Origin: Verpa conica
Taxonomy: Eukaryota > Ascomycota > Pezizomycetes > Pezizales > Morchellaceae
Direction: 5' to 3'
NCBI GenBank assembly: GCA_033030425.1
Contig: JAUFSD010000013.1
Span: 1,116,001-1,180,000, forward strand
Length of the DNA stretch: 64,000 nt
Position numbers and translations under genes: made by a program. How positions within the stretch are numbered: position 1 is the first letter of the stretch; the number at the start of each line of letters is the position of its first letter. Positions 1-64,000 of this stretch are shown one piece after another. The notes beneath the pieces were generated by a model, which saw nothing but the letters and a program-made list of their open reading frames with translations, had not been told where the DNA came from and ran no database searches.

Positions 1-40
1 GATACGATACGATACGATACGATGCGATACGATGCGATAG
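1..40. repeat. GATAC/GATGC pentanucleotide tandem repeat
   Basis: Eight 5-bp units, GATAC with two GATGC variants. The array lies just upstream of the first recognisable exon of the quinone oxidoreductase. One frame through it is open to the window edge and contains an ATG at 22, so it may be coding. Confidence 0.85.
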
Positions 41-136
41 CGATCTTGAATGTTATCACAATAGTGAAACAGTTCATGAGAGGGAAAAAAAAACAAAAAA
101 ACAATTAAGCTGACAATATCTCTCCCCCCCGAATAG

Positions 137-1173
137 GGCCCCTCGAACCTCAAAGTAACAACTCTCCCCGATCCCGAGCCCGCTGGTGATGAATACCTCA
201 TCGAGATCCGCGCCGCTGCCACGAACTTCTTCGATCTCCTCCAGATCAGGGGGAAATACCAACATGTCTGTCTCTCTCTCTCTCTCTCTATACACACACA
301 TAAAGACTAACCCTGTTGAAACAGCAACCACCCTTCCCATGGATCGCAGGTATGGAATTCGCCGGCACAATCATAAGCGCACCCACCACCGGCAAATTCC
401 GCAAAGGTGACCGCGTCTTTGGTGCCAAACAAGGCGCATATGCCACCCGTGTAACCGTCAAAGAGGAAGTGCTCCACCGCGTGCCAGACGGATGGAGCTT
501 CGAGGATGCAGCAGGGCTTTACGTTACCGCGCCCACGTCCTATGCTGCGCTTCTCATCCGCGCTGAATTGGCGCCGAAGGAAACGGTGCTGGTGCATGCG
601 GGTGCCGGAGGGGTGGGGTTGGCAGCTATACAGATCGCGAAGGCTGCTGGGGCTCTCGTTATTGCTACTGCGTCTACGCCTGCGAAGCTGGCTGTGTGTG
701 CGAGCTATGGCGCGGATCATGTCCTGGATTATTCGAACGCTGATTGGAGTAAGCGCGTCTTGGGCCTCACGGGCAACAAGGGTGTTGATGTGGTCTTTGA
801 CCCTGTTGGCTTGATTGAGCAGTCCCTCAAGTGCATAGCTTGGAATGGCCGTCTCCTTGTGATTGGCTTTGCTGGAGGTAAGATCGAGAAGGTGGCCTTG
901 AACAGGGTGTTGTTGAAGAATGTTAGTATTGTGGGTATACACTGGGGGATGTATGCAGAGAAGGAGAAGAAGGAGGGCACAGTGGACAAAGTATGGGCGG
1001 GAATCATGAGGTTGATTTCCGAGGGAAAGTTTAGGCCTACTGTATTTAAGGGTGAGGGTGAGGGATTCGTGGGGTTAGATAGTGTAGGGGGTGCGTTAGA
1101 GGCTTTGGGCAAGAGAGAGACATGGGGTAAGGTAGTTGTTTCTGTACCGAGAGATATGGGGAGTAGACTTTGA
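137..1173 (+). CDS. Zinc-free MDR quinone oxidoreductase, 5' end unresolved
   Basis: NAD(P)H:quinone oxidoreductase-like member of the medium-chain dehydrogenase/reductase family, probably reducing quinones or enones with NADPH in the cytosol. Two exons are clear: 137-265 (after acceptor gaatag) and 325-1173. The 59-nt intron 266-324 has a GACTAAC branch site. Phase is 0 at both junctions. The first exon encodes an ATNFFDLLQIRGKYQ block and the second opens with the PPFPW..GMEFAG block typical of this family. The Rossmann motif AGAGGVGLAAIQIAK encloses the usual AxxGGVG, and no catalytic-zinc ligand set is apparent. The start exon is not certain. An ATG at 22 inside the pentanucleotide repeat would join in phase 0 through a donor at 52 (intron 52-136), but that start is speculative. 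The true first exon may lie outside the window. Confidence 0.85.
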
Positions 1174-1848
1174 GGATATGCAAAAAAAAAATGGGATGGA
1201 AATGAGCAAATTGGTGGATATTCTTAGGGAGTTATGATATCTTGTATGAACGAGGAATGATTTTTAGTTTTTTATTTTAGTTTTCACAATTAGTTTTCAC
1301 AAAGAAAAACCAAAAAATTCGTACAATTCAAGCTGATTTATAAATTATAATCATAAATTATCACTCGAAATACTATGAGCCTCTAAGGTCTTGGTTAGAA
1401 TGTCGTGGGAGGGCTTTTTGTTTATCTATTTTTCCATTCCCTTATCTCGGGGTATATCCTCAGAAGAACAGCATTCTTAGGTGGTGTTTAAACTCAAAGT
1501 TTATCTCACTCATAATTTTCAAATCAGATCTAAACCATATAAAACCAGATTTATTGTTTTAAATAATAAACACCAGAAAAATAAAGAAACCCAATCCGTC
1601 ATTTGCTCATAACATAAATATCAATCAAAATCACTTAGTACCCCACCCACCCCACCCCCACCGCAAGTTATAACATCATCGATCATGATTATGATTCGAT
1701 AGAAAAGATAAAATAAAAGTATCCCACTCGCTTTAGCCCATACCCCCCCCCCCCCCACAAGCATCTTCGGCATGCATATATACCAGGGTGTATATTCTAA
1801 CCTCTAGCAAGAGCGGAGAAAGTTTCATGGGAAAAGTTTACGAGGCTT
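1174..1848. other. Convergent intergenic spacer
   Basis: AT-rich spacer between two genes that converge here. It contains a C13 tract at about 1745-1757 and one copy of the gapped CGAGTGAY motif. No coding signal was found. Confidence 0.7.
1352..1367 (-). promoter_or_regulatory. Gapped motif copy 1 (CGAGTGAT-N5-ATG)
   Basis: Spacer aattt, then ATGA. It lies in the spacer between two convergent genes, so it is not in a promoter. Confidence 0.75.
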
Positions 1849-4421
1849 TCAGCGGTCCCAATCGGCATTAGGATCATGGTGCTTCATAGACTGCCGAGGG
1901 GGCTGTTGCTGCGCTGGGGCCCCACCACCAGGGCCGTTAGGTGCCTTACCTGGCTTGCGTGTGCGAGGAGGTTTCTTTCCTTTTGCAGACTGGGATTGTG
2001 TAGACTGGGATTGTGTAAATTGGGCTGGAGGTGGTTGAGCTCTTGCCGGGCCTGTTGGACCTCTTACGGGCTCAGGTTGGACTCCTTGGTGGGGGTCCCA
2101 TGGTCCATTATCATTCTGCTGCTGTTGGGGAATATCGTCATCCCAGCCGCCCTTAACAGGCTTATCATTCCAGCTGTCATTGGCGGGGGTACTATCATCC
2201 CAACTGCCTTTTGCGGCAGAGTTATCATCCCAATCACCCTGACCATTTACCGCAACGCCTCCCTCGTTCAGTTGATGCTGGGGCGGAGCTTGTCTAGGCT
2301 GAGCTGGAGGGTTGTATGCCCTTTGCTGCTGCTGCTGCTGCGGCGGCGGCTGTTGTTGCTGTTGCTGTTGCTGCTGATGCTGTTGCTGCTGTTGCTGCTG
2401 TTGCGGCTGTTGATTCTGTTGCTGTTGCGGCTGTTGCTGCTGTTGAGGCTGTTGCGGCTGTTGCGGCGGTGGCGGCTGCTGCTGCCGTTGTTGCTGCGGT
2501 GGTTGTTGCTGATAGTTTTGCTGCTGCTGCTGCGGTGGTGGTGCCCTCGCAGGAGGTCTACCTTGAAATTGGTCATTGAGCCGCCCATATTGACTCTCTC
2601 CGCCACGACCGCCACCACGACTGCTACCTCCTCCACGACCTCCACGACCTCCACGACCTCCACGACCACCCCGGCCACCACTCTTACTCGACAGCATCGC
2701 CTCTATGATCTCCGGTGGGATCACCCCCGAGACGGGGCTGGGTGCTGCAGCAGGCGCCGAGTTTGCAAGAATACTCTTACCACCATCCTCTGTCAGGCGC
2801 TTACGAACCTTGATCTTCAGATAGCCTAGTCCTAGTTTCCTCACTTCCTCATCCTCCTCCTCCTCTTCCTCGATAGATGAGTACTCCTGGGTAAAGCTGG
2901 GTTCAAAATCCTTAGTCGAGACAATCCCTGCTGGTGCAAAAAGATAGGCCTCTCCTTCATTGAGTGCAACAATGCGTTCCAAGAGTGCGAGTGCATTGGT
3001 GTCAGACTCCACAGCTACGGCTGCCAGATGACGCTTCATGAAGGAGAGCCATTCGGGGGATGTGAAGCGGTGTGCTATGATGATATTGCAGAGGTCGAGG
3101 AGCTTAGGTGAGATAGTAGGTTCTTGGGTAGAAATCAAGACGCGAGTTGCCAGATGGCGCTGCTGGCGGATTACTGACAGGAGATTATCTGTGAGTTTTT
3201 GGGCAGGGGAGGTTGCGGTCATGTACTATTTGTGTTAGAAGCTTGGAGACTTAGAAGAAGAGAGAAGTTTACCTTATGAGCTTCATCAAGAGCAATAACA
3301 CGTCCGTATTTTACATCTTTTTCTAAGAAAATTCCCACGCAGATATCAAACAGTGCACACGCACTCGCCTCATCTACAAACGGGTCGCTCAAATCAACAA
3401 TCGTAATCACTCCGGGTGTGAAATCCCACACCTCTTCCACGTCTTCTCTCATCTCCAAAAAGCTCTCCAAGATCTCTAATCGGAGAGTCAATGGGCCCTT
3501 TTGCATTGGTGTTAAGTCTGCATTCAATATCATCTCCCTAAATAGCTTATAATCGAACCCTGACCCATAAATACTACTCGCAGTAGCCAATTCTCTGAGA
3601 ATCTTTCTAACATACTCCATATATAGAGGTGGATGATCGCTGTTTTTGTCGACTGACATAAGGGAAAGCATGCGCTCTATGTTGAGATCTGATTGGCGTA
3701 GCTTCAAGGGCTTGACAATGAGATTCTGGGAGGCGATACCAGAATAGAGACGGGACATCTGCGGGTAATTTGAGGAGGAAACGAGGATGCGGACGGGCAT
3801 ATGGGTAGCTAGGTAGGCAGCTTCGCAAGGGCGCAAGGCATTGGCGCTGTTGTTTATATCAAAGTGGAATACCATCGCAGTGAGTGGATTCGGGAGAGAC
3901 CCAAGTACCGGAGCTTGAACAAGCATGTTCTCTATACATCACAAATATCAGCAATTGCTTTAATTGAAACGGAGGACAAGAAAAAACAAACCGAGTATAC
4001 AAGCCAGCGTATGGCTTTTACCAGACCCTTGCAAACCGCATATAAACGCGGACCATGGAGCATTCCCGTTCAAAAAGATTCGGGGATCCCCTTTCTCCTC
4101 TGGCCTTCTCCCTCCGCCAAAATAACCACTGTCATCGCTGCGGTCACCGATATCGCTGACTCTCCTTCTTGTTTCTGGATCTACGAGCTCTAGTGCGCGG
4201 CCAAGGAGCCCGTACTGGTTTAATGCAGAGGGGCAATTCTTGTCCACGAATAGTCCTGCAGCTGCGGTGAAGACAGGGGTGGTTATGAGAGAGTGCTTCT
4301 GAGACGCGAGGGAGCCATCGTGGAAAGAACCTGCACCGTTAGGTCCCGAGGGAGATTCGCCGAGAAGTGAGAGCTGCGAATAGAGGTTTGCCGCCAAATT
4401 GGCGGAGAAGCTACGTGCCAT
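1849..4421 (-). CDS. P-loop ATPase with RGG and polyglutamine C-terminal tail
   Basis: Three exons on the minus strand: 4421-3992, 3931-3273 and 3225-1849 (introns of 60 and 47 nt, GT-AG). They join in phase to 821 codons plus stop. The ATG at 4421 is the first one in frame. Walker A (GLQGSGKS) is at about residues 129-136 and Walker B (GRVIALDEAH) at about 353-362. An STQEPTISP segment after Walker B resembles the sensor region of HerA/FtsK-like ATPases. The C-terminal third is disordered: an RGG-rich block at about residues 546-572, then a glutamine/proline-rich run at about 595-675, then W-D repeats (GSWDD, DSWND, GGWDD). RGG and Q/P tracts suggest RNA or protein binding and condensation. 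I recognise the fold but not a specific gene. Exact function is unknown; DNA translocase or AAA-like is the best guess. Confidence 0.85.
2316..2560 (-). repeat. CAG/CAA-type repeat coding polyglutamine/proline
   Basis: Imperfect triplet repeat (TGC/TTG units on the + strand) inside exon 3 of the P-loop ATPase. It encodes long glutamine runs broken by proline and single N or H residues. Mixed CAG/CAA codons indicate an older tract rather than a pure expanding repeat. Confidence 0.9.
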
Positions 4422-5542
4422 ATTAATGGGCAAGAAACAAGTGTAGAAACTGGTATAGAGGTAAAAGAAGGAACTTTTTTTAGTAAAGGGGGGTGTTTTT
4501 AGAGCTTTTTTTTTTTTTTTTTTTACTGCTTGTTGTCCTTACTATATTGTTCCAGGGTACTTCTCCAATTTTACCACTGCTCGGAGTGTCTGTTGAGTTG
4601 CTGACGTAGGTAAGAAAAACTTGGAGCCAAATTTCTGTTGGAAGACCTCCCTTTTATATCTATCCCCTCTCGAATACACTGTTTAAACCTACCTAACTCA
4701 AGTGCGCAGTGAGGGGTTCATGCACGCACCCGGGGGGAGGGGGAGGGGCTGTATCTTCAATTGGAAACCTGGACTTGATATCTCCTATCATCTTAGTCCG
4801 AATACTTGATGCCCCTGTGGATACTGCTGTACATGTCCTTTCTGGGCATCCATGGACTGCCTAGCACTGCTCCAACGCACCAGGTGCATCGCGGACTCGG
4901 AATAACAAGCAAAAGCATTGGATACCTATGCGCACGAGAATCGGCTCTCTCTTTCTCTTTTTTTTTTTTTTTTTTCTTCAGGCAACCCATGTGGGATTAT
5001 TTCGCCGGAGCCGGGGGCTCAGACTCGCGCTTGTTGTGACTGTGGGTTGGTTCGCTATCATTTATCGTTGCCGATAAGAGGTCGATCAGGCCGCCCGTAG
5101 TTTGGGCTCTTCGAGAATTCGGCTTGTCTGCCTTAAGTTTGCATATTTTGAGGGGTACTTTCGGGGGTGGGCTATGGGTAAAAAGAGGTTGCTGCTACGG
5201 GTCACATGGAGGAAGGAGCAGGTGTAACAAGGCAAACAACACTGCTTTGAAGTTAAGGCATCCTTCCCAAGAGCTTTCTGCTTTCCGTGTCCGTCTTCGT
5301 ATATGTGCTTAAATCGCTCTATCGTCTTATGAATGGAATATAGTCAGGTATCTCTCCGCGTTGTGTGGATTCTTATGCGCGGTATGTGAAATTAAGGCCA
5401 CCAACGTTGGGTACATGACTAATCTAAAACCAACCATGATCATTTCCAGCCTTTTGGCTATATCCCCTTGGGTAAGCTTTGTAGAATTGCTTGATTCTTG
5501 GTGGAAGCTGAGGTATAGGTGGTAGAATACCAACAATATTAC

Positions 5543-5558
5543 CATATATTATCACTCG
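5543..5558 (-). promoter_or_regulatory. Gapped motif copy 2
   Basis: CGAGTGAT, spacer aatat, ATGG. Its neighbour copy starts exactly 50 bp away in the same orientation. Confidence 0.75.
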
Positions 5559-5592
5559 CTCTACTACACGCCCGATGGATAATGGTTTAAAT

Positions 5593-5608
5593 CATTTTAT
5601 ATCACTCG
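5593..5608 (-). promoter_or_regulatory. Gapped motif copy 3
   Basis: CGAGTGAT, spacer ataaa, ATGA. Preceded by C, giving the preferred CCGAGTGAT form. Confidence 0.75.
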
Positions 5609-6073
5609 GTTCAGGCCCCCGGGTTGCTTTGTTAGGCCTAGTGTCTCTCAGCCAACATAAAGAACAAAAGCAGATGCCTCCCCACCGAGTTTAAGAAGCA
5701 CCGTGAGCTAAATCGATATGTGATCTAGGAATCCTACCCGTGGAGCGGCTATGTGTAAGGCAAACCTATTAATAATATCCACTTGACAGGGAACGGTGCA
5801 ACATCGCCATGATGTCAACTAGTTGCACCTTCCCTCCGTTATCTCCCACTTTTATATACACTTCCTGTTGACCCCTCGACCCTATCTTCTGTAGCCTCCC
5901 GATCTACGATCCCTTTGATTAATAGAATTATTCTATGTCCAGCTCTGACTCAGACCTACATACAGGCCACGTCCAGTCATGTTTCACCAATACACTCATT
6001 CTTATGGGTTGAAATAACTTGATTACGACTATTATGTAATCAACTCCACCGCTATCGTTCCACACCAAGACTA

Positions 6074-6089
6074 CATAAGATACCACTCG
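6074..6089 (-). promoter_or_regulatory. Gapped motif copy 4, one mismatch, inside a small palindrome
   Basis: CGAGTGGT, spacer atctt, ATG. One mismatch at position 7 of the first half. The first half lies in a perfect inverted repeat GATACC-ACTC-GGTATC on the + strand. Confidence 0.5.
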
Positions 6090-6356
6090 GTATCAGTTTT
6101 TTACCCTCTCCACACGCCGGTGGCAAAGGAACATTCTATAGTACGAATAAGTGGATAAAAATCCATAATGCTGATTATCCAAAGTTACTCAATCTCAATT
6201 TACTCAGTCGATCCATTTAGGAGTGGCCATGGCAACGGGTTGGAGCTGCCACAAGATATTCTTCTAGCGCTGCAGGCCCGGGGCCACTCCACGTTCCATC
6301 CATAAATCCCGTGTACAAAAAATAATAATTGGACTCAACAGCCACTCATTGACTAC

Positions 6357-6713
6357 TCAATCAATAAAATCCAGTTCCATTTCATCATCTGAGATGTCCT
6401 GCGGATACTCGTACCTTGGGCTATCATCTAGTGAATCGAGCTCGGAACATTTCTGAAACAAGACCGATGGCTTGGGGAAACGAGTCCACATACTTTCAAA
6501 GAGAGTCTTCAGTTCCTCGATAACCGAACCCATACATGAGTATGTAAACATGATCTCATGCACCAAAGAGGTCATTTCGGGCTGCTCTGCAGAAATAGGA
6601 CCCGGCTCGAGGGAAAGCGTCTGAGTGAGTTGCAGGTACTTGTTGAATTCCGTACAGATTGTATCCATGTTTACAGTGACTTGTTCAGAAGACAGATTAA
6701 TTTGATCTGCCAT
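6357..6713 (-). CDS. Hypothetical small acidic protein
   Basis: Single-exon ORF of 118 residues starting MADQINLSSEQ and ending in an acidic tail (SDDEMELDFID). It is predicted helical, with no signal peptide, membrane segment or recognised domain. Three cysteines occur, without spacing that suggests metal binding. It stands alone, divergent from nothing obvious, and the next gene on the same strand is the RING protein 560 bp away. Codon choice is unremarkable. It could be lineage-specific or a chance ORF; length and a clean ATG favour a real gene only moderately. Confidence 0.45.
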   Translation of the reverse strand: MADQINLSSEQVTVNMDTICTEFNKYLQLTQTLSLEPGPISAEQPEMTSLVHEIMFTYSCMGSVIEELKTLFESMWTRFPKPSVLFQKCSELDSLDDSPRYEYPQDISDDEMELDFID

Positions 6714-7275
6714 TTTACTAATGTATCAGAGTTTTTAGGCCCTTGTTATGGTTGTGAATATCGGGGAGAAGAATGCAGGTTGAGTTGCAGAGCTTTCTGT
6801 GGGGAGTGTAGTTTAAGGTCTTATTTAAGGATAGGAGCGATTCACGCGTTTATATAAACTTTAATCATGAGGCCACCATTGTTATTGAACAGCTATGCTG
6901 ATCCAACAAAAAACCACTTAGCTATACGGTATCCACCACAACCGGGCGATCTTAACACGAGTCTATAACACGACAAGCCACGTATCGCCGCAAGAAGTAG
7001 GTAGGCAATGGTGCGGAATAATTGGACGTGACAGGCTAGGTTTCCTAAACTTCCTAATTTCCCTCTTGGTATTCTAACAAAAATGATAAGAGTCTAATTA
7101 AGAATCACCAAATATTAGGTCTAGCGCACAAACAAACGGCAGAAACCCAAAAATCAAACATCAAAATCAGTCTGAATAATACACATCAATAAGATAAACC
7201 CCTAAAATCAGTAATGCAACAGATTACGAAACATCGGAACCTCATACGGTCCCGCCAGCTACCTTATTACCCCCT
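6714..7275. other. Intergenic spacer
   Basis: AT-rich, no ORF or structure worth naming. Confidence 0.6.
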
Positions 7276-7611
7276 CTACTTTCTAATGAACTGCCACACT
7301 TTTACCGAGTGCTTTTTTATACCATAATAAATTGCAATGTTGCTCAATGTTTCAGTGAGCATTCTGATCTTAGAAACCCTTTTGTTGCACAGCGAACATT
7401 CGATATGAATACCATTCCGGGGTCTACTCGCCCATAGCTCTTGGACACATTCACGGCATGCATTATGACCACATTCAACAAACTGAGCTCCGATCCTGCG
7501 TATCCTGCAATGTGGACACATACGCTCTATGGGAATACCATCGTCTCGGGAAACGTTGCTTGTTTTGTTACTGCTACCTCTAGCGCCGTGAGTACGTTTT
7601 TTGTTCCCCAT
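7276..7611 (-). CDS. Small RING-type zinc finger protein
   Basis: Single exon, 111 residues. The metal ligands are laid out as C-x2-C (CPHC) at about residues 32-35, C-x-H (ECGH) at about 47-49, C-x2-C (ACREC) at about 52-55 and C-x2-C (CSLC) at about 73-76. This is the full C3HC4-type RING spacing. RING domains recruit E2 enzymes, so an E3 ubiquitin ligase role is likely. The protein has little besides the RING: a short basic N-terminus and a short C-terminal tail, so it may act as a partner subunit. The ATG at 7611 is the only reasonable start. Confidence 0.7.
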   Translation of the reverse strand: MGNKKRTHGARGSSNKTSNVSRDDGIPIERMCPHCRIRRIGAQFVECGHNACRECVQELWASRPRNGIHIECSLCNKRVSKIRMLTETLSNIAIYYGIKKHSVKVWQFIRK

Positions 7612-9008
7612 TGTGTGTAGTGTGTATGAAGTATGATTTTATCTGCTGGAAGAAAGAAGGGAATCTCTTCTTTTATAGGTTCTGCTCACCTCACCAGGTC
7701 AAGTTGAATAATTCCAACCCTGTCTAATGATGAATCACAGATTTTCACCATCTTGAGAACCTGAAAGCTCTGCTAGTATGAGTCTAAATCTCCAAGAGGG
7801 TTCCAATATAACGCTTGAAACCAACAGTCTCGTACTATATCCCCTAGGGTAAGGGTAATATTGAGGATAGGAGATGGATTGGCCAACGGAAGTTTCAAAG
7901 GGGTCTGGCCGTGCGGCTTCCTGCATATTCTCGATCTTTTGCCGCTGAAACTAAACCCTAGATCAATCTAGGACTATAATAAGTGAGATTATATTTAGAT
8001 GAGATTACGGAAGAAAGAAACGATAAAAATAGAAAGAAAACCAGGGGGGGTGAAGAGGCAGGAGATAACTATGAGGGTAAATTTCAAGTGCTCCATTGGT
8101 CCCCTAGGAAGCGCCTTCTAGGGCATATTCCATATATCAGAATAACCCTCTCTGGTAACACCTACCCTAACTTCATCTAACTATATCTGCACGGTACCCT
8201 CATTGAGAAGATATCTCCCAAAAAGAAGTTTTATACAGTGACGAGTGATGTGCAGTGACGTAATGGGGACTCATAGTACATATGTACCAGAAAATAGCAT
8301 ACAGAAATCCGTAATAGCGCTGCTACCTGGAATTACTTATCTCAGAAGAGATGCAATTAAACATCGATAACAATAAGAATAAGTTCAACCTATTCATCCT
8401 TAACCACCACTCTGAAGTAGACCACCGGTTCGCCCCGTCTTGGGAACCGACCGGGACTCTCACTATGTAGTTCATAGATGTACACTTTGAGAGCAAGAAA
8501 AAAAACCCCACTCCACACCAAGTCAACTTATCCTACATATATAGAAACTTCAAATTTTAACTAAACTCACATGCCAAGAGTCTGAGAATATGTAGAAAAC
8601 CGAAGGGGCCTTATTGCGACTCCGTCAGTAACAAAGGTTATCTAGAAAGGAACTCTGATCCACTAGGCTTATTCATACGAAATAGAACTTAAAGGTACAA
8701 AAATACTATATCTCCTCTGGCAGCTTTACCTCGATACTTTTTCGAAAAATCAAAATCAAACCTTTTTGGAATTTTTATTTTACAAACACCCCTTATACAC
8801 CATAGAAATGATCAAACAAAAGCAGAGATCTCTATAAGTGACACTTTCGAAAAGAAAACTTCAAAACAATAGACAAGAAACTAAAACTCAGTAAGGGGGT
8901 TTGAAAAAGAACCAACAACTGGTAAAGGCATGAAAGAATAACCCTATTGGTAAAGAAAAGACTCCTACACAAATATCTCAAGTGTCTCCACACCTCAACC
9001 ACCCTACC
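7612..9008. other. Intergenic region
   Basis: Two spurious-looking ORFs of 63-67 codons (7735-7926 and 8323-8526, minus strand) and one gapped-motif copy at 8242. AT-rich from 8550 to 8990, where the 3' UTR of the TM9SF gene probably ends. Confidence 0.6.
8242..8257 (+). promoter_or_regulatory. Gapped motif copy 5
   Basis: CGAGTGAT, spacer gtgca, GTGA. The GTGA unit recurs three times in this stretch. Confidence 0.7.
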
Positions 9009-11340
9009 TTAGTCGGCCTTGATAGCCCCATAGATCCTCCTGACAAATGCATATGTACTCAAAAACCCAATCGTCCCCACCAACAATCCATAAACCACAC
9101 ACGCCAAAAACGAATAACTAAAGAATAGCAGCCCACTCACAAATCCCTCGATGTGCAGCTTTGTAAGGAAGTACCAAGCGCTATACAGGAATATCCAGAC
9201 GGCCGATCCGGAACCAACGAGGAATGAACGCCACCACCAGTTGTAGTTCTGTGAAAGAGTTAGTAAGCGGTAACGAGAGGAGAGAAGAAGGGAGGGGCAA
9301 ACCTCGGAGCAAAGCTGGAAGTAAGTTGTGACAATGGTAATCTCAATTACGGTAACCACATTGATACCAGCAATGAGCGCTAGGAACCCATACATGTAGT
9401 AGTACCCACTCTTGTCTTGCCAGAGACTCTTGAATACGAATAGAAGTTCGATGAAGATAACCGCAAAAGGGATCAGGCCACCCATAAGCACTGCGGGAGC
9501 AGTACGGAGGTACCACGGTTGTGCAGGGATTTGTCGGGCGATCATGGTAGTGCGGGTTGCGTGTTCCCAAGGTGCCTTACGGAATCCAAGGAAAGAGCCA
9601 ACGAAGACGAGAGGGAGAGATATACAGAGCCACATCAGAACGAGGGCGATGAGAGTGCCAAAGGGGATGGCAGTGGAGGAGGCTTGCGCCCAGACAAATA
9701 AGTTGAGAATGAAAACGGAGCCAAAAAGAAAGCCAGGGAAGAGAAGGGCAGTCATAAGGGCGTTCTTCTTCCACTGCTCTCCCTTGAATGTCTTATACAC
9801 CCGTGTGCTGAAGTACCCAGAGAACACACCAGCAAACACAAATAAGAACAATCCGAAGCTAATGAACCCACCACGATAGCTAGGGTTCAAAACGCCAACC
9901 GCACTCAACACAATCAGCGCTATAGCCATTGCAAGTAATTGGACTCCGCTGCCAACAATAGGTGCGAGCAATCCTCCAAGTCCTGGTGGTCTAAACACAT
10001 CTCCATGTACCAATTTCCAGCCTGTAATATCGTCAAGAGATTCGTCCTCCTCTACGCCTTCAGCCGCCGCCGCCGCTGCCTTCCTCTTCGACTCCGGGTC
10101 ACTTGCCCCACTGTCATTGTAGTTTTGGATGTCACGGGAGAGAGTTCGCAGCATGATAATTGCAACTACAACGGTCAATAGCATTGCGATGACAAGCGAG
10201 TTGACGATTGCGAGCCAATGAACAGAGGCAGACTCCTCATCATTGACAAAGTAGAGATCCCATCGAGAGGCCCAATCAATGGTATTATCCTCTTTCCAGT
10301 AAACAGAATAGGTATACGGGATAGTCATCGTCTTGCCATCATCTTTGGTAGGTGCTTTACCATCCTCGGTTGATTGAGGTGGGATATAGAGTTCGAGCGG
10401 TTTCTGACCCTCGAGCGAGTCGGCACATTTCCCCGGTGGCCCAGCAATTGACTTGGTATAGACCTCAAAAGCAACAATAACCTTACGGTTAGGATCTTCG
10501 GCGGTCTTGCGCCAGCGGAGAACGAGAGTAACATGGTTGTTGATAAATGCTTTCTACACCTATATGTGAGTATGAGACCAAAGTTCCAAAGAAACGATTA
10601 GACTAACATCGTTTTCGTAAAACCCGAGCTTGAATCCAGCAGCGTAATACTTCTTTGTCTTATCAACCGTGACGAAAGAAGTCGCACCCGGAAGATTATC
10701 GACGATCCTGAGTGACTGTTAGTCTAATTTCCTTGACATCTCTACACCCAACCAGATCCCGCCAGAGCTCCCGTGCATTCGAGACATCCCTGAGCCGAGC
10801 CCTTCTAACGAGCAAGGTAAGACAAAAATAAGGGCACCTACCATTCAACCACATAACCACCTCTTACCAACTCCTTCGCTCTCTCCACCGCACCTCTATT
10901 CACATCCCTGTCACAGAGGTGTTTACACACTTCATCCTGCCCCACTGACAGCTCATAGTCACTAATCTGTATCCGGTCACCCCTCAGGACTTCACCTAGG
11001 TTCAACGCAATGGCTCTCGACGACCCGAATCTCGACCCGAACCCGTCCTTGCTAGCGGGGCAGACAAACGGTTGCTCCGAGTACGCGTACGGCAGTTGTG
11101 TTGTCGGAGATGTAAGCTTGTTTGTCGATAACGGGATCGCGTCACCATCCTTATATGAGCGGATAGACCAGCCTGAGACGTATTTCAGATTTCGTCAGCT
11201 ATAGGACTTTGTGATATTACAGACCGAGAGCGGGTGAAAGGGTGAAAGGGGCTCCAGCACTCACCGGGAATGTAGAAGGCCGACGAGAGTGGCACCCCCG
11301 ATGCCGAAAGGAATAACAGCAGACTTCTTGAGAGCCGCAT
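9009..11340 (-). CDS. TM9SF / EMP70 nonaspanin, apparent frameshift
   Basis: Nine-TM endomembrane protein of the TM9SF family, acting in Golgi/endosome sorting of membrane proteins. Minus-strand exons: 11340-11265 (signal peptide MRLSRSLLLFLSASGVPLSSA), 11172-10843, 10707-10608, 10553-9303 and 9248-9009. The mature N-terminus starts FYIPGWS, as in the family. The lumenal domain precedes about nine membrane helices, and the C-terminus ends in a K-x-D form (IKAD). In exon 2, translation stays in family register up to AKELV. The conserved GYVVEW block before IVDNLPGATSF then lies one base out of frame. So one base is missing near 10861, or splicing instead uses donor 10867 (GTAAGA) and the acceptor before 10715, which restores frame with 659 residues but drops the conserved block. 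Confidence 0.88.
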
Positions 11341-12489
11341 TTGGATGCTATCTCAACCAAGAAAACAGTAGCCTTTGTTGATATTGAATCCGAGATAGTT
11401 GATGGAGGAGGGGGATGTCGAAATCAGAAATCTGGTGATAGGTAAAACGTGGCCCGGGAGTGAGGCTTAAAGAGAGGCTTACGTAAACATGGCTGGGCAA
11501 GCCTAATTTAGCATCGAGTGATTAGATGTGACAAAGTATATGAATCAGGAAACAAGTAAGAAAAACCGAGGGGCATATGATATACATGTATGTATCTATG
11601 ACAAGAGTAGGAAGAGCCGACCAGTGAACTTTTGCAGCTCATTTTGGGTATTCCTTCCAATATGTGGCTACCCAGAGTTTACTACGCCGCCCAAAACTCT
11701 GGAGTTAGAGAACCCATATAGCCAACCCCATAATATGACTGTATTTCCGTTATTGAAGTGTAACACAAATATACATCTACCAGTTCTCAGGATTCACCTA
11801 TCCTAAGGCCACGGTAAACAATGTGGTGAAGATACATGTAGTACACATTGGATTTCCACTCGCCACATTTCTGGCCCTCTCTCGGGGGTTTACCCCTGGG
11901 GATGGTCAGTAACATGATTAGCAGAGCCATAGACAATAGAACCGATATCAGGCCTTCTATTTGCTATTGATCTTGACTAGCCCATTCAATTCCTCCAGTA
12001 CAAATCCAACAGCAGCTACTTGAGATCTCACTCGCCACCTGTCTTGGCATAAGCAACCTAAAACCTTATACCCACAACCCCACACAAAACAACGGGGAAC
12101 TTAACACGTCTATATATATTACATCGTGAGATATGGCATAGTAAATGCTAGACTCCTTCCTCATTTCTAGATCGTTCGCTTATTACTACTAATACGCGGA
12201 TGCTCGGCTGCGGCGGCTGGTTGAGGCGCGGTAAACTGATCACCGGTTCGCCGACCCGGTCAACACCAAGCTCACCGTTGTTTTATGCCGCTTGTTCCCT
12301 TTTCTTTAGAAGCTTGATTCTTCATATTAAAATAAACCATATTCCCCCCGATCTGCATTGAAGATGAACGCTGGACTTTCAATACTGTATACTACCACTG
12401 CTATTACAATTACTGTCACTACCGCTGTCAATCTACAATATTATCACAACTAAGATATACCGAGCAGGACCAATACCAAAACCCCAAAT
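11341..12489. other. Divergent intergenic region (TM9SF / CFEM)
   Basis: Promoter region shared by the TM9SF gene (minus) and the CFEM gene (plus). It holds one gapped motif at 11515. A small ORF at 11528-11806 has no recognisable content. GC rises at 12190-12270, with no RNA gene identified. Confidence 0.6.
11515..11530 (+). promoter_or_regulatory. Gapped motif copy 6
   Basis: CGAGTGAT, spacer tagat, GTGA. It lies 175 bp upstream of the TM9SF start codon but in the opposite orientation to that gene. Confidence 0.7.
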
Positions 12490-13240
12490 ATGCGATCCTC
12501 ACCTCTATTAGCACTCACCACCCTCCTTCTACTCTCTCTTGGCGTTTCTGCGACGCGCGCAATCCAAGAATCACCCGAATGCGCAAAACCCTGTGACAAA
12601 AAACCCGAACTATCAGAAATCCCCCTGGTAGCCCAGTCCCGATCGATAAAAAATACAAGAAAAAGAAAAAACTAACAATTCAATAGTGCGCCATCAATCC
12701 CGTCGCCGAAGGCCAAACCGCCAGTGAAGCCGACCTCAAAAACATGTTCTCCTGCCTCTGCACTGACAAGAAGATGCTTGAAGCCAGTGTTCCTTGCATC
12801 CTTAAACAATGCTCCAACGACAGCAAATCCCTGTATGTCATCCTTGTCTTCTCACCCTAAATACATTAACTAACCCAATATACAGCGAAACATGGTTCAC
12901 CCAAAGCTACACTGAATGCTACAACTTTGGTGGGATCCAGTATCCTTCTCCACCAGAGTTTCTAAAAGCTCTTAATATCGCCGTTCCACAAAATGCTACA
13001 ATTCCTACTACTATCACGGGTGTTCCGCAGGGCACGGTGTTCCCGTCTGTGGTAGCGACAACATTACCGTTGACAGCGATTCCTACAGAGTATCTACGTA
13101 ACAGATTTGATATTCCTGCGTCGGAGAAGGCTGCGGCGGGGAAGTCGAGTGTTACGGCTCATACCGAGCACTCAGACGCTGCGACTGTGGGAGTATCGGG
13201 AGTGGTGCTAGGGGTGGTTTTGTTGGCAGTTTTGTTGTAA
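12490..13240 (+). CDS. CFEM-domain secreted, probably GPI-anchored protein
   Basis: Three exons: 12490-12627, 12687-12832 and 12886-13240, totalling 212 residues. Introns of 59 and 53 nt have CTAAC branch sites, and phases match. Residues 1-22 form a signal peptide. The CFEM module follows with eight cysteines: ECAKPC, LCAIN after the first junction, SCLC, VPC, KQC and TEC. The Asp near the SCLC pair (CTD) fits heme-binding CFEM proteins. A Ser/Thr/Ala-rich linker follows. The hydrophobic C-terminus (GVVLGVVLLAVLL) after a small-residue segment is a typical GPI signal. Family roles include heme-iron capture at the cell wall and host interaction; which applies here cannot be told. Confidence 0.88.
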
Positions 13241-14068
13241 GTGGGGCTATTTGGGGACGGCGTTATTGATTTTTTTGATTTTTTTTCCTGGGGTTTAGGA
13301 GGGGTTTAAAGGGGTGATGGGTTTAGGCATTTTACTCGTGGTAATTGGAGCATTGTAGAAGCTCTGCGCTGGAAGTAGTTAGCAACTACGAGATTAGGTG
13401 GTTTGTTTTGTAATCAACTTTTATCGTAGAATAAGTATAGAATTATCTATATATTCAATAACCCTCCATGGTACCCCGTTAAGTGGCCTAGCTAGCCGAG
13501 GTCTACATCTAGTTACTGATAAAATACCTCCCCGGAGGTTTCAAGGGATGCTATATATATAAGTAATAGTTGACATATCTAGCACTTCACCCCCTTACTG
13601 GTGACCTAGAAGCTCAAATAGCTCAACCCTAGCCCTTCGCGACTGCTCACGCGGCTACTTTGAAGCTAATGGTAATAAGAATCTCCTCCTCAATTTCGGC
13701 CTTTGCTGTATTCCTACAGGCGGCTACTCTTATAGATTACCTATTATGCTCTAACACCTCTCAGCCCAGATACACTTCTTCGCGACTCTCAGGTTTCGTG
13801 ATGGTGAATTAGGGTTGAGGGTGTACTTTGCTCGCTCAAGCTTTTACTGTGAGAGACTGATTGGCCCTCGCATTTTAGGTACCTGTACGTAGTGGCGCGG
13901 TTGCTTCGCCCCATAGTCGTAGCAACCTCACTTTTCCAGTAGCAGCCAGCGAGCTACATATATCTAAGAGTCTGCAGCCTCCCCAACACTACCATAAGCG
14001 CTCGAAAGATATTAATCTAGTCAAGAAACTGCCTACGACCTCATCATACAAAAACTCAGCACAGCACG
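13241..14068. other. Intergenic spacer
   Basis: Contains the 3' region of the CFEM gene and the probable promoter of the NLR pseudogene. No other feature seen. Confidence 0.6.
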
Positions 14069-14970
14069 ATGTCCGGGTATATTAGGGAGCGGCCTTACCC
14101 GGTTTCTTTCCAGATTGTTCACGATTCTGCCCAGGGAAAGAAAGCATCCGAAGGGGCAGTAGAGTACGAGTCCACCTACCCCACCGTCCTTCAAGCTACT
14201 GACTCGCGAGAAAGCATTATTGCGATACACGGCCTTGGCGCTAACCCCGAAACCACGTGGTTAGACTGGACGACGGGTGTTAGTGTCAACTGGCTGAAGG
14301 ACCTGCTTCCCAAGCATCCCGGGATCCCATATGCCCGAATCATATGTTTTAACTTCGATTCGAGATGGTTCGGGTCAGATCTACCAAAGCAAACCCTTCG
14401 TGGGATTGCATTACAATTACTCGACCATCTTAACAACCAGGTATAAATTGTTCTATCCTGAAAGGCGTGTATAGAACTGTACGTAAATATGTACATATCT
14501 CATATCTGAGGTCTTAGAAATCCGACAAGCAGAGACCAACTATCTTCATCGCCCATAGCCTCGGTGGTGTGATCCTTGAGAAAGTAGGTGCTCTTAGCCA
14601 GGTACTTCTAAAATTTTCTAATACTTTACAGGCTCTAGTTCTAGCAAATTCAGATGGTAACCAGTACCAACACCTTGTGAAGACAACAGGTGGTATTATC
14701 TTTTTAGGGACCCCATTTCGTGGCTCTAGTGATGCGTCTCAGAAGTTGAGCAGTATAATCGGAACTATTGCTAGTTTCGTTGGGTCTACTGAAAAAGGCC
14801 TGCTAGAATATTCAGTGCAGTCAGAGTCCTTGTCTGAACTATTAACCGATTTTACGGAAATTGCTAGCCGTAACTGGCTCAATACTGAAAGCGTCTTCTG
14901 CTTTTATGAGTTGTACGAATCGACGTTTAGTATCAAGAAACTCGGGGTACCATATGAAATGAAAACAAAG

Positions 14971-15029
14971 GCAAGAATTAATTGATAAGCCACCAGTTAC
15001 CCCGTCTAACCTTTTAACTCTATAATCAG
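14971..15029 (+). other. GC-AG intron in the NLR pseudogene
   Basis: The donor reads AAAG|GCAAGA, an otherwise strong match to donor consensus. The acceptor is aatcag and joins exons in phase 0. A real GC donor, or a GT to GC change during decay. Confidence 0.7.
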
Positions 15030-16969
15030 GTTGTCGACGAAATATCTGGAACAATAGATGGAGCTATCTCTATTCCAGCGAATGTCAACCATTTCAATTT
15101 CAATAAGTTTGGAAACGATCAAGACGAAACCTATATCAAGATATCCGAAAAAATAACAAAGCTAAGCTCTCAAGCCTGGAAAGTAGTTAATACAAATTTC
15201 GTTAGTTCCCCTTATCTATATATTTTGATCATATAAACTAACTAATATTCGGGCATCAAGGCTTGGGCCAGAAGATCTCAGGTCAGACAAAATTTACCCC
15301 AAAATTAAAAACAAATTCTCAGTGATTCTTTTAATTGGAGCTGAAGATTAGGTGCAGAGGAGAAACGAATTAAGACTTTGAATTGGCTCTGGCATGGGAA
15401 TTTTCAAACGAGACACAAAGACATTAGAGAGGAGCGTTGCGAGGGTACGGGGGAGTGGTTCTTAAGCAGTGACAAATACCTGTCTTGGATTTGTGGTAAA
15501 TCTTCCCCAATCCTCTGGTGTGAGGGAATGCGTAAGTTATCCACTTCGAATTACATCCTAATTACTGATAATTTTGATTTCAGCTGGTGCTGGGAAGACA
15601 TTTATGACGTAATTCCCCCAGTAACTTTTAACCAGTGGAGAATTTCTAATCTGAAACAAATTCCTTCCAGATAATTCGTTCTCGATAATCTAGAGGATCG
15701 TTTAAATCAAGAAAACACAGCGATTGCGTTCATCTACTTCAATTACCAGGATCAAGAAGAACAGAACCCGACAAAGATCATTGCCTGCCTTGTAAAGCAG
15801 CTCATCTCCAGAAAAACATCCCTCCCGAAAAAAATCATAGAATGTTACGAAAAACTCAGTAAAGAAACAAAAGCCCCAGACTTTTCACAACTCCTTGATC
15901 TCCTCCGTTCCCTCTCTTTAGAATATTCAACAATTTGGATCGTTTTAGATGCAATTAATGAATGTAAAGAGGATACAAGGGACAAAGTCCTCTCATCATT
16001 GTTAGTACTCGACCCACAGTTCTTCAGGCTATTTATCACCACCAGACCACATCAATGGTACCCAGAAACCGTCCGCCATGCCCGGGAAGCTGCCTTAAAT
16101 ATAAATATTACACTAAGTTAAACTGATCTCAAAGCGTACACAAGACAAAAACTGGAAAGCGCAAAGCAGAACTTACAGCAAGAATTTATTGATATGGTTG
16201 TTTCAAAGCTGGTCATTGGAGCAGACGGAATGTGAGCAGCCCACTAGTCTCTTTCCAGCCCAGATGCTAATCTGAATACTAGGTTCCTATTTATAGCGCT
16301 TCAGATTAATAATATCTTGGAACAAACTTCCCAACGGGGAATGAAAAGGACATTAGACAAAACCCCTACCAGTCTCAACGACTTATACGATCTTATGGTA
16401 AAGAAAATCGACGGTGAAGCAGAATGCCGTCGTGTTTTAGCAAAGAAAGCTCTGGCTTGGATATCTCTCTCTAAACGCCCACTTAAAAAAGAAGAACTTA
16501 TCGAAGCACTTGCAGTCGAAGAGGGTGATAAGGACCTAGACCGGGACAATGTAACAGGTATCGACCTCATAGTAGACGTATGCGCAGGACTAGTCACCAA
16601 CGACTGGAACAGCGGAACAGTACGTCTGGTTCACAAGACAACCCAAGATTATTTTTCCGCCAAAAGCATTATACCCAAGCGAGCCCACGTTGATATTACA
16701 AAAACTTGCATCACCTACCTATCTTTCATTTGCTTCGACCAGATCGCCTATAAACCCAAAGTACACCTTACCTCCCTCATGAGGGAGTGTAAATTTCTGG
16801 ATTATGCGATAAGAAACTGGCACTTCCATTTAAAGGATGCCGGTGAATGCGACTCCCAACTGACTCATCAATTCCAAGAGTTCCTCAAGTCTGGAGACAA
16901 ATGGGGTAGTTATCTTGGGTTCCATGATAGAAAGGTTTTCTTTTATAATGAACTAGTTCCGAGGTCGCC

Positions 16970-18410
16970 ACTGCACTTTGCTGTCATCTCTGGACTACCC
17001 AAGGTTGTCAAATCTTTGTTAGACACAGGACCAGATATCTACCTAGTAGAAGAAATGACTAAATCAGATCAAATATTCCTATGTGCCATCTCCATGGGTG
17101 GGGATGCAACGTTCGAGCTGCTATTGGATCATGGTCAGTATTCAGGATGGTTAAATAACATAGGAAGCCCAATGAGGATTTCCGGCATACCACCACTGCA
17201 CACGGCGGCACTACTAGGCTGCGGAACAATTGTTGGGCTCTTATTGGATCGAGGTGCGGGCATAGAATCGAGGGATTATAACCATTGGACACCACTTTAC
17301 CAAGCAGCAAGGGGTGGTCATCAAACAACAGTAAAGCTACTCTTAGACCGAGGCGCGGATATAGAGGCGAGAAATCACTACCAGCGGACACCACTATACC
17401 AAGCAGTATATCAAGATAACCATGCGATGGTCAAGTTGCTCTTAGACCAAGGCGCAGATATAGAGGCGAGGGATAGAAGTCAGAAGACACCACTACACCA
17501 TGCCGTATCCCAAAATAACCAACCAATGGTTAAGCTACTCTCAGGTCGAGGCGCGGATATAAAAAGGATATATCACCAGAAGACGCCGTTACACCAAGCA
17601 ATATCCTACAACGACCAAGGGATGATCAAGCTACTCTTAGATCAAGGCGTGGATATAGAGGCGAGAGATAGTTGTCAGCAGACACCATTGCATAAAGCGG
17701 TATCCTGTAACATGTATAAGATAGTCGAGCTGCTCTTAAATCTAGGTGCGAACATAGAAGCGAGAGATAGCAGCCAGAAGACACCACTATACAAAGCAGT
17801 ATCCCAAAACAGACAAGAGATGATTATACTCCTCTTAAATCGAGGCGCGGATATAGAGGCGAAAGATATTGATCAACGGACACCACTACATCAAGCGGCG
17901 TTCTACAGCAACGAAACAATCCCCAAGCTACGTTTAGATCAAGATGCGATTTTAGAGGAGGAGGAGGAGGAGGAGGAGATCTCTGATGGCCCCTACTATG
18001 GACAGTGGAAATCCAGAAAGCAATTAGTGGGCGATCCACCTCTGGATAGAGGCAAAGAGCAAAAATCATTGCATCTAGTAGAACTCCTCTTAGATCGAGG
18101 CGCGAACATAGAGGCGAGAAATAAGGATCAGCAGACACTAGTGCACAAGGCAGTATCATGCGACAATCATGCGATGGTCAAGCTGCTTTTAGACCGAGGC
18201 GCGGACATAGAGGCGAGAGATAGAAGCGGGGAGACATCACTACACCAAGCGGTAGCCCACAACAATGAAGAGATATCCAGGCTACTCTTAGACCGAGGTG
18301 CAGACATAGAAGCGAGAGATAGTAGCGGGGAGACACCTCTATCTACGGCGAGACTAAATCATAACAAGAAATTAGTCAAGATAATATCCAACAGACGTAT
18401 AGAAATAAAG
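16970..18410 (+). repeat. Ankyrin repeat array with near-identical DNA units
   Basis: About a dozen 33-codon units in the last NLR exon, most reading TPLHQA..N...VKLLLDRGADIEARD with small changes. At DNA level, phrases such as gcggatatagaggcgag recur almost unchanged. An acidic insertion (GAG codons, 17952-17981) and a longer spacer interrupt the array at about 17940-18070. Confidence 0.88.
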
Positions 18411-18578
18411 GCGGCACGTAGTGGTAAAGAAACACTACAGCGAGGAGGCCCCCCGGGGGGCCATCTATATCTTCTCCCATCAAATGAATCGACACCTGGG
18501 CATCTATCTCGTAAAAGGCCAGTACCTGAATCATGGGATGCGCAACCTAGGCCCATAAGGGGAGATCGGCGTATTTGA

Positions 18579-19708
18579 GCATATAGACAAAAAGACAGCC
18601 AATAGTATCCTATTCACTCTCATAACATTGTTGTCTTTCTTTTCATTCTTCCGGGTGATGGTTTATGACTAAGAACGGGCTGTTTATTCTCTTTTATATG
18701 TAAGCATTATGTATTTCGATCTACCGAGTGGAGCTCTTTATATCATCTTTCTTTTATATATCTAGGGAGTCTTTGAGCGTTGAAATAGATGGTTTATGAG
18801 GTCTTGCATATGCTCTAGTCACATCTTTAAAGTAACCGTAATAGGTATGCCGACCCGTATACACGTGATCTAGTAACCTGATATAGACTAAGTAAGGCAG
18901 CAAATATTCACCCAAAACTATTTACATCTCCACCCCTACTAAAGTCTCCCGCATAACCTTAAATCCCAACAGTACCGCATTCTAAGCATTAACAAAACAA
19001 GCTCTCAAACTCATAATCTTCTAGCGTTAAAACCCTTATAGTTTTACAGTCCAAGGAGGTTTACGTCACGACACACAATAGAACCAGTATGCGATTCCGA
19101 GTACTATGTAGCTAGTCTCACATATAAACAATTCCATGGGAATAGGGGCACATTTATAACCCCCATCACCTCCCCCCATTCTCTCGCTTGCAGCTCCTCT
19201 TGCGCAAGTCCCAAACAAAGCAAATCCTAATTATTCCCAAAGAAACTTTCGTTACAGCACGAACCGCCCAAAAATAAATAAATAAGGGATAAAGCTTGAA
19301 GAGAAAATGAAATTTTAAACCCCATCCCAAAACCCCAGGAAAATGACTACGCCCCCATAGTGCTAAACAGAATCAAAAGAAAAAGAAATAAAGTGACAAT
19401 AAAGAAATAAAGGGGTATATATGTACGAAAGAGAAATGGGAGAATGTATAAGAAAAAAAAGAAAAGTACTAGAACTAGGTAGTATGTATACAAAGTAAAA
19501 ATAAAACCCCAAATCACTCCACTCCCAAGTCCCTTTTTATGCGGTGAAAAGAAAATACAAACCAAACAGGAAAAAATAGCGCCCCCAAGTCCACAAGTCC
19601 ACAATATGTTACCCTTATGACAACAACCCCCATAAGATAATCCAGCTCCAAGAGTCCATATAGATCCCAAAAGGGTAACTATCGCACCACATTTCCTTTC
19701 TTTTCTAC
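18579..19708. other. Convergent intergenic region
   Basis: AT-rich. An ORF on the minus strand at 19347-19670 is low-complexity, rich in F and L, and is not believed. It probably contains the 3' UTR of the SLN1 gene. Confidence 0.6.
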
Positions 19709-22700
19709 TTAATTATCCTTCGCCATCTCCTCTTTGCTCTCAGCTAACGGCCCCCCCTTTCCCACCGGTGGCGTCGGCATCCCCACTGAACTTCCCCTCG
19801 TTGAGCTTTCCGCCAAACTTGCACCTCCTGCTCCACCGCCTCCTATCCTCTCTACCGTGGTAGCAGAGGACACATCACTCATCGGTCCACCAGGTTCTTC
19901 TCGTATCGTTGAGCAATACGTCTTCAGGACATGTTTCAGCTGCGGCCGTCGGATTGGCTTCGCGAGGAAGTAGTTCATTCCCGCGTCTAGACAATCTTTC
20001 ACGTTGCTCTCCTCGGCGAATGCTGTGAGAGCTACGATGGGTGCTGAGTAACCCATGTGGCGGATAATCTTTGTGGACTCGATGCCGTCGAGATTAGGCA
20101 TTTGTATATCCATTAATACTAGGTGAAAGCTTTTGCCTTGGTTCAGCGCCTCCTTAATTCGGTCAACCGCTTCCCGACCATCTTTTGCGATAGTGACATC
20201 TATGGATCATGAATTAGCACTCGATTCACTGACTAGAGCAAAATAGTACATACCATAAATCTCTTCCAACTTCAACATCTTGAGTACAACCTCCTGGTTA
20301 ACCTTGTTGTCCTCTGCAACCAATACTCTTATCATCCCACCATCATCCTCTGCTGCTGCTCTTGCTGCTAGCTCTTCAATCTCCTGGCTCGGGGTCTCCG
20401 CACCACTTGGTGGCATACTGGGTGCAAAAAATGGTTGACTCAGCCCAACTAGTCTTGGCTTGTTATTCTTGCCGAAACTCACACCACTCTTTCCAGACTT
20501 TTGTGATGACGTTTCTTGGATTGATTGGTGACTCCGCTCGCCCTTTTCGGCAGATGCGGCGGAGTTGGTGTGGGTGTGAGTTGCACCATTGATGCTGTTC
20601 GTCCGGCTCAGATTCACTCGCTCCCGCTCACTCAAGACACTCGGCGTAACCTCTTTGACGAACCGTAGCGGAATTCGCATTGTAAATGTTGTCCCAGCCT
20701 TTTCCAGACTCTTTAATTCGATGGTTCCCTGCATCAGTTTCGCAAGCTGGAGACAGATACTCAAACCCAAGCCTGTTCCACCATACTTCTTACTCAACCG
20801 TAAATCACCCTGAACAAACGGCTCAAACACCTTCTGTTGTAACGCCTCTGGAATTCCAGGGCCTGTATCTTCGACTTGGAATTCAAACATGAAGGTCTTA
20901 CTTCCGGCTGGTGGGGAAGTCGGGCGGGAGGGGTTATTTATTTGATCTTGGAGCTTTTCTGTGAGTGTTGCATGGTGGTTTAGGGGTGAAGCACTAGGTG
21001 TGGATGTATCTTGAGAGCTGATGTTGACAGTAGGTGTGGGGGGTGAGGTAGCAGTCGGTCCAGGGCGTGATGTACTACGGTTATTATGCTTTGTACCGTT
21101 TCGAGACGAACCGCGGCGAAGAGGACCATCTACGGGTGCGAGAACAGGGAGAATCTCTTGGAGGAGGTTCATCCTAATTTGTACCGCGCCGTTTTCACTA
21201 AAATTCGTTAGAAACATACAAAGATAAGATTGTGAACCCAACTTACGGCGTAAACTTCAGGCTATTGCTAACAAGATTAATCAATACTTGCAATATTCGA
21301 TTCGAATCTCCCCAAAAAACCATCTCTTTCACCCTCTTCTCGGGGCTAATACTAATCCCTAGATCAATGCCAGACTCCCTAGCCTGATTCTCAAAGATTG
21401 CAACAATTTGCGCGCTCACGTCCGTCATCCTAAACTCTTTCTCATCCAGACTAATGGCCATATGACCGACCTGGTTGCGGGAAAAGGTTAATAAATCTGT
21501 AAGGAGATGCAATAACAGCTCCCCAGACTTATACACGATCCCCAACGACCGCTTGATTTTCGGAATCTCCTCTTCCTGCATACAGACTGCACACATTCCT
21601 AGAATTCCATTAAGTGGTGTTCGAAGCTCATGCGTAATGTTAGCCACAAACAGTGACTTCGCTTGATTCGCAGCCTCAGCAACCTTCTTCTGTTCCTCTA
21701 ATTCCTTCGTTCTCTCAGCCACGCGCTCTTCAAGGTTCTCATATTGCCGAACAAGCTCCTCTGACATCTCATTAAAAGTTCGGGTCAAATCAGTCAATTC
21801 ATCGTGAATTAAATGACGACGCTCGCGAACTTTTCCAGGAATCCTAAACGCACGTCGGCGTTGTTCCTCGCTCCCATCACCACTACCTTCACCACTCTGT
21901 GAACTGTCCCGACGCTGGGCTCGCCGGCGGATATACTCGCCCATTCCATAGAAGCGGTTGCGGCCACGTTCTTCGTCGTCCTGGATAGCAGCGTCCGGAG
22001 TAATAGCATCATGACCTATGGATTCCACGGTTTGAGACGACTCGCTTCCAGATGGGGTGTAGGAGGGAGGGCGCATACCTATTTTGACGGTCAGTATCAA
22101 GTAATCAACATGGAAAAAAAAAAGAAGTTAAGGATCTTACTTTTTTCAGTTGCTCTTTTGAGCCTAGTAATTGGCTTGACTGCAAAATGGGCAATTGGAC
22201 ATACTAGTATAATCACGACAGCAAATGTACCAAATACTGTAGCAATTAATATGTTCCGCAACTTATTAATAGGTTGAAAGGCTTCTCCTTTGTCCTGCTC
22301 TATCAGCAGTGCCCAGTCTGCAAGGTTCTTGACCACATCGACAATTGCGTATCTACCCACTCGAGAGTCAGTAGCGTTCAAAATCACACAAGATCACTCG
22401 CTTTGGCGGATCAGAACATACCCAACACTAACTTGCCGCCCTTCAGAATTATATGTATCCAAATCACTCCCGCCCCCATCACCATCATCCCCAGCCCCAT
22501 TCGCTCCCCCAACTCCATGCTCAAACACCCTCCGTACAGCATTATATTGACTCAGCTTCCTAACTTGACCCACCAAACTAGTATCTCTCCCTGGCGGAAA
22601 CAAATACCGAAACTCATAATCCCCAATAGGGGTATTGGCTCTCTTCTCCAATCCCAAGCTCCTCCCAAGCAACCCCGCCATTGCAGCCACCGCACTATGG

Positions 22701-23806
22701 GTCCTCTTCACCATACTCCGAGCATTACCACTTGCCTCCGAATTCGCAGTATCCTCCGTCTTTGTTGCAAGTGCTGAGTCATTCCAGATATTAGAGGCTA
22801 TTGCTGGTCCGACTAGAACGGTCTGCCCGGTGTCACCGAGACCCCGAGTATCTTTGATTATATCCAACACCACCTTCGCGTTCAATACAACCGTGATGAA
22901 GCCCAGCAAGGTTGATTCGCTAGTGTTGTTGATGATCGGGATAGTGAACGAGAGCATGAAAAACGACTCATTAATTATCATCGGTCCAAGCAGTAGGCCT
23001 CTCTTTTCATAGATGTACTGCGGTGTAAAGTAGTTTTCTGGGTTCGTAGATATTCCACCATCGGCATACGGGTATAACGCGTTCGGGAAGCCATCATGAA
23101 ACGGGATACCGTGAGTCGCGTTATATGTTGCTTCTTCCATCTCATCCACCGACTGATTAATCAACATCGGCCCCCCAAAACCACCATTTTCTGGTGTTCC
23201 AGGTAATATAATCCCTGCTGCGTTATCTCCAGTCGTGTTCAATAGACCCATCCTCCCACCCAGCCCAAGGCCATAATTCAATCTTGTGCCATTCGCGAGG
23301 TACCCATTGTAATTTGCTCCCCCGACCATTGTGCCGTCTATTATCGTCCCATTATTCACCCCAGGTGCTCCACTCCCTAAATTTTCGTCAAACACGACCA
23401 TTTGCAAGACCTCTGCAAAGCCACCGGTAGATGCGGAAGCACTGTTTTGCAAATCTTCAAGTGTACGCGACCAGTTTTCCATGGTGTTGTTCCCCAGCTG
23501 ATATCTCCTCAACGCACTCTGTAGAATCGCTCGTGTACTGATCGCATAGACGGTGTTATACAATAGTGTGAGACTCTGGGCTACCTGGATACTCTTCAAA
23601 CTGGCCGTGAGTGAGAACCGTGATGACCGTACATCAAGAACAAGCCTATAATTATGTACCCACTTGCCAATAAAGTCAGCCAAAAACAGAACAGCCATGG
23701 ACAAAGGGGGGGGGAATCTAACAGTAACGATGGCTAAGACTCCTACTGCGACCAGTGCTGTGAGAGCCACAAGCATGGACAGTTGTTCGCGAATTCGGAT
23801 CCTCAT
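19709..23806 (-). CDS. SLN1: SLN1-type hybrid histidine kinase osmosensor
   Basis: Membrane sensor kinase feeding the Ypd1-Ssk1-HOG MAPK phosphorelay. Six minus-strand exons: 23806-23723, 23662-22398, 22352-22141, 22078-21247, 21197-20254 and 20199-19709, giving 1275 residues with consistent phase. TM1 is at about residues 9-28. A large extracellular sensor domain spans about 35-480, TM2 about 484-508, followed by HAMP and a coiled coil (about 630-660). The H-box [15 protein letters not shown] has phospho-His at about 670. Then come the N-box, the G1 box [10 protein letters not shown] and the G2 box [10 protein letters not shown] receiver domain follows, with VAEDNKVNQ and phospho-Asp at about 1143 in [11 protein letters not shown]. 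Intron 1 is 60 nt, keeps the frame open if retained, and uses an AAG acceptor. Length and order match fungal Sln1. Confidence 0.95.
22385..22400 (-). promoter_or_regulatory. Gapped motif copy 7, at an SLN1 splice donor
   Basis: CGAGTGAT, spacer cttgt, GTGA. It straddles the end of SLN1 exon 2, with the intron starting at the GTGAT of the motif. This is the only full match touching a coding exon and may be coincidence. Confidence 0.45.
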
Positions 23807-26800
23807 GGCTAAGGTGATCCCCTAACCCTCCACCTCTCTGTTGAGCTGGGTTGGGTTGGGGGTCTAGTGGAAGAGAAATTCGGTAGAGCGGCTTTAGCTG
23901 CTATGGCAGGTTCCTATCTCTGAAGGGCAGAGTTATCAGAGAGATTATAGAGGAAGCTAGAGAGGCACGAAGGTTAATTTTTGAAGATGAAAAGAGGAGA
24001 TAAAAGGATGGAAAGATGAGTGACGAGCTGTGAAACTAAGGGGAGTAGATTGAAGCTGTGTCTATTTCCCTGAGGGGATGGACGAAAAGACTTACCCAGC
24101 GGATTGAAGAGATGGACAGCGAAAAGTGCAAAAGCAGGCAAGAAGGTAATGGGCAGTGGGTAGGCAGACAGACGGGTAGTTAAGCCAAACAAAACGCACC
24201 CCCAGGAAACAAGAGCGTTGATTGGCCAAGATGCAAGAGACGAGTGACCCAGGGCTAAGCTGCCGGGTCAAAGTCAAGCCCAGCTAGCGGGGGATTTGCA
24301 GTGTCGACACAAAAGGGTTTCGGGCAATGGATTGACAGCACGACCCAGCCCAGAGCGCAACAAGCAATAGAGGGACCACCCTCCCAGACAGAAGGGAACA
24401 AAAGAACGGAACCAAAAACGACGGACGGGAAAGACAACCGTCGACCTACCAGCCTGCCAGCCAGCACAATGTGTTGGATATCGAATAATGACCCGTCACT
24501 CACACCCGATCACTCAATCACTACAGCCCCCTAGCAGAAGCCACTTGGGGCCTATATAGGTGGCTATCTCTCGTAGGCGATGGATAGATGATAGAGAACC
24601 GTTTACTGCGGCTGAAACGAACCCGAGAGGTGGCCACCAGAAACGACAAGAGATGCACTCGATGACGGGAGACGGCGAGAGGTGGAGTGGGAGTGGGAGT
24701 CTAGTAGAGGGAGCACGTACGTACGTATATCGTGTAGGGGCAAGTAGTCCCGATAGCATTAGCCTCTCAGCCAAACTCAACTCTCGAGATAGCACTGGCA
24801 TTAAACTCACCACCCAAGCGGGTGGGCTCCCACCCTCTGCACAAGCAAAGCAAGCTTCACATGAGCGCCATGCAGACACCTCCAGATCAGAATTACCTCC
24901 CATCCCTACCACTGCCACTTAGAAAACAAAGGAAAATAGTCCCCCCATCCCTAGCCACACCCCTCCCACCTTTGCATAGAGTACGCTCCCTCCTCGCCAC
25001 TACGGAAAATCCAATTCTTGCAACCTCACAACCAATTCCCATCCCCTCTGCGGTGCCTTCCCCATTACCGCTAGCGCGATGTCGAACTTCCCTCTTTCCC
25101 CCACCCCGGTCGGCATGCATTCTCTAGCGTCACCCCAGTCATTCTACTAGCAGGGTGCAGAGACCCCACACGTACGCCCACTCGCTTAGGCTTGGCCTGA
25201 TCTCGGCTTGGTGCTTGAGGTCTTGCTCTTGCTTGCTCGTCCGCCCGTCCAGGAGGAAACGCAAGCGGACAACGCCCGGCCGCAACGGAGCAGGATATGG
25301 CCTGAGAGGACAAGTTTATTTTGAGAGGCGGCTGCGATGGGCAAACGTGATGGCAGCCACCGTTAATCGGGCCCCCCAATTGCTTGTGCAAAAGCAGGTA
25401 GAGTACCATGACACAGCATATCTTCCTCACCCCCGAACGGCAACACTTCTGAACTTTGAACGCGGAACCTTGTATGTACCCGCATGTAGCTACACGCCGA
25501 CATCCTACAAGTCAGGGCGAACTTCTAGGGCTTTCTATCACCCACCCCCCAGCGTTGCATCAACCTCAATAACAAACTAGTGGCTGCAGCCGCCATAATT
25601 AAACTTCGATCCCATCCAGATCACCCCCCCGAAACCGGGATCAACCAAGAGCTACAAGCAGCGACTCAAAGCACGCGTCCAGCGCGCGAACTCAAGTGAC
25701 AGGAACATCGATATCCGTGCGCCCTGCTAGTGTGCTGGCCGTCCAACAACAACGAGAGTAGGGCGGGTTAGCCGATTCTGATCCACTGCGCAGCGTTCAT
25801 CCCCCCGTGTAAAGAGTAAGTATCATCGAAAATCGCCCTACTCACCACCAGGCGAAAGGTGTAGCCCCGTACTGTCGGGTGCACGGGTTCGTCGGATCTC
25901 CGCTGCTCACCGGGCACGTTTTTTTATTTGTTTTTTTCTTTCTGTTTGTGAGATATCTTATACGCATACATACTCACGTAGACAGTGGTCCATCGCAAAA
26001 GGGAAAGGAAAAAACAATTAGAATTGATGCTCCATATCCCCCCCCCGCTCGCAGCAGTACCACCATAGAGTGTGCCTTAGGGCTTGCTAGTAAACCTACC
26101 ACCCGGTGCAGCTACCGGTCCCGGCTACCCTGAAAATGAAATAAAGTCACTGCTGTATGTACTCCTGACAAATTGCAGCGATATTCTACCAGAAGAAGAC
26201 GAGCGGAGAGACAACCGACCGCTTCCTTTTCCTTTTCCTTTTTTTTTTTTTTTTCTTCTCCTCTTCCCGAGATCTCAAAATGAGCCAAAAAAAATAAAAA
26301 TAATCAAAGGGGGCTATTGAAACAAAATGAATACGATTTCTAGGTAAATATGGCTCTATTTAGGCAGAAATAAATAAAATGTCAGAGCAGAGACATTTCC
26401 TGTCATCCTTAAATCTTTTCGGGTACGGAAGACTTAATCTTGCACGGAGGTCTCATCCGTTGCCTGCCCCAAGGTATTCTCCCCCCTTCGAGATCGGGGG
26501 GTCATCCACCGATCAACTCGTGTCATATTCACGTTCTTCTCCCGGTGCATGTATGACCCCCCCCCCCCTGGGATAAATCTTGCAGTAAGGCAGGCGCGTC
26601 CGCTCTATCACTTCGTATCCAGGGATAAAGAGGGAAACCCATGGTTTCCACTCTTACTCGATTGCATGCTTTCAGGGAACAATTCCAGAACTATCTGTAC
26701 TACCTACGGTAATGTGTTTTCGTTGTGGCGAAAAAAAAAAAAAAAAAGGCATGCGCTGGTTGATGCGCGAACTCCGCATCTAACAACAAGAAGAAATAAT

Positions 26801-27421
26801 ACCGTGCATAGATCAGCGTTGGGGGGGGGGGTGGAAGGAAATTAATCTAGATTTACGACCCAAAGGCGTGGAGACGTTTTGAAGTTTACTTTGTCGGCCA
26901 CCGCGGAGGGGTTTTCGGGGGCCGGGGAACCCCGAAGCCCATGTGAGATGAGGTGAGGTGAGGTAAGCGACCGCGTGCTCACGGATAGAGTTGAAACCCT
27001 TATTCGCGACAAAACCCGGGAAAAAAAAAATCCTCATACCACTTATGATCTGCAGGGTGGAACCGTCTAGACTTCTAGAGAGAAAAAAGACGTTAAGCTC
27101 TACTAACCTATCCTAAACGTTAATATCGGGAGTCTAGCTACCGCTAATTCAGTGTGCAATTTATTTACGTATTTTGCAGGGTAGGGTAGTAAACATGCGG
27201 TATGCTGAACGGTATTATGTACATATTCTTTTTTTTTTTGATTACTATTAATAATTTACCTCATGGTGTTCTACTCTCTGTTGACACAATGCGGAGTTGT
27301 ATACAAGCTCCTGGACCTATCTATTCCGGTCAACAAGGCAATCACGAAATAGCCGTTATTTGCGCTGTCCCAGCTTTGTAATGCCGATATTGGAATCCGG
27401 ACGCGCACGGACCGTCTATCT

Positions 27422-27437
27422 CATGAGTAATCACTCG
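27422..27437 (-). promoter_or_regulatory. Gapped motif copy 8
   Basis: CGAGTGAT, spacer tactc, ATGA. More than 3.6 kb upstream of SLN1 and with no nearer gene on that strand. Confidence 0.75.
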
Positions 27438-28593
27438 ACTTTGAATCCGGTGTGCCGTATGGGGGGGGATCTGCTTACGAAGCTTGTTTTTTTGTTTTTG
27501 TTTTTTTGTTGTCGGCAGATTAGTAACACGTCTGAAAGCTGAACAAGTACCAACGTTTTTCCTTTCAGTTATGGTGTTGTTGTTATTTTTTTAGCAGTAG
27601 GATAACACATCCCAGATCGAGTGCCTACAGGAATAAATACCGCTAGGTTCTATCATACACCTCACATCTACATTTTTTTCACTAAAGGCCGCCGTACACG
27701 CTATATCATTTTTAGTAGCATCCATATCCCTCCATCTTATCTACATGTATCCCTGTAGCTCCCCCCCCAATAGCTGCTGTGATAGAGCGAAATAATGACA
27801 AGTTTTACTGCAGTAGTTCGACCTCCATGCCGATTTGCCGGTACATTCGAGCGTGCACAAGGGGGGGAGGGGAGGGTATCATTGACTCGGGCCACTCGGT
27901 AGGAACACTATAAGCAAATCGATTTGCTTATTCCCATATCTCATTACGCGGCCGTTTTTCTACGCGTGAGTTTGTTGGCGATGAGCTACTTAAAAAATAC
28001 GCCTGTGCCTGACGAGAGCATTAAAAAATGTTAATATGATTTGATAGGGGGGGACGGTTTTTTGATCTGTAAATGGCAAGGTTTTACAAACGAGACAAAT
28101 GTGTCTCGGGAGTTTTTTTCTTTTTTTCTTTTCCTCCCTCCCCTCCCCTCTCCCGTAAGTAACCAATGGGATGAGACAACCTTTTTTTTTGTTTAGTGGT
28201 ATTGGTAGTTTGTGGGGGAGATGATACTGTCTTGTCTCGTGGAGTTTATGGTTTCATAACATTTCCCCGGCATGCACGGTAAAGTTTGCGGGAGTTGTCG
28301 GGACCACTGGTTGGATCGAGGGTACTCGGTAGTTTCTCTCAGCCCCCGAGACTTATGAGACCGGAGAACCTGTCTCGCGTGCGTTAATATTAGTGGGTAT
28401 GATTCATGAATAGGAGTAAAGAAGGGGGTATCGATCGGGAGATATACTATCATTTTACCGTATCTGTAATGGTAATATAACGTAACAAAGTAAATAGGGG
28501 GTTCACGTAGCCGTCAGCAAAACCTTAGCACTGGAAGGGGGGGGGGTTCTAGCGCTAGACGCTATAGGGGGAACCTAGAATAGCATGTGAAAT

Positions 28594-28609
28594 CATTAGG
28601 TATCACTCG
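28594..28609 (-). promoter_or_regulatory. Gapped motif copy 9
   Basis: CCGAGTGAT, spacer accta, ATGA. Sits beside a 14-bp direct repeat (gtacagatgggtta) at 28612 and 28684. Confidence 0.75.
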
Positions 28610-28611
28610 GA

Positions 28612-28697
28612 GTACAGATGGGTTAATGAATGAATGAATGAATTTATCATTTAAGTACATGCAACCCTAAGGTTATGGTACCCGTACAGATGGGTTA
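28612..28697. repeat. 14-bp direct repeat and GAAT microsatellite
   Basis: gtacagatgggtta occurs at 28612-28625 and 28684-28697, with four GAAT-type tetramers just after the first copy. Confidence 0.8.
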
Positions 28698-29295
28698 AGT
28701 TATTGGATATTTAAATAAATATATATCTAATTCCTTGGTTGATACATAAATTACTTCTAGAAACTTCAACTGGTACTTATTTCTACATAACAGGCAAACT
28801 CCTCCCTTTATATGTTACTTTATAAAGATTAACGGTCAGGAGCTACTTGTACCCGAAAACACATTTATAATGTCTTGTGCCCAGGTATATAGAGGTCACA
28901 CTTTCTCCACATCTTTAAGTTCTACCGTTACTAGTATTCCGAGACTCGGAAGACGTCTGTACCCGTACTCCTAGATCTCACCACGTGTACCGGCTGTCTG
29001 CTGATCAAGACATGTAAGAGTCATAATAATACTAAAAAATAAGGACCCGATCCTAGGGGTCGGGGACTACTCAATGGGAAAAACAAAATTAAAACATTCA
29101 GGAAAGCAAAAAAAAAAACGAGTGACTTTATACGAGAGGACTCTTTTTTCATTACGACCACCCAGGCCCACATACTCTAAGAAGTCATATTTAAAGCCCC
29201 GGTTACAAACAGGTTACGTCAGATCGAAGGATAACTGCGAGTGTATTGTACAAGGTCTTGAGACATGGTGATACAAAAGTAAATAAATATACATT

Positions 29296-29311
29296 CATAG
29301 GAGGTCACTCG
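29296..29311 (-). promoter_or_regulatory. Gapped motif copy 10
   Basis: CCGAGTGAC, spacer ctcct, ATGA. One of two copies with C at position 8. Confidence 0.75.
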
Positions 29312-29769
29312 GGTGTACTACTTCCCTATATTCTATGAGCCGTTTATCGTTATTTCACTGATTTATGGTTCTCTGTATTAAAATATGAGGATAAATGCAT
29401 ATTTGAATGTCTCAAGTGTCCTGCCAGCCATGATATACGTACTATACTTCTCTTTTCAATTCTATATATGGAGACGCTGATCAATATCTTGGTCACAAAT
29501 TTGTTACTAATCTAAGATTGAGACTTAGGATAAAGTTTTCTTGAACTATATGTAAATAAAGTTACACCTGGTACATACAAGCTTAGAGTCAGGACTGCTA
29601 GACGTTTCCCGAAACTCTTTTTATGAATGTAAACGGAATCTTGTATACATCCCCAAAGCTATGAATAAATCGGTCACTGATTAGCACAAAGTCTGGACAG
29701 GATTCATGAGAGGGAGATAAGTTCACGGGAAGGTATATAAGTGTCCGCAGGAAGGTTTCCAAAACCATC

Positions 29770-29785
29770 CGAGTGATACTTCATG
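29770..29785 (+). promoter_or_regulatory. Gapped motif copy 11, downstream of a TATA-like box
   Basis: CCGAGTGAT, spacer acttc, ATGA. A TATATAAG sequence lies about 35 bp upstream (about 29733), so this spot may be the start of an unrecognised transcript. Confidence 0.75.
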
Positions 29786-30348
29786 AGTATTATACCTCGC
29801 TCAAATTATTTAGTTTCATTGATTAAGCCTATTATAGATCCAAAATCTTTTATTAGCTAGCTATTCCCTTTTAAGTATATATCACCGGTTGTATCCTAGC
29901 CCTTGTTAGGTATTCAATCAATGGCTGGCTTAGTTCGGCCCCACATTAATTATTAAATATATAGATCTCAAAACTCGGTGATTAGTATTCTATTTCGTAT
30001 TTTAATTGACCAGACTTGTGGATCAGACTTCATAGACTATCTATCTCAGAAATTATATTATTAGTGATAGATATGAGTAGGTGTTAAGTTCAATGATATT
30101 TAAACCAATTTGCAACAAGGCGCTACAAACTTAGTCTATGAAATACTATATACAACCAGCATAAAATATACTGATATCCTATGAAAGCAATATGAAGCTG
30201 CTCTCGTGTATATCCCTAGAGAAAGTATTTGGATACTTTTAATATATCAGTTTTATGAAGGGGAAAAAAAAAATAATCAAAATTTAATATAAACAACCTG
30301 CGCCGAACACCGTGCACCAAGTGACATAAGAGACCTCATTTTCAACAT

Positions 30349-31156
30349 TCATACTGCCACCCAATCTGCCCCACTCCTCCGTCCCCCATCCAACTCCAAA
30401 GAGTCGTTATCCGAGTCACTCCCCGCAGCCTCCTTTCCACTATGCCGTTTCTTCGTAAAGAATGAGAAAACCGCCAACACTACAAACGCTGCATAAATTG
30501 AACTAAAAACAATAAATTAGCATCACTACTCTGGCAAGTACTCCCCTAGCACCACTGTATGGAGAAGAATATACACTAATAACACAGAAACTCCAAATGT
30601 AGCCTTCGCTTCATAGCAATAGTTCTTATTACTCTTATAGTAGACCACATCACAGCTCTTCCTTAGGAACCATGGGCTTGGAGAGGGGCGTTTGGGATCA
30701 CTGTAGTCGCTACTTGACTGTCCGTGTATTGAATATCCCCATACTCCTATAAGAGCACTGTTTACGACCACGGCTAGCACAGGAACGTAGATCTCGAGGA
30801 TATGGAGGGCGACTTGTGCAACAAGGACGAGGAAAGAAGCGACGGAGAGCGCGAGATTGAATTTAGTTAACCTGATTTAGTTAGTATAAAAGGTAAAATG
30901 GATATTTGAAAAGGGGGAGGGGGGTGGGGTTGTTCTAGACCGGGTATACATACAATATTGTCCAGACAAAAGGTGTGTCTCCCACTGAGGATGTAGGACT
31001 AGAGTTAAACCCATTGAGCGCGCCGTCTTGCCGGAGTTTTGAAATAAAGGTATCCGGGTTCGCGTATCCGATAAGGCCGAGGAGTGCTGTGAGGGAGAAG
31101 AATTCGAGTAGGAAGAGAGCACGGAGTAGCCAAACAAACCTCCACCTATTCGCCAT
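30349..31156 (-). CDS. Four-TM MARVEL-like membrane protein
   Basis: Three exons: 31156-30954, 30871-30542 and 30502-30349, totalling 228 residues with matching phases. Four hydrophobic helices are visible: FVWLLRALFLLEFFSLTALLGLIGY near the N-terminus, a second spanning the start of exon 2, a third around VPVLAVVVNSALIGVW, and a fourth (GVSVLLVYILLHTVVL continuing into IYAAFVVLAVFSFF) split by intron 2. The extracellular loop has a CDVVYY...NYCYEAK pair of cysteines, as seen in many fungal MARVEL-type proteins. The C-terminal tail is short, polar and acidic. Such proteins lie in the plasma membrane or secretory membranes; the precise function is unknown. Confidence 0.72.
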
Positions 31157-32651
31157 TTCTAATTTTTTATTTTTTATTTTGTAGAGGAAAAAAAAGAGAG
31201 CAAGAAAAAAAAAAAAAAAATATAATTCAGAAAATCAGAATTCTCGGTAATTTCGTTGATTATAAGAGACCAGTTGTTATGATCTTCCGACACCATGCCA
31301 TTTCTGGGGATCACTCCACCATCATCAGATTATCCGCGCCGCGAAATTGATTGGCCTTTCGGAACCGGGACTAAACGATGGAAGCGCCCACGACCCTGGT
31401 CGCTGATATTGTGGGGAATAACAGCTGATATGTACCTGCTCATCGCTAAGGTAAAATAAAGTGAAATGCAATGCGTACTCTACTGCGAGGTGATTCCGCT
31501 AAATATACTGAAGGGTGCTGTGTGCATCATTCGATTATTGTTGAAAGATCAGCTTAGTATATATACAGAGGTTAGGGGCGGAGCCCTTTATAGACTTGGG
31601 GGCTGCAGAGGATATGTAGAATAGGTACTATATAAAGCTTATATTATATATTGAGGCAGTAACGAGCCCTTTTTGTCGGAAGCTGTTGATTCCCCGAAGA
31701 GTAGTGCTCTATTCTAGCTTATATAGGAAAATAATCCGGGACAACCGATATGAAAATTTGTAATGGGATCATCTAGGGCGCTTCGAATTTTTTTGAAGGG
31801 AAAAGTTCTTAAGGGCACTATTAATAATCATTAAACTTATTACCACCAATCGATTAATTTTCGAGTTTTTCTTACTGAGCTCGACTAGATGGTAAAGGGT
31901 TACGTTTGGTTAATTAATATAACTTCTACTCTATTTAAGTGCACAGTAGCTGCTAAAGCGAGTGTTTCAGATCTTTGTTGTACGGCCCGACCGAATGGGT
32001 TTCCTCCAAATATTATATCTTCATCAGATGCAGCTGTACTTGGTCAAAACTGCTAAGGGGGCTATAAGACTTCTTGGCAGGCTACTATGAATGTAATAAT
32101 TAATCACTCTTCGCGTTGCGATTTTGGCTATCAATATTACAAAAATTATCGAAAGGATATATATTAGTAAGTTCTCTGTATCGTGAATCTACTATAATTT
32201 TCCATCCCTTTGTCAGATTAATCAGGTTCCGGTACCTATATCTAGCTATGGATAGTTACCTATATGCAAATCCTTAACCGGCCAAAATCTCATCTCAAAG
32301 ATAAATTCTTGCTATTATTAAATGCGAAAATCATAAAGCTTCTAACCTAAGTTGGTTAATTATCTATATAGGCTGGAGAGCTCCACATATATACAATGCC
32401 GAACCATGCTCTAGGTCCCTTTCTAGTAATTTCCCTAGAGAACCACTCGAAGTCGAGCACCTACGGCGTACAACTGGGTAGAAGTTTCTCAGGTTTCATC
32501 ACTTGGTCACAGATAAGTCTCAGCTGTTTGGGTGGGGGACCTGGGATGTAATATAATCAAGATAGCTCCGCTGAATTTCATAAAGCATGAGGTAGAATAT
32601 ATAAGATTTTTATGTTTCTTGTTCTGGGGTTTCTCTGGGAATATGATTAGT
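31157..32651. other. AT-rich intergenic region
   Basis: Very AT-rich from 31600 to 32640, with no ORF of note. Looks like aged noncoding DNA. Confidence 0.6.
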
Positions 32652-33450
32652 TCATTCTATCTCTATGTCCTTAGATAAATCCTCCTGATTCTCCCTTTCC
32701 TCACCCACATGTCCCTGCTTCTCTTCTACTATCTTCTCCTCCTCATCTTCAAAGTTCAAGCTCCGGAACAACCTCCCCCTCGTCCTCTCGATCATCACCT
32801 CCTTCCCCATCCTCTCCCACCCCATCTCAGTCCCCACCTCCGGCCTTTTATGTGGTGCCAACACGACCAGCCATTTCGCCGCACAACTCAGCGTATACAG
32901 CAACCCAAACACCTCCGATGCAGGACACAGATGCAGAGCAAAGGAGCACACAATAACGTCATATTTATTGTTACTCCTACCTTCAGCCACTTCGAGACCG
33001 TCGACCTGAATATCCCGGAACGACTGCTTCCCACAAGGGAGGCCAGTTCGAGTAGTGTATAGTTCGTGCGTAAACGGATCACAAGCCGAGATCAGCAGCT
33101 TCGGAACTATCGAGGGTCTGCGATGCGAGAACCAAGTTTTCGCCGCCAGGGTTGCTTCTCCACTCCCAGCGGCGAGGTCGAAGAGGCGGTATGAAGGGGA
33201 TGTGAAATTCACTAAGGTAAGAGGTATTAGCGCACTGAAGTCCCCTAGTGGCGGTTTGGTAGGGGAAAAAAAAAATAAGACTTACAGTGTAGAACATGGT
33301 GGTTTACTTACCTGGAACAATCGACTCCAAGATCTGCCGGAGACATTTTTGCACACCGGGTTCGTGCGGGTTCTTGTAGGTGTTTGCTACCAGTGTGTAG
33401 TAGTTGTCAACGCCATGCGTTGTGTAGGCGTCGCGGAATGAGACTGACAT
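32652..33450 (-). CDS. SAM-dependent methyltransferase
   Basis: Two exons: 33450-33312 and 33211-32652, giving 232 residues. The intron donor is GTAAGT and the phase closes (CCA G|TG). Exon 1 gives MSVSFRDAYTTHGVDNYY and a helix ending QILESIVP. Exon 2 carries motif I, LFDLAAGSGEATLA, the glycine-rich SAM-binding loop of class I methyltransferases. YDVIVCSFALHLC follows as the motif IV strand. The C-terminal 40 residues are highly charged (runs of E and K). The substrate cannot be inferred; related fungal proteins are annotated only as methyltransferase-domain proteins. Confidence 0.8.
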
Positions 33451-33569
33451 TGTGCGCTTGGGTTTCACGGTTTTCGGGTCCGTGGGTGGGGCGAGGTTGA
33501 GGCGCCAAGGGGGGGATGTATGCCAAGTATGTCTCGGTGGTGATGCCGCTTAGGGAAGCCTTCCGGTCT

Positions 33570-33585
33570 CATAGATCATCACTCG
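33570..33585 (-). promoter_or_regulatory. Gapped motif copy 12, methyltransferase promoter
   Basis: CGAGTGAT, spacer gatct, ATGA. It ends 120 bp upstream of the methyltransferase ATG, in gene orientation. Confidence 0.78.
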
Positions 33586-34376
33586 CAACGGTGGGAAGAT
33601 CAATGTAATGGGTTGTGGGCCTCTTTCTTTTCCTAATTCATCCCATAGAGGGAATAGAATAAGCTGGGGTGAGAATAACTAATGTAAATTGATAGAACTA
33701 AGTAGAGTACGTACTGGCTACCTGCTTATATACCATGAGACCCTTCCATATATACGTACTATTATGACCCACGTAGGGATACTAACCATCCGCTGCCATG
33801 TATAGCACTGTCAAACAATCCTGACCGGAATATAATCTACCTGTTGCTAAGTTTTACAGTGTTTATTTAGTAATTACGGCCACAAAAGACTCGACATAGC
33901 TATTAACTACATTTACTCTTGGCAAACAGAACGTACCTAAACCTCCTTATTCACTACCCTCTCTGGAATCTAATCCTTTCTAAAGATAAATCAACCTAGG
34001 AAAATGTGGATAACTCTGAAGCAAGAACTCCGTGGCCCACCTTCTACTAGTCCTATCTCAGGCGTTCTTGGCTGCACAGACGGGGGAAAGGTAGGGCTAG
34101 TGAGAGGACGTGGCACTACGAGTTTGGGGTTTAGTTTACGAGTGTAGAAGTGACAAACAAGTGGTATTTATAATCATCGTTGATAAGGCTTTGGGTTAAT
34201 TCCAGCCTAGTAAGTAGAGGACCATCTGTATAAAAAACTCATAAAATAGTTGAGGATTGGTTGTGTCTAGAACGTGTCGGTAGTTTAACACTTATTTTGT
34301 TGGAATCATATCTAATACCTATGAAGGAAGGGGGAGGCATGAAGAGCGGGTTCATGAGAGGTGTTGTAATATGGCG

Positions 34377-34392
34377 CGAGTGAGAAATCATG
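34377..34392 (+). promoter_or_regulatory. Gapped motif copy 13, one mismatch
   Basis: CGAGTGAG, spacer aaatc, ATGG. Differs from the strict form at position 8. Confidence 0.5.
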
Positions 34393-36281
34393 GTTGTTGC
34401 CTTCAGTTATATATCGCCTGTTATAACTATTAGTTTTAAGTCATCGAAACCTATGTATGAGAATTAGCGCTTTCTCTAACTCCTAGTAGAGAAGCGCGGT
34501 TACAGGTTCCAATTGGAATGCTAAGCGGGAGAAAAGCCTTGTGGCCTTATTGCGGCGTAGTAGAGTTTGTTTGCATACTCCGTTTTGGGATATCTGAAAC
34601 ATCGATAGTATACCTCATTCTGTTGTAAAAACAGACAAATCCCGACAGCATAACTAATATTTTCCTCCGTAAAGTAAATTACAGGACAGTTTTAGTAAGA
34701 AAGGGTTTCTCGCAACAGGAGGTATCGGAATTTCTGGTACTGCGGCGAAGTGCATCACGTGTGTTCCTAGATGTTGGTTAACATAACAAAGGTGAGATCG
34801 ACATGTCCACGGATGTTAAGTGTTTATTTACTGTATAGTCGTTTTTGGTCGCTAGTACCTGACGAATTCATACCGGAGGATGGCTAGATCGAATAATGTC
34901 AGCCATAATAACCCAATTTGAGTCCTCACGCCTAAGTAGGAGGTTAGGTTCTCTAGTCACTGACTTAATGGTGGAGGACAGCGCTCCTTATAAGGACAAA
35001 AATGTGAACAGCTTTCTGGGTTCAAAGCCTGTTGGCTATAAAAAGTAGCAACCTCAGCATAAGATGCTGCCGGTTCTCCGGCCTAGATGATTCGTGGAAG
35101 AAATGCTAACTAAAACAAGTTCAAACATGTTGGTCATTGACACTGAGAAGTCTATTTAACAACGCAGTACCTGCTTAGACTAAGGAAATTTATCGTTAAA
35201 AATACTTGGATGTACTACAAACTCGATAATTCCAACATATCAAAAGAGATTCTAGGCTGCATGGATACGACTTTCAGCTTTACTAAAAAAAATGAATAAC
35301 AAAAAAGCCCAGTGTTCCAGAGTTTCTTCAGCCTTGACAAGGATACAGACGAATTGGGGAGTTTTACTACTAAGAGCCGGGGGAGGCTGCATGTGACTAG
35401 CTATACTCACAAGGGTATTTCTCATACCAACGTACCCGCTACGGAGTTTCTGAATCAGGCGCCAAGTGAGGCGGACCCCAAGAACAACAGATTCAACGAG
35501 AACCATCGGTAGCGGGTCAAGGTGCGTTTAAGCATATGCAGGCTTGGAACAGAGGCTCGTTGTAAGCCTTTCTCCTAAAGAAAATCGACTTATAAGTGGT
35601 AGTAAGGATAGGGGTATGGCTTATGTGGTTTACAAACACACTTGAGACGTCCACTCCTGCCGATTTCGCCTAGCCCCGTCTCCAGAATTTTCTGCAGTTA
35701 CGCCCCCTTCTACGCAGTTTTTCCCCTTTATGGTGTTTTTTCGTTATTCAGTTTCCTCTTTTTTCTTTAAACAGTCATTGGTATGTAAGTGCGACTGCTG
35801 TTACTGTTATACAAGGGACAGCGGTCGGAATAAGCAGTTAGATCTATAGACGCTGCCCTCTGGCGGCAGTGGTGAGAAACGGGCACCAATGCAATACTGC
35901 GTTTGTTATTTGTCAAAACACATATGGAATTCTACTGAGCTTCTATTTTGTATTATTCTCACGCTTTGACAAATGCATAGAGTTTTTCGAAACGAGACTA
36001 ACCTTGAGGAAACACCATTTCCCTGTGCGGGTCTCACCATAAAAAAAAGGCTTTGTGTTACAATAGCATCAACATGAATTCCTTATAAGAGCTTTGAATC
36101 GTCCTCTATCACGACTTCTCCTCCCCATTCCAGAATCATTCGCTATTGTTGATCAATACATCGAAGTCTCCTACTCTTCCCTTTTCTCATTTCCTAGCTA
36201 CAATCTTTAATATTCAGGGCTGTGCTCTTCCATTTCGATTCTTACAATCTATATAACCCTCACAAACAAACAACTCAAAAA

Positions 36282-37040
36282 ATGCAGTACTCTCTCATCT
36301 CTACCTTCATCATGGCAGCCGCGACCTTTGTCGGCGCTGTCCCGACGCCCCAGAATGCCCAGAGCATCACCATCGCCATCGCTCAGAACCAGCAATTCTC
36401 TGCCCTCAGCGCCGCCTCACCCTGCGATCCCGCAACCCTACCAAACGCATGCGTCGACGGCGACTTCGCCCAGTGCGTTAACGGCGCCTTCGCCAATACC
36501 GGCTGCAGTGGTGGATTACAGTGCTTTTCATTGCCATTGGTCAATAGTGTTGGGAGCAGCGTCACTTGCACTACACCAGATGACGCAGCAGCAAGAATGG
36601 GCTTCGCAAGTGTTGCCGAATTGAATTCTGCTATCGGAAGTGCATCTGGCGCTGGTACTGGTACTGCTGTTTCTGGAAATGGTAATGGTGCTGGGTCCGG
36701 CACTGCTCCAGCTGCTGCCGCTACTTCTGCCGCCGCCGCCGCCGCTCCTGCCGCTCCTGCGACTGGTAGTATTGCATCTCAGTCGATACCACTTGCTATC
36801 GCCAAGAACCAGAGCTTTAAGTCACTCTCGGCCGGTTCGGCTTGTACTACGGGTGAGAGCGGATGTATCGGCGACAATTTCTCACAGTGTGTTGATGGGC
36901 AGTTCGGTGCTGGAACTCCATGTGCTGGAGGCCTCAAGTGTTTCGCTTTACCGTTGGTGAACAGTGTTGGTACTAGTGTTACTTGTGATACACCTGAGGA
37001 TGCGGCAGCGAGGATGGGTATCAGTGTTGCGGAGTTGTAG
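36282..37040 (+). CDS. Secreted protein with two CBM19-like chitin-binding domains
   Basis: Single exon, 252 residues from the ATG at 36282; an ORF opening 60 bp upstream would destroy the signal peptide. Residues 1-18 are the signal peptide. Two copies of the same module occupy about residues 28-120 and 165-252. Each has the form SxxIAIAxNQxFxxLSA...C...C..G.F.QCV.G.F....C.GGL.CF.LPLVNSVG.SVTC.TP.DAAARMG. The cysteine pattern and the LPLVN..G.SVTC.T..DA core match family 19 carbohydrate-binding modules found at the C-terminus of fungal chitinases. An Ala/Gly/Ser-rich linker joins them, and no catalytic domain is present. Likely roles are chitin binding in the wall or shielding of hyphal chitin. 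Confidence 0.85.
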   Translation: MQYSLISTFIMAAATFVGAVPTPQNAQSITIAIAQNQQFSALSAASPCDPATLPNACVDGDFAQCVNGAFANTGCSGGLQCFSLPLVNSVGSSVTCTTPDDAAARMGFASVAELNSAIGSASGAGTGTAVSGNGNGAGSGTAPAAAATSAAAAAAPAAPATGSIASQSIPLAIAKNQSFKSLSAGSACTTGESGCIGDNFSQCVDGQFGAGTPCAGGLKCFALPLVNSVGTSVTCDTPEDAAARMGISVAEL

Positions 37041-38655
37041 TGGAGTGGAAGATGAGATATGACCTTTTCTTATTTATTTTATTTACAGGTTGATCCTGTG
37101 GTTGGGATGGAGTTGAGGGATAGTGTGTGGTGGTTAGATATTGTTTAGTATGTATTTAGTTGGAGTGTGCAAATAACATGTCTAGTTATGATTCGTATTT
37201 GCTCTATTTTTTCTCTGAGTGATCGTAGTTAAATCGGTTCGGCTTACTCATGGGGCCAAGCTGGTACCACCGGCTCTATATATTTGGAGTAATAGATGTT
37301 TTGAATGATGGAAGGCCAATAGTCTAGACAACATGTAACCGAGCCAATCCCCACAGTTTCACGGGATCCAAGGCCTGAGGTGGGTTTGATCATAGTACAT
37401 ATATTAGTTATAAACACAAGTAGAATTTATTTTATAATATATATGCTCTCGAAGCTATAGATCCTTGAGAGACGGAACTTAGAATCACTTGATACCTCCC
37501 GGATAATATATACCTTATTATTAAATATACGCCTATTGGGGAAGAAAACACCGAAAAGAACTACACAACGTACGTCTTTATTGTGAGTATTAATAGTCAA
37601 CTCCTGTGAGTGTGAATTAAGCCTTTTGGTACCATGATTCTGACGAGAGACGGACATGAGTACCAAATATCCCTTAACAGAATCGGACTAGACTCAACTA
37701 CTAATGTTGATGGGGTTTATTTTTAGTATGTAATCTAGTCGTCTTCTATATCACGGCTTGGGGTGTTATTATGCTTTTCTGTTTTTCTATCAGGTGGTTT
37801 GGTTATTATGGAAGGAAAGGACGGGGTTGATATGATGTTATGGACTATTTCGGGGTGTTTTTTTTTTCTAGGGGGCTTTACTGGGGGCTAAGTAGTGCCT
37901 TTGATTGATAACTTCAGCTGCGTCATAACTTAACGGTGAAGACGTAAGATTGGGCATCGCTAAGACCGTTGTTCAACTCCCGCTTCGGCGTTGGGCTCAA
38001 AATGGACGTAGCTCTTGTGAACTATTTTTTATATATATATATTATACTAATTTGTCCTACATATCCCATAACCCGGTGAAGCTGCCCCTTTTCCGTGGGG
38101 GCCAAAATTCTGTGGCTAGACTCAGGCTTCTACTATTTTTCATAGGCTACTATATGTTGAGCCACCGCCACTTTGGGGGGGCAGCATTTTCCACCGGATT
38201 ATGGGATACCTTAGTTTTTTCTGATGCTATAACCCTGTGTTGCATGCGCTTTGTACCTGATAGGCTGGGTGAAAACGTGATTGATGTCTTACATATACCT
38301 ACTATTACAATAGGCAGATCATAGTTTCCTGTTATAGGAATAACTTAAGTATACTAGACTGCATATACCTTGCTGAATAGAAAAACAAAATACAGACCTA
38401 CTAAGACGAGTGATAGTCCATGTGCCAAGCCATGAGTACCCACATATAAGCACCGAGATCAACTCTTTCCAACCCTTGTAAACCCGCTCCAATCCGGCTA
38501 GTAGATCCAACCGCAAGCACTAGAAGGGGATTGTCATCTACATCTCGGGACTCCTGCAGCGGTATTGCCGATTAACCGAATATGACTCCAAATACCCTCA
38601 AGAGCTGGCTTCATAAATACGTTGGACAGCTCGCGTGCCAATCCACCAACTAACA
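37041..38655. other. Intergenic region, 1.6 kb
   Basis: No supported gene. ORFs at 37427-37666 and 37950-38324 have no domain and low-complexity content. One gapped motif at 38407. Confidence 0.6.
38407..38422 (+). promoter_or_regulatory. Gapped motif copy 14, MFS gene promoter
   Basis: CGAGTGAT, spacer agtcc, ATGT. It lies 234 bp upstream of the MFS start codon, in gene orientation. Confidence 0.78.
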
Positions 38656-40334
38656 ATGTCTACTACCAATTCATCAACACAGCTCCGAATTCTACAGAAT
38701 GCAGACGGGCACCATGGCGAGGAAGAAGCACCTAGTATAGCATCCTTCGCAACAGCACCCTCTCTAACCCGTAAGAAGCAAGCTCTCGTGCTAATCTCGA
38801 GCTTCTTAATGATCTTTCAAACTATCGGGATCAACCAATCGTACGGTATCTTTCAGGAGTTCTATACTTCATCGCCGGATTCCATCTTGCCGGCAGAGCA
38901 AGCGAAGAATCGTGCGGCCGTGGCGTTTGTGGGGACTCTGGGAGCGGGGTTGACGTGGGGGGGAAGTATCTTTGTTAATCCGCTTATAGCTAGGACAGGG
39001 GATGTTAGGTGGATTACAGGGTTAGGAAGTGTGGGGATGAGTCTGGGGTTGGTACTTGCGGCAGAGGCCAAGAATGTAAGTGATATATAAGTTTTACGTC
39101 CCCTTTTTTTTTTTTTTTTGGTGTTTGTGGGATATATCGAATTTTATTAGTAGAGCATACGCTAAAGATTATTGGGAATAGCTTTGGCATCTCTATCTTA
39201 CACAATCATTGTGTTACGGTATTGGTTCTTCGATGTTATATTTCCCAATGATCTCAATGGCACCTGAATACTTTGACAAGCACCGAGGCGCTGCTATGGG
39301 GTTCATACTTTCAGGTAATCGAATATAATTACATGTCCTGATTTGTATTACCATACTTACCTTCGAACCCTCCCTTACCCTAGGAGCTGGCCTCGGTGGG
39401 CTCTGTCTTGCGCCAATTGTCCGACTACTTCTTGACACCGTAGGCATACAATGGACTCTCCGAATCATGGGTATCATGACACTAGTAATTACACTACCCA
39501 TCTCATTCGTTGCCGAATGGCGGTTCGGAAGACCTCAAGGCACCCGCGTCAACATATCACTCGCTCGAAAGCCCACATTTATACTTCAGTCCATGGCCGC
39601 ACTCCTCCAAGCATCTGGCAACTTTGTCCCCCTAACGTTCCTTACGACCTTCTCCACGACCCTTGGCTACACTTCGTCGTTCGCCGCTTTGCTGCTGGCT
39701 CTTAATAACGGTGTTAATACCGCGAGTAGGATTCTGCTGGGCGCGCTGGCGGATTATATCGGGAGGCAGAATATGATCGTGTTGGGTATGTTGGGGAGTG
39801 CGGCGAGTGTGTGGGGGTTGTGGTTGACTGCTGCTGCTGGTGGCGGGAAGGCGCCGTGGATCGCATTCGTGGTTGGGTATGGGATTCTTGCTGGAGGTAG
39901 GTATTCTTTTGGTAGTGGGGGGGTTTTATATCTAAAGGTTCGTGGATTGATGGGAGTAGGTTATAATGCGTTATTACCGACGGTAATCGCAGGTGAGATA
40001 CCCTATTCCAGCCGTGGTCTTTATAAACTATTGTCTGGGGAAAAAAAATACTAAATGAATCACCCTCCTAGAAATCTATGGGATCCAAGCTTATGCGTCA
40101 GTAAACGGATTTGTATACTTCATTCGTGGCATCGGAGCGTTCTTTGGATCTCCCGTTGGGGGTGCTATTCTTGATTCCTCCTCATCATCATCGATTGATA
40201 AGGTGGGAAGGCCACATGAGTATATGAACGTTATTATCTACGACGGTGCTTTATTACTTGCCGCTTCGCTGTGCGTGATGGGGGTTAGGGCTTTTGACGC
40301 CGCAGAAAAGGGAAGGTGGAAATTAAAGGCTTGA
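38656..40334 (+). CDS. MFS transporter, monocarboxylate-permease type
   Basis: Five exons: 38656-39075, 39182-39314, 39384-39896, 39960-39992 and 40072-40334, giving 453 residues. All phases agree, including a 33-nt exon encoding NALLPTVIA. The cytosolic N-terminal tail (about 40 residues) precedes twelve membrane helices. Fungal monocarboxylate-porter hallmarks are present: an INQSYGIFQEFY segment after TM1, RxGDVRWITGLG, PMISMAPEYFDKHRGAAMGFILSGAGLGG in the TM4-5 region, and FGSPVGGAIL near TM11. These MCT homologues move monocarboxylates, riboflavin or unknown small acids across the plasma membrane. The substrate here is not predictable. No biosynthetic cluster surrounds it. Confidence 0.9.
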
Positions 40335-42421
40335 TCAAGCTTTTATAGCCCCTGGACTGTCTAGCTGTATAGTTGTATTTATAATCTTGACCTTGGCTGA
40401 ATAATTAGTATTACTCTTCACTCATCAAAAAAGAAAATAGTTTCATAAGCACGTATTATCCTATAGGTGGCGGCTGTAATCATTTAAAATGTTGTTCTCT
40501 AGCTTTAGATGGCAGGTGCGGAGGAGTTGCAGATCGTACCGGTGAGCGAACGACGGTTTTAGGTATAAGATTTCCAAACAAGGCTTTGTACAGCCAATTT
40601 CGGGCCTGTTGTATCGAGTGATGTTCCGTGAATATGAGTCCTTGTAGTATTCAAGGACCAATACCGGTGCTATATCCACTTTGAGAGGGTCGCGCTTATT
40701 TGTTGCTGTACTACCAAAGTAAAGGGGAAAGTGCCCACTTTCATGCGCTCCAGATCTCATATATTACCGTAATACTGCCTGATGGATTGTAGCTATTAAA
40801 ACATATAATTCTGTTGAGTTGCTGGTGCCCCCAAGCGGAATTATTCCTTAAACCGTCACACCCAACTGTCCGGGGCTAGTCTTTCAATGATATACCCCAA
40901 CCACCACACTTCTAGATATTACAGGAATAAATTCTCTAAACAATGATGATTATAAATTCAATGGCTTATAGCTAGTGGCTGGGTGGCAAGGCTAGAAAAT
41001 CGGGGATTGTGGCAAAGACCGGTCCCGCTCGGGACCGTTGACGGTCCAAGGGATACTACTGTATAAACTGGCGAGACTCATAATGGCGCTAAGACGTCCA
41101 AACAAAGTGTGGCTAGATGATCTTACTATAAATGGGTTTGCAGCACTGTCTTTGCCACTTGCTGCACCAAGGGAGAGATTTCACTCTCGCTTTTCTTTGC
41201 TCACTTGGGGTAGGGACTTCTTATTTCAACCTCTTAGCGTAATTATGAGTCTCACCAGTTTATACGGTACTTAATTCTGAGTCTACTATGGTCTCGATTC
41301 CTCCCCTCCATCTTTTGGTACCCGAAAAGGCCTAGTTCAAGCCGCCACAAATCTCTATCTCGATACGGTACCCCAGAAAATTAAAAGACATACTCCCGCC
41401 ATGCAAGATCGAGACATTTATGAGACACGCCTATGTTAATGCACGGTCTCAACATATCCTAGCCTATTCTAGGGAATATTTCCCCTAAATCATTTATTAG
41501 TAAATAGTGCTTCTAGATACTTTCCCGGGTGAAAAGCGCGGTTGAAATAGTGTTTGACACCCTGTTAGCCTGTGTAGATGAATAATTCCCCTGACCTGCG
41601 CCTCTAATAACCCTATCATGCATAGCCGGCAAGCGGTAAGCCGCCATGGGGCTGGGCACGAAACTAGGGTAGCCTAATTTAGAAACCGCAGAATGCTCTT
41701 TCCAATGGCGCTTGTCGTGGCACTTAGTAACCGCTTTGTCACCAGCCTACCTCTACAAGCACAAGCACAAGCACAAGGCGTACGGCACGGGTTCCTGACA
41801 TTAGAAGAATCAACCTCCTGGTGATAATAAGATTGTTCCCTTATATAATATCCAAGCGCTCGATCTGTCAGCTGTCTGAGATACTTACATAGTCGCGTTA
41901 GCCACGGGGAAGGATGAATTAATAATTCCTCTGTAGAAGCCAAGTGTCTATGCGATTAGGATAAGCTTTAAATATAGCCACGCCTCTAATGCATGAGAGC
42001 CCATATGCGTACTGCGGGATAAGCACCTTAAGGTGTCGACATAATCACTTTCGATTGGGGTTCGCTAAATAGGCCGTAGAAGCACTGAACTGTGCAGTGT
42101 CGTGGTAATAACTCAAACCGCGGTTCAGCCGCACGCCACAAAACAATTGTGTGGAATGAAGCCGCAAGTGCTCCAAAAAGGCTGTAGAGTCTTTGACTCC
42201 GCCTGCCTACATGCACACTCGAGGCACAGAGTCATACACAGTTGGATCAAGACCTAAAAAAGAAAAAAAAATAAACAATGAGAGGGGAAGAAAAAAAAGA
42301 AGATATAACTACTAGTCCCACCTCCGGGAACACAAACCAAACTTTCCAGCGAATATTCCTCCACCTCGTCAGTTCACTCTTGCTGAACTTTCGTATTTTC
42401 TTAACTCAGAAATTTTATACA
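40335..42421. other. Intergenic region, 2.1 kb
   Basis: No supported gene. ORFs of 62-99 codons lack recognisable content. Contains a (CACAAG)n run at about 41755-41776 and one gapped motif at 40615. Confidence 0.6.
40615..40630 (+). promoter_or_regulatory. Gapped motif copy 15
   Basis: CGAGTGAT, spacer gttcc, GTGA. About 280 bp after the MFS stop; the next gene on this strand starts 1.8 kb away. Confidence 0.7.
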
Positions 42422-43590
42422 ATGGCCGGTTATAAAATCAGTTCGTCTAGGATAGCTAGAATTACCCCTAGTTTATTATGCCTACTAGCACTCTGTACTG
42501 CAGTTGTTTCTGCATCTCCAATTATTACAACCCCAGGCTCTCCAAAATCAAAACGACAATCCACAACCGATACAACCTCGACTGAAACCATAGTCCTAAC
42601 ACAATGCGGTTTCATAGGCAATCAGGATATTTACGGTCTGGGGATTAGAATCGGCCTCTATTCCCAGTGGTTATCGACTTATATCTCCAACTGGCTACAT
42701 AATAAAAAGCTCACCAAGATGCGAGACATCAATACCTGTTTCCAACTCGCCATGTTAACAGCCCTCATGGCCATGGCTAACCAGCAAGACAAACCACACG
42801 TTCTTGACCCTCTAATTGTCATCATCCAAATCATGGGCAGTGTAAGTCTTTCCCCTCCAACACCAGATAAAAATCTTAGACCAGCCAGCTAACATATATA
42901 CAGGCCTCAACCATCACCAACAAAGCCACACACAAATCCCAATGGAAAGGCACCTCCTGGGGCGGAATGATCCGTTTCTTCGTCTACTGGGCTGTTTCCA
43001 TCTACGCCTGCTGGTACTGGTTCATGGGACTCGAAGGAACCTTCATCCTCAAAGACGCGTCCTGCACACCCATCGGGTTCGCATTCAGCAAGCAAAACAT
43101 CCTAACCGGATGGTTCCGCACCACCAACAAAGCCACAGCATGCGTCTTTGCATTCATATACACCGTTCTATTCGGCTACAGCGCATACAACTTCGGTCCC
43201 GAATACGTCCGAAACACACGAGCAAAAATTAGCACCGTCTACCACTCCATCCCGCGACAAGCACCGCCCGAGAAGCCGACTGAGAAATCAATCGATGATG
43301 TGATGGATGCGGCGGCAAAGGAGATTGATGAGAGGTTGAATAAGTGGACCCCGGCTCTGTGTTTGATTATCCTATTCACGGCTGCGATAGCCGTGGAGTC
43401 TATCATTATATGGAATGATATTGCTGGTGTGAATGATATGTTCTCGACGGGACAGCTCATCCCTCTTGTTGTTGGTGTCGGTGGGTTGATTCAGGTTGTT
43501 TATAAGTTGATGAACCAGGAGAATAGGGTTCATTATATCCATAGGAATCCTGTGAGACCTGCGGCACCGGCGGCGAGACCACTTAGATAG
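42422..43590 (+). CDS. Fungal multi-TM membrane protein, unknown function
   Basis: Two exons, 42422-42841 and 42904-43590, totalling 368 residues (intron 62 nt, phase 0). The upstream in-frame codons from 42278 would mask the signal peptide, so I chose the ATG at 42422. After a signal segment (about residues 12-30) comes TQCGFIGNQDIYGLGIRIGLYSQWLSTYISN. This GN.D.YG.GIR.G.Y.QW signature recurs in a family of uncharacterised fungal membrane proteins. Further membrane spans are near LAMLTALMAMANQ, FFVYWAVSIYACWYWFMGLE, ACVFAFIYTVLFGYSAYN, ALCLIILFTAAIAVESIIIW and LIPLVVGVGGLIQVVYKLM. The tail is short and proline/arginine-rich. No enzyme motif is visible. Confidence 0.78.
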
Positions 43591-45752
43591 ATATTTTCTT
43601 TCTTATTCTTTTCTTCATTTTTTTGTTGTTAGGAGGGTTAGTGACTGAGGAGGGAGGGTCTTGGTTATGGAGTTCTGATTTTGGACTTGGTTTTAGGACG
43701 GTTTATCCTCTTGCTCCTAGCGCTCGCGGGGGGGGGGAACAAGGTTATTAGAAATGATATAATGAGTCTTTGTGAATACTGTTGGTCTGAATATAGGCAT
43801 TTTGTGTAAGTATGATGCTATAAATAAAGAATAAGTGATGTATGATAAATATTCCAGCACAGTTCTTCCCCTCAAAGTTATGTGATCCCTAAAGAAGTCC
43901 TATTTGGGTTTTTAATATTAAGATGAAACCTCCCCTACACCCTTTTTTTAGTCATGTTTAATAGAGAACTAATATAAACCTCTCGTCAATAGAATATATA
44001 TCCATCCTAGGAAGCCCATAGAGCTATGTGACAGTATACTCAGAAATCCTAACACCCCCCCCAGCTTGTACATAACCCAAGCCATAGTGGAATGCGTACG
44101 GCCAGTGCAACAGTTGTCTTCATACCACCTAAACTTCGATATACAAATATCTCAGCCATTAATCAAAAACCATAGTAAGTAAGGTTCCAAAGAATAACCA
44201 CTAGTCAATCCTATAGCGGGTTACCTTACTTGTCGGGTTAGAAAAAACACCCATACATCTATACAAAATTCGAATACAACTACACAATAAGTAATAAAGG
44301 TCTGATAGAAAAGAAATAAAGAGATACCTACGGTGCTACGCAGTGGATATACGGCTGGGAACGAGACTAAGAGATGTAGGCATTCTAGAAGCAACTATCC
44401 CCCAAGATCTAATCATATTTCGTTATCTGTAGTTTTAGATCAGCTGCATTTGTCATACCGTGAAAATTAAAAAGGAGCCCCCAACACACCTCAAAGGTAC
44501 AAAGCCTACTGATACTTTCAGGTGAAGATGGCCTACCGGTATACCGGGAAGCCTAGTCGCACTTATTCTGGGACAAGTGAGAAACGGTCCGCGGTTCAGC
44601 CCCTGGGAGACACTTTTTTGTTGTTTTTTATTTAAAAAAAAAAAAGGCAAGAACTAAAACCACAGATAATCACTCGATGAATGAATGAGAACCACGCGCC
44701 CACTAGGCCTAAGCCTTAAAATAAAACAACATAAACATAAAAATAAAAAATAAAAAAACAAAGTAAAAATAAGGTAAATAATAAAATAAATATAAAAAAA
44801 AACACTCTCCTTTTGTGCTCTTCCCCTGTTTGTCCTATGTAACATCTCTCTTACTCCCTGCTCTCCCCTAAGTCCTCCCACATCTCTCCCCACCCCCCAC
44901 ATCTCTCCCCACCCCCACCCTTCTTTTTTGTCTTCTTATTCTTCCGCTACTTCTCTCCTACCTCCTCTTCTACGAACTACTATGCTTCTCTTTCTTTTTA
45001 AGTTCTCTCCAGAGGAGGGCAGCCCACATAAAATTCGATAAATTCCCATAATTTCTTAGGCGCTCCCAGGGATACAAATCTCCCCTATCTTACTTGTAAG
45101 TAGTCCACTATTTCCTCCGTGCAGACTAGAAAGTAATTTTTAAGGGGCCTAATCTCCCAGTGATGCCAGATGGATTCTAGTGTATGCTTAACATAAAGTG
45201 GGAGGTCTTATATTAAAAGTGCTATACCTATTGGAAAAATATAGGTTATATCTAATTCATAGAAATATCTTCCACTACACTAGATATCCACCTTCATCTC
45301 ATTAGGGAAGTCAAGTATTTTATAGGAGTGATGAACAATTCTAAAGCCAGTATGGTCACATTCTTCTCCAAGGCGTAGTATTTACTCGGTAAACAGCTAT
45401 ATTTCTCTACATCTAGATTTGTATCAAGGAAAGAAACTTCCACAGAACGGATTTGAGTGTAGGTTTACCACTGGAAGATATATAATACTAGAGTTCATAT
45501 AGTTTCTAGAGGATCTTCTAGGCTAGTGCTAGGATTAGAGAATCAGGCCCAGTATTCGGGAAAACCAAGGCCAACATCCAAGAAACCCCCCTAGCTTTTT
45601 CCATTCTATCAGGATAGCAAATCAATGCCTATGTTCTATCGCAAAGAAAGAAAAGAACTAGACCTCAAAATACTAAAAACGAAAAAGTAGTATCATCATT
45701 AACAAAGTACTGTCAATCATCAACCTTCTCAAACTACCTCTACCATCCATCG
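43591..45752. other. Intergenic region, 2.2 kb
   Basis: No supported gene. ORFs at 44453-44650 and 44654-44902 (minus) are low-complexity or short. An AT-only stretch is at 44715-44800, and C-rich repeats (catctctccccacc twice) at about 44880-44920. One gapped motif at 44661. Confidence 0.6.
44661..44676 (-). promoter_or_regulatory. Gapped motif copy 16
   Basis: CGAGTGAT, spacer tatct, GTGG. Preceded on the motif strand by a short ATTC tandem run. Confidence 0.68.
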
Positions 45753-46896
45753 CTATGCCCTCAACCCACTCGCGGCCACCCTGCCGCCTCCTCTTACTGC
45801 CTTCCCCAATTTTCTCCACCATTTTCCTGCCGCTACCCTCTCGCCCCTAGCATCTTCATTCGCACTCACACGCTCGGATCCGCCTGCCCAAAGTCTCTTC
45901 TGATCTTCCACCGTCCAAAGCGCTGCCCCAACGGCAGAGGTGAAGAGGAAGAAGATAGACAGGATCGGCGTGATCTGAAGGCACACATGAACTAGACCAA
46001 AAAGCCAATAGCGCCAGCGGTTTATAGAGATAAACTTTGCTTTTTGCGACTTTGAGAGGCCGTTAAGTTGGATGTAGCGGTAATGTGAAAGGGGGCCAAG
46101 ATGATACCCTAACCCTTCGTTAGCGAGGATGGGGGGGAGGTCTGGACCCCGCTTAAGGGAGGGGTCTACTAACCTTGAAGCACGATAAACAAGGGTGGCC
46201 CAACAATCGGAATCAAGTTCAGCGGCAACTCAACAATAAATTCTACCGTTAACCTCAATGAAAATCTCAGATACGGGCTTTCCCGATGGGTCCCAAGTTT
46301 CTGTAGACTTCCTTCCCTACTCAAATGTAGCTCCCTACATGAAGCTAGTAAACCGTATATATGCATCCTCAGCCCCATAGGCAACTTCTCTGCTTCTTCG
46401 ACTAGAACCCCATCGAATGTCTCGACTATCTTTTCCTCGGTCATGAAGTTCTCAGCCACAAATGTGATTATTGCTGCCGCCTCAGAAAGACAAAGTACCG
46501 CGGCGTTGACAAATGCGAGGGGTCCATTGAATAAGAGGAGAAGTGCAGCTTGAGGAAGGTACAGGAACGTGAAGACTATAGTGAGGACTATGATTGAGAG
46601 TATGAGCAGTGGAACCACGCGGGAGAGGAGTGGCGGAAGGAGTGCGGGGTGAGAGATGAGGTAGACGATTCCCTATTGAAGTATTAGCAAAGTCATATCC
46701 TGAATTTCTTAGCGGGGAAGGGAGGTAAACGGCTCACATATAACGGATAAGCCCATGATGCCCTCGGGAGCTTATGGAGCCAGAAAGGATCATCTGAAGG
46801 TACTGGTTGGAGAAGAGGTGTTCTTGCAGATGGGCTTGAGGGAGAGTGGTAAGACTGCCAGGACGGCGGCTGATAGTTTGAGTGCGGTTGCGCCAT
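45753..46896 (-). CDS. RRT8/LDS-family outer spore wall protein (EI24-like)
   Basis: Three exons: 46896-46738, 46672-46174 and 46108-45753, giving 337 residues with matched phases and a GCTAAC branch site in intron 2. The N-terminal 40 residues are polar and Ser/Pro-rich. Hydrophobic hairpins follow: ALLPPLLSRVVPLLILSIIVLTIVFTFLY and the LPLNLIPIVGPPLFIVLQG segment, a hallmark of this family. Next come YIQLNGLSKSQKAKF and a last membrane region (FGLVHVCLQITPILSIFFLFTSAVGAALW). In yeast, Rrt8, Lds1 and Lds2 sit on lipid droplets and forespore membranes and contribute to the outer spore wall. A related role in lipid droplets or spore wall is inferred. Confidence 0.8.
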
Positions 46897-48107
46897 GATA
46901 TCGAATAGCAGTGTTTGTTTTCCCGTTATCCAGTCCGGATACCCCCAGAGTAAAGTAGGAGAGGTGGGGTTGAGGGGGTGGCGATAGTTATCGCGGTGCC
47001 TGATATTCGGAGTTGAGGTTGACGCGTCTACCCATATTCGGCATGTCGCGTGACGTCGAATTCCCCACTTCAGCCGCAGCTCACAGAATGTCACTCGGGA
47101 TACTACTATACTGGCAAGATTATTTGTAGAACCACCACAGAACGGATTGAATAGGTTCCCAGTCCCCCATTGCTTTTATCTCAAGTTCTTAAACAGCTCT
47201 AGTTTACCATTCACCCTACGAATATAGCTGAAGAGATGTACATACTTGCCCACTAAACGTTACTCAGCACCTTGATAATTCCGGCTTCCGAGAAACTTTG
47301 TGTCAATAACACAGCCGATATGGAACATAGCTTAAGTAGCTCCCACAAGTAGTTTAAGTACTCGCGCCGAAGTAACCGATCGAAGTCTACCTGCCCCCAT
47401 ATCGTGAATTAGGTATGACTTACATGAAATCCTCATGCACTGCCTTCAGATTAACTTTTTTTTTTGAGCCGCATTGCATAACTGAGCGCCAAACGCGGAG
47501 AGAGAGGCTATTGTGGAATAACTAAACTGCGTACCCTATACCTAAACTAGGACTCCCAAAACTATGCAGTTTCTTCAAAACCCAGAATACCTAAAATTAT
47601 ATTTGGTTTCGCCTTCCTACGGGCCTATATATACCCCTCTATTGTTCTGTAATAAGTAGCTGGAAGTTGGCTTAAGGCAACTGGGTATGGAACCTCCCGT
47701 ACCAACTCCCCCGCCCATTATACATACTCAGACTAGCAATGTTATCCAATGTCTCACACAGGACGTGCACTACGGCACAGCCCTGACGATCATAAACTGA
47801 GACATAGCCTAACCGTATTTCTATCCTCCTGAGCTTGTTTTGCTAAACCCAACAGGTAGCATTGGTCCGAGCAGGCGCCACATACGGGGGAGTATCGTGA
47901 AATCTAGAAGAGAGAGAGGGAGAGATGTGGTACATGTCCGCTCGGGCTCCACGCATCAGAAAGACTGATTAGGACTGTATATCCCTCACGCCTGTTATGA
48001 ATAAATACCGCGCTGGTCGCTCATCTACTCCTCGTCTTCGTTGCCGTCCTCGTCCTCGTCCTCGCTCAAGATCAAACTAGTCCTACTCCTGTCAAAAGTT
48101 CAAAAAA
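46897..48107. other. Divergent intergenic region
   Basis: Promoter region of the RRT8-like gene (minus) and of the small secreted protein (plus). A CCTCGT/CCTCGTC-type pyrimidine run lies at 48033-48064, in the leader of the latter. One gapped motif at 47082. No other gene. Confidence 0.6.
47082..47097 (-). promoter_or_regulatory. Gapped motif copy 17, RRT8-like gene promoter
   Basis: CCGAGTGAC, spacer attct, GTGA. It lies 186 bp upstream of the start codon, in gene orientation. Confidence 0.75.
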
Positions 48108-48592
48108 ATGCAGTTCGGAACTATCGTCTTCACTGTTCTCGCGGCTGCTACGGCCTTCGTACAGGCTGCTCCAGTCTCTGGTTTAGATGCTGATGTAAGC
48201 CCCTTTTCCATAGTCTTAAGAGAGAAACAACACTAACAGTACTAACCCGCAGCTTGATCACTGCAAAAGACTGTTCGACTCCCTAGATGAGAATATGACA
48301 TACGGAGAAGCCGAACTCCCAGACGATATCCAATGGTGTACAGCCAACTGGTAAACTCACCTCCTACTTTCTCTATATCCCCAAATCAAGTCAGTACTGA
48401 CATCCTCATAGGAGCAGAGCATTACGAGACTGCCATTGCGAATCAGCACCCAAGCGTGGAGAGATCCCAGAGGGATACGGGACCTGCTTTGACCAGATGT
48501 TCTTAAAGTACAGAGAGGGTCTCTCCAAGACTAAGAGGGATCAAACATGTACGTTTCAAGATCTGCGTAGAGGCAAATGTAGGCATACTTAA
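48108..48592 (+). CDS. Small secreted cysteine-rich protein
   Basis: Three exons: 48108-48194, 48253-48350 and 48412-48592, giving 121 residues with matched phases. The signal peptide MQFGTIVFTVLAAATAFVQA is cut before APVSG. The mature protein has seven cysteines (DHCKR, QWCTA, DCHC, GTCF, QTC, GKC) in about 100 residues and many charged residues. A dibasic KTKR site occurs near the C-terminus. No domain is recognised. Small secreted cysteine-rich proteins of this size are often antimicrobial or effector-like in fungi, but nothing here proves that. A GTACGT within the last exon could be an alternative donor, which would change the final residues. Confidence 0.7.
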
Positions 48593-49683
48593 GCGTTGGT
48601 TTGGCGAGAGGGGCTTTATGTATTATTATAGGTTGGGTTTGTGGGTAGTAATGTAATTTTACGTTTGGCTGGCTGGTTATCACTCTATTAATATTATATG
48701 TATAAATATTACTGGTTGTTGGGTGGACAATGAATAGTTTAGATCTATTCAATTATAATAATTTTTTTTCAGAGGCCTCAAGTTAATTTGTCCAAGAGTA
48801 AACTGGGGCTCTAAGAAAGCTGACAGAGGTTAGTGGAATCATATAATGTCTCCCAATTTGTTATAGTTGCCCCTCTCCCCCTTCCTAGAATTCAGAGTAG
48901 TAGCTGCATACCAGCTGACTGGAAACAAAATATATAACCTACAAAGCATGACTGAAATGATGAGTTACCCGCAGAGTATTCTTCATACCTATGATAACAT
49001 GGCCTTTCCTGCATCCGTCTCATTTCAACCCACAACCTAAACCCATTCCAGCCACCACCCCCGATTTGTCCACACTCATAAAGCCGAATTCCAAATACAC
49101 ACCGCCTACCAAATGCCTTGTTTCCCCCTCAATAAGCATATTTTAGTGCCGTTACTACGTCATCCATAGAGACGTCATCTATAGGTGAATGTCCCCTTTT
49201 CGGGTTAACCCGCCGATAATTAATCTTTGGAACCCAAACCCTAACCCGTCGTCGTCAGCTAGAGTAATTGGCAGGTTGGTAGGGTTTAGGGTGGGGGATC
49301 GCTCCTGGGATTGTATGTAGGGGTGTCTTTTTTCTTGTTTGTCTACTCCTCGGGTGGGGGGCACGAACTGTGGGACAAGGTACTTCGTTATGCATAAACC
49401 GTCCTCCATGTGCTCTGTGATCATCACTAGGTTTCCCTATTGCAAGTGCTAGTTCCTAGAGTTGGCCAAGGTACGCGCGACTTGGCGTTTGCAAACAAGA
49501 GTACCTACAACATGTAAAAACAATTTTTTTACTAGGGAATATTAGAGTGGATAAGGAGATATTTTTACCCGAATCGATTCGTACTAGCTGCTGGCTTATA
49601 TGTTTCATTTCATGCATAATTAGTAGCTTAATGTGGGGTCTTAAGCACACACCACCTCCACCTTTATTCAACCATAGCCTACG
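48593..49683. other. Intergenic region
   Basis: No supported gene. Two facing telomere-like patches occur: aaaccctaaccc at about 49236-49247 and tagggtttaggg at about 49279-49291. Too short to mean a former telomere. Confidence 0.55.
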
Positions 49684-50715
49684 ATGGATTCCCTCCCTCG
49701 TGAGATCTTTCTCATAGTATATCACCTCTCTCTCTCTCCTCTTCTCTCTCCTCAGTTCTCGTCACTTCTATCAGCTCCTTCAACCATACGTTCATAAGCT
49801 TGGCGCACACATCCTCCCACACCACTAGGCCGCCAAGAGCAGATGCCTCGTGCTATGTATCAAAAAACTTCATAAGCTACGGCGCAGACATAAACCTCAA
49901 ATTTACCTCTAAATTACGTAGTAAAAAACAGTAATTTAGCGACGACCGGACTCTATTGGAGAACTCGGCAAACATCAACGGTCTGGAGCTGAAAGAATTG
50001 AAGGGTGCAGGCCTCCACCAAACCAAGCCCCTATGAAACCATAATCAGTAGAGGTCAAAAGCATCTGGTTGCATAGACGTTACCTATGACCGCCAGTGAC
50101 CAGCAAGTAGTACTAATACTACTTCACTCCACATCACAGCTCAGGAAGATCATGAATCAACCGTGCAGCTTCTGCTCTCCTCGAGTGCCGAAGTAGGTGA
50201 TATCGACAGTAAGAATCTTTAGCCTCTCTATTACGTGGTTAAGCAACAATCAGAGAATATAATTGCGCTATTTACCGGAATGCCAATGGCGGATTTACCA
50301 AAGACTTCCCTGGAAAAACACTACTTTATCAGGCTGCTAAAGTTGGCAGCGGTTATGTTGAGATTCTGTTGTCTGCATGGGCAGATACAGAGATTAGATT
50401 ATGCTTCGGGGTAACTGTACTCCATAAGGCGATTGTTAGCCGGAGCTTCAAGGTCGTCAGAATACTTTTATAGAATTAAGTAGATGTAGATTCAGAGGTG
50501 AGATATTTTTACGATGATGATACTGTGGCGTGGATTTTTATCGCTGTGTGATGAAGTGGTCTTGGGGGAAGATGCGGGAGGGTTGTGAAGTAATGATTCT
50601 AGGCAGAGGCCTTATGGCTACTAAAAATATGTAGAGGTGGAATGCCTTGAAAGTGGCTGAAATAGAGGAGCAGAAAGAAATAATAGAGTATTTGAAGGTA
50701 GTTGGGTCGTGCTAA
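49684..50715 (+). pseudogene. F-box/ankyrin gene remnant
   Basis: Broken gene of the common fungal F-box plus ankyrin type. It opens MDSLPREIFLIVYHL, the usual F-box start, followed in another frame by FYQLLQPYVHKLGAHIL. Ankyrin-like pieces follow near 50290-50460 (TLLYQAAKVGSGYVEILLSA and GVTVLHKAIVSRSFKVVRILL). The latter runs into two stops (TAG at about 50472-50474 and TAA at about 50478-50480) where the repeat consensus expects sense codons. A last fragment, ALKVAEIEEQKEIIEYLK, ends at TAA 50713-50715. Frames change at least three times and stops are frequent, so the gene is dead and older than the NLR pseudogene. Confidence 0.7.
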
Positions 50716-52250
50716 CATAAATGAGTGATATTCCATGTTATAAATGGCATTGGCTCTTAAGTGCAACATACTCTATACTTATTATTGTATCAAGTAAGCA
50801 CTCATATAAGCAAATACTGGTAGAAATATATACAGCTAACTAGGCAAGGAGACCTTTCCCTCAATAGGTTGGTCTCGGGGTGGCTTTCAAAAGGCTGCCA
50901 TCAGTTCACTTCTTATCATTTACTCCACTATTTCTTTGTAATCTCCTCCTTATCTTTCTATTGCACGTGAATGTTTATTACTAGGTTCACCTCTTACCTC
51001 CCCAAGGCTACTAGATCTCACGATCCCTTCTGGTGAGTGATTAAGGCTGCTCACCCACAATGCCCAATATATTCTCTAGATTACAGCAGTGACTCATAGC
51101 AAAAGGCGGGGAGGGGCACATGCGTTAGGACATATACCCTTTTATGCATCAATAACACGAGCCAAAAGCTGGCTCTCTTCCGGTGCATACCGCGAATAGG
51201 CAAATTTCTCCCTAGTAGCACTCTTTCTTTCTTTCTTTCTTTCTTTTTATTGCAGGGGTTGAGATAGCAAATTGATTCTTTTCCGAACGTACCGTGGAGT
51301 TATCGTCATTGGAGGGGGTTCCCGCGCTAAGACCTTTGTGGTGGTGTGACGAAATAACTACGCTGCTAGCACCCGCACATTTTTTATTACTAATGTCTCA
51401 AAAAAGGTTAAGGGAACCAAGAAGTATCCTTACAGCTACTAATCAGAACTGAACACCGCAGCGATATGATTCTGTCGTATCGACGCAATCAACTGGGCAC
51501 TCTACGGTATCTAAGGCTGTTGATACATGTATCTCTGAGGGCTGTTAGGCGGTACGTGAGGTTTTGTCTGATCGAAAGGATTAGTAGGGCGTGGTTCTAG
51601 GCTCTAGCTACGGAGAACATTCTCGTGAGGTAATTACAATTATTGCTTTGCTAAGCTCACGCTTGCCGGGGAAAAAAATGTGATTAATGACATCGCTGTG
51701 CCAATCATTTCTGCACTCACTAATCAACTATGAAAGTAGCCAATATATTACAAGCAAGCTCGGATTTGCGAGATCACGACAGCTAAGCTTTTTCTTTTGC
51801 GATTGCTCGCGTGGCTGACCGGTGACGTAGATAACCCTCGGATGCGTCGGCAGTGGCTTGGTGCCGGGGTGTGGCAAGGGATTGGTTACCATTATTTGCC
51901 CTCCGATGCCGATTCCTGTTTTCGGTCTGTTTTGGATACAACGAATATCGATCTCGGCACCGAGAAATGACGTGCGGTGGGGTGAGGAGCTGGCGATAAT
52001 CGGTGGGACTAATTAATTCGTGTGCTATGACATACTCCGCTTTATCAGAGTAGACAGCCTGAGAATATATAAACCCTCGAGGTATTCTCACGGACTGGAC
52101 TTTAAATCAGTATCGAGAAGTGACTTTACAAAGCTGTCTATCTGCCTGCCTGTCTGTCTTCCTAGGAATAGCTCTCTCAGCCTCCTCCTCCCCTCCCTCC
52201 CTCAAACAATAATCACTTGAACTTATTAAGTCTCCTCCTACTTCGCAAAA
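50716..52250. other. Intergenic region
   Basis: No supported gene. (CTTT)n microsatellite at about 51224-51247. A TCTGCCTG/TCTG run in the leader of the next gene at about 52138-52158. Confidence 0.55.
51224..51247. repeat. (CTTT)n microsatellite
   Basis: Five to six perfect CTTT units. Confidence 0.9.
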
Positions 52251-52913
52251 ATGGCAGCCGGCGGTTTCGCAAAGCTCCTTACCTGGGTCATTCGTGTCTT
52301 CCAGCTCATCTTTGCTATAATCCTCGTTGGGATCCTTAGTTATATGATCCATGAGTACCGCAAATTTGGCTACAGGCCCCTTCGTGAAGTCATCGTTCCT
52401 GAAATCTTTGTATGCACCTCTTAACATCCTCCGTTATCTAGCTTGCAAATTTTTATTAATAGTCAATTCCCATAGTCTGTTTTGGCCATCTTTGTCTCCG
52501 TCTTCTCGATCGCGGCCGTATGCTTCCTTGGATATACTCTTCAACTCGTTGCTGCCTTCCTCGACTTTGTTATCTGGGTTGGATACCTTGCCTCCGCTGG
52601 TCTGCTACGCCATAACTATCATGTCAGGAGCTACAAGAACCCTTTGAGGAACTCCTTGATGTACATCAGAACTTCACGTGGATACAGCGACAGGGAACAT
52701 CGTACCAACGGACTCGTCAAACTTTTGGCAGCCCTTGTTCTTATCCAGATGTAAGAATTGCTTTCCCCCCCATCTTCTGTTCCGATCTAGTAACTAATAG
52801 AATGCAGTTTCTTGTTCTTTTTCACTACTCTACTGTCTGTCTATGTCGCGAGGAAGCACGGAGAGGAACGTGTTGTCCGCGAGAAGACACGCACCACTCA
52901 CCAGGTTGTCTAA
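52251..52913 (+). CDS. MARVEL-domain membrane protein
   Basis: Three exons: 52251-52409, 52476-52750 and 52808-52913, totalling 179 residues, phases agreed. Four helices: WVIRVFQLIFAIILVGILSYMI (about residues 11-32), SVLAIFVSVFSIAAVCFLGYTL (about 54-75), LVAAFLDFVIWVGYLASAGLL (about 76-97) and LVKLLAALVLIQIFLFFFTTLLSVYV (about 132-157). The loop between TM3 and TM4 is basic, and the cytosolic tail is rich in R, K and E. The compact four-helix plan and the W.IR..QL..A.I..G motif in TM1 are typical of fungal MARVEL proteins, which sit in the plasma membrane or vesicles. It is not closely similar to the other four-TM protein of this window at 30.3-31.2 kb. Confidence 0.8.
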
Positions 52914-53507
52914 AGGGCTATCTTTTAATGTGTTGAGTTATAGGAGAGGGAAGGAAAATAATTTTGGAAATGAGGGAATATATTGCAGAGAGGAGTATAT
53001 GCGGTTTGGGGGGGGGGGGCTATAATACCTTTATGACTTGATGATAACGCTCCTTTTTATGGCTCCTGTATTTTTCTTATTATTTTTGTCGATATGATTG
53101 AACCTACATAATTCATTGTAACACTATCTCTACAAATACCTTTCATAGATCAGTTTCATAGACTGTAATGTGCATCTTTGGCGAGTGATCATTGATGGCG
53201 CGGTTACTAGCATTATGAGTAATCGTAAGCAGGGGTTTTAGTAAGTCTTCATTGTGTCTAACAACGCCCTTTATAGAATTTTTAATAATCTCTTTCAACT
53301 GGAGACTAGAGTCACAATCGTACAGAGAAAAGAAACCTGTTAAACCAACAATCATCTAATAGATATGCTCAATAGAATCCACTTCTCTATACAACCACTG
53401 TCTTCGAAGCGAGTGGGGGCGATCTTTATCCAAATAAATATAAATTACGCACCCCCCGCGCACCACATCACACCATACTTATCACCACACTACACTACAC
53501 TACAGCC
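52914..53507. other. Intergenic spacer
   Basis: Holds a G10 tract near 53010 and a gapped motif at 53182. A minus-strand ORF at 53143-53355 is not supported. Confidence 0.6.
53182..53197 (+). promoter_or_regulatory. Gapped motif copy 18
   Basis: CGAGTGAT, spacer cattg, ATGG. It lies 311 bp upstream of the 53508 ORF, in its orientation. Confidence 0.75.
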
Positions 53508-54005
53508 ATGCCCGACACCAGCGAAGCATCCTGCCCACAAACCGGCACCACCTTCAAAAACACCGTTTTGCACATCCGCCAACAACAGAAAACCTGGGAC
53601 ATTACCGCCGACGCCCGCACCTGGCTAATCAGCAGCGCCGAAAAGATGGTGACAAAGCTCAAAACCGAGCTCAAAACCCTTCAAGAAAACGCCACGACAC
53701 CATTAAAAATACCTAGATACGTTGTAGATCCTACAAACCCGCTAATGCTTCTCACTGAGAATATACCTGGTGTGCTGTTGGCGTATAAGAGCCAGTTTAT
53801 TGTCTTTTTGGAGGCAGTGTTTAGATCCCATGGCCTTGATGTGAGGTGCGTGTGGATAGAGTATATGGATAATACTAGTAGGATTTCGGCTTCGATTAGG
53901 TTTCCGGAGGAGTATACGGCTGAGAAATTTACTTTGAATGATCTTGGCGAGGCGGAGGACCTTATGTTTATTAGTCGGTTGGCGATGAGGTTGACAATCC
54001 AGTGA
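53508..54005 (+). CDS. Unknown protein, paralogue A of a local pair
   Basis: Single exon, 165 residues, no signal peptide or TM. An N-terminal helix (LHIRQQQKTWDITADARTWLISSAEKMVTKLKTELKTLQEN) leads to IPRYVVDPTNPLMLLTENIPGVLLAYKSQFIVFLEAVFRSHGLDV and then to a beta-rich C-terminal part. The gene 860 bp downstream has the same order: ARIWIISNAHLLLRQLKRELEILREN, then LPKYVLDPTETLDLWSSKIPSVLLPYRKYFVSILDHIF. So the two derive from one ancestor. Function is not recognised. Position-specific conservation of P.YV.DPT and IP.VLL.Y suggests a folded domain. Confidence 0.6.
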   Translation: MPDTSEASCPQTGTTFKNTVLHIRQQQKTWDITADARTWLISSAEKMVTKLKTELKTLQENATTPLKIPRYVVDPTNPLMLLTENIPGVLLAYKSQFIVFLEAVFRSHGLDVRCVWIEYMDNTSRISASIRFPEEYTAEKFTLNDLGEAEDLMFISRLAMRLTIQ

Positions 54006-54866
54006 TTGTGACTTTGTCGTGTATTGTTATATTTGGGGGTAGCTCGGAGGTAGATATAGTATTGGGGAATCCATATCACTCGACTCTGCAGAGAAAAAAA
54101 ATAATCCATCCTTAGGGAGATTTTCTTATTTACTCTCTTGGGTCTTAATAAAAAGCGATTAGTAACGCTGTTTAGCTATATACAGTCCTACTTTTAGCCC
54201 GATTTTAATGTTTTTTTCTGGGTATATAAAAGATAGACCATCCACTTCTTGGCAAGGTATTAATAGTAGATCATAGTCGATCAGTTACTTATATATCACG
54301 TGGTCTTGTTGAAAAGGAGCGAATGAGATTTAGAGTAAGTTTCTTTTCTCTTTAAGAGACTTTAAGATACAGCGCAAGATATGGGCTCATACCTAGTGCT
54401 AGATAGGTTTCCTAGTTTTGAAATATCTCACGTGTTAATTTGTTAACTACTATTACTTCTCAGGGCAGACACCTGTGGTAGGAGTCTTCTGTAGTAAGTA
54501 GTCAATAAATTAGAAGACACATCGACGGCCTTTTTTCTGTTCTATCTTATTCGATCTACGATATATACCTAACTATGCCCAGTATGTCTCTACGAGTGCT
54601 TCATGTAACCCTTTTACAGTCAGAGATAAGTTTTCTATTCTATAAAAAATACTTACAAGGCTCCCTAGAGAGATCTATCAAACGATATACAGCTTTCTTA
54701 AACCCTCCAGTCTCTTCTATGGAGATCCGCTCCTGCGGGTAGTGGTACTCTAGCTAACTGATTAAAAAAGACTTTACCACAGTTGAAGGCTATATATAAA
54801 ATGGATGGCCTACCTCTATACCCCACCGTACCTCTCACAGTGACTCCTAAACCCCCTAAAAAAAAG
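54006..54866. other. Spacer between the paralogues
   Basis: AT-rich. A lone first half-site (ATCACTCG, 54075-54082) without the RTG partner lies 70 bp after the upstream gene. Confidence 0.6.
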
Positions 54867-55434
54867 ATGAATGCCAGCCAAGACAGCCCATACTCAGATC
54901 TCCCACCAGTCGCTAAAACCATTGAAGCGCTAATAAGTAAGAACTAATACCCTCCCACATTATCTCAAGGACCCCCATTTCTAAACCCACATACCAGAAC
55001 AGATCCGTGACCGCCAAAATCACCAAACCACGTACATCCAAGCCCGCATCTGGATCATCAGCAACGCCCACCTACTCCTACGCCAACTGAAACGAGAGCT
55101 TGAAATACTGCGCGAAAACCAAAATGATTTAATCCACTTACCTAAATATGTTCTAGACCCCACGGAAACTCTAGATTTATGGAGTAGTAAAATACCCTCT
55201 GTATTACTCCCATATAGGAAGTACTTTGTTTCTATCTTGGATCATATCTTCAGACCGTATGGGTTTACTGTTCATACTTTCGATAGACAGGGTCGGATTG
55301 TTGTTGAAGTATGCTTCTCTGGGAGGTGGCAGCAGGCTCCGTTGCATGTATGTACTGGGCGCATTGCTTTGGGATTGGGCTTGAGCAGGAGATGTTGGTG
55401 CGGTTGGGAGCGGTTAAGATTGAGTTGTATCTAG
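54867..55434 (+). CDS. Unknown protein, paralogue B; C-terminus may be shifted
   Basis: Two exons, 54867-54936 and 54998-55434, give 168 residues (donor GTAAGA, phase closes as ATA A|AA). The body matches paralogue A. After GRWQQAPLH the frame reads CTGRIALGLGLSRRCWCGW and stops at 55434, which looks unlike paralogue A. The neighbouring frame from about 55350 reads FGIGLEQEMLVRLGAVKIELYLDYTGG and ends in TAG near 55469. That frame resembles the LGEAEDLMFISRLAMRLTIQ end of paralogue A. A one-base shift or a very short intron near 55347 is therefore likely, so this copy may be damaged. Confidence 0.55.
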
Positions 55435-56011
55435 ATTATACAGGTGGTGTATTTCATGGGTATGGCTAGTCGTAGCTTGTAACTAGTTGTATGTGCATGT
55501 GCCGCACAGATACTCTACTAAATTCCTTCTTGAGTGGGTGAGTGCTTATATATAAGCTCTTACATAGGTTCTTATGTTATAATTTTGTCTCTAAAATCCT
55601 TTCTAATTCGCTGACATTGAGACCCCTGGATTCATATGAATATTTGGGGTTTGGTATCCAGGTTTCAGATACTCTATTATGAGTCTAAGACCATGTGAGA
55701 TATATAAAAAGAAATAGAATAGATATTAGGTATATCTGAACCCACACAGAAATTCAAACAAACAAAGCCAAGCACATAAAATATATTATACAAAACGGTA
55801 GATTGCATTCCAGACAAAGAAGGATACACGTAACCCGAAACAGAAATAAAACAAAAGTGACTAATATCAAGAACAAAGGAAACCTTTAGGCACTGAGTGA
55901 AATCTAATACAATGATACAGGCTCCCATAAAGCCCCTAGAGAGAAAATTCCAGTGACCACATATTTAAAAAAAAAAAAAAATAAGTCTGTGAAAAGCTGG
56001 TCTAGATCAAG
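55435..56011. other. Convergent spacer
   Basis: AT-rich, with an A15 run at about 55966-55980. Strong donor GTAAGT with ACTAAC directly at the end of the LPMO ORF (see that entry). Confidence 0.55.
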
Positions 56012-57022
56012 TTAGTACTTACCAGCCCGACGATGACGGCGATGCGCTGTACCTTTTGCAGCAGAACCATCGTCAGTTGGAGCAGTATCGACAGAACCTT
56101 CAATTCCGGTAGCATCCGGAGTGGCCGCAGTTCCGGCAGTCTTTGAAATCGTCGAGGATGCTACAGCTATAGAGGAAGAAGATGGGGGAGGTCTCATGCT
56201 GGAGACATTGTCTAGTGGGCCTGCGGGGACAATATTGACAATGTAGCCATCCAAACCGCCACAGGTGCACATACAACCATCAACAGGTGGAAGAGGGGCC
56301 GGAGAAGCAGATGGAGAAGGAAGTACTGAGGAGGAAGACGTAGTTGAATTTGTAGGGGCAGAACCACACTCACCAACAGGAGGCTTTGGGTTGGTTATAT
56401 CTTTTGAAGCGGTCTCAACATCTTTTCCTGGGTTTGGGAAAACAACATCGATACCCTCCGGGGTGGAACAAGTGCCTCCAATATTGGCCGTGAAGACATC
56501 AGGATACGCAGACAAGCCAGTACCCCCACCAGTGATAGTGATAGATGCGCAGTTCATGTACATCTCGCGATTTCCAATTTTATTGAACCAAGTCCAAGCA
56601 AAGAGGGCGTTACCGGGCTTTGTCTCAATAGGGACAGTGAAAGAGAATGAGTGCTGTTGGATAGGACAATTTCCAATGAATGACTTGACGACCTTGAACG
56701 TTAGACCGCCGTCTTCAGAGATTGAGGCCTGGCAGGAACCACCCCCATGGACAGCACCAGTTCCGTCGCCGGTAGTGAATGTTTGTACCGAGCCTGCTGC
56801 CCATGTCTCTACAGAAGTGCCCTCTGGTGTTCCGAGAAGTGTGTGGTAGCCCTTGCATGGGTAATTTCTACCGTCTGCAGCCAGTGGAGAAGCATAGTTG
56901 TAGTCAGGAGTAACGGTGTATTTATTGCTCTTATGATTAATTGGGACAGGTTTGACCATACTAAGATGTGCTTGGACCGCTGTGCCTAGCAGAGCAGCCA
57001 TCAAAGGGAGGAGATAGTGCAT
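56012..57022 (-). CDS. Lytic polysaccharide monooxygenase, AA11-like
   Basis: Copper-dependent secreted enzyme that oxidatively cuts polysaccharide; AA11 members act on chitin. 336 residues from the ATG at 57022. The signal peptide MHYLLPLMAALLGTAVQA ends just before His19, which would be the N-terminal copper ligand (HLSMVKPVP). A second histidine in GAVHGGGSCQ fits the other ligand of the histidine brace. Further family marks: NYPCKGY, FIGNCPIQQHSFSF and ALFAWTWFNKIGNREMYMNCASITI. The C-terminal 100 residues are a Ser/Pro/Thr linker with one CMCTCGG motif. At the 3' end the sequence GCTG|GTAAGTACTAAC is a strong donor, so a short extra exon may replace the last codons. A neighbouring gene for chitin metabolism is not seen. 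Confidence 0.82.
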   Translation of the reverse strand: MHYLLPLMAALLGTAVQAHLSMVKPVPINHKSNKYTVTPDYNYASPLAADGRNYPCKGYHTLLGTPEGTSVETWAAGSVQTFTTGDGTGAVHGGGSCQASISEDGGLTFKVVKSFIGNCPIQQHSFSFTVPIETKPGNALFAWTWFNKIGNREMYMNCASITITGGGTGLSAYPDVFTANIGGTCSTPEGIDVVFPNPGKDVETASKDITNPKPPVGECGSAPTNSTTSSSSVLPSPSASPAPLPPVDGCMCTCGGLDGYIVNIVPAGPLDNVSSMRPPPSSSSIAVASSTISKTAGTAATPDATGIEGSVDTAPTDDGSAAKGTAHRRHRRAGKY

Positions 57023-57642
57023 ATTGGTGGTTATTTTTTGTCGTTGTTGTATCGTCAAAGTACGAGGATGTTGAATGTATAGTTACGGGTGATGTATGTT
57101 CTGAGTGTTGTAAATTACTTGCACAGGAGGTAGGTTAAGCGGTATATATAAACCCTTCTTTCAACTTTGTTTCGTTGTTGATATTTGTTTCAAGACATGG
57201 GTAGTTTCAACCCATTATGACATATATTTCGAGTTACAAGAGCCCCCTTATATGTTTTTTTAGCTTTGGGGTCTAGGCTACTGAGACGATTAAAGAGGAG
57301 GCCTGACTGAAGATATACTAGTGGATCTTTGAAACCCCGAAAGGCTTCGATAGTAACAGGAGAAGCATGTTAGAGACTTATACATCCACTTACACTATAA
57401 ACTACATGTGATACAGGTGGCCGATGGCTTATAGGCTCTAGATAGAACGTCTTGTTAATAATCTTTATAATACAATTATATATAACTGAGATAAACAAAG
57501 AAAATTTACTGATAATATAAATCACTACAATTAACGACTCTCTAACGTATTCACCATAGTTTTTATACACGGGTTTTCTTTACACCAATGTAACAGTCAC
57601 TTGCCGAGTGATACGTTATGAATACCTACTCAACCTTGGCAC
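57023..57642. other. Divergent intergenic region
   Basis: Promoters of the LPMO (minus) and the next gene (plus). A minus-strand ORF at 57370-57570 is AT-biased and not supported. One gapped motif at 57605. Confidence 0.6.
57605..57620 (+). promoter_or_regulatory. Gapped motif copy 19, next to a start codon
   Basis: CCGAGTGAT, spacer acgtt, ATGA. It ends 22 bp before the chosen ATG at 57643, in gene orientation, so it may lie in the leader or at the transcription start. Its ATG opens a different frame. Confidence 0.78.
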
Positions 57643-58589
57643 ATGCACGCCAAGAAAACAGCCCTAACCCAGCCGTCGATCATTCGCGGATTTCAACCTC
57701 CAAAACGGCCGAAACTGTGCCTGCATACCGCACACTCAATCGCCCGGGAGTCTCATCTAATGGCCGGACAGACTCGTCAAGCGCTTGCGCAGCTTCAGCT
57801 GCACCTCGCACCCCCCCCACGAAATATCGCCGAGTCCCGTACAATCTTGCGCGCATTAAGAAAATTCGGAGAGATCCAAATGTTCAAAGTCCTTCGGGTA
57901 TGTCCCCCCCCCCCCGCATCCTTTCAATCTTAAGCTTACCCACTAACAAAAAAAATATATATATATACTCATAGTTTGAAGAGACAACAAAGGAACTTAC
58001 TCCTAAAGCGCACATAATCTTCAAGTCCCAGCGGTCAGCTAATGACCTCATGGCCGCTTCCCCGTTCTTGGTCCCAGACACAAACATCACCGTAACACCC
58101 TCTGTGTCAATCTTCAATCACCCGCAATATATAGGATATGCCTCCGCCCAGCACTACATCAAGAGTCGGACGTTACTCTCTCGACGCAGAAGCAGCGTTA
58201 TAGAAAATCATGAGGTTGAGATACCAGACTTATCGACACGGATCGGATCTGATGGTAGTTTGGAACCTTCGACACAGTTAAGGGAGATGAGGTCAAGATT
58301 GTTGGTACGGTATTCGGGTGGTTTTCTTTGCTTTAAGGACCTAGAAATGAGGATAGCTTGGGAAGCGGAGAAGAAGCAGCAGTTGAGAGATGAGAATGAA
58401 AAATTAGCAAGGGGGGAGGAAGTAGATTTGTCGGCAAAGTCGGCTGAAGAACTACATAGTGAGCAGTTAGGCACGATCCAGGATATATTGGGTGATCTAG
58501 GTGCAGAGGGGAATCAGAGTGCACAGGGCAACCAGAGTGCACAAGATAATCAGAGTACAGAGGAGATTAAAGAGAAACCTAAGGAATAA
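57643..58589 (+). CDS. Conserved fungal protein, possibly RRM-like
   Basis: Two exons, 57643-57897 and 57975-58589, with 289 residues. The donor after CTT CGG is GTATGT; the acceptor is catag; phase 0. The stretch RNIAESRTILRALRKFGEIQMFKVLR, then HIIFKSQRSANDLMAASPFLV about 25 residues later, resembles the RNP2/RNP1 layout of an RNA-recognition motif. The N-terminus is basic with few acidic residues, which would suit mitochondrial import. A long charged helical C-terminus (AWEAEKKQQLRDENEKLARGE) and three short repeats (NQSAQG, NQSAQD, NQSTEE) finish it. I do not recognise a named gene. Confidence 0.65.
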
Positions 58590-59104
58590 ATAAGAGGATA
58601 TATACGCTACTTATAGAATCAGGTTCGCCTGAGTCCTTTTCCGCATTCATATTTACGGATACATAAGGTCAACCTGACGGATACACCACCCAATCCACCC
58701 CCGGTAATGAGCATATCTTTAGTGAAATCTAGATATATATAGATAATTTATAGTTAGAGGCTAAGATCTGGTAGAGCTATACCATGTAACATATTATTAT
58801 CATTATAGTAATACCCTTAGCTATTTACAGTCAAAATACCGAGAAATTCTTAGCTTACCATCACCAATGTACATGTTGACCCAGAGAAGTAGATAAAACA
58901 ATACGACTATTATTTATAAAACTCTTCCAATTAAAATTACCCCCAATCCTCATTCAAAGATAGAACTTAATGCTGTGAATGGAGCTAATAGTCGAAGCCT
59001 CTTAATAGGCTGCTGACTCTAGAGATACTTAGCCCCAAAGAGGAAAATTGAAACTCCGAGTGATAAAACATGTTTAAGAAAAAAAAATCTTTAGCATCCA
59101 ACGT
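58590..59104. other. Spacer upstream of 5S rRNA
   Basis: AT-rich, with no ORF. Ends in a gapped motif copy and the 5S gene. Confidence 0.6.
59057..59072 (+). promoter_or_regulatory. Gapped motif copy 20, 5S rRNA upstream
   Basis: CCGAGTGAT, spacer aaaac, ATGT. It ends 32 bp before the 5S gene, in the same orientation. Confidence 0.78.
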
Positions 59105-59219
59105 GTTCGGTCATAGAACGATGAAAATGGAGCATCCCGTCCGCTCTGCTGTACCCAATCATCGTATCGCCTAGTTAGTACTGCGGTGGGTGACCACGTG
59201 GGAATCTTAGGTACTGAAC
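59105..59219 (+). rRNA. 5S ribosomal RNA
   Basis: 115-nt 5S rRNA. The terminal stem GTTCGGT/ACTGAAC pairs over seven positions. Helix II ACGATGA/TCATCGT and helix III AGCA/TGCT also pair. The invariant segments CCCGTCCGCTCTGC and GTTAGTACTGCGGTGGGTGACC are present. The latter includes the internal C-box region of TFIIIA binding. Helix II differs from the Neurospora sequence but keeps pairing, which argues for a working gene rather than a relic. A TTTT run follows about 10 nt after the end as a Pol III stop. Standing alone among protein genes is normal for Pezizomycotina, where 5S genes are dispersed. Confidence 0.87.
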
Positions 59220-60525
59220 TCATTCTCTTTTGCAGATAATTCTTTTAAAAATTTCTCATCTCGCGTTTTGTGGGTGTTGTGGGCTGTCTTGTGTTCTGCT
59301 GACTGTATGTCGACCAACCAATGATGACACAAAACTGCAGATGAATTTCTTTGCGGCCTGGGGTCACATAGCTATGTATAAATAATCTCAACTAGCCATG
59401 TACGCTAGTGGGGCGTCACAGTGTTCAGTTTTGGTGACGGAGGTTTGGTGGTCGTTATCCCAGATACTGGCTCTCTAAAGGCAACACGCCAAGAGTTTAT
59501 ATAAGCTTCAGACAACTTTCTTACTGGCCCAACTTTACAGAGAAATTGATTGTCAAAAACTTCCCTAACCACTAGTAATATATCCCTAGCCCCCCCCGTT
59601 ACTCTATCCTATCATAAACCAGCAAGCCATTAACTAAAGCATCGATTCATTCATTTCCTAGAATCCCGTTCTATCTACTATCTCATCACTCTCAAAAAAA
59701 AAAATTTACTCAACTTTCTTTCCAAAAACAAAAAAAGAAAAGAAAAAAGAAAAAAAATTACTTCCAATGCTTTACTAATATACACTTTTTTTCTTTTTTC
59801 TCAAAAAAAAAAAAAAACGAAATACAGGACCACGCCTTGAATTAGACAAAAAAAACTTCACATCTCTTCCCCCCCCTTATTCATGACTTAACTATCTGAA
59901 ATAAAAGCAAAAATTGAGAAACTAACTGAAATATAGGGGCATGGGGGAAAGGGGGGGGGGTAGGAAATAATGTAGAGGGTGTAATAGGGGGGAGCTAGGG
60001 GGGGGCATGACATAGAAACATCTGATATCACATGATGGAGTTAGATAGACAAAGTGGATGCGTGAAGAAGAGAGGATGAGAGAGAGGAAAGGCGAGAAAA
60101 GGGAACACAGATCACCCATGGGGACCATCATCACGTTGCATACTTGAATAGTAAAAGAAAGCGGAATCCACACATACACTCAAGGAAATACATCAGACTC
60201 AGTCAAACTAGGACGAAAACACCAGTAGGAAAAAGAGTTAAGAATATAGTGTGAAGAGAAGGGAACACCAGAGGTTACTAGGTAATAATACTAAAAAAAG
60301 ACCAAGAAAAAAACAACCCAATTTTCATTTTTGCTTCCTTCCCCTCGTTTCCGACAGAAATACCATTTCAATCAGAAATAACAAAAAAAGGAGAATGAAA
60401 AATATAAAGAGATGATTGAAAAAACCAGTTATTTCGCACAAGGTAGGTCGCTTCTGCGCCCACGCACTAAAGAGAACCCTTATCGACTCCACCCTCCTCT
60501 ATACTTCTATCCCACACCCAAACGA
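59220..60525. other. Intergenic region with A and G tracts
   Basis: No supported gene. Mixed A/T homopolymer clusters at 59690-59815 and G-rich runs at 59940-60010. A minus-strand ORF at 59922-60179 is low-complexity. Confidence 0.6.
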
Positions 60526-63500
60526 CTATGACAACTTTGCCACATCCATAATCTCACCCAACTTCTTCGCATCACTCTCCTCCTTAACTCTCACAGAGTA
60601 CCGTTTGGTTTTCCCTCCAGGCAGGAACTCAACAATAGACACGATCTTCCCTTCTTTGTTACCAAGGCCATAAGTCACCTCCTTCACCAGTCCGACATTA
60701 AGCACGACCTTTCCGCTCTCTGTTCGCGTTATTACTCTCGCCTTTCCAGTGATACGGTTCTTCAACACTCTCAACGTTCCAACACCGGCCTTCTTCGGCT
60801 CAGCGCCAGAAATAACTTCATAGATAATTGCCCGCACTTGGAACTGAGAGTCTTCGTCCTCCTCACCTGGACCCTGCGCGGAGAGATCAACTTCGTTCTT
60901 GGCAAGGTGCGCGTTATCGTTCGGTTCCGATGAGTCCCCAGCAGCCGTTGATGGGGCGCTCGATTCTGGGATCGAGATCGGCCCGCTCGGCTTAGTTGTG
61001 CCGTTTCCACCGAAGGAAAACCCAACCTCAGACTTAACTCCAGGTGTGCCGAAAAGTGATGATGTCCCTGATGCACCGGGGGTGCTAGCAGTGCTGGAGG
61101 TAGTGGACCCAGTGCCAAAGAGGCCTTTTGGTGCATCGGATTTGGAGCCAAATATTGAACCATTGGTACCATTGGTCTCGAACTTGACACCCTTGTCGGG
61201 AGACCAAGTCTGGTCCAGTCTGCTGGAAAACAAACTGCCACTGGGGGAGGACTTAACCGAATTCGAGAAGATAGACCCAGAAGAAGCAGACTCCGTTTTT
61301 GGTTCTGTGATGCGGCCGAATAAACTACCAGCGGCAGGAGCAGAAGATGGTTCATCGTCATCCTCGTCACCATGATCTTTTTCTGAGGGATCTGGTGTAT
61401 GCGACTGGAAGGGATTCACAAAGCCACCATTATTGGTAGAAGCGTTAGGAGAGTCGAAAATGCTGCTACCTATTAAAGATATTAGCTTTAAATTCTAGGC
61501 CATACATTGGAAAGAGTCTTGACATACCTTTCTTCTCTTCCACTTTTTTCTCGGTCGCAGCACTAGGAGGATTGAAGCCGAATAATGGTGCCGATGCTAA
61601 CTTCGGGCCTGATGTGAAAGATGGGGTGACTGCTGGAGGCGCGAATCCGTGGGTTGGCTTGTCGGCTAGCTTGTAAGCACCTGAGCTTGATGTAGAGCTA
61701 CCACCAATGATGGATGCGAGGGCCTTTGAGGAGTCGGATCCTGAAGATTTCACGTCTGTGGTGGTGGGTCAATGTTAGAATAGACTGAAAAATGATTATG
61801 ATTGCCCTAGGCGTCCGGAAGAACTCATAGTTGGAAAGGTGGGGAAGAAAGGGGGAGTGTAGGACCGCAAAATTAAGATGGTGGAAGCTCAGGCAGAGGT
61901 AGGGTTGTTGCCAAAGTGAGTATGCGTAGATAGGTTTGTTGTATGATGTTGGCAAGGAACCGGGGAACCGATGCTCCCACTCCGTCCAGCTGCCTTCCCG
62001 CCATAAAAGACGAGAAGTATCACAAAGGCCAGCCAAAGCAACGAAAAAAACGTCACATCACCAAATCACCAAAAACCATCTACGCAAATCACCCTAGGAA
62101 ACACCTTGTTTCCTCTATCCAAATAAAGAAAGAAAAAGGATGTAATAAGAGAAAAATAAAAGGAGCTTAGAAAAAATGCCTAATTACCTTCGCCATTACC
62201 CTTAGATCGTTTCCCGCCACCACCTTGGGTTTCGTTGTCATCATAGGAGCTACTACCCCTCTTACTAGAAACACCTGGGCCTGACTTTACTTCTGCACTA
62301 GCACCCTTATAGCGCTCCCCATTCTGCTGACATTCCCTAATTCTCTCAGACTCTTTGATATAAATTTCACAGGCCGCACTCCAATCGCCCATTTGGTCTG
62401 CTTTCTTCAAGCCTTCCAAGAAGCTGTGATTCAGAGCACGCAGTGCAAAGAGATTGTAGTATTCATTAAGTTGAGCTGTTGTCCACAGGGTAGCGTCAGA
62501 GGGGAGTGGTGGTGATGGTGTTCTAATATTCGTAGTTGTGGTTGTGGAATTTGTGGTTGTAGGAGCAAACACATGAGGAATAGACTGATTTGGGGCTGCT
62601 GCCGCAAATTTAGATGTACCAAATCCAGAAAAGGTATTTGTGTTATTGACTGGTTGTTCGAAAACAGCAGGTGATTTAGGCGGTGAAGGATTTTCATCCA
62701 TAATATCATCATCCTTCTTCTCGGCAGCGGGTGCACTAGGGGTACCAAACGAGAATGGTGACTGCACCTTTGGTACCTCTTTGACCGGCTCCTGCTTCTT
62801 CTCAGTTGCAGCCCCAAAACCAAATAGCGGCTTACTCGGCCCCTCTTCCTTCTCTGTCGGGGTACCAAACCCACCAAAACATGGTTGCTGAGGTGTTTCC
62901 GGTTTGCTACCCCCAAACCCAAATAGTGACTTTGGTGGCTCCTGCTTAGGGGTTCCAGGCTCGTTGTTCCCAAATCCACCAAATAGTGGTTTATTCTGTT
63001 CTTGTTCCTTAGGCGGCTGCCCAAAAAAATTGGTAGTAGCCGGGGCCGGGGCCGGAGACCCAAAGAGGCCATTAGCAGTTGGTTCTGGGCTAGGTGTCGG
63101 CTTTGATGGAGCAAACAAATTCGCAGAAGTAGGCTCCGGAGAAGCCGAAGGGCGCCCGAACAAGGACGAACCCTGAGACTCTGCAGGCTTTGTGAACAAA
63201 GATGAACCTTGCGATTCTGCAGGTTTCCCAAACAACAATGAACCCTGTGAATCTAATGTCTTTCCAAACAAAGATGGGCCAGCTGGGGGTGGTTGGGTTG
63301 GAGTAGAGGAGGTAAATGTAAAGGATGGAGGTGCTGGGGTCGCAGTGACCGGTGCGGATTGAGGCTCGGGGGTCTTCTCAGGCGCAGGGCTAGGTGCACC
63401 AAAGTAACTACCCGTACCTGCAGCAGAAGCAGTAGTGGTAGAAGTACCAAATGTGAATGAAGAGGTTGCCGGGGGCGTAACAGCGGAAGTCCCAGCACTA

Positions 63501-64000
63501 TTAGTCCCAAAGGTGAAAGATGAAGACCCAGCAGGCTTGTTATCGCCGCCAAACATTGGCGGAGCCGTGTTCCCACCAAAGTTAAACGACGACGGTGCCT
63601 TACTGAAGCTTGTCACTGCGGGCTGTGTAGAAGCCGCATTGCTGGTACTGCTCCCAAACGTGAATCCACCTGATGCCGGAGCGGGAGAGGCGCTGCCATT
63701 GTTATTGTTATTTCCAAACATTCCGCCAGTCGACGAATTCTGCGGCGCCGGGCTCCCAAACAGACCTCCTCCTACCTGCGAACTACCAAACATCCCTCCA
63801 CCATTTGTGGTTGATGATGCTGGTACTAGCGATCCAAACGGATTCACCTTTGGTTGCTCCGGCGCATTGCTATTGCTGCCGAAGCCGAAGCCGCCTGTCG
63901 CGTTCCCACCGAAAGACGGAGTAGTTGGCGCAGCATTAGGTGTTCCAAACCCAGAAAACCCACCACCCATCCCCCCATCAGGTTGCGATGTACCATTCGC
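60526..64000 (-). CDS. FG-repeat nucleoporin with RanBP1-like domain, Nup2/Nup50 type (5' part beyond window)
   Basis: Nuclear basket component that helps recycle importins through Ran-GTP. Three exons inside the window: beyond 64000 to 62188, 61755-61528 and 61469-60526 (phases agree: GAA G|AC, AAA G|GT). The first exon has dozens of FG/GLFG/SFTFG motifs in a Ser/Pro/Thr/Gly/Asn-rich sequence, still open at the window edge. A folded helical segment (LWTTAQLNEYYNLFALRALNHSFLEGLKKADQMGDWSAACEIYIKESERI) follows. The last exon ends in a RanBP1-like domain, about 110 residues, with VRAIIYEVISG, GVGTLRVLKN and GKTKRYSVRVK. The 432-nt intron 61756-62187 is far longer than the others here. Ran-binding plus FG repeats points to Nup2; the N-terminal importin-binding part is outside the window. 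Confidence 0.85.

What the first reader, a model, noticed from the sequence alone, without database searches (positions are those of the whole stretch)
1352..59072. Dispersed gapped motif CGAGTGAY-N5-RTG, 18 exact and 2 near copies
Reading both strands I found 22 instances of CGAGTGAY. In 18 of them the trinucleotide RTG (12 ATG, 6 GTG) follows exactly five bases later; two more copies have one mismatch. A random 64-kb sequence would hold about 0.1 exact copies. The base after RTG is mostly A, and the five spacer bases vary freely. The core GTGA and the RTGA are two similar tetramers 10 bp apart, one helical turn, so a protein touching the same DNA face twice is a fair guess. All but one copy lie between genes. 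I know no fungal factor with this site; the yeast Abf1 site is also split but has a different second half and order.
Basis: seen in the sequence. Interest (0 to 1): 0.9.

Follow-up and report, generated by a model that had tools for sequence, protein, structure and literature searches.

The report
Thousands-strong DNA-binding site in morel-like fungus
A split 17-letter DNA word occurs more than five thousand times in a morel-like fungus, mostly in the gaps between genes and also near chromosome ends, and it looks like the landing site of an unknown chromatin-organising protein.

Summary
The window holds 22 CGAGTGAY, 18 of them with RTG five bases on (12 ATG, 6 GTG), plus two near copies. The 45.84-Mb genome holds 5,360 exact copies against 94 for the reversed control; with the final A, 4,396 against 28. 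Enrichment is confined to spacer 5. Flanks of 44 sampled copies show no shared sequence, so this is not one repeat family. A blind dyad scan of 129 kb of non-coding sequence puts pieces of this motif in its top three places. None of 40 sampled copies is in predicted coding DNA; 5 of 11 CGAGTGAY without RTG are. In subtelomeric repeats, 22 of 22 units defined by both flanks keep it: ten fixed bases identical, flanks 62% alike. The organism is a pezizalean fungus near Morchella. Best reading: the asymmetric site of an abundant general-regulatory or insulator-type protein, unidentified and probably not promoter-specific. Corrections: the spacer is not free, one window copy lies in an intron, and the Abf1 site shares the order, N5 gap and R-N-G-A half. 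Protein, occupancy and effect are inferred, not shown.

The parts
1352..1367 (-). exact copy; between two convergent 3' gene ends
   Evidence: context
5543..5558 (-). exact copy, 50 bp from the next, same orientation
5593..5608 (-). exact copy
8242..8257 (+). exact copy, intergenic
11515..11530 (+). exact copy, roughly 0.3 kb upstream of the TM9-family gene (complement, about 9009-11180)
22385..22400 (-). exact copy inside an intron of a SLN1-type histidine kinase gene (complement)
   Evidence: homologous proteins P0006 and P0013 align on both sides and skip this stretch
27422..27437 (-). exact copy, intergenic
28594..28609 (-). exact copy, intergenic
29119..29134 (+). near copy (RTG position reads ACG)
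29296..29311 (-). exact copy, intergenic
29770..29785 (+). exact copy, intergenic
33570..33585 (-). exact copy, 27 bp upstream of a predicted coding segment
38407..38422 (+). exact copy, 210 bp upstream of a predicted coding segment
40615..40630 (+). exact copy, 301 bp downstream of a predicted coding segment
44661..44676 (-). exact copy, between convergent predicted genes
47082..47097 (-). exact copy, 56 bp upstream of a predicted coding segment
53182..53197 (+). exact copy, 200 bp upstream of a predicted coding segment
54067..54082 (-). near copy (RTG position reads ATT)
57605..57620 (+). exact copy, in a divergent gap (16 bp and 598 bp from predicted coding segments)
59057..59072 (+). exact copy, ends 30 bp before a 5S rRNA-like gene (59103-59222, +)

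Best explanation
CGAGTGAY-(A)N(H)YY-RTGA is the asymmetric, high-stringency binding site of one abundant, still unidentified DNA-binding protein of this pezizalean fungus. It works like a yeast general regulatory factor: bound about once every 6 to 10 kb, mainly in the gaps between genes of every type (divergent, tandem and convergent) and in subtelomeric repeats. Bound protein would hold a nucleosome-free gap, phase neighbouring nucleosomes and act as a boundary or roadblock between transcription units and against telomeric silencing. Shown: that the site exists genome-wide, its exact geometry, its stringency, its near-absence from predicted genes, its constraint in subtelomeric repeats, and no strong promoter preference in a small sample. 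Inferred: that a protein binds it, that one protein does so, and that the effect is on chromatin or transcription boundaries.
For: Number and geometry: 5,360 copies vs 94 control, strands balanced 2,644/2,716, one spacer only. Stringency: in 244 kb there are 30 exact copies with RTGA; all single substitutions at positions 1-8 and 14-16 together give 14 copies, those at position 17 give 10. CGGGTGAY, one of the better tolerated variants, has 159 vs 6 control genome-wide. No flank consensus in 44 copies. Blind dyad scan ranks pieces of the motif first to third. 0 of 40 in predicted coding (47% of the sample), against 5 of 11 CGAGTGAY without RTG. Subtelomere: 22 of 22 units supported by both flanks keep it; ten core columns 100% identical, Y and R vary only within class, flanks 62% alike with 6 of 168 columns invariant, and no window with the same mask away from the motif has more than 2 of 10 invariant. 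Gap types: tandem 11, convergent 11, divergent 5 of 27 sites flanked on both sides; random intergenic points 51/27/22%. Precedent: S. cerevisiae X elements carry Abf1, Reb1 and Tbf1 sites, and Reb1 there is proposed to stop transcription by roadblock (passages of PMC9531808); factor repertoires turn over between ascomycetes (passages of PMC2897762).
Against: No occupancy, nucleosome or expression data. No candidate protein: PF04684 (Abf1) and PF21559 (Reb1_MybAD) gave no match, but the controls were empty too, so this shows nothing. AT content around 38 sites equals that of non-coding DNA, and poly(A/T) tracts are only slightly commoner (0.55 vs 0.42 within 100 bp). Seven of 27 two-sided sites lie within 300 bp of a predicted gene start (26%; random points 17%), four of them within 100 bp (15%; random 6%), so a promoter role at a subset is open. 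One of the 40 sampled copies is intronic. The four right contig ends sampled had no copy, and one repeat unit hit by 14 left-flank queries has lost the site (L030 about 1337). Subtelomeric units are related by exchange, so they are not independent. Gene models are home-made and unvalidated.
Confidence: 0.58

Rival explanations
1. Ordinary promoter-binding transcription factor with a very large regulon; copies away from promoters are extra or belong to unannotated genes.
For: Four of 27 two-sided sites lie within 100 bp of a predicted gene start (15% vs 6% of random intergenic points) and seven within 300 bp (26% vs 17%); five window copies are 16-210 bp upstream of predicted coding segments.
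Against: 11 of 27 sites lie in convergent gaps, where no promoter is predicted (41%; random points 27%); the nearest gene end is a 3' end in 59% (random 53%). Subtelomeric arrays of sites fit poorly.
Confidence: 0.2
2. Replication-linked site: origin-associated factor or replication-fork barrier, as S. pombe Sap1 or Reb1 can be (recalled).
For: Intergenic, asymmetric, roughly Poisson-spaced (24 blocks of 10 kb: mean 1.67, variance 2.06), present in subtelomeres; in yeast Abf1 sites and an ARS share the X-core.
Against: No AT-rich element at the sites; the number exceeds what a fungal genome is expected to use as origins (recalled).
Confidence: 0.12
3. Fragments of one dispersed repeat or transposon family.
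For: A subtelomeric repeat carries copies, and one CGGGTGAC variant 17-mer recurs at six of 100 listed places, one of them in a locus with a Plavaka transposase ORF.
Against: 44 sampled copies share nothing beyond the 17 positions except a weak pyrimidine next to it. A 174-kb stretch of contig C1 lists no CGAGTGAY on the + strand, and the 10 kb sampled inside it holds a Plavaka transposase ORF and no copy.
Confidence: 0.03
4. An RNA signal (processing, localisation or stability element in transcripts).
For: One copy is intronic and some lie within 300 bp of predicted gene ends.
Against: Both orientations occur next to genes: of 43 site-gene pairs within 1.5 kb, 26 are same strand and 17 opposite; subtelomeric and far intergenic copies exist.
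Confidence: 0.03

Closest known systems
Abf1 site of Saccharomyces (core CGTNNNNNRNGAB, PMC12305957 passages; RTCAY-N5-ACG on the other strand)
   Same: Asymmetric, split, one fixed gap of five bases, R-N-G-A second half in the same order, subtelomeric copies, general regulatory factor
   Different: First half is CGAGTGAY, not CGT. The strict form RTCAYTNNNNACGW is not enriched here (1 observed, 1.9 expected); the loose form RTCAYNNNNNACG is mildly so (16 vs 8.9 +- 3.3). The Abf1 orthologue is reported absent from D. hansenii, C. albicans and Y. lipolytica (PMC2897762 passages)
Reb1 site (TTACCCK, PMC12305957 passages; CGGGTAA on the other strand)
   Same: First half matches 5 of 7 bases (CGAGTGA); the tolerated variant CGGGTGA matches 6 of 7. 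Reb1 also sits in subtelomeres (PMC9531808 passages)
   Different: No split second half; TTACCCG itself is not enriched (7 observed, 11.2 expected)
Tbf1/telobox (TTAGGG-type) subtelomeric sites
   Same: Factor sites next to telomeres
   Different: Different sequence; ARCCCTAA 14 vs 14.1 and TTAGGG 73 vs 92 in the non-coding sample (motifs recalled)
S. pombe Sap1 sites (recalled)
   Same: Long, asymmetric, genome-wide, multi-role
   Different: Different sequence by recall; not tested here

Membership tests
Abf1 binding sites | sequence CGTNNNNNRNGAB | tested here: not met
   first half is CGAGTGAY by definition of the copies counted; gap and second half agree
Abf1 binding sites | Abf1 protein (PF04684) encoded in the genome | tested here: inconclusive
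   no match, but control genomes gave none either
Reb1 binding sites | core TTACCCK | tested here: not met
   the motif does not contain it; TTACCCG not enriched
Reb1 binding sites | Reb1-type Myb protein (PF21559) encoded | tested here: inconclusive
   no match, control empty
General regulatory factor sites (functional class) | thousands of stringent intergenic sites | tested here: met
   count and control; stringency; location in a 40-site sample
General regulatory factor sites (functional class) | nucleosome depletion at sites in vivo | not testable with these tools
   no chromatin data held
General regulatory factor sites (functional class) | concentration in promoters | tested here: inconclusive
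   7 of 27 within 300 bp of a predicted start (26% vs 17% random), but 11 of 27 in convergent gaps
Subtelomeric factor sites (X-element/STR-like) | sites in subtelomeric repeats, conserved against flank drift | tested here: met
   22 of 22 units supported by both flanks; column statistics
Dispersed repeat family | homology beyond the motif | tested here: not met
   44 sites, no flank consensus

The most novel reading that the evidence does not exclude
A lineage-specific insulator system of morel-like fungi: one abundant protein marks the boundaries between transcription units of every orientation and guards the inner edge of telomeres, through an oriented bipartite site that evolved independently of Abf1, Reb1 and CTCF, or by rewiring of an Abf1- or Reb1-like ancestor.
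Probability: 0.3. Interest if true: 0.88.

Novelty: new variant of a known kind. Interest (0 to 1): 0.74.

Why it matters
Budding-yeast chromatin is laid out in part by a few general regulatory factors whose repertoire turns over between species (PMC2897762, passages). For filamentous ascomycetes the listings of my searches showed no description of such a factor or of this site (only the listed part of each was seen). Here the sequence alone gives a site sharp enough to fish the protein out, count it genome-wide and follow when it arose. If it is an insulator, it would be a boundary element in a group where, as far as I recall, none is defined; the subtelomeric arrays give a ready test bed.

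Tried and rejected
Repeat or transposon origin: rejected by flank comparison. Freely varying spacer: rejected. A second spacer class: none seen. Coding overlap: 0 of 40. The apparent stop codon in the histidine kinase gene, which falls inside a motif copy, looked at first like read-through; homologous proteins show an intron. Yeast factor motifs in 123 kb of non-coding sequence: TTACCCG 7 vs 11.2 expected, strict Abf1 1 vs 1.9, ARCCCTAA 14 vs 14.1, Mcm1 114 vs 123.6 and HomolD 4 vs 5.0 are not enriched; RTCACRTG (Cbf1-type) 23 vs 8.7, CACGTG 18 vs 11.6, loose Abf1 16 vs 8.9 and TATAWAW 364 vs 200 are above expectation. These motifs are recalled, except TTACCCK and CGTNNNNNRNGAB, seen. AT-richness as the reason for the sites: not seen; poly(A/T) tracts only slightly commoner. 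Orientation relative to genes: 26 same, 17 opposite, no clear bias. The first dyad scan was swamped by tandem repeats and was repeated with masking. First gene models (29-32% coding) missed obvious genes and were replaced (47%); copies in coding were 0 of 44. The first flank-homology script failed and was replaced. Literature: CGAGTGA anywhere is in 3,706 papers, 40 listed, none about such a site by title; five later motif searches (1, 0, 47, 123 and 41 papers, listings only) showed none. One search followed a wrong guess at Orbiliomycetes, which one search corrected to Pezizales; one search looked for morel telomeres.
Full report
What was checked. The window is G000:C13:1116001-1180000 of a 45,838,881-base, 25-contig assembly. 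Dinucleotide shuffles give 0.09 on average.

Which organism. The window's TM9-family protein is 89% identical over its whole query length to one of Morchella sextelata; the next named hits are other Pezizales at 69-75%, and some unnamed partial proteins reach 88-92% (best 120 of 4,299 listed). Telomere repeats at a contig end have an 11-base unit, CCCTAACTAAA (L029; the starts of L030 and L033 agree); M. sextelata is reported to have AACCCTAACT (PMC13208314, passages).

Genome-wide test. CGAGTGAYN5RTG: 2,644 + 2,716 = 5,360, control 94. With A: 4,396, control 28. CGAGTGAY alone: 7,725, control 1,963. Spacers 0-4 pooled: 267, control 102; 6-15 pooled: 868, control 182, i.e. about 53 and 87 per spacer against 4,396 at spacer 5. 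Up to one mismatch: 8,112, control 666, so roughly 7,400 sites after subtraction. The control is the pattern read backwards. Withheld stretches read N and are not counted.

Anatomy. In 44 copies from the window and 19 readable 10-kb samples taken at preset places (20 were taken; L017 reads N) nothing outside positions 1-17 is conserved, apart from a weak pyrimidine at 18 (29 of 44). In 136 copies (96 listed on contig C1 plus 40 in the sample), base 8 is T in 105 and C in 31, base 9 is A in 61, bases 12 and 13 are pyrimidine in 103 each, and base 14 is A in 94 and G in 42. Single substitutions at positions 1-8 and 14-16 are rare: in 244 kb, C1 to T 3, A3 to G 3, the others 0 or 1 each, 14 in all, against 30 exact copies; the last base is looser (10). 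CGGGTGAY-N5-RTGA occurs 159 times genome-wide against 6. Working consensus: CGAGTGAY-A-N-H-Y-Y-RTGA.

Blind ranking. With coding segments and tandem repeats masked, all 4-mer pairs with gaps 0-20 were ranked in 129 kb against the product of their 4-mer frequencies. The first three are CGAG-TGAT (32 vs 3.5 expected), GTGA-N6-GTGA (23 vs 3.3) and CGAG-N9-GTGA (18 vs 2.4), all parts of this motif.

Where it lies. With home-made gene models (47% coding), 0 of 40 copies are coding, whereas 5 of 11 CGAGTGAY without RTG are. 0 of 40 are in predicted gene spans, where 43% of random points fall; but one of these 40, at 22385-22400, is in an intron of a SLN1-type kinase gene, as homologous proteins P0006 and P0013 show, so 39 of 40 is the fair figure. 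Of 27 copies with a predicted gene on both sides, 11 are in tandem, 11 in convergent and 5 in divergent gaps; random intergenic points give 51, 27 and 22%. The excess in convergent gaps is not significant at this size. Seven of 27 are within 300 bp of a predicted start (26%; random 17%), four within 100 bp (15%; random 6%), so some promoter copies exist, but a promoter-only role is unlikely. Counts per 10 kb are near Poisson (24 blocks, mean 1.67, variance 2.06). Orientation shows no clear link to the neighbouring gene (26 same, 17 opposite).

Chromosome ends. Thirteen left and four right contig ends were read. Eight of 13 left ends and 0 of 4 right ends have a copy in a subtelomeric repeat. 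Every copy seen at these left ends points the same way, away from the end. Of the 22 spacings between neighbouring copies at the eight ends, 12 are 347-370 bp; at three ends the outermost pair is 141-162 bp apart, and two ends (L037, L038) are irregular (positions). To avoid selecting on the motif, units were sought with flanks alone, although the query flanks come from motif-bearing units. All 22 places supported by both flanks carry the exact site. Of 13 places hit from one side only, 3 have it (one is a copy already counted) and 10 do not; several of these are short or shifted hits, but L030 about 1337, with 14 left-flank hits, is a unit that has lost it. In the 22, the ten fixed columns are identical in every pair; the Y and R columns are 59% identical and vary only within their class; the spacer is 59% and the flanks 62% identical, with 6 of 168 flank columns invariant. 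More than 16 columns away from the motif, no window with the same ten-column mask has more than two invariant columns. The units are related by exchange between ends, so they are not 22 independent tests; still, this is what purifying selection on a binding site looks like.

Mechanism. The features shown (thousands of stringent, asymmetric, mostly intergenic sites in every gap type, plus constrained subtelomeric copies) are those of a general regulatory factor with boundary functions. In S. cerevisiae, X elements hold Abf1, Reb1 and Tbf1 sites; Reb1 destabilises a nucleosome there and is proposed to stop telomeric transcripts by roadblock (PMC9531808, passages). The repertoire of such factors changes across ascomycetes, and Abf1 is reported absent from D. 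hansenii, C. albicans and Y. lipolytica (PMC2897762, passages). I infer that a different protein does this work here. A spacing near 350-370 bp is close to two nucleosome repeats (inference). No protein was identified: Pfam searches for Abf1 and Reb1_MybAD found nothing, but their controls were empty.

Comparison with Abf1. Read on the same strand, Abf1 is CGT-N5-RNGAB (PMC12305957, passages) and this site is CGAGTGAY-N5-RTGA. The gap, the order and the second half agree; the first half does not. The first half is also close to the reverse complement of the Reb1 core (CGGGTAA). Whether either likeness reflects descent cannot be told here. Membership in either family fails on sequence. In the non-coding sample the loose Abf1 pattern is mildly above expectation (16 vs 8.9 +- 3.3), the strict one is not (1 vs 1.9), and TTACCCG is not (7 vs 11.2).

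Limits. No relatives' DNA could be searched, no chromatin data are held here, gene models are unvalidated, and the sample was 254 kb including the window (244 kb without the C1 end).

Noticed in passing
L029, L030, L033 (contig left ends): Telomere repeat has an unusual 11-base unit (CCCTAACTAAA on the C strand; repeat analysis of L029; starts of L030 and L033), close to the AACCCTAACT reported for Morchella sextelata.
   Followed up: partly
L009:1-2500, L029, L030, L031, L032, L034, L037, L038: Subtelomeric repeats, often 347-370 bp from copy to copy, carrying the site in one orientation; at 8 of 13 left but 0 of 4 right contig ends sampled.
   Followed up: yes
G000:C1 875314-1049219: 174 kb without a listed CGAGTGAY on the + strand; the 10 kb read inside (L010) holds a Plavaka transposase ORF, so perhaps a transposon-rich or centromeric block, unless part of it is withheld.
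   Followed up: partly
window 59103-59222: 5S rRNA-like gene (80 bits) that begins 31 bp after the end of a motif copy; its sequence looks diverged.
   Followed up: no
window 22385-22400 and protein P0001: P0001, a relative's open reading frame running into the same intron, ends after Ile-Glu at the same codon as ours, which is compatible with (A/T/C)GAGTGA there; a weak hint that the site is conserved; P0002, P0004 and P0005 end differently.
   Followed up: no
L036:1019-1053: Two copies directly adjacent, 18 bp apart, at the left end of C9, without homology to the subtelomeric repeat.
   Followed up: no
non-coding sample: RTCACRTG (Cbf1-type) is 2.7 times over shuffle expectation; a second, weaker general factor may be in use.
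   Followed up: no
G000, e.g. C1:894010, C4:1000044: The variant CGGGTGACTTCCTGTGA recurs exactly at six of the 100 listed places (of 159) and may be carried by a transposon; C4:1000044 lies in L016, which holds a Plavaka ORF.
   Followed up: no
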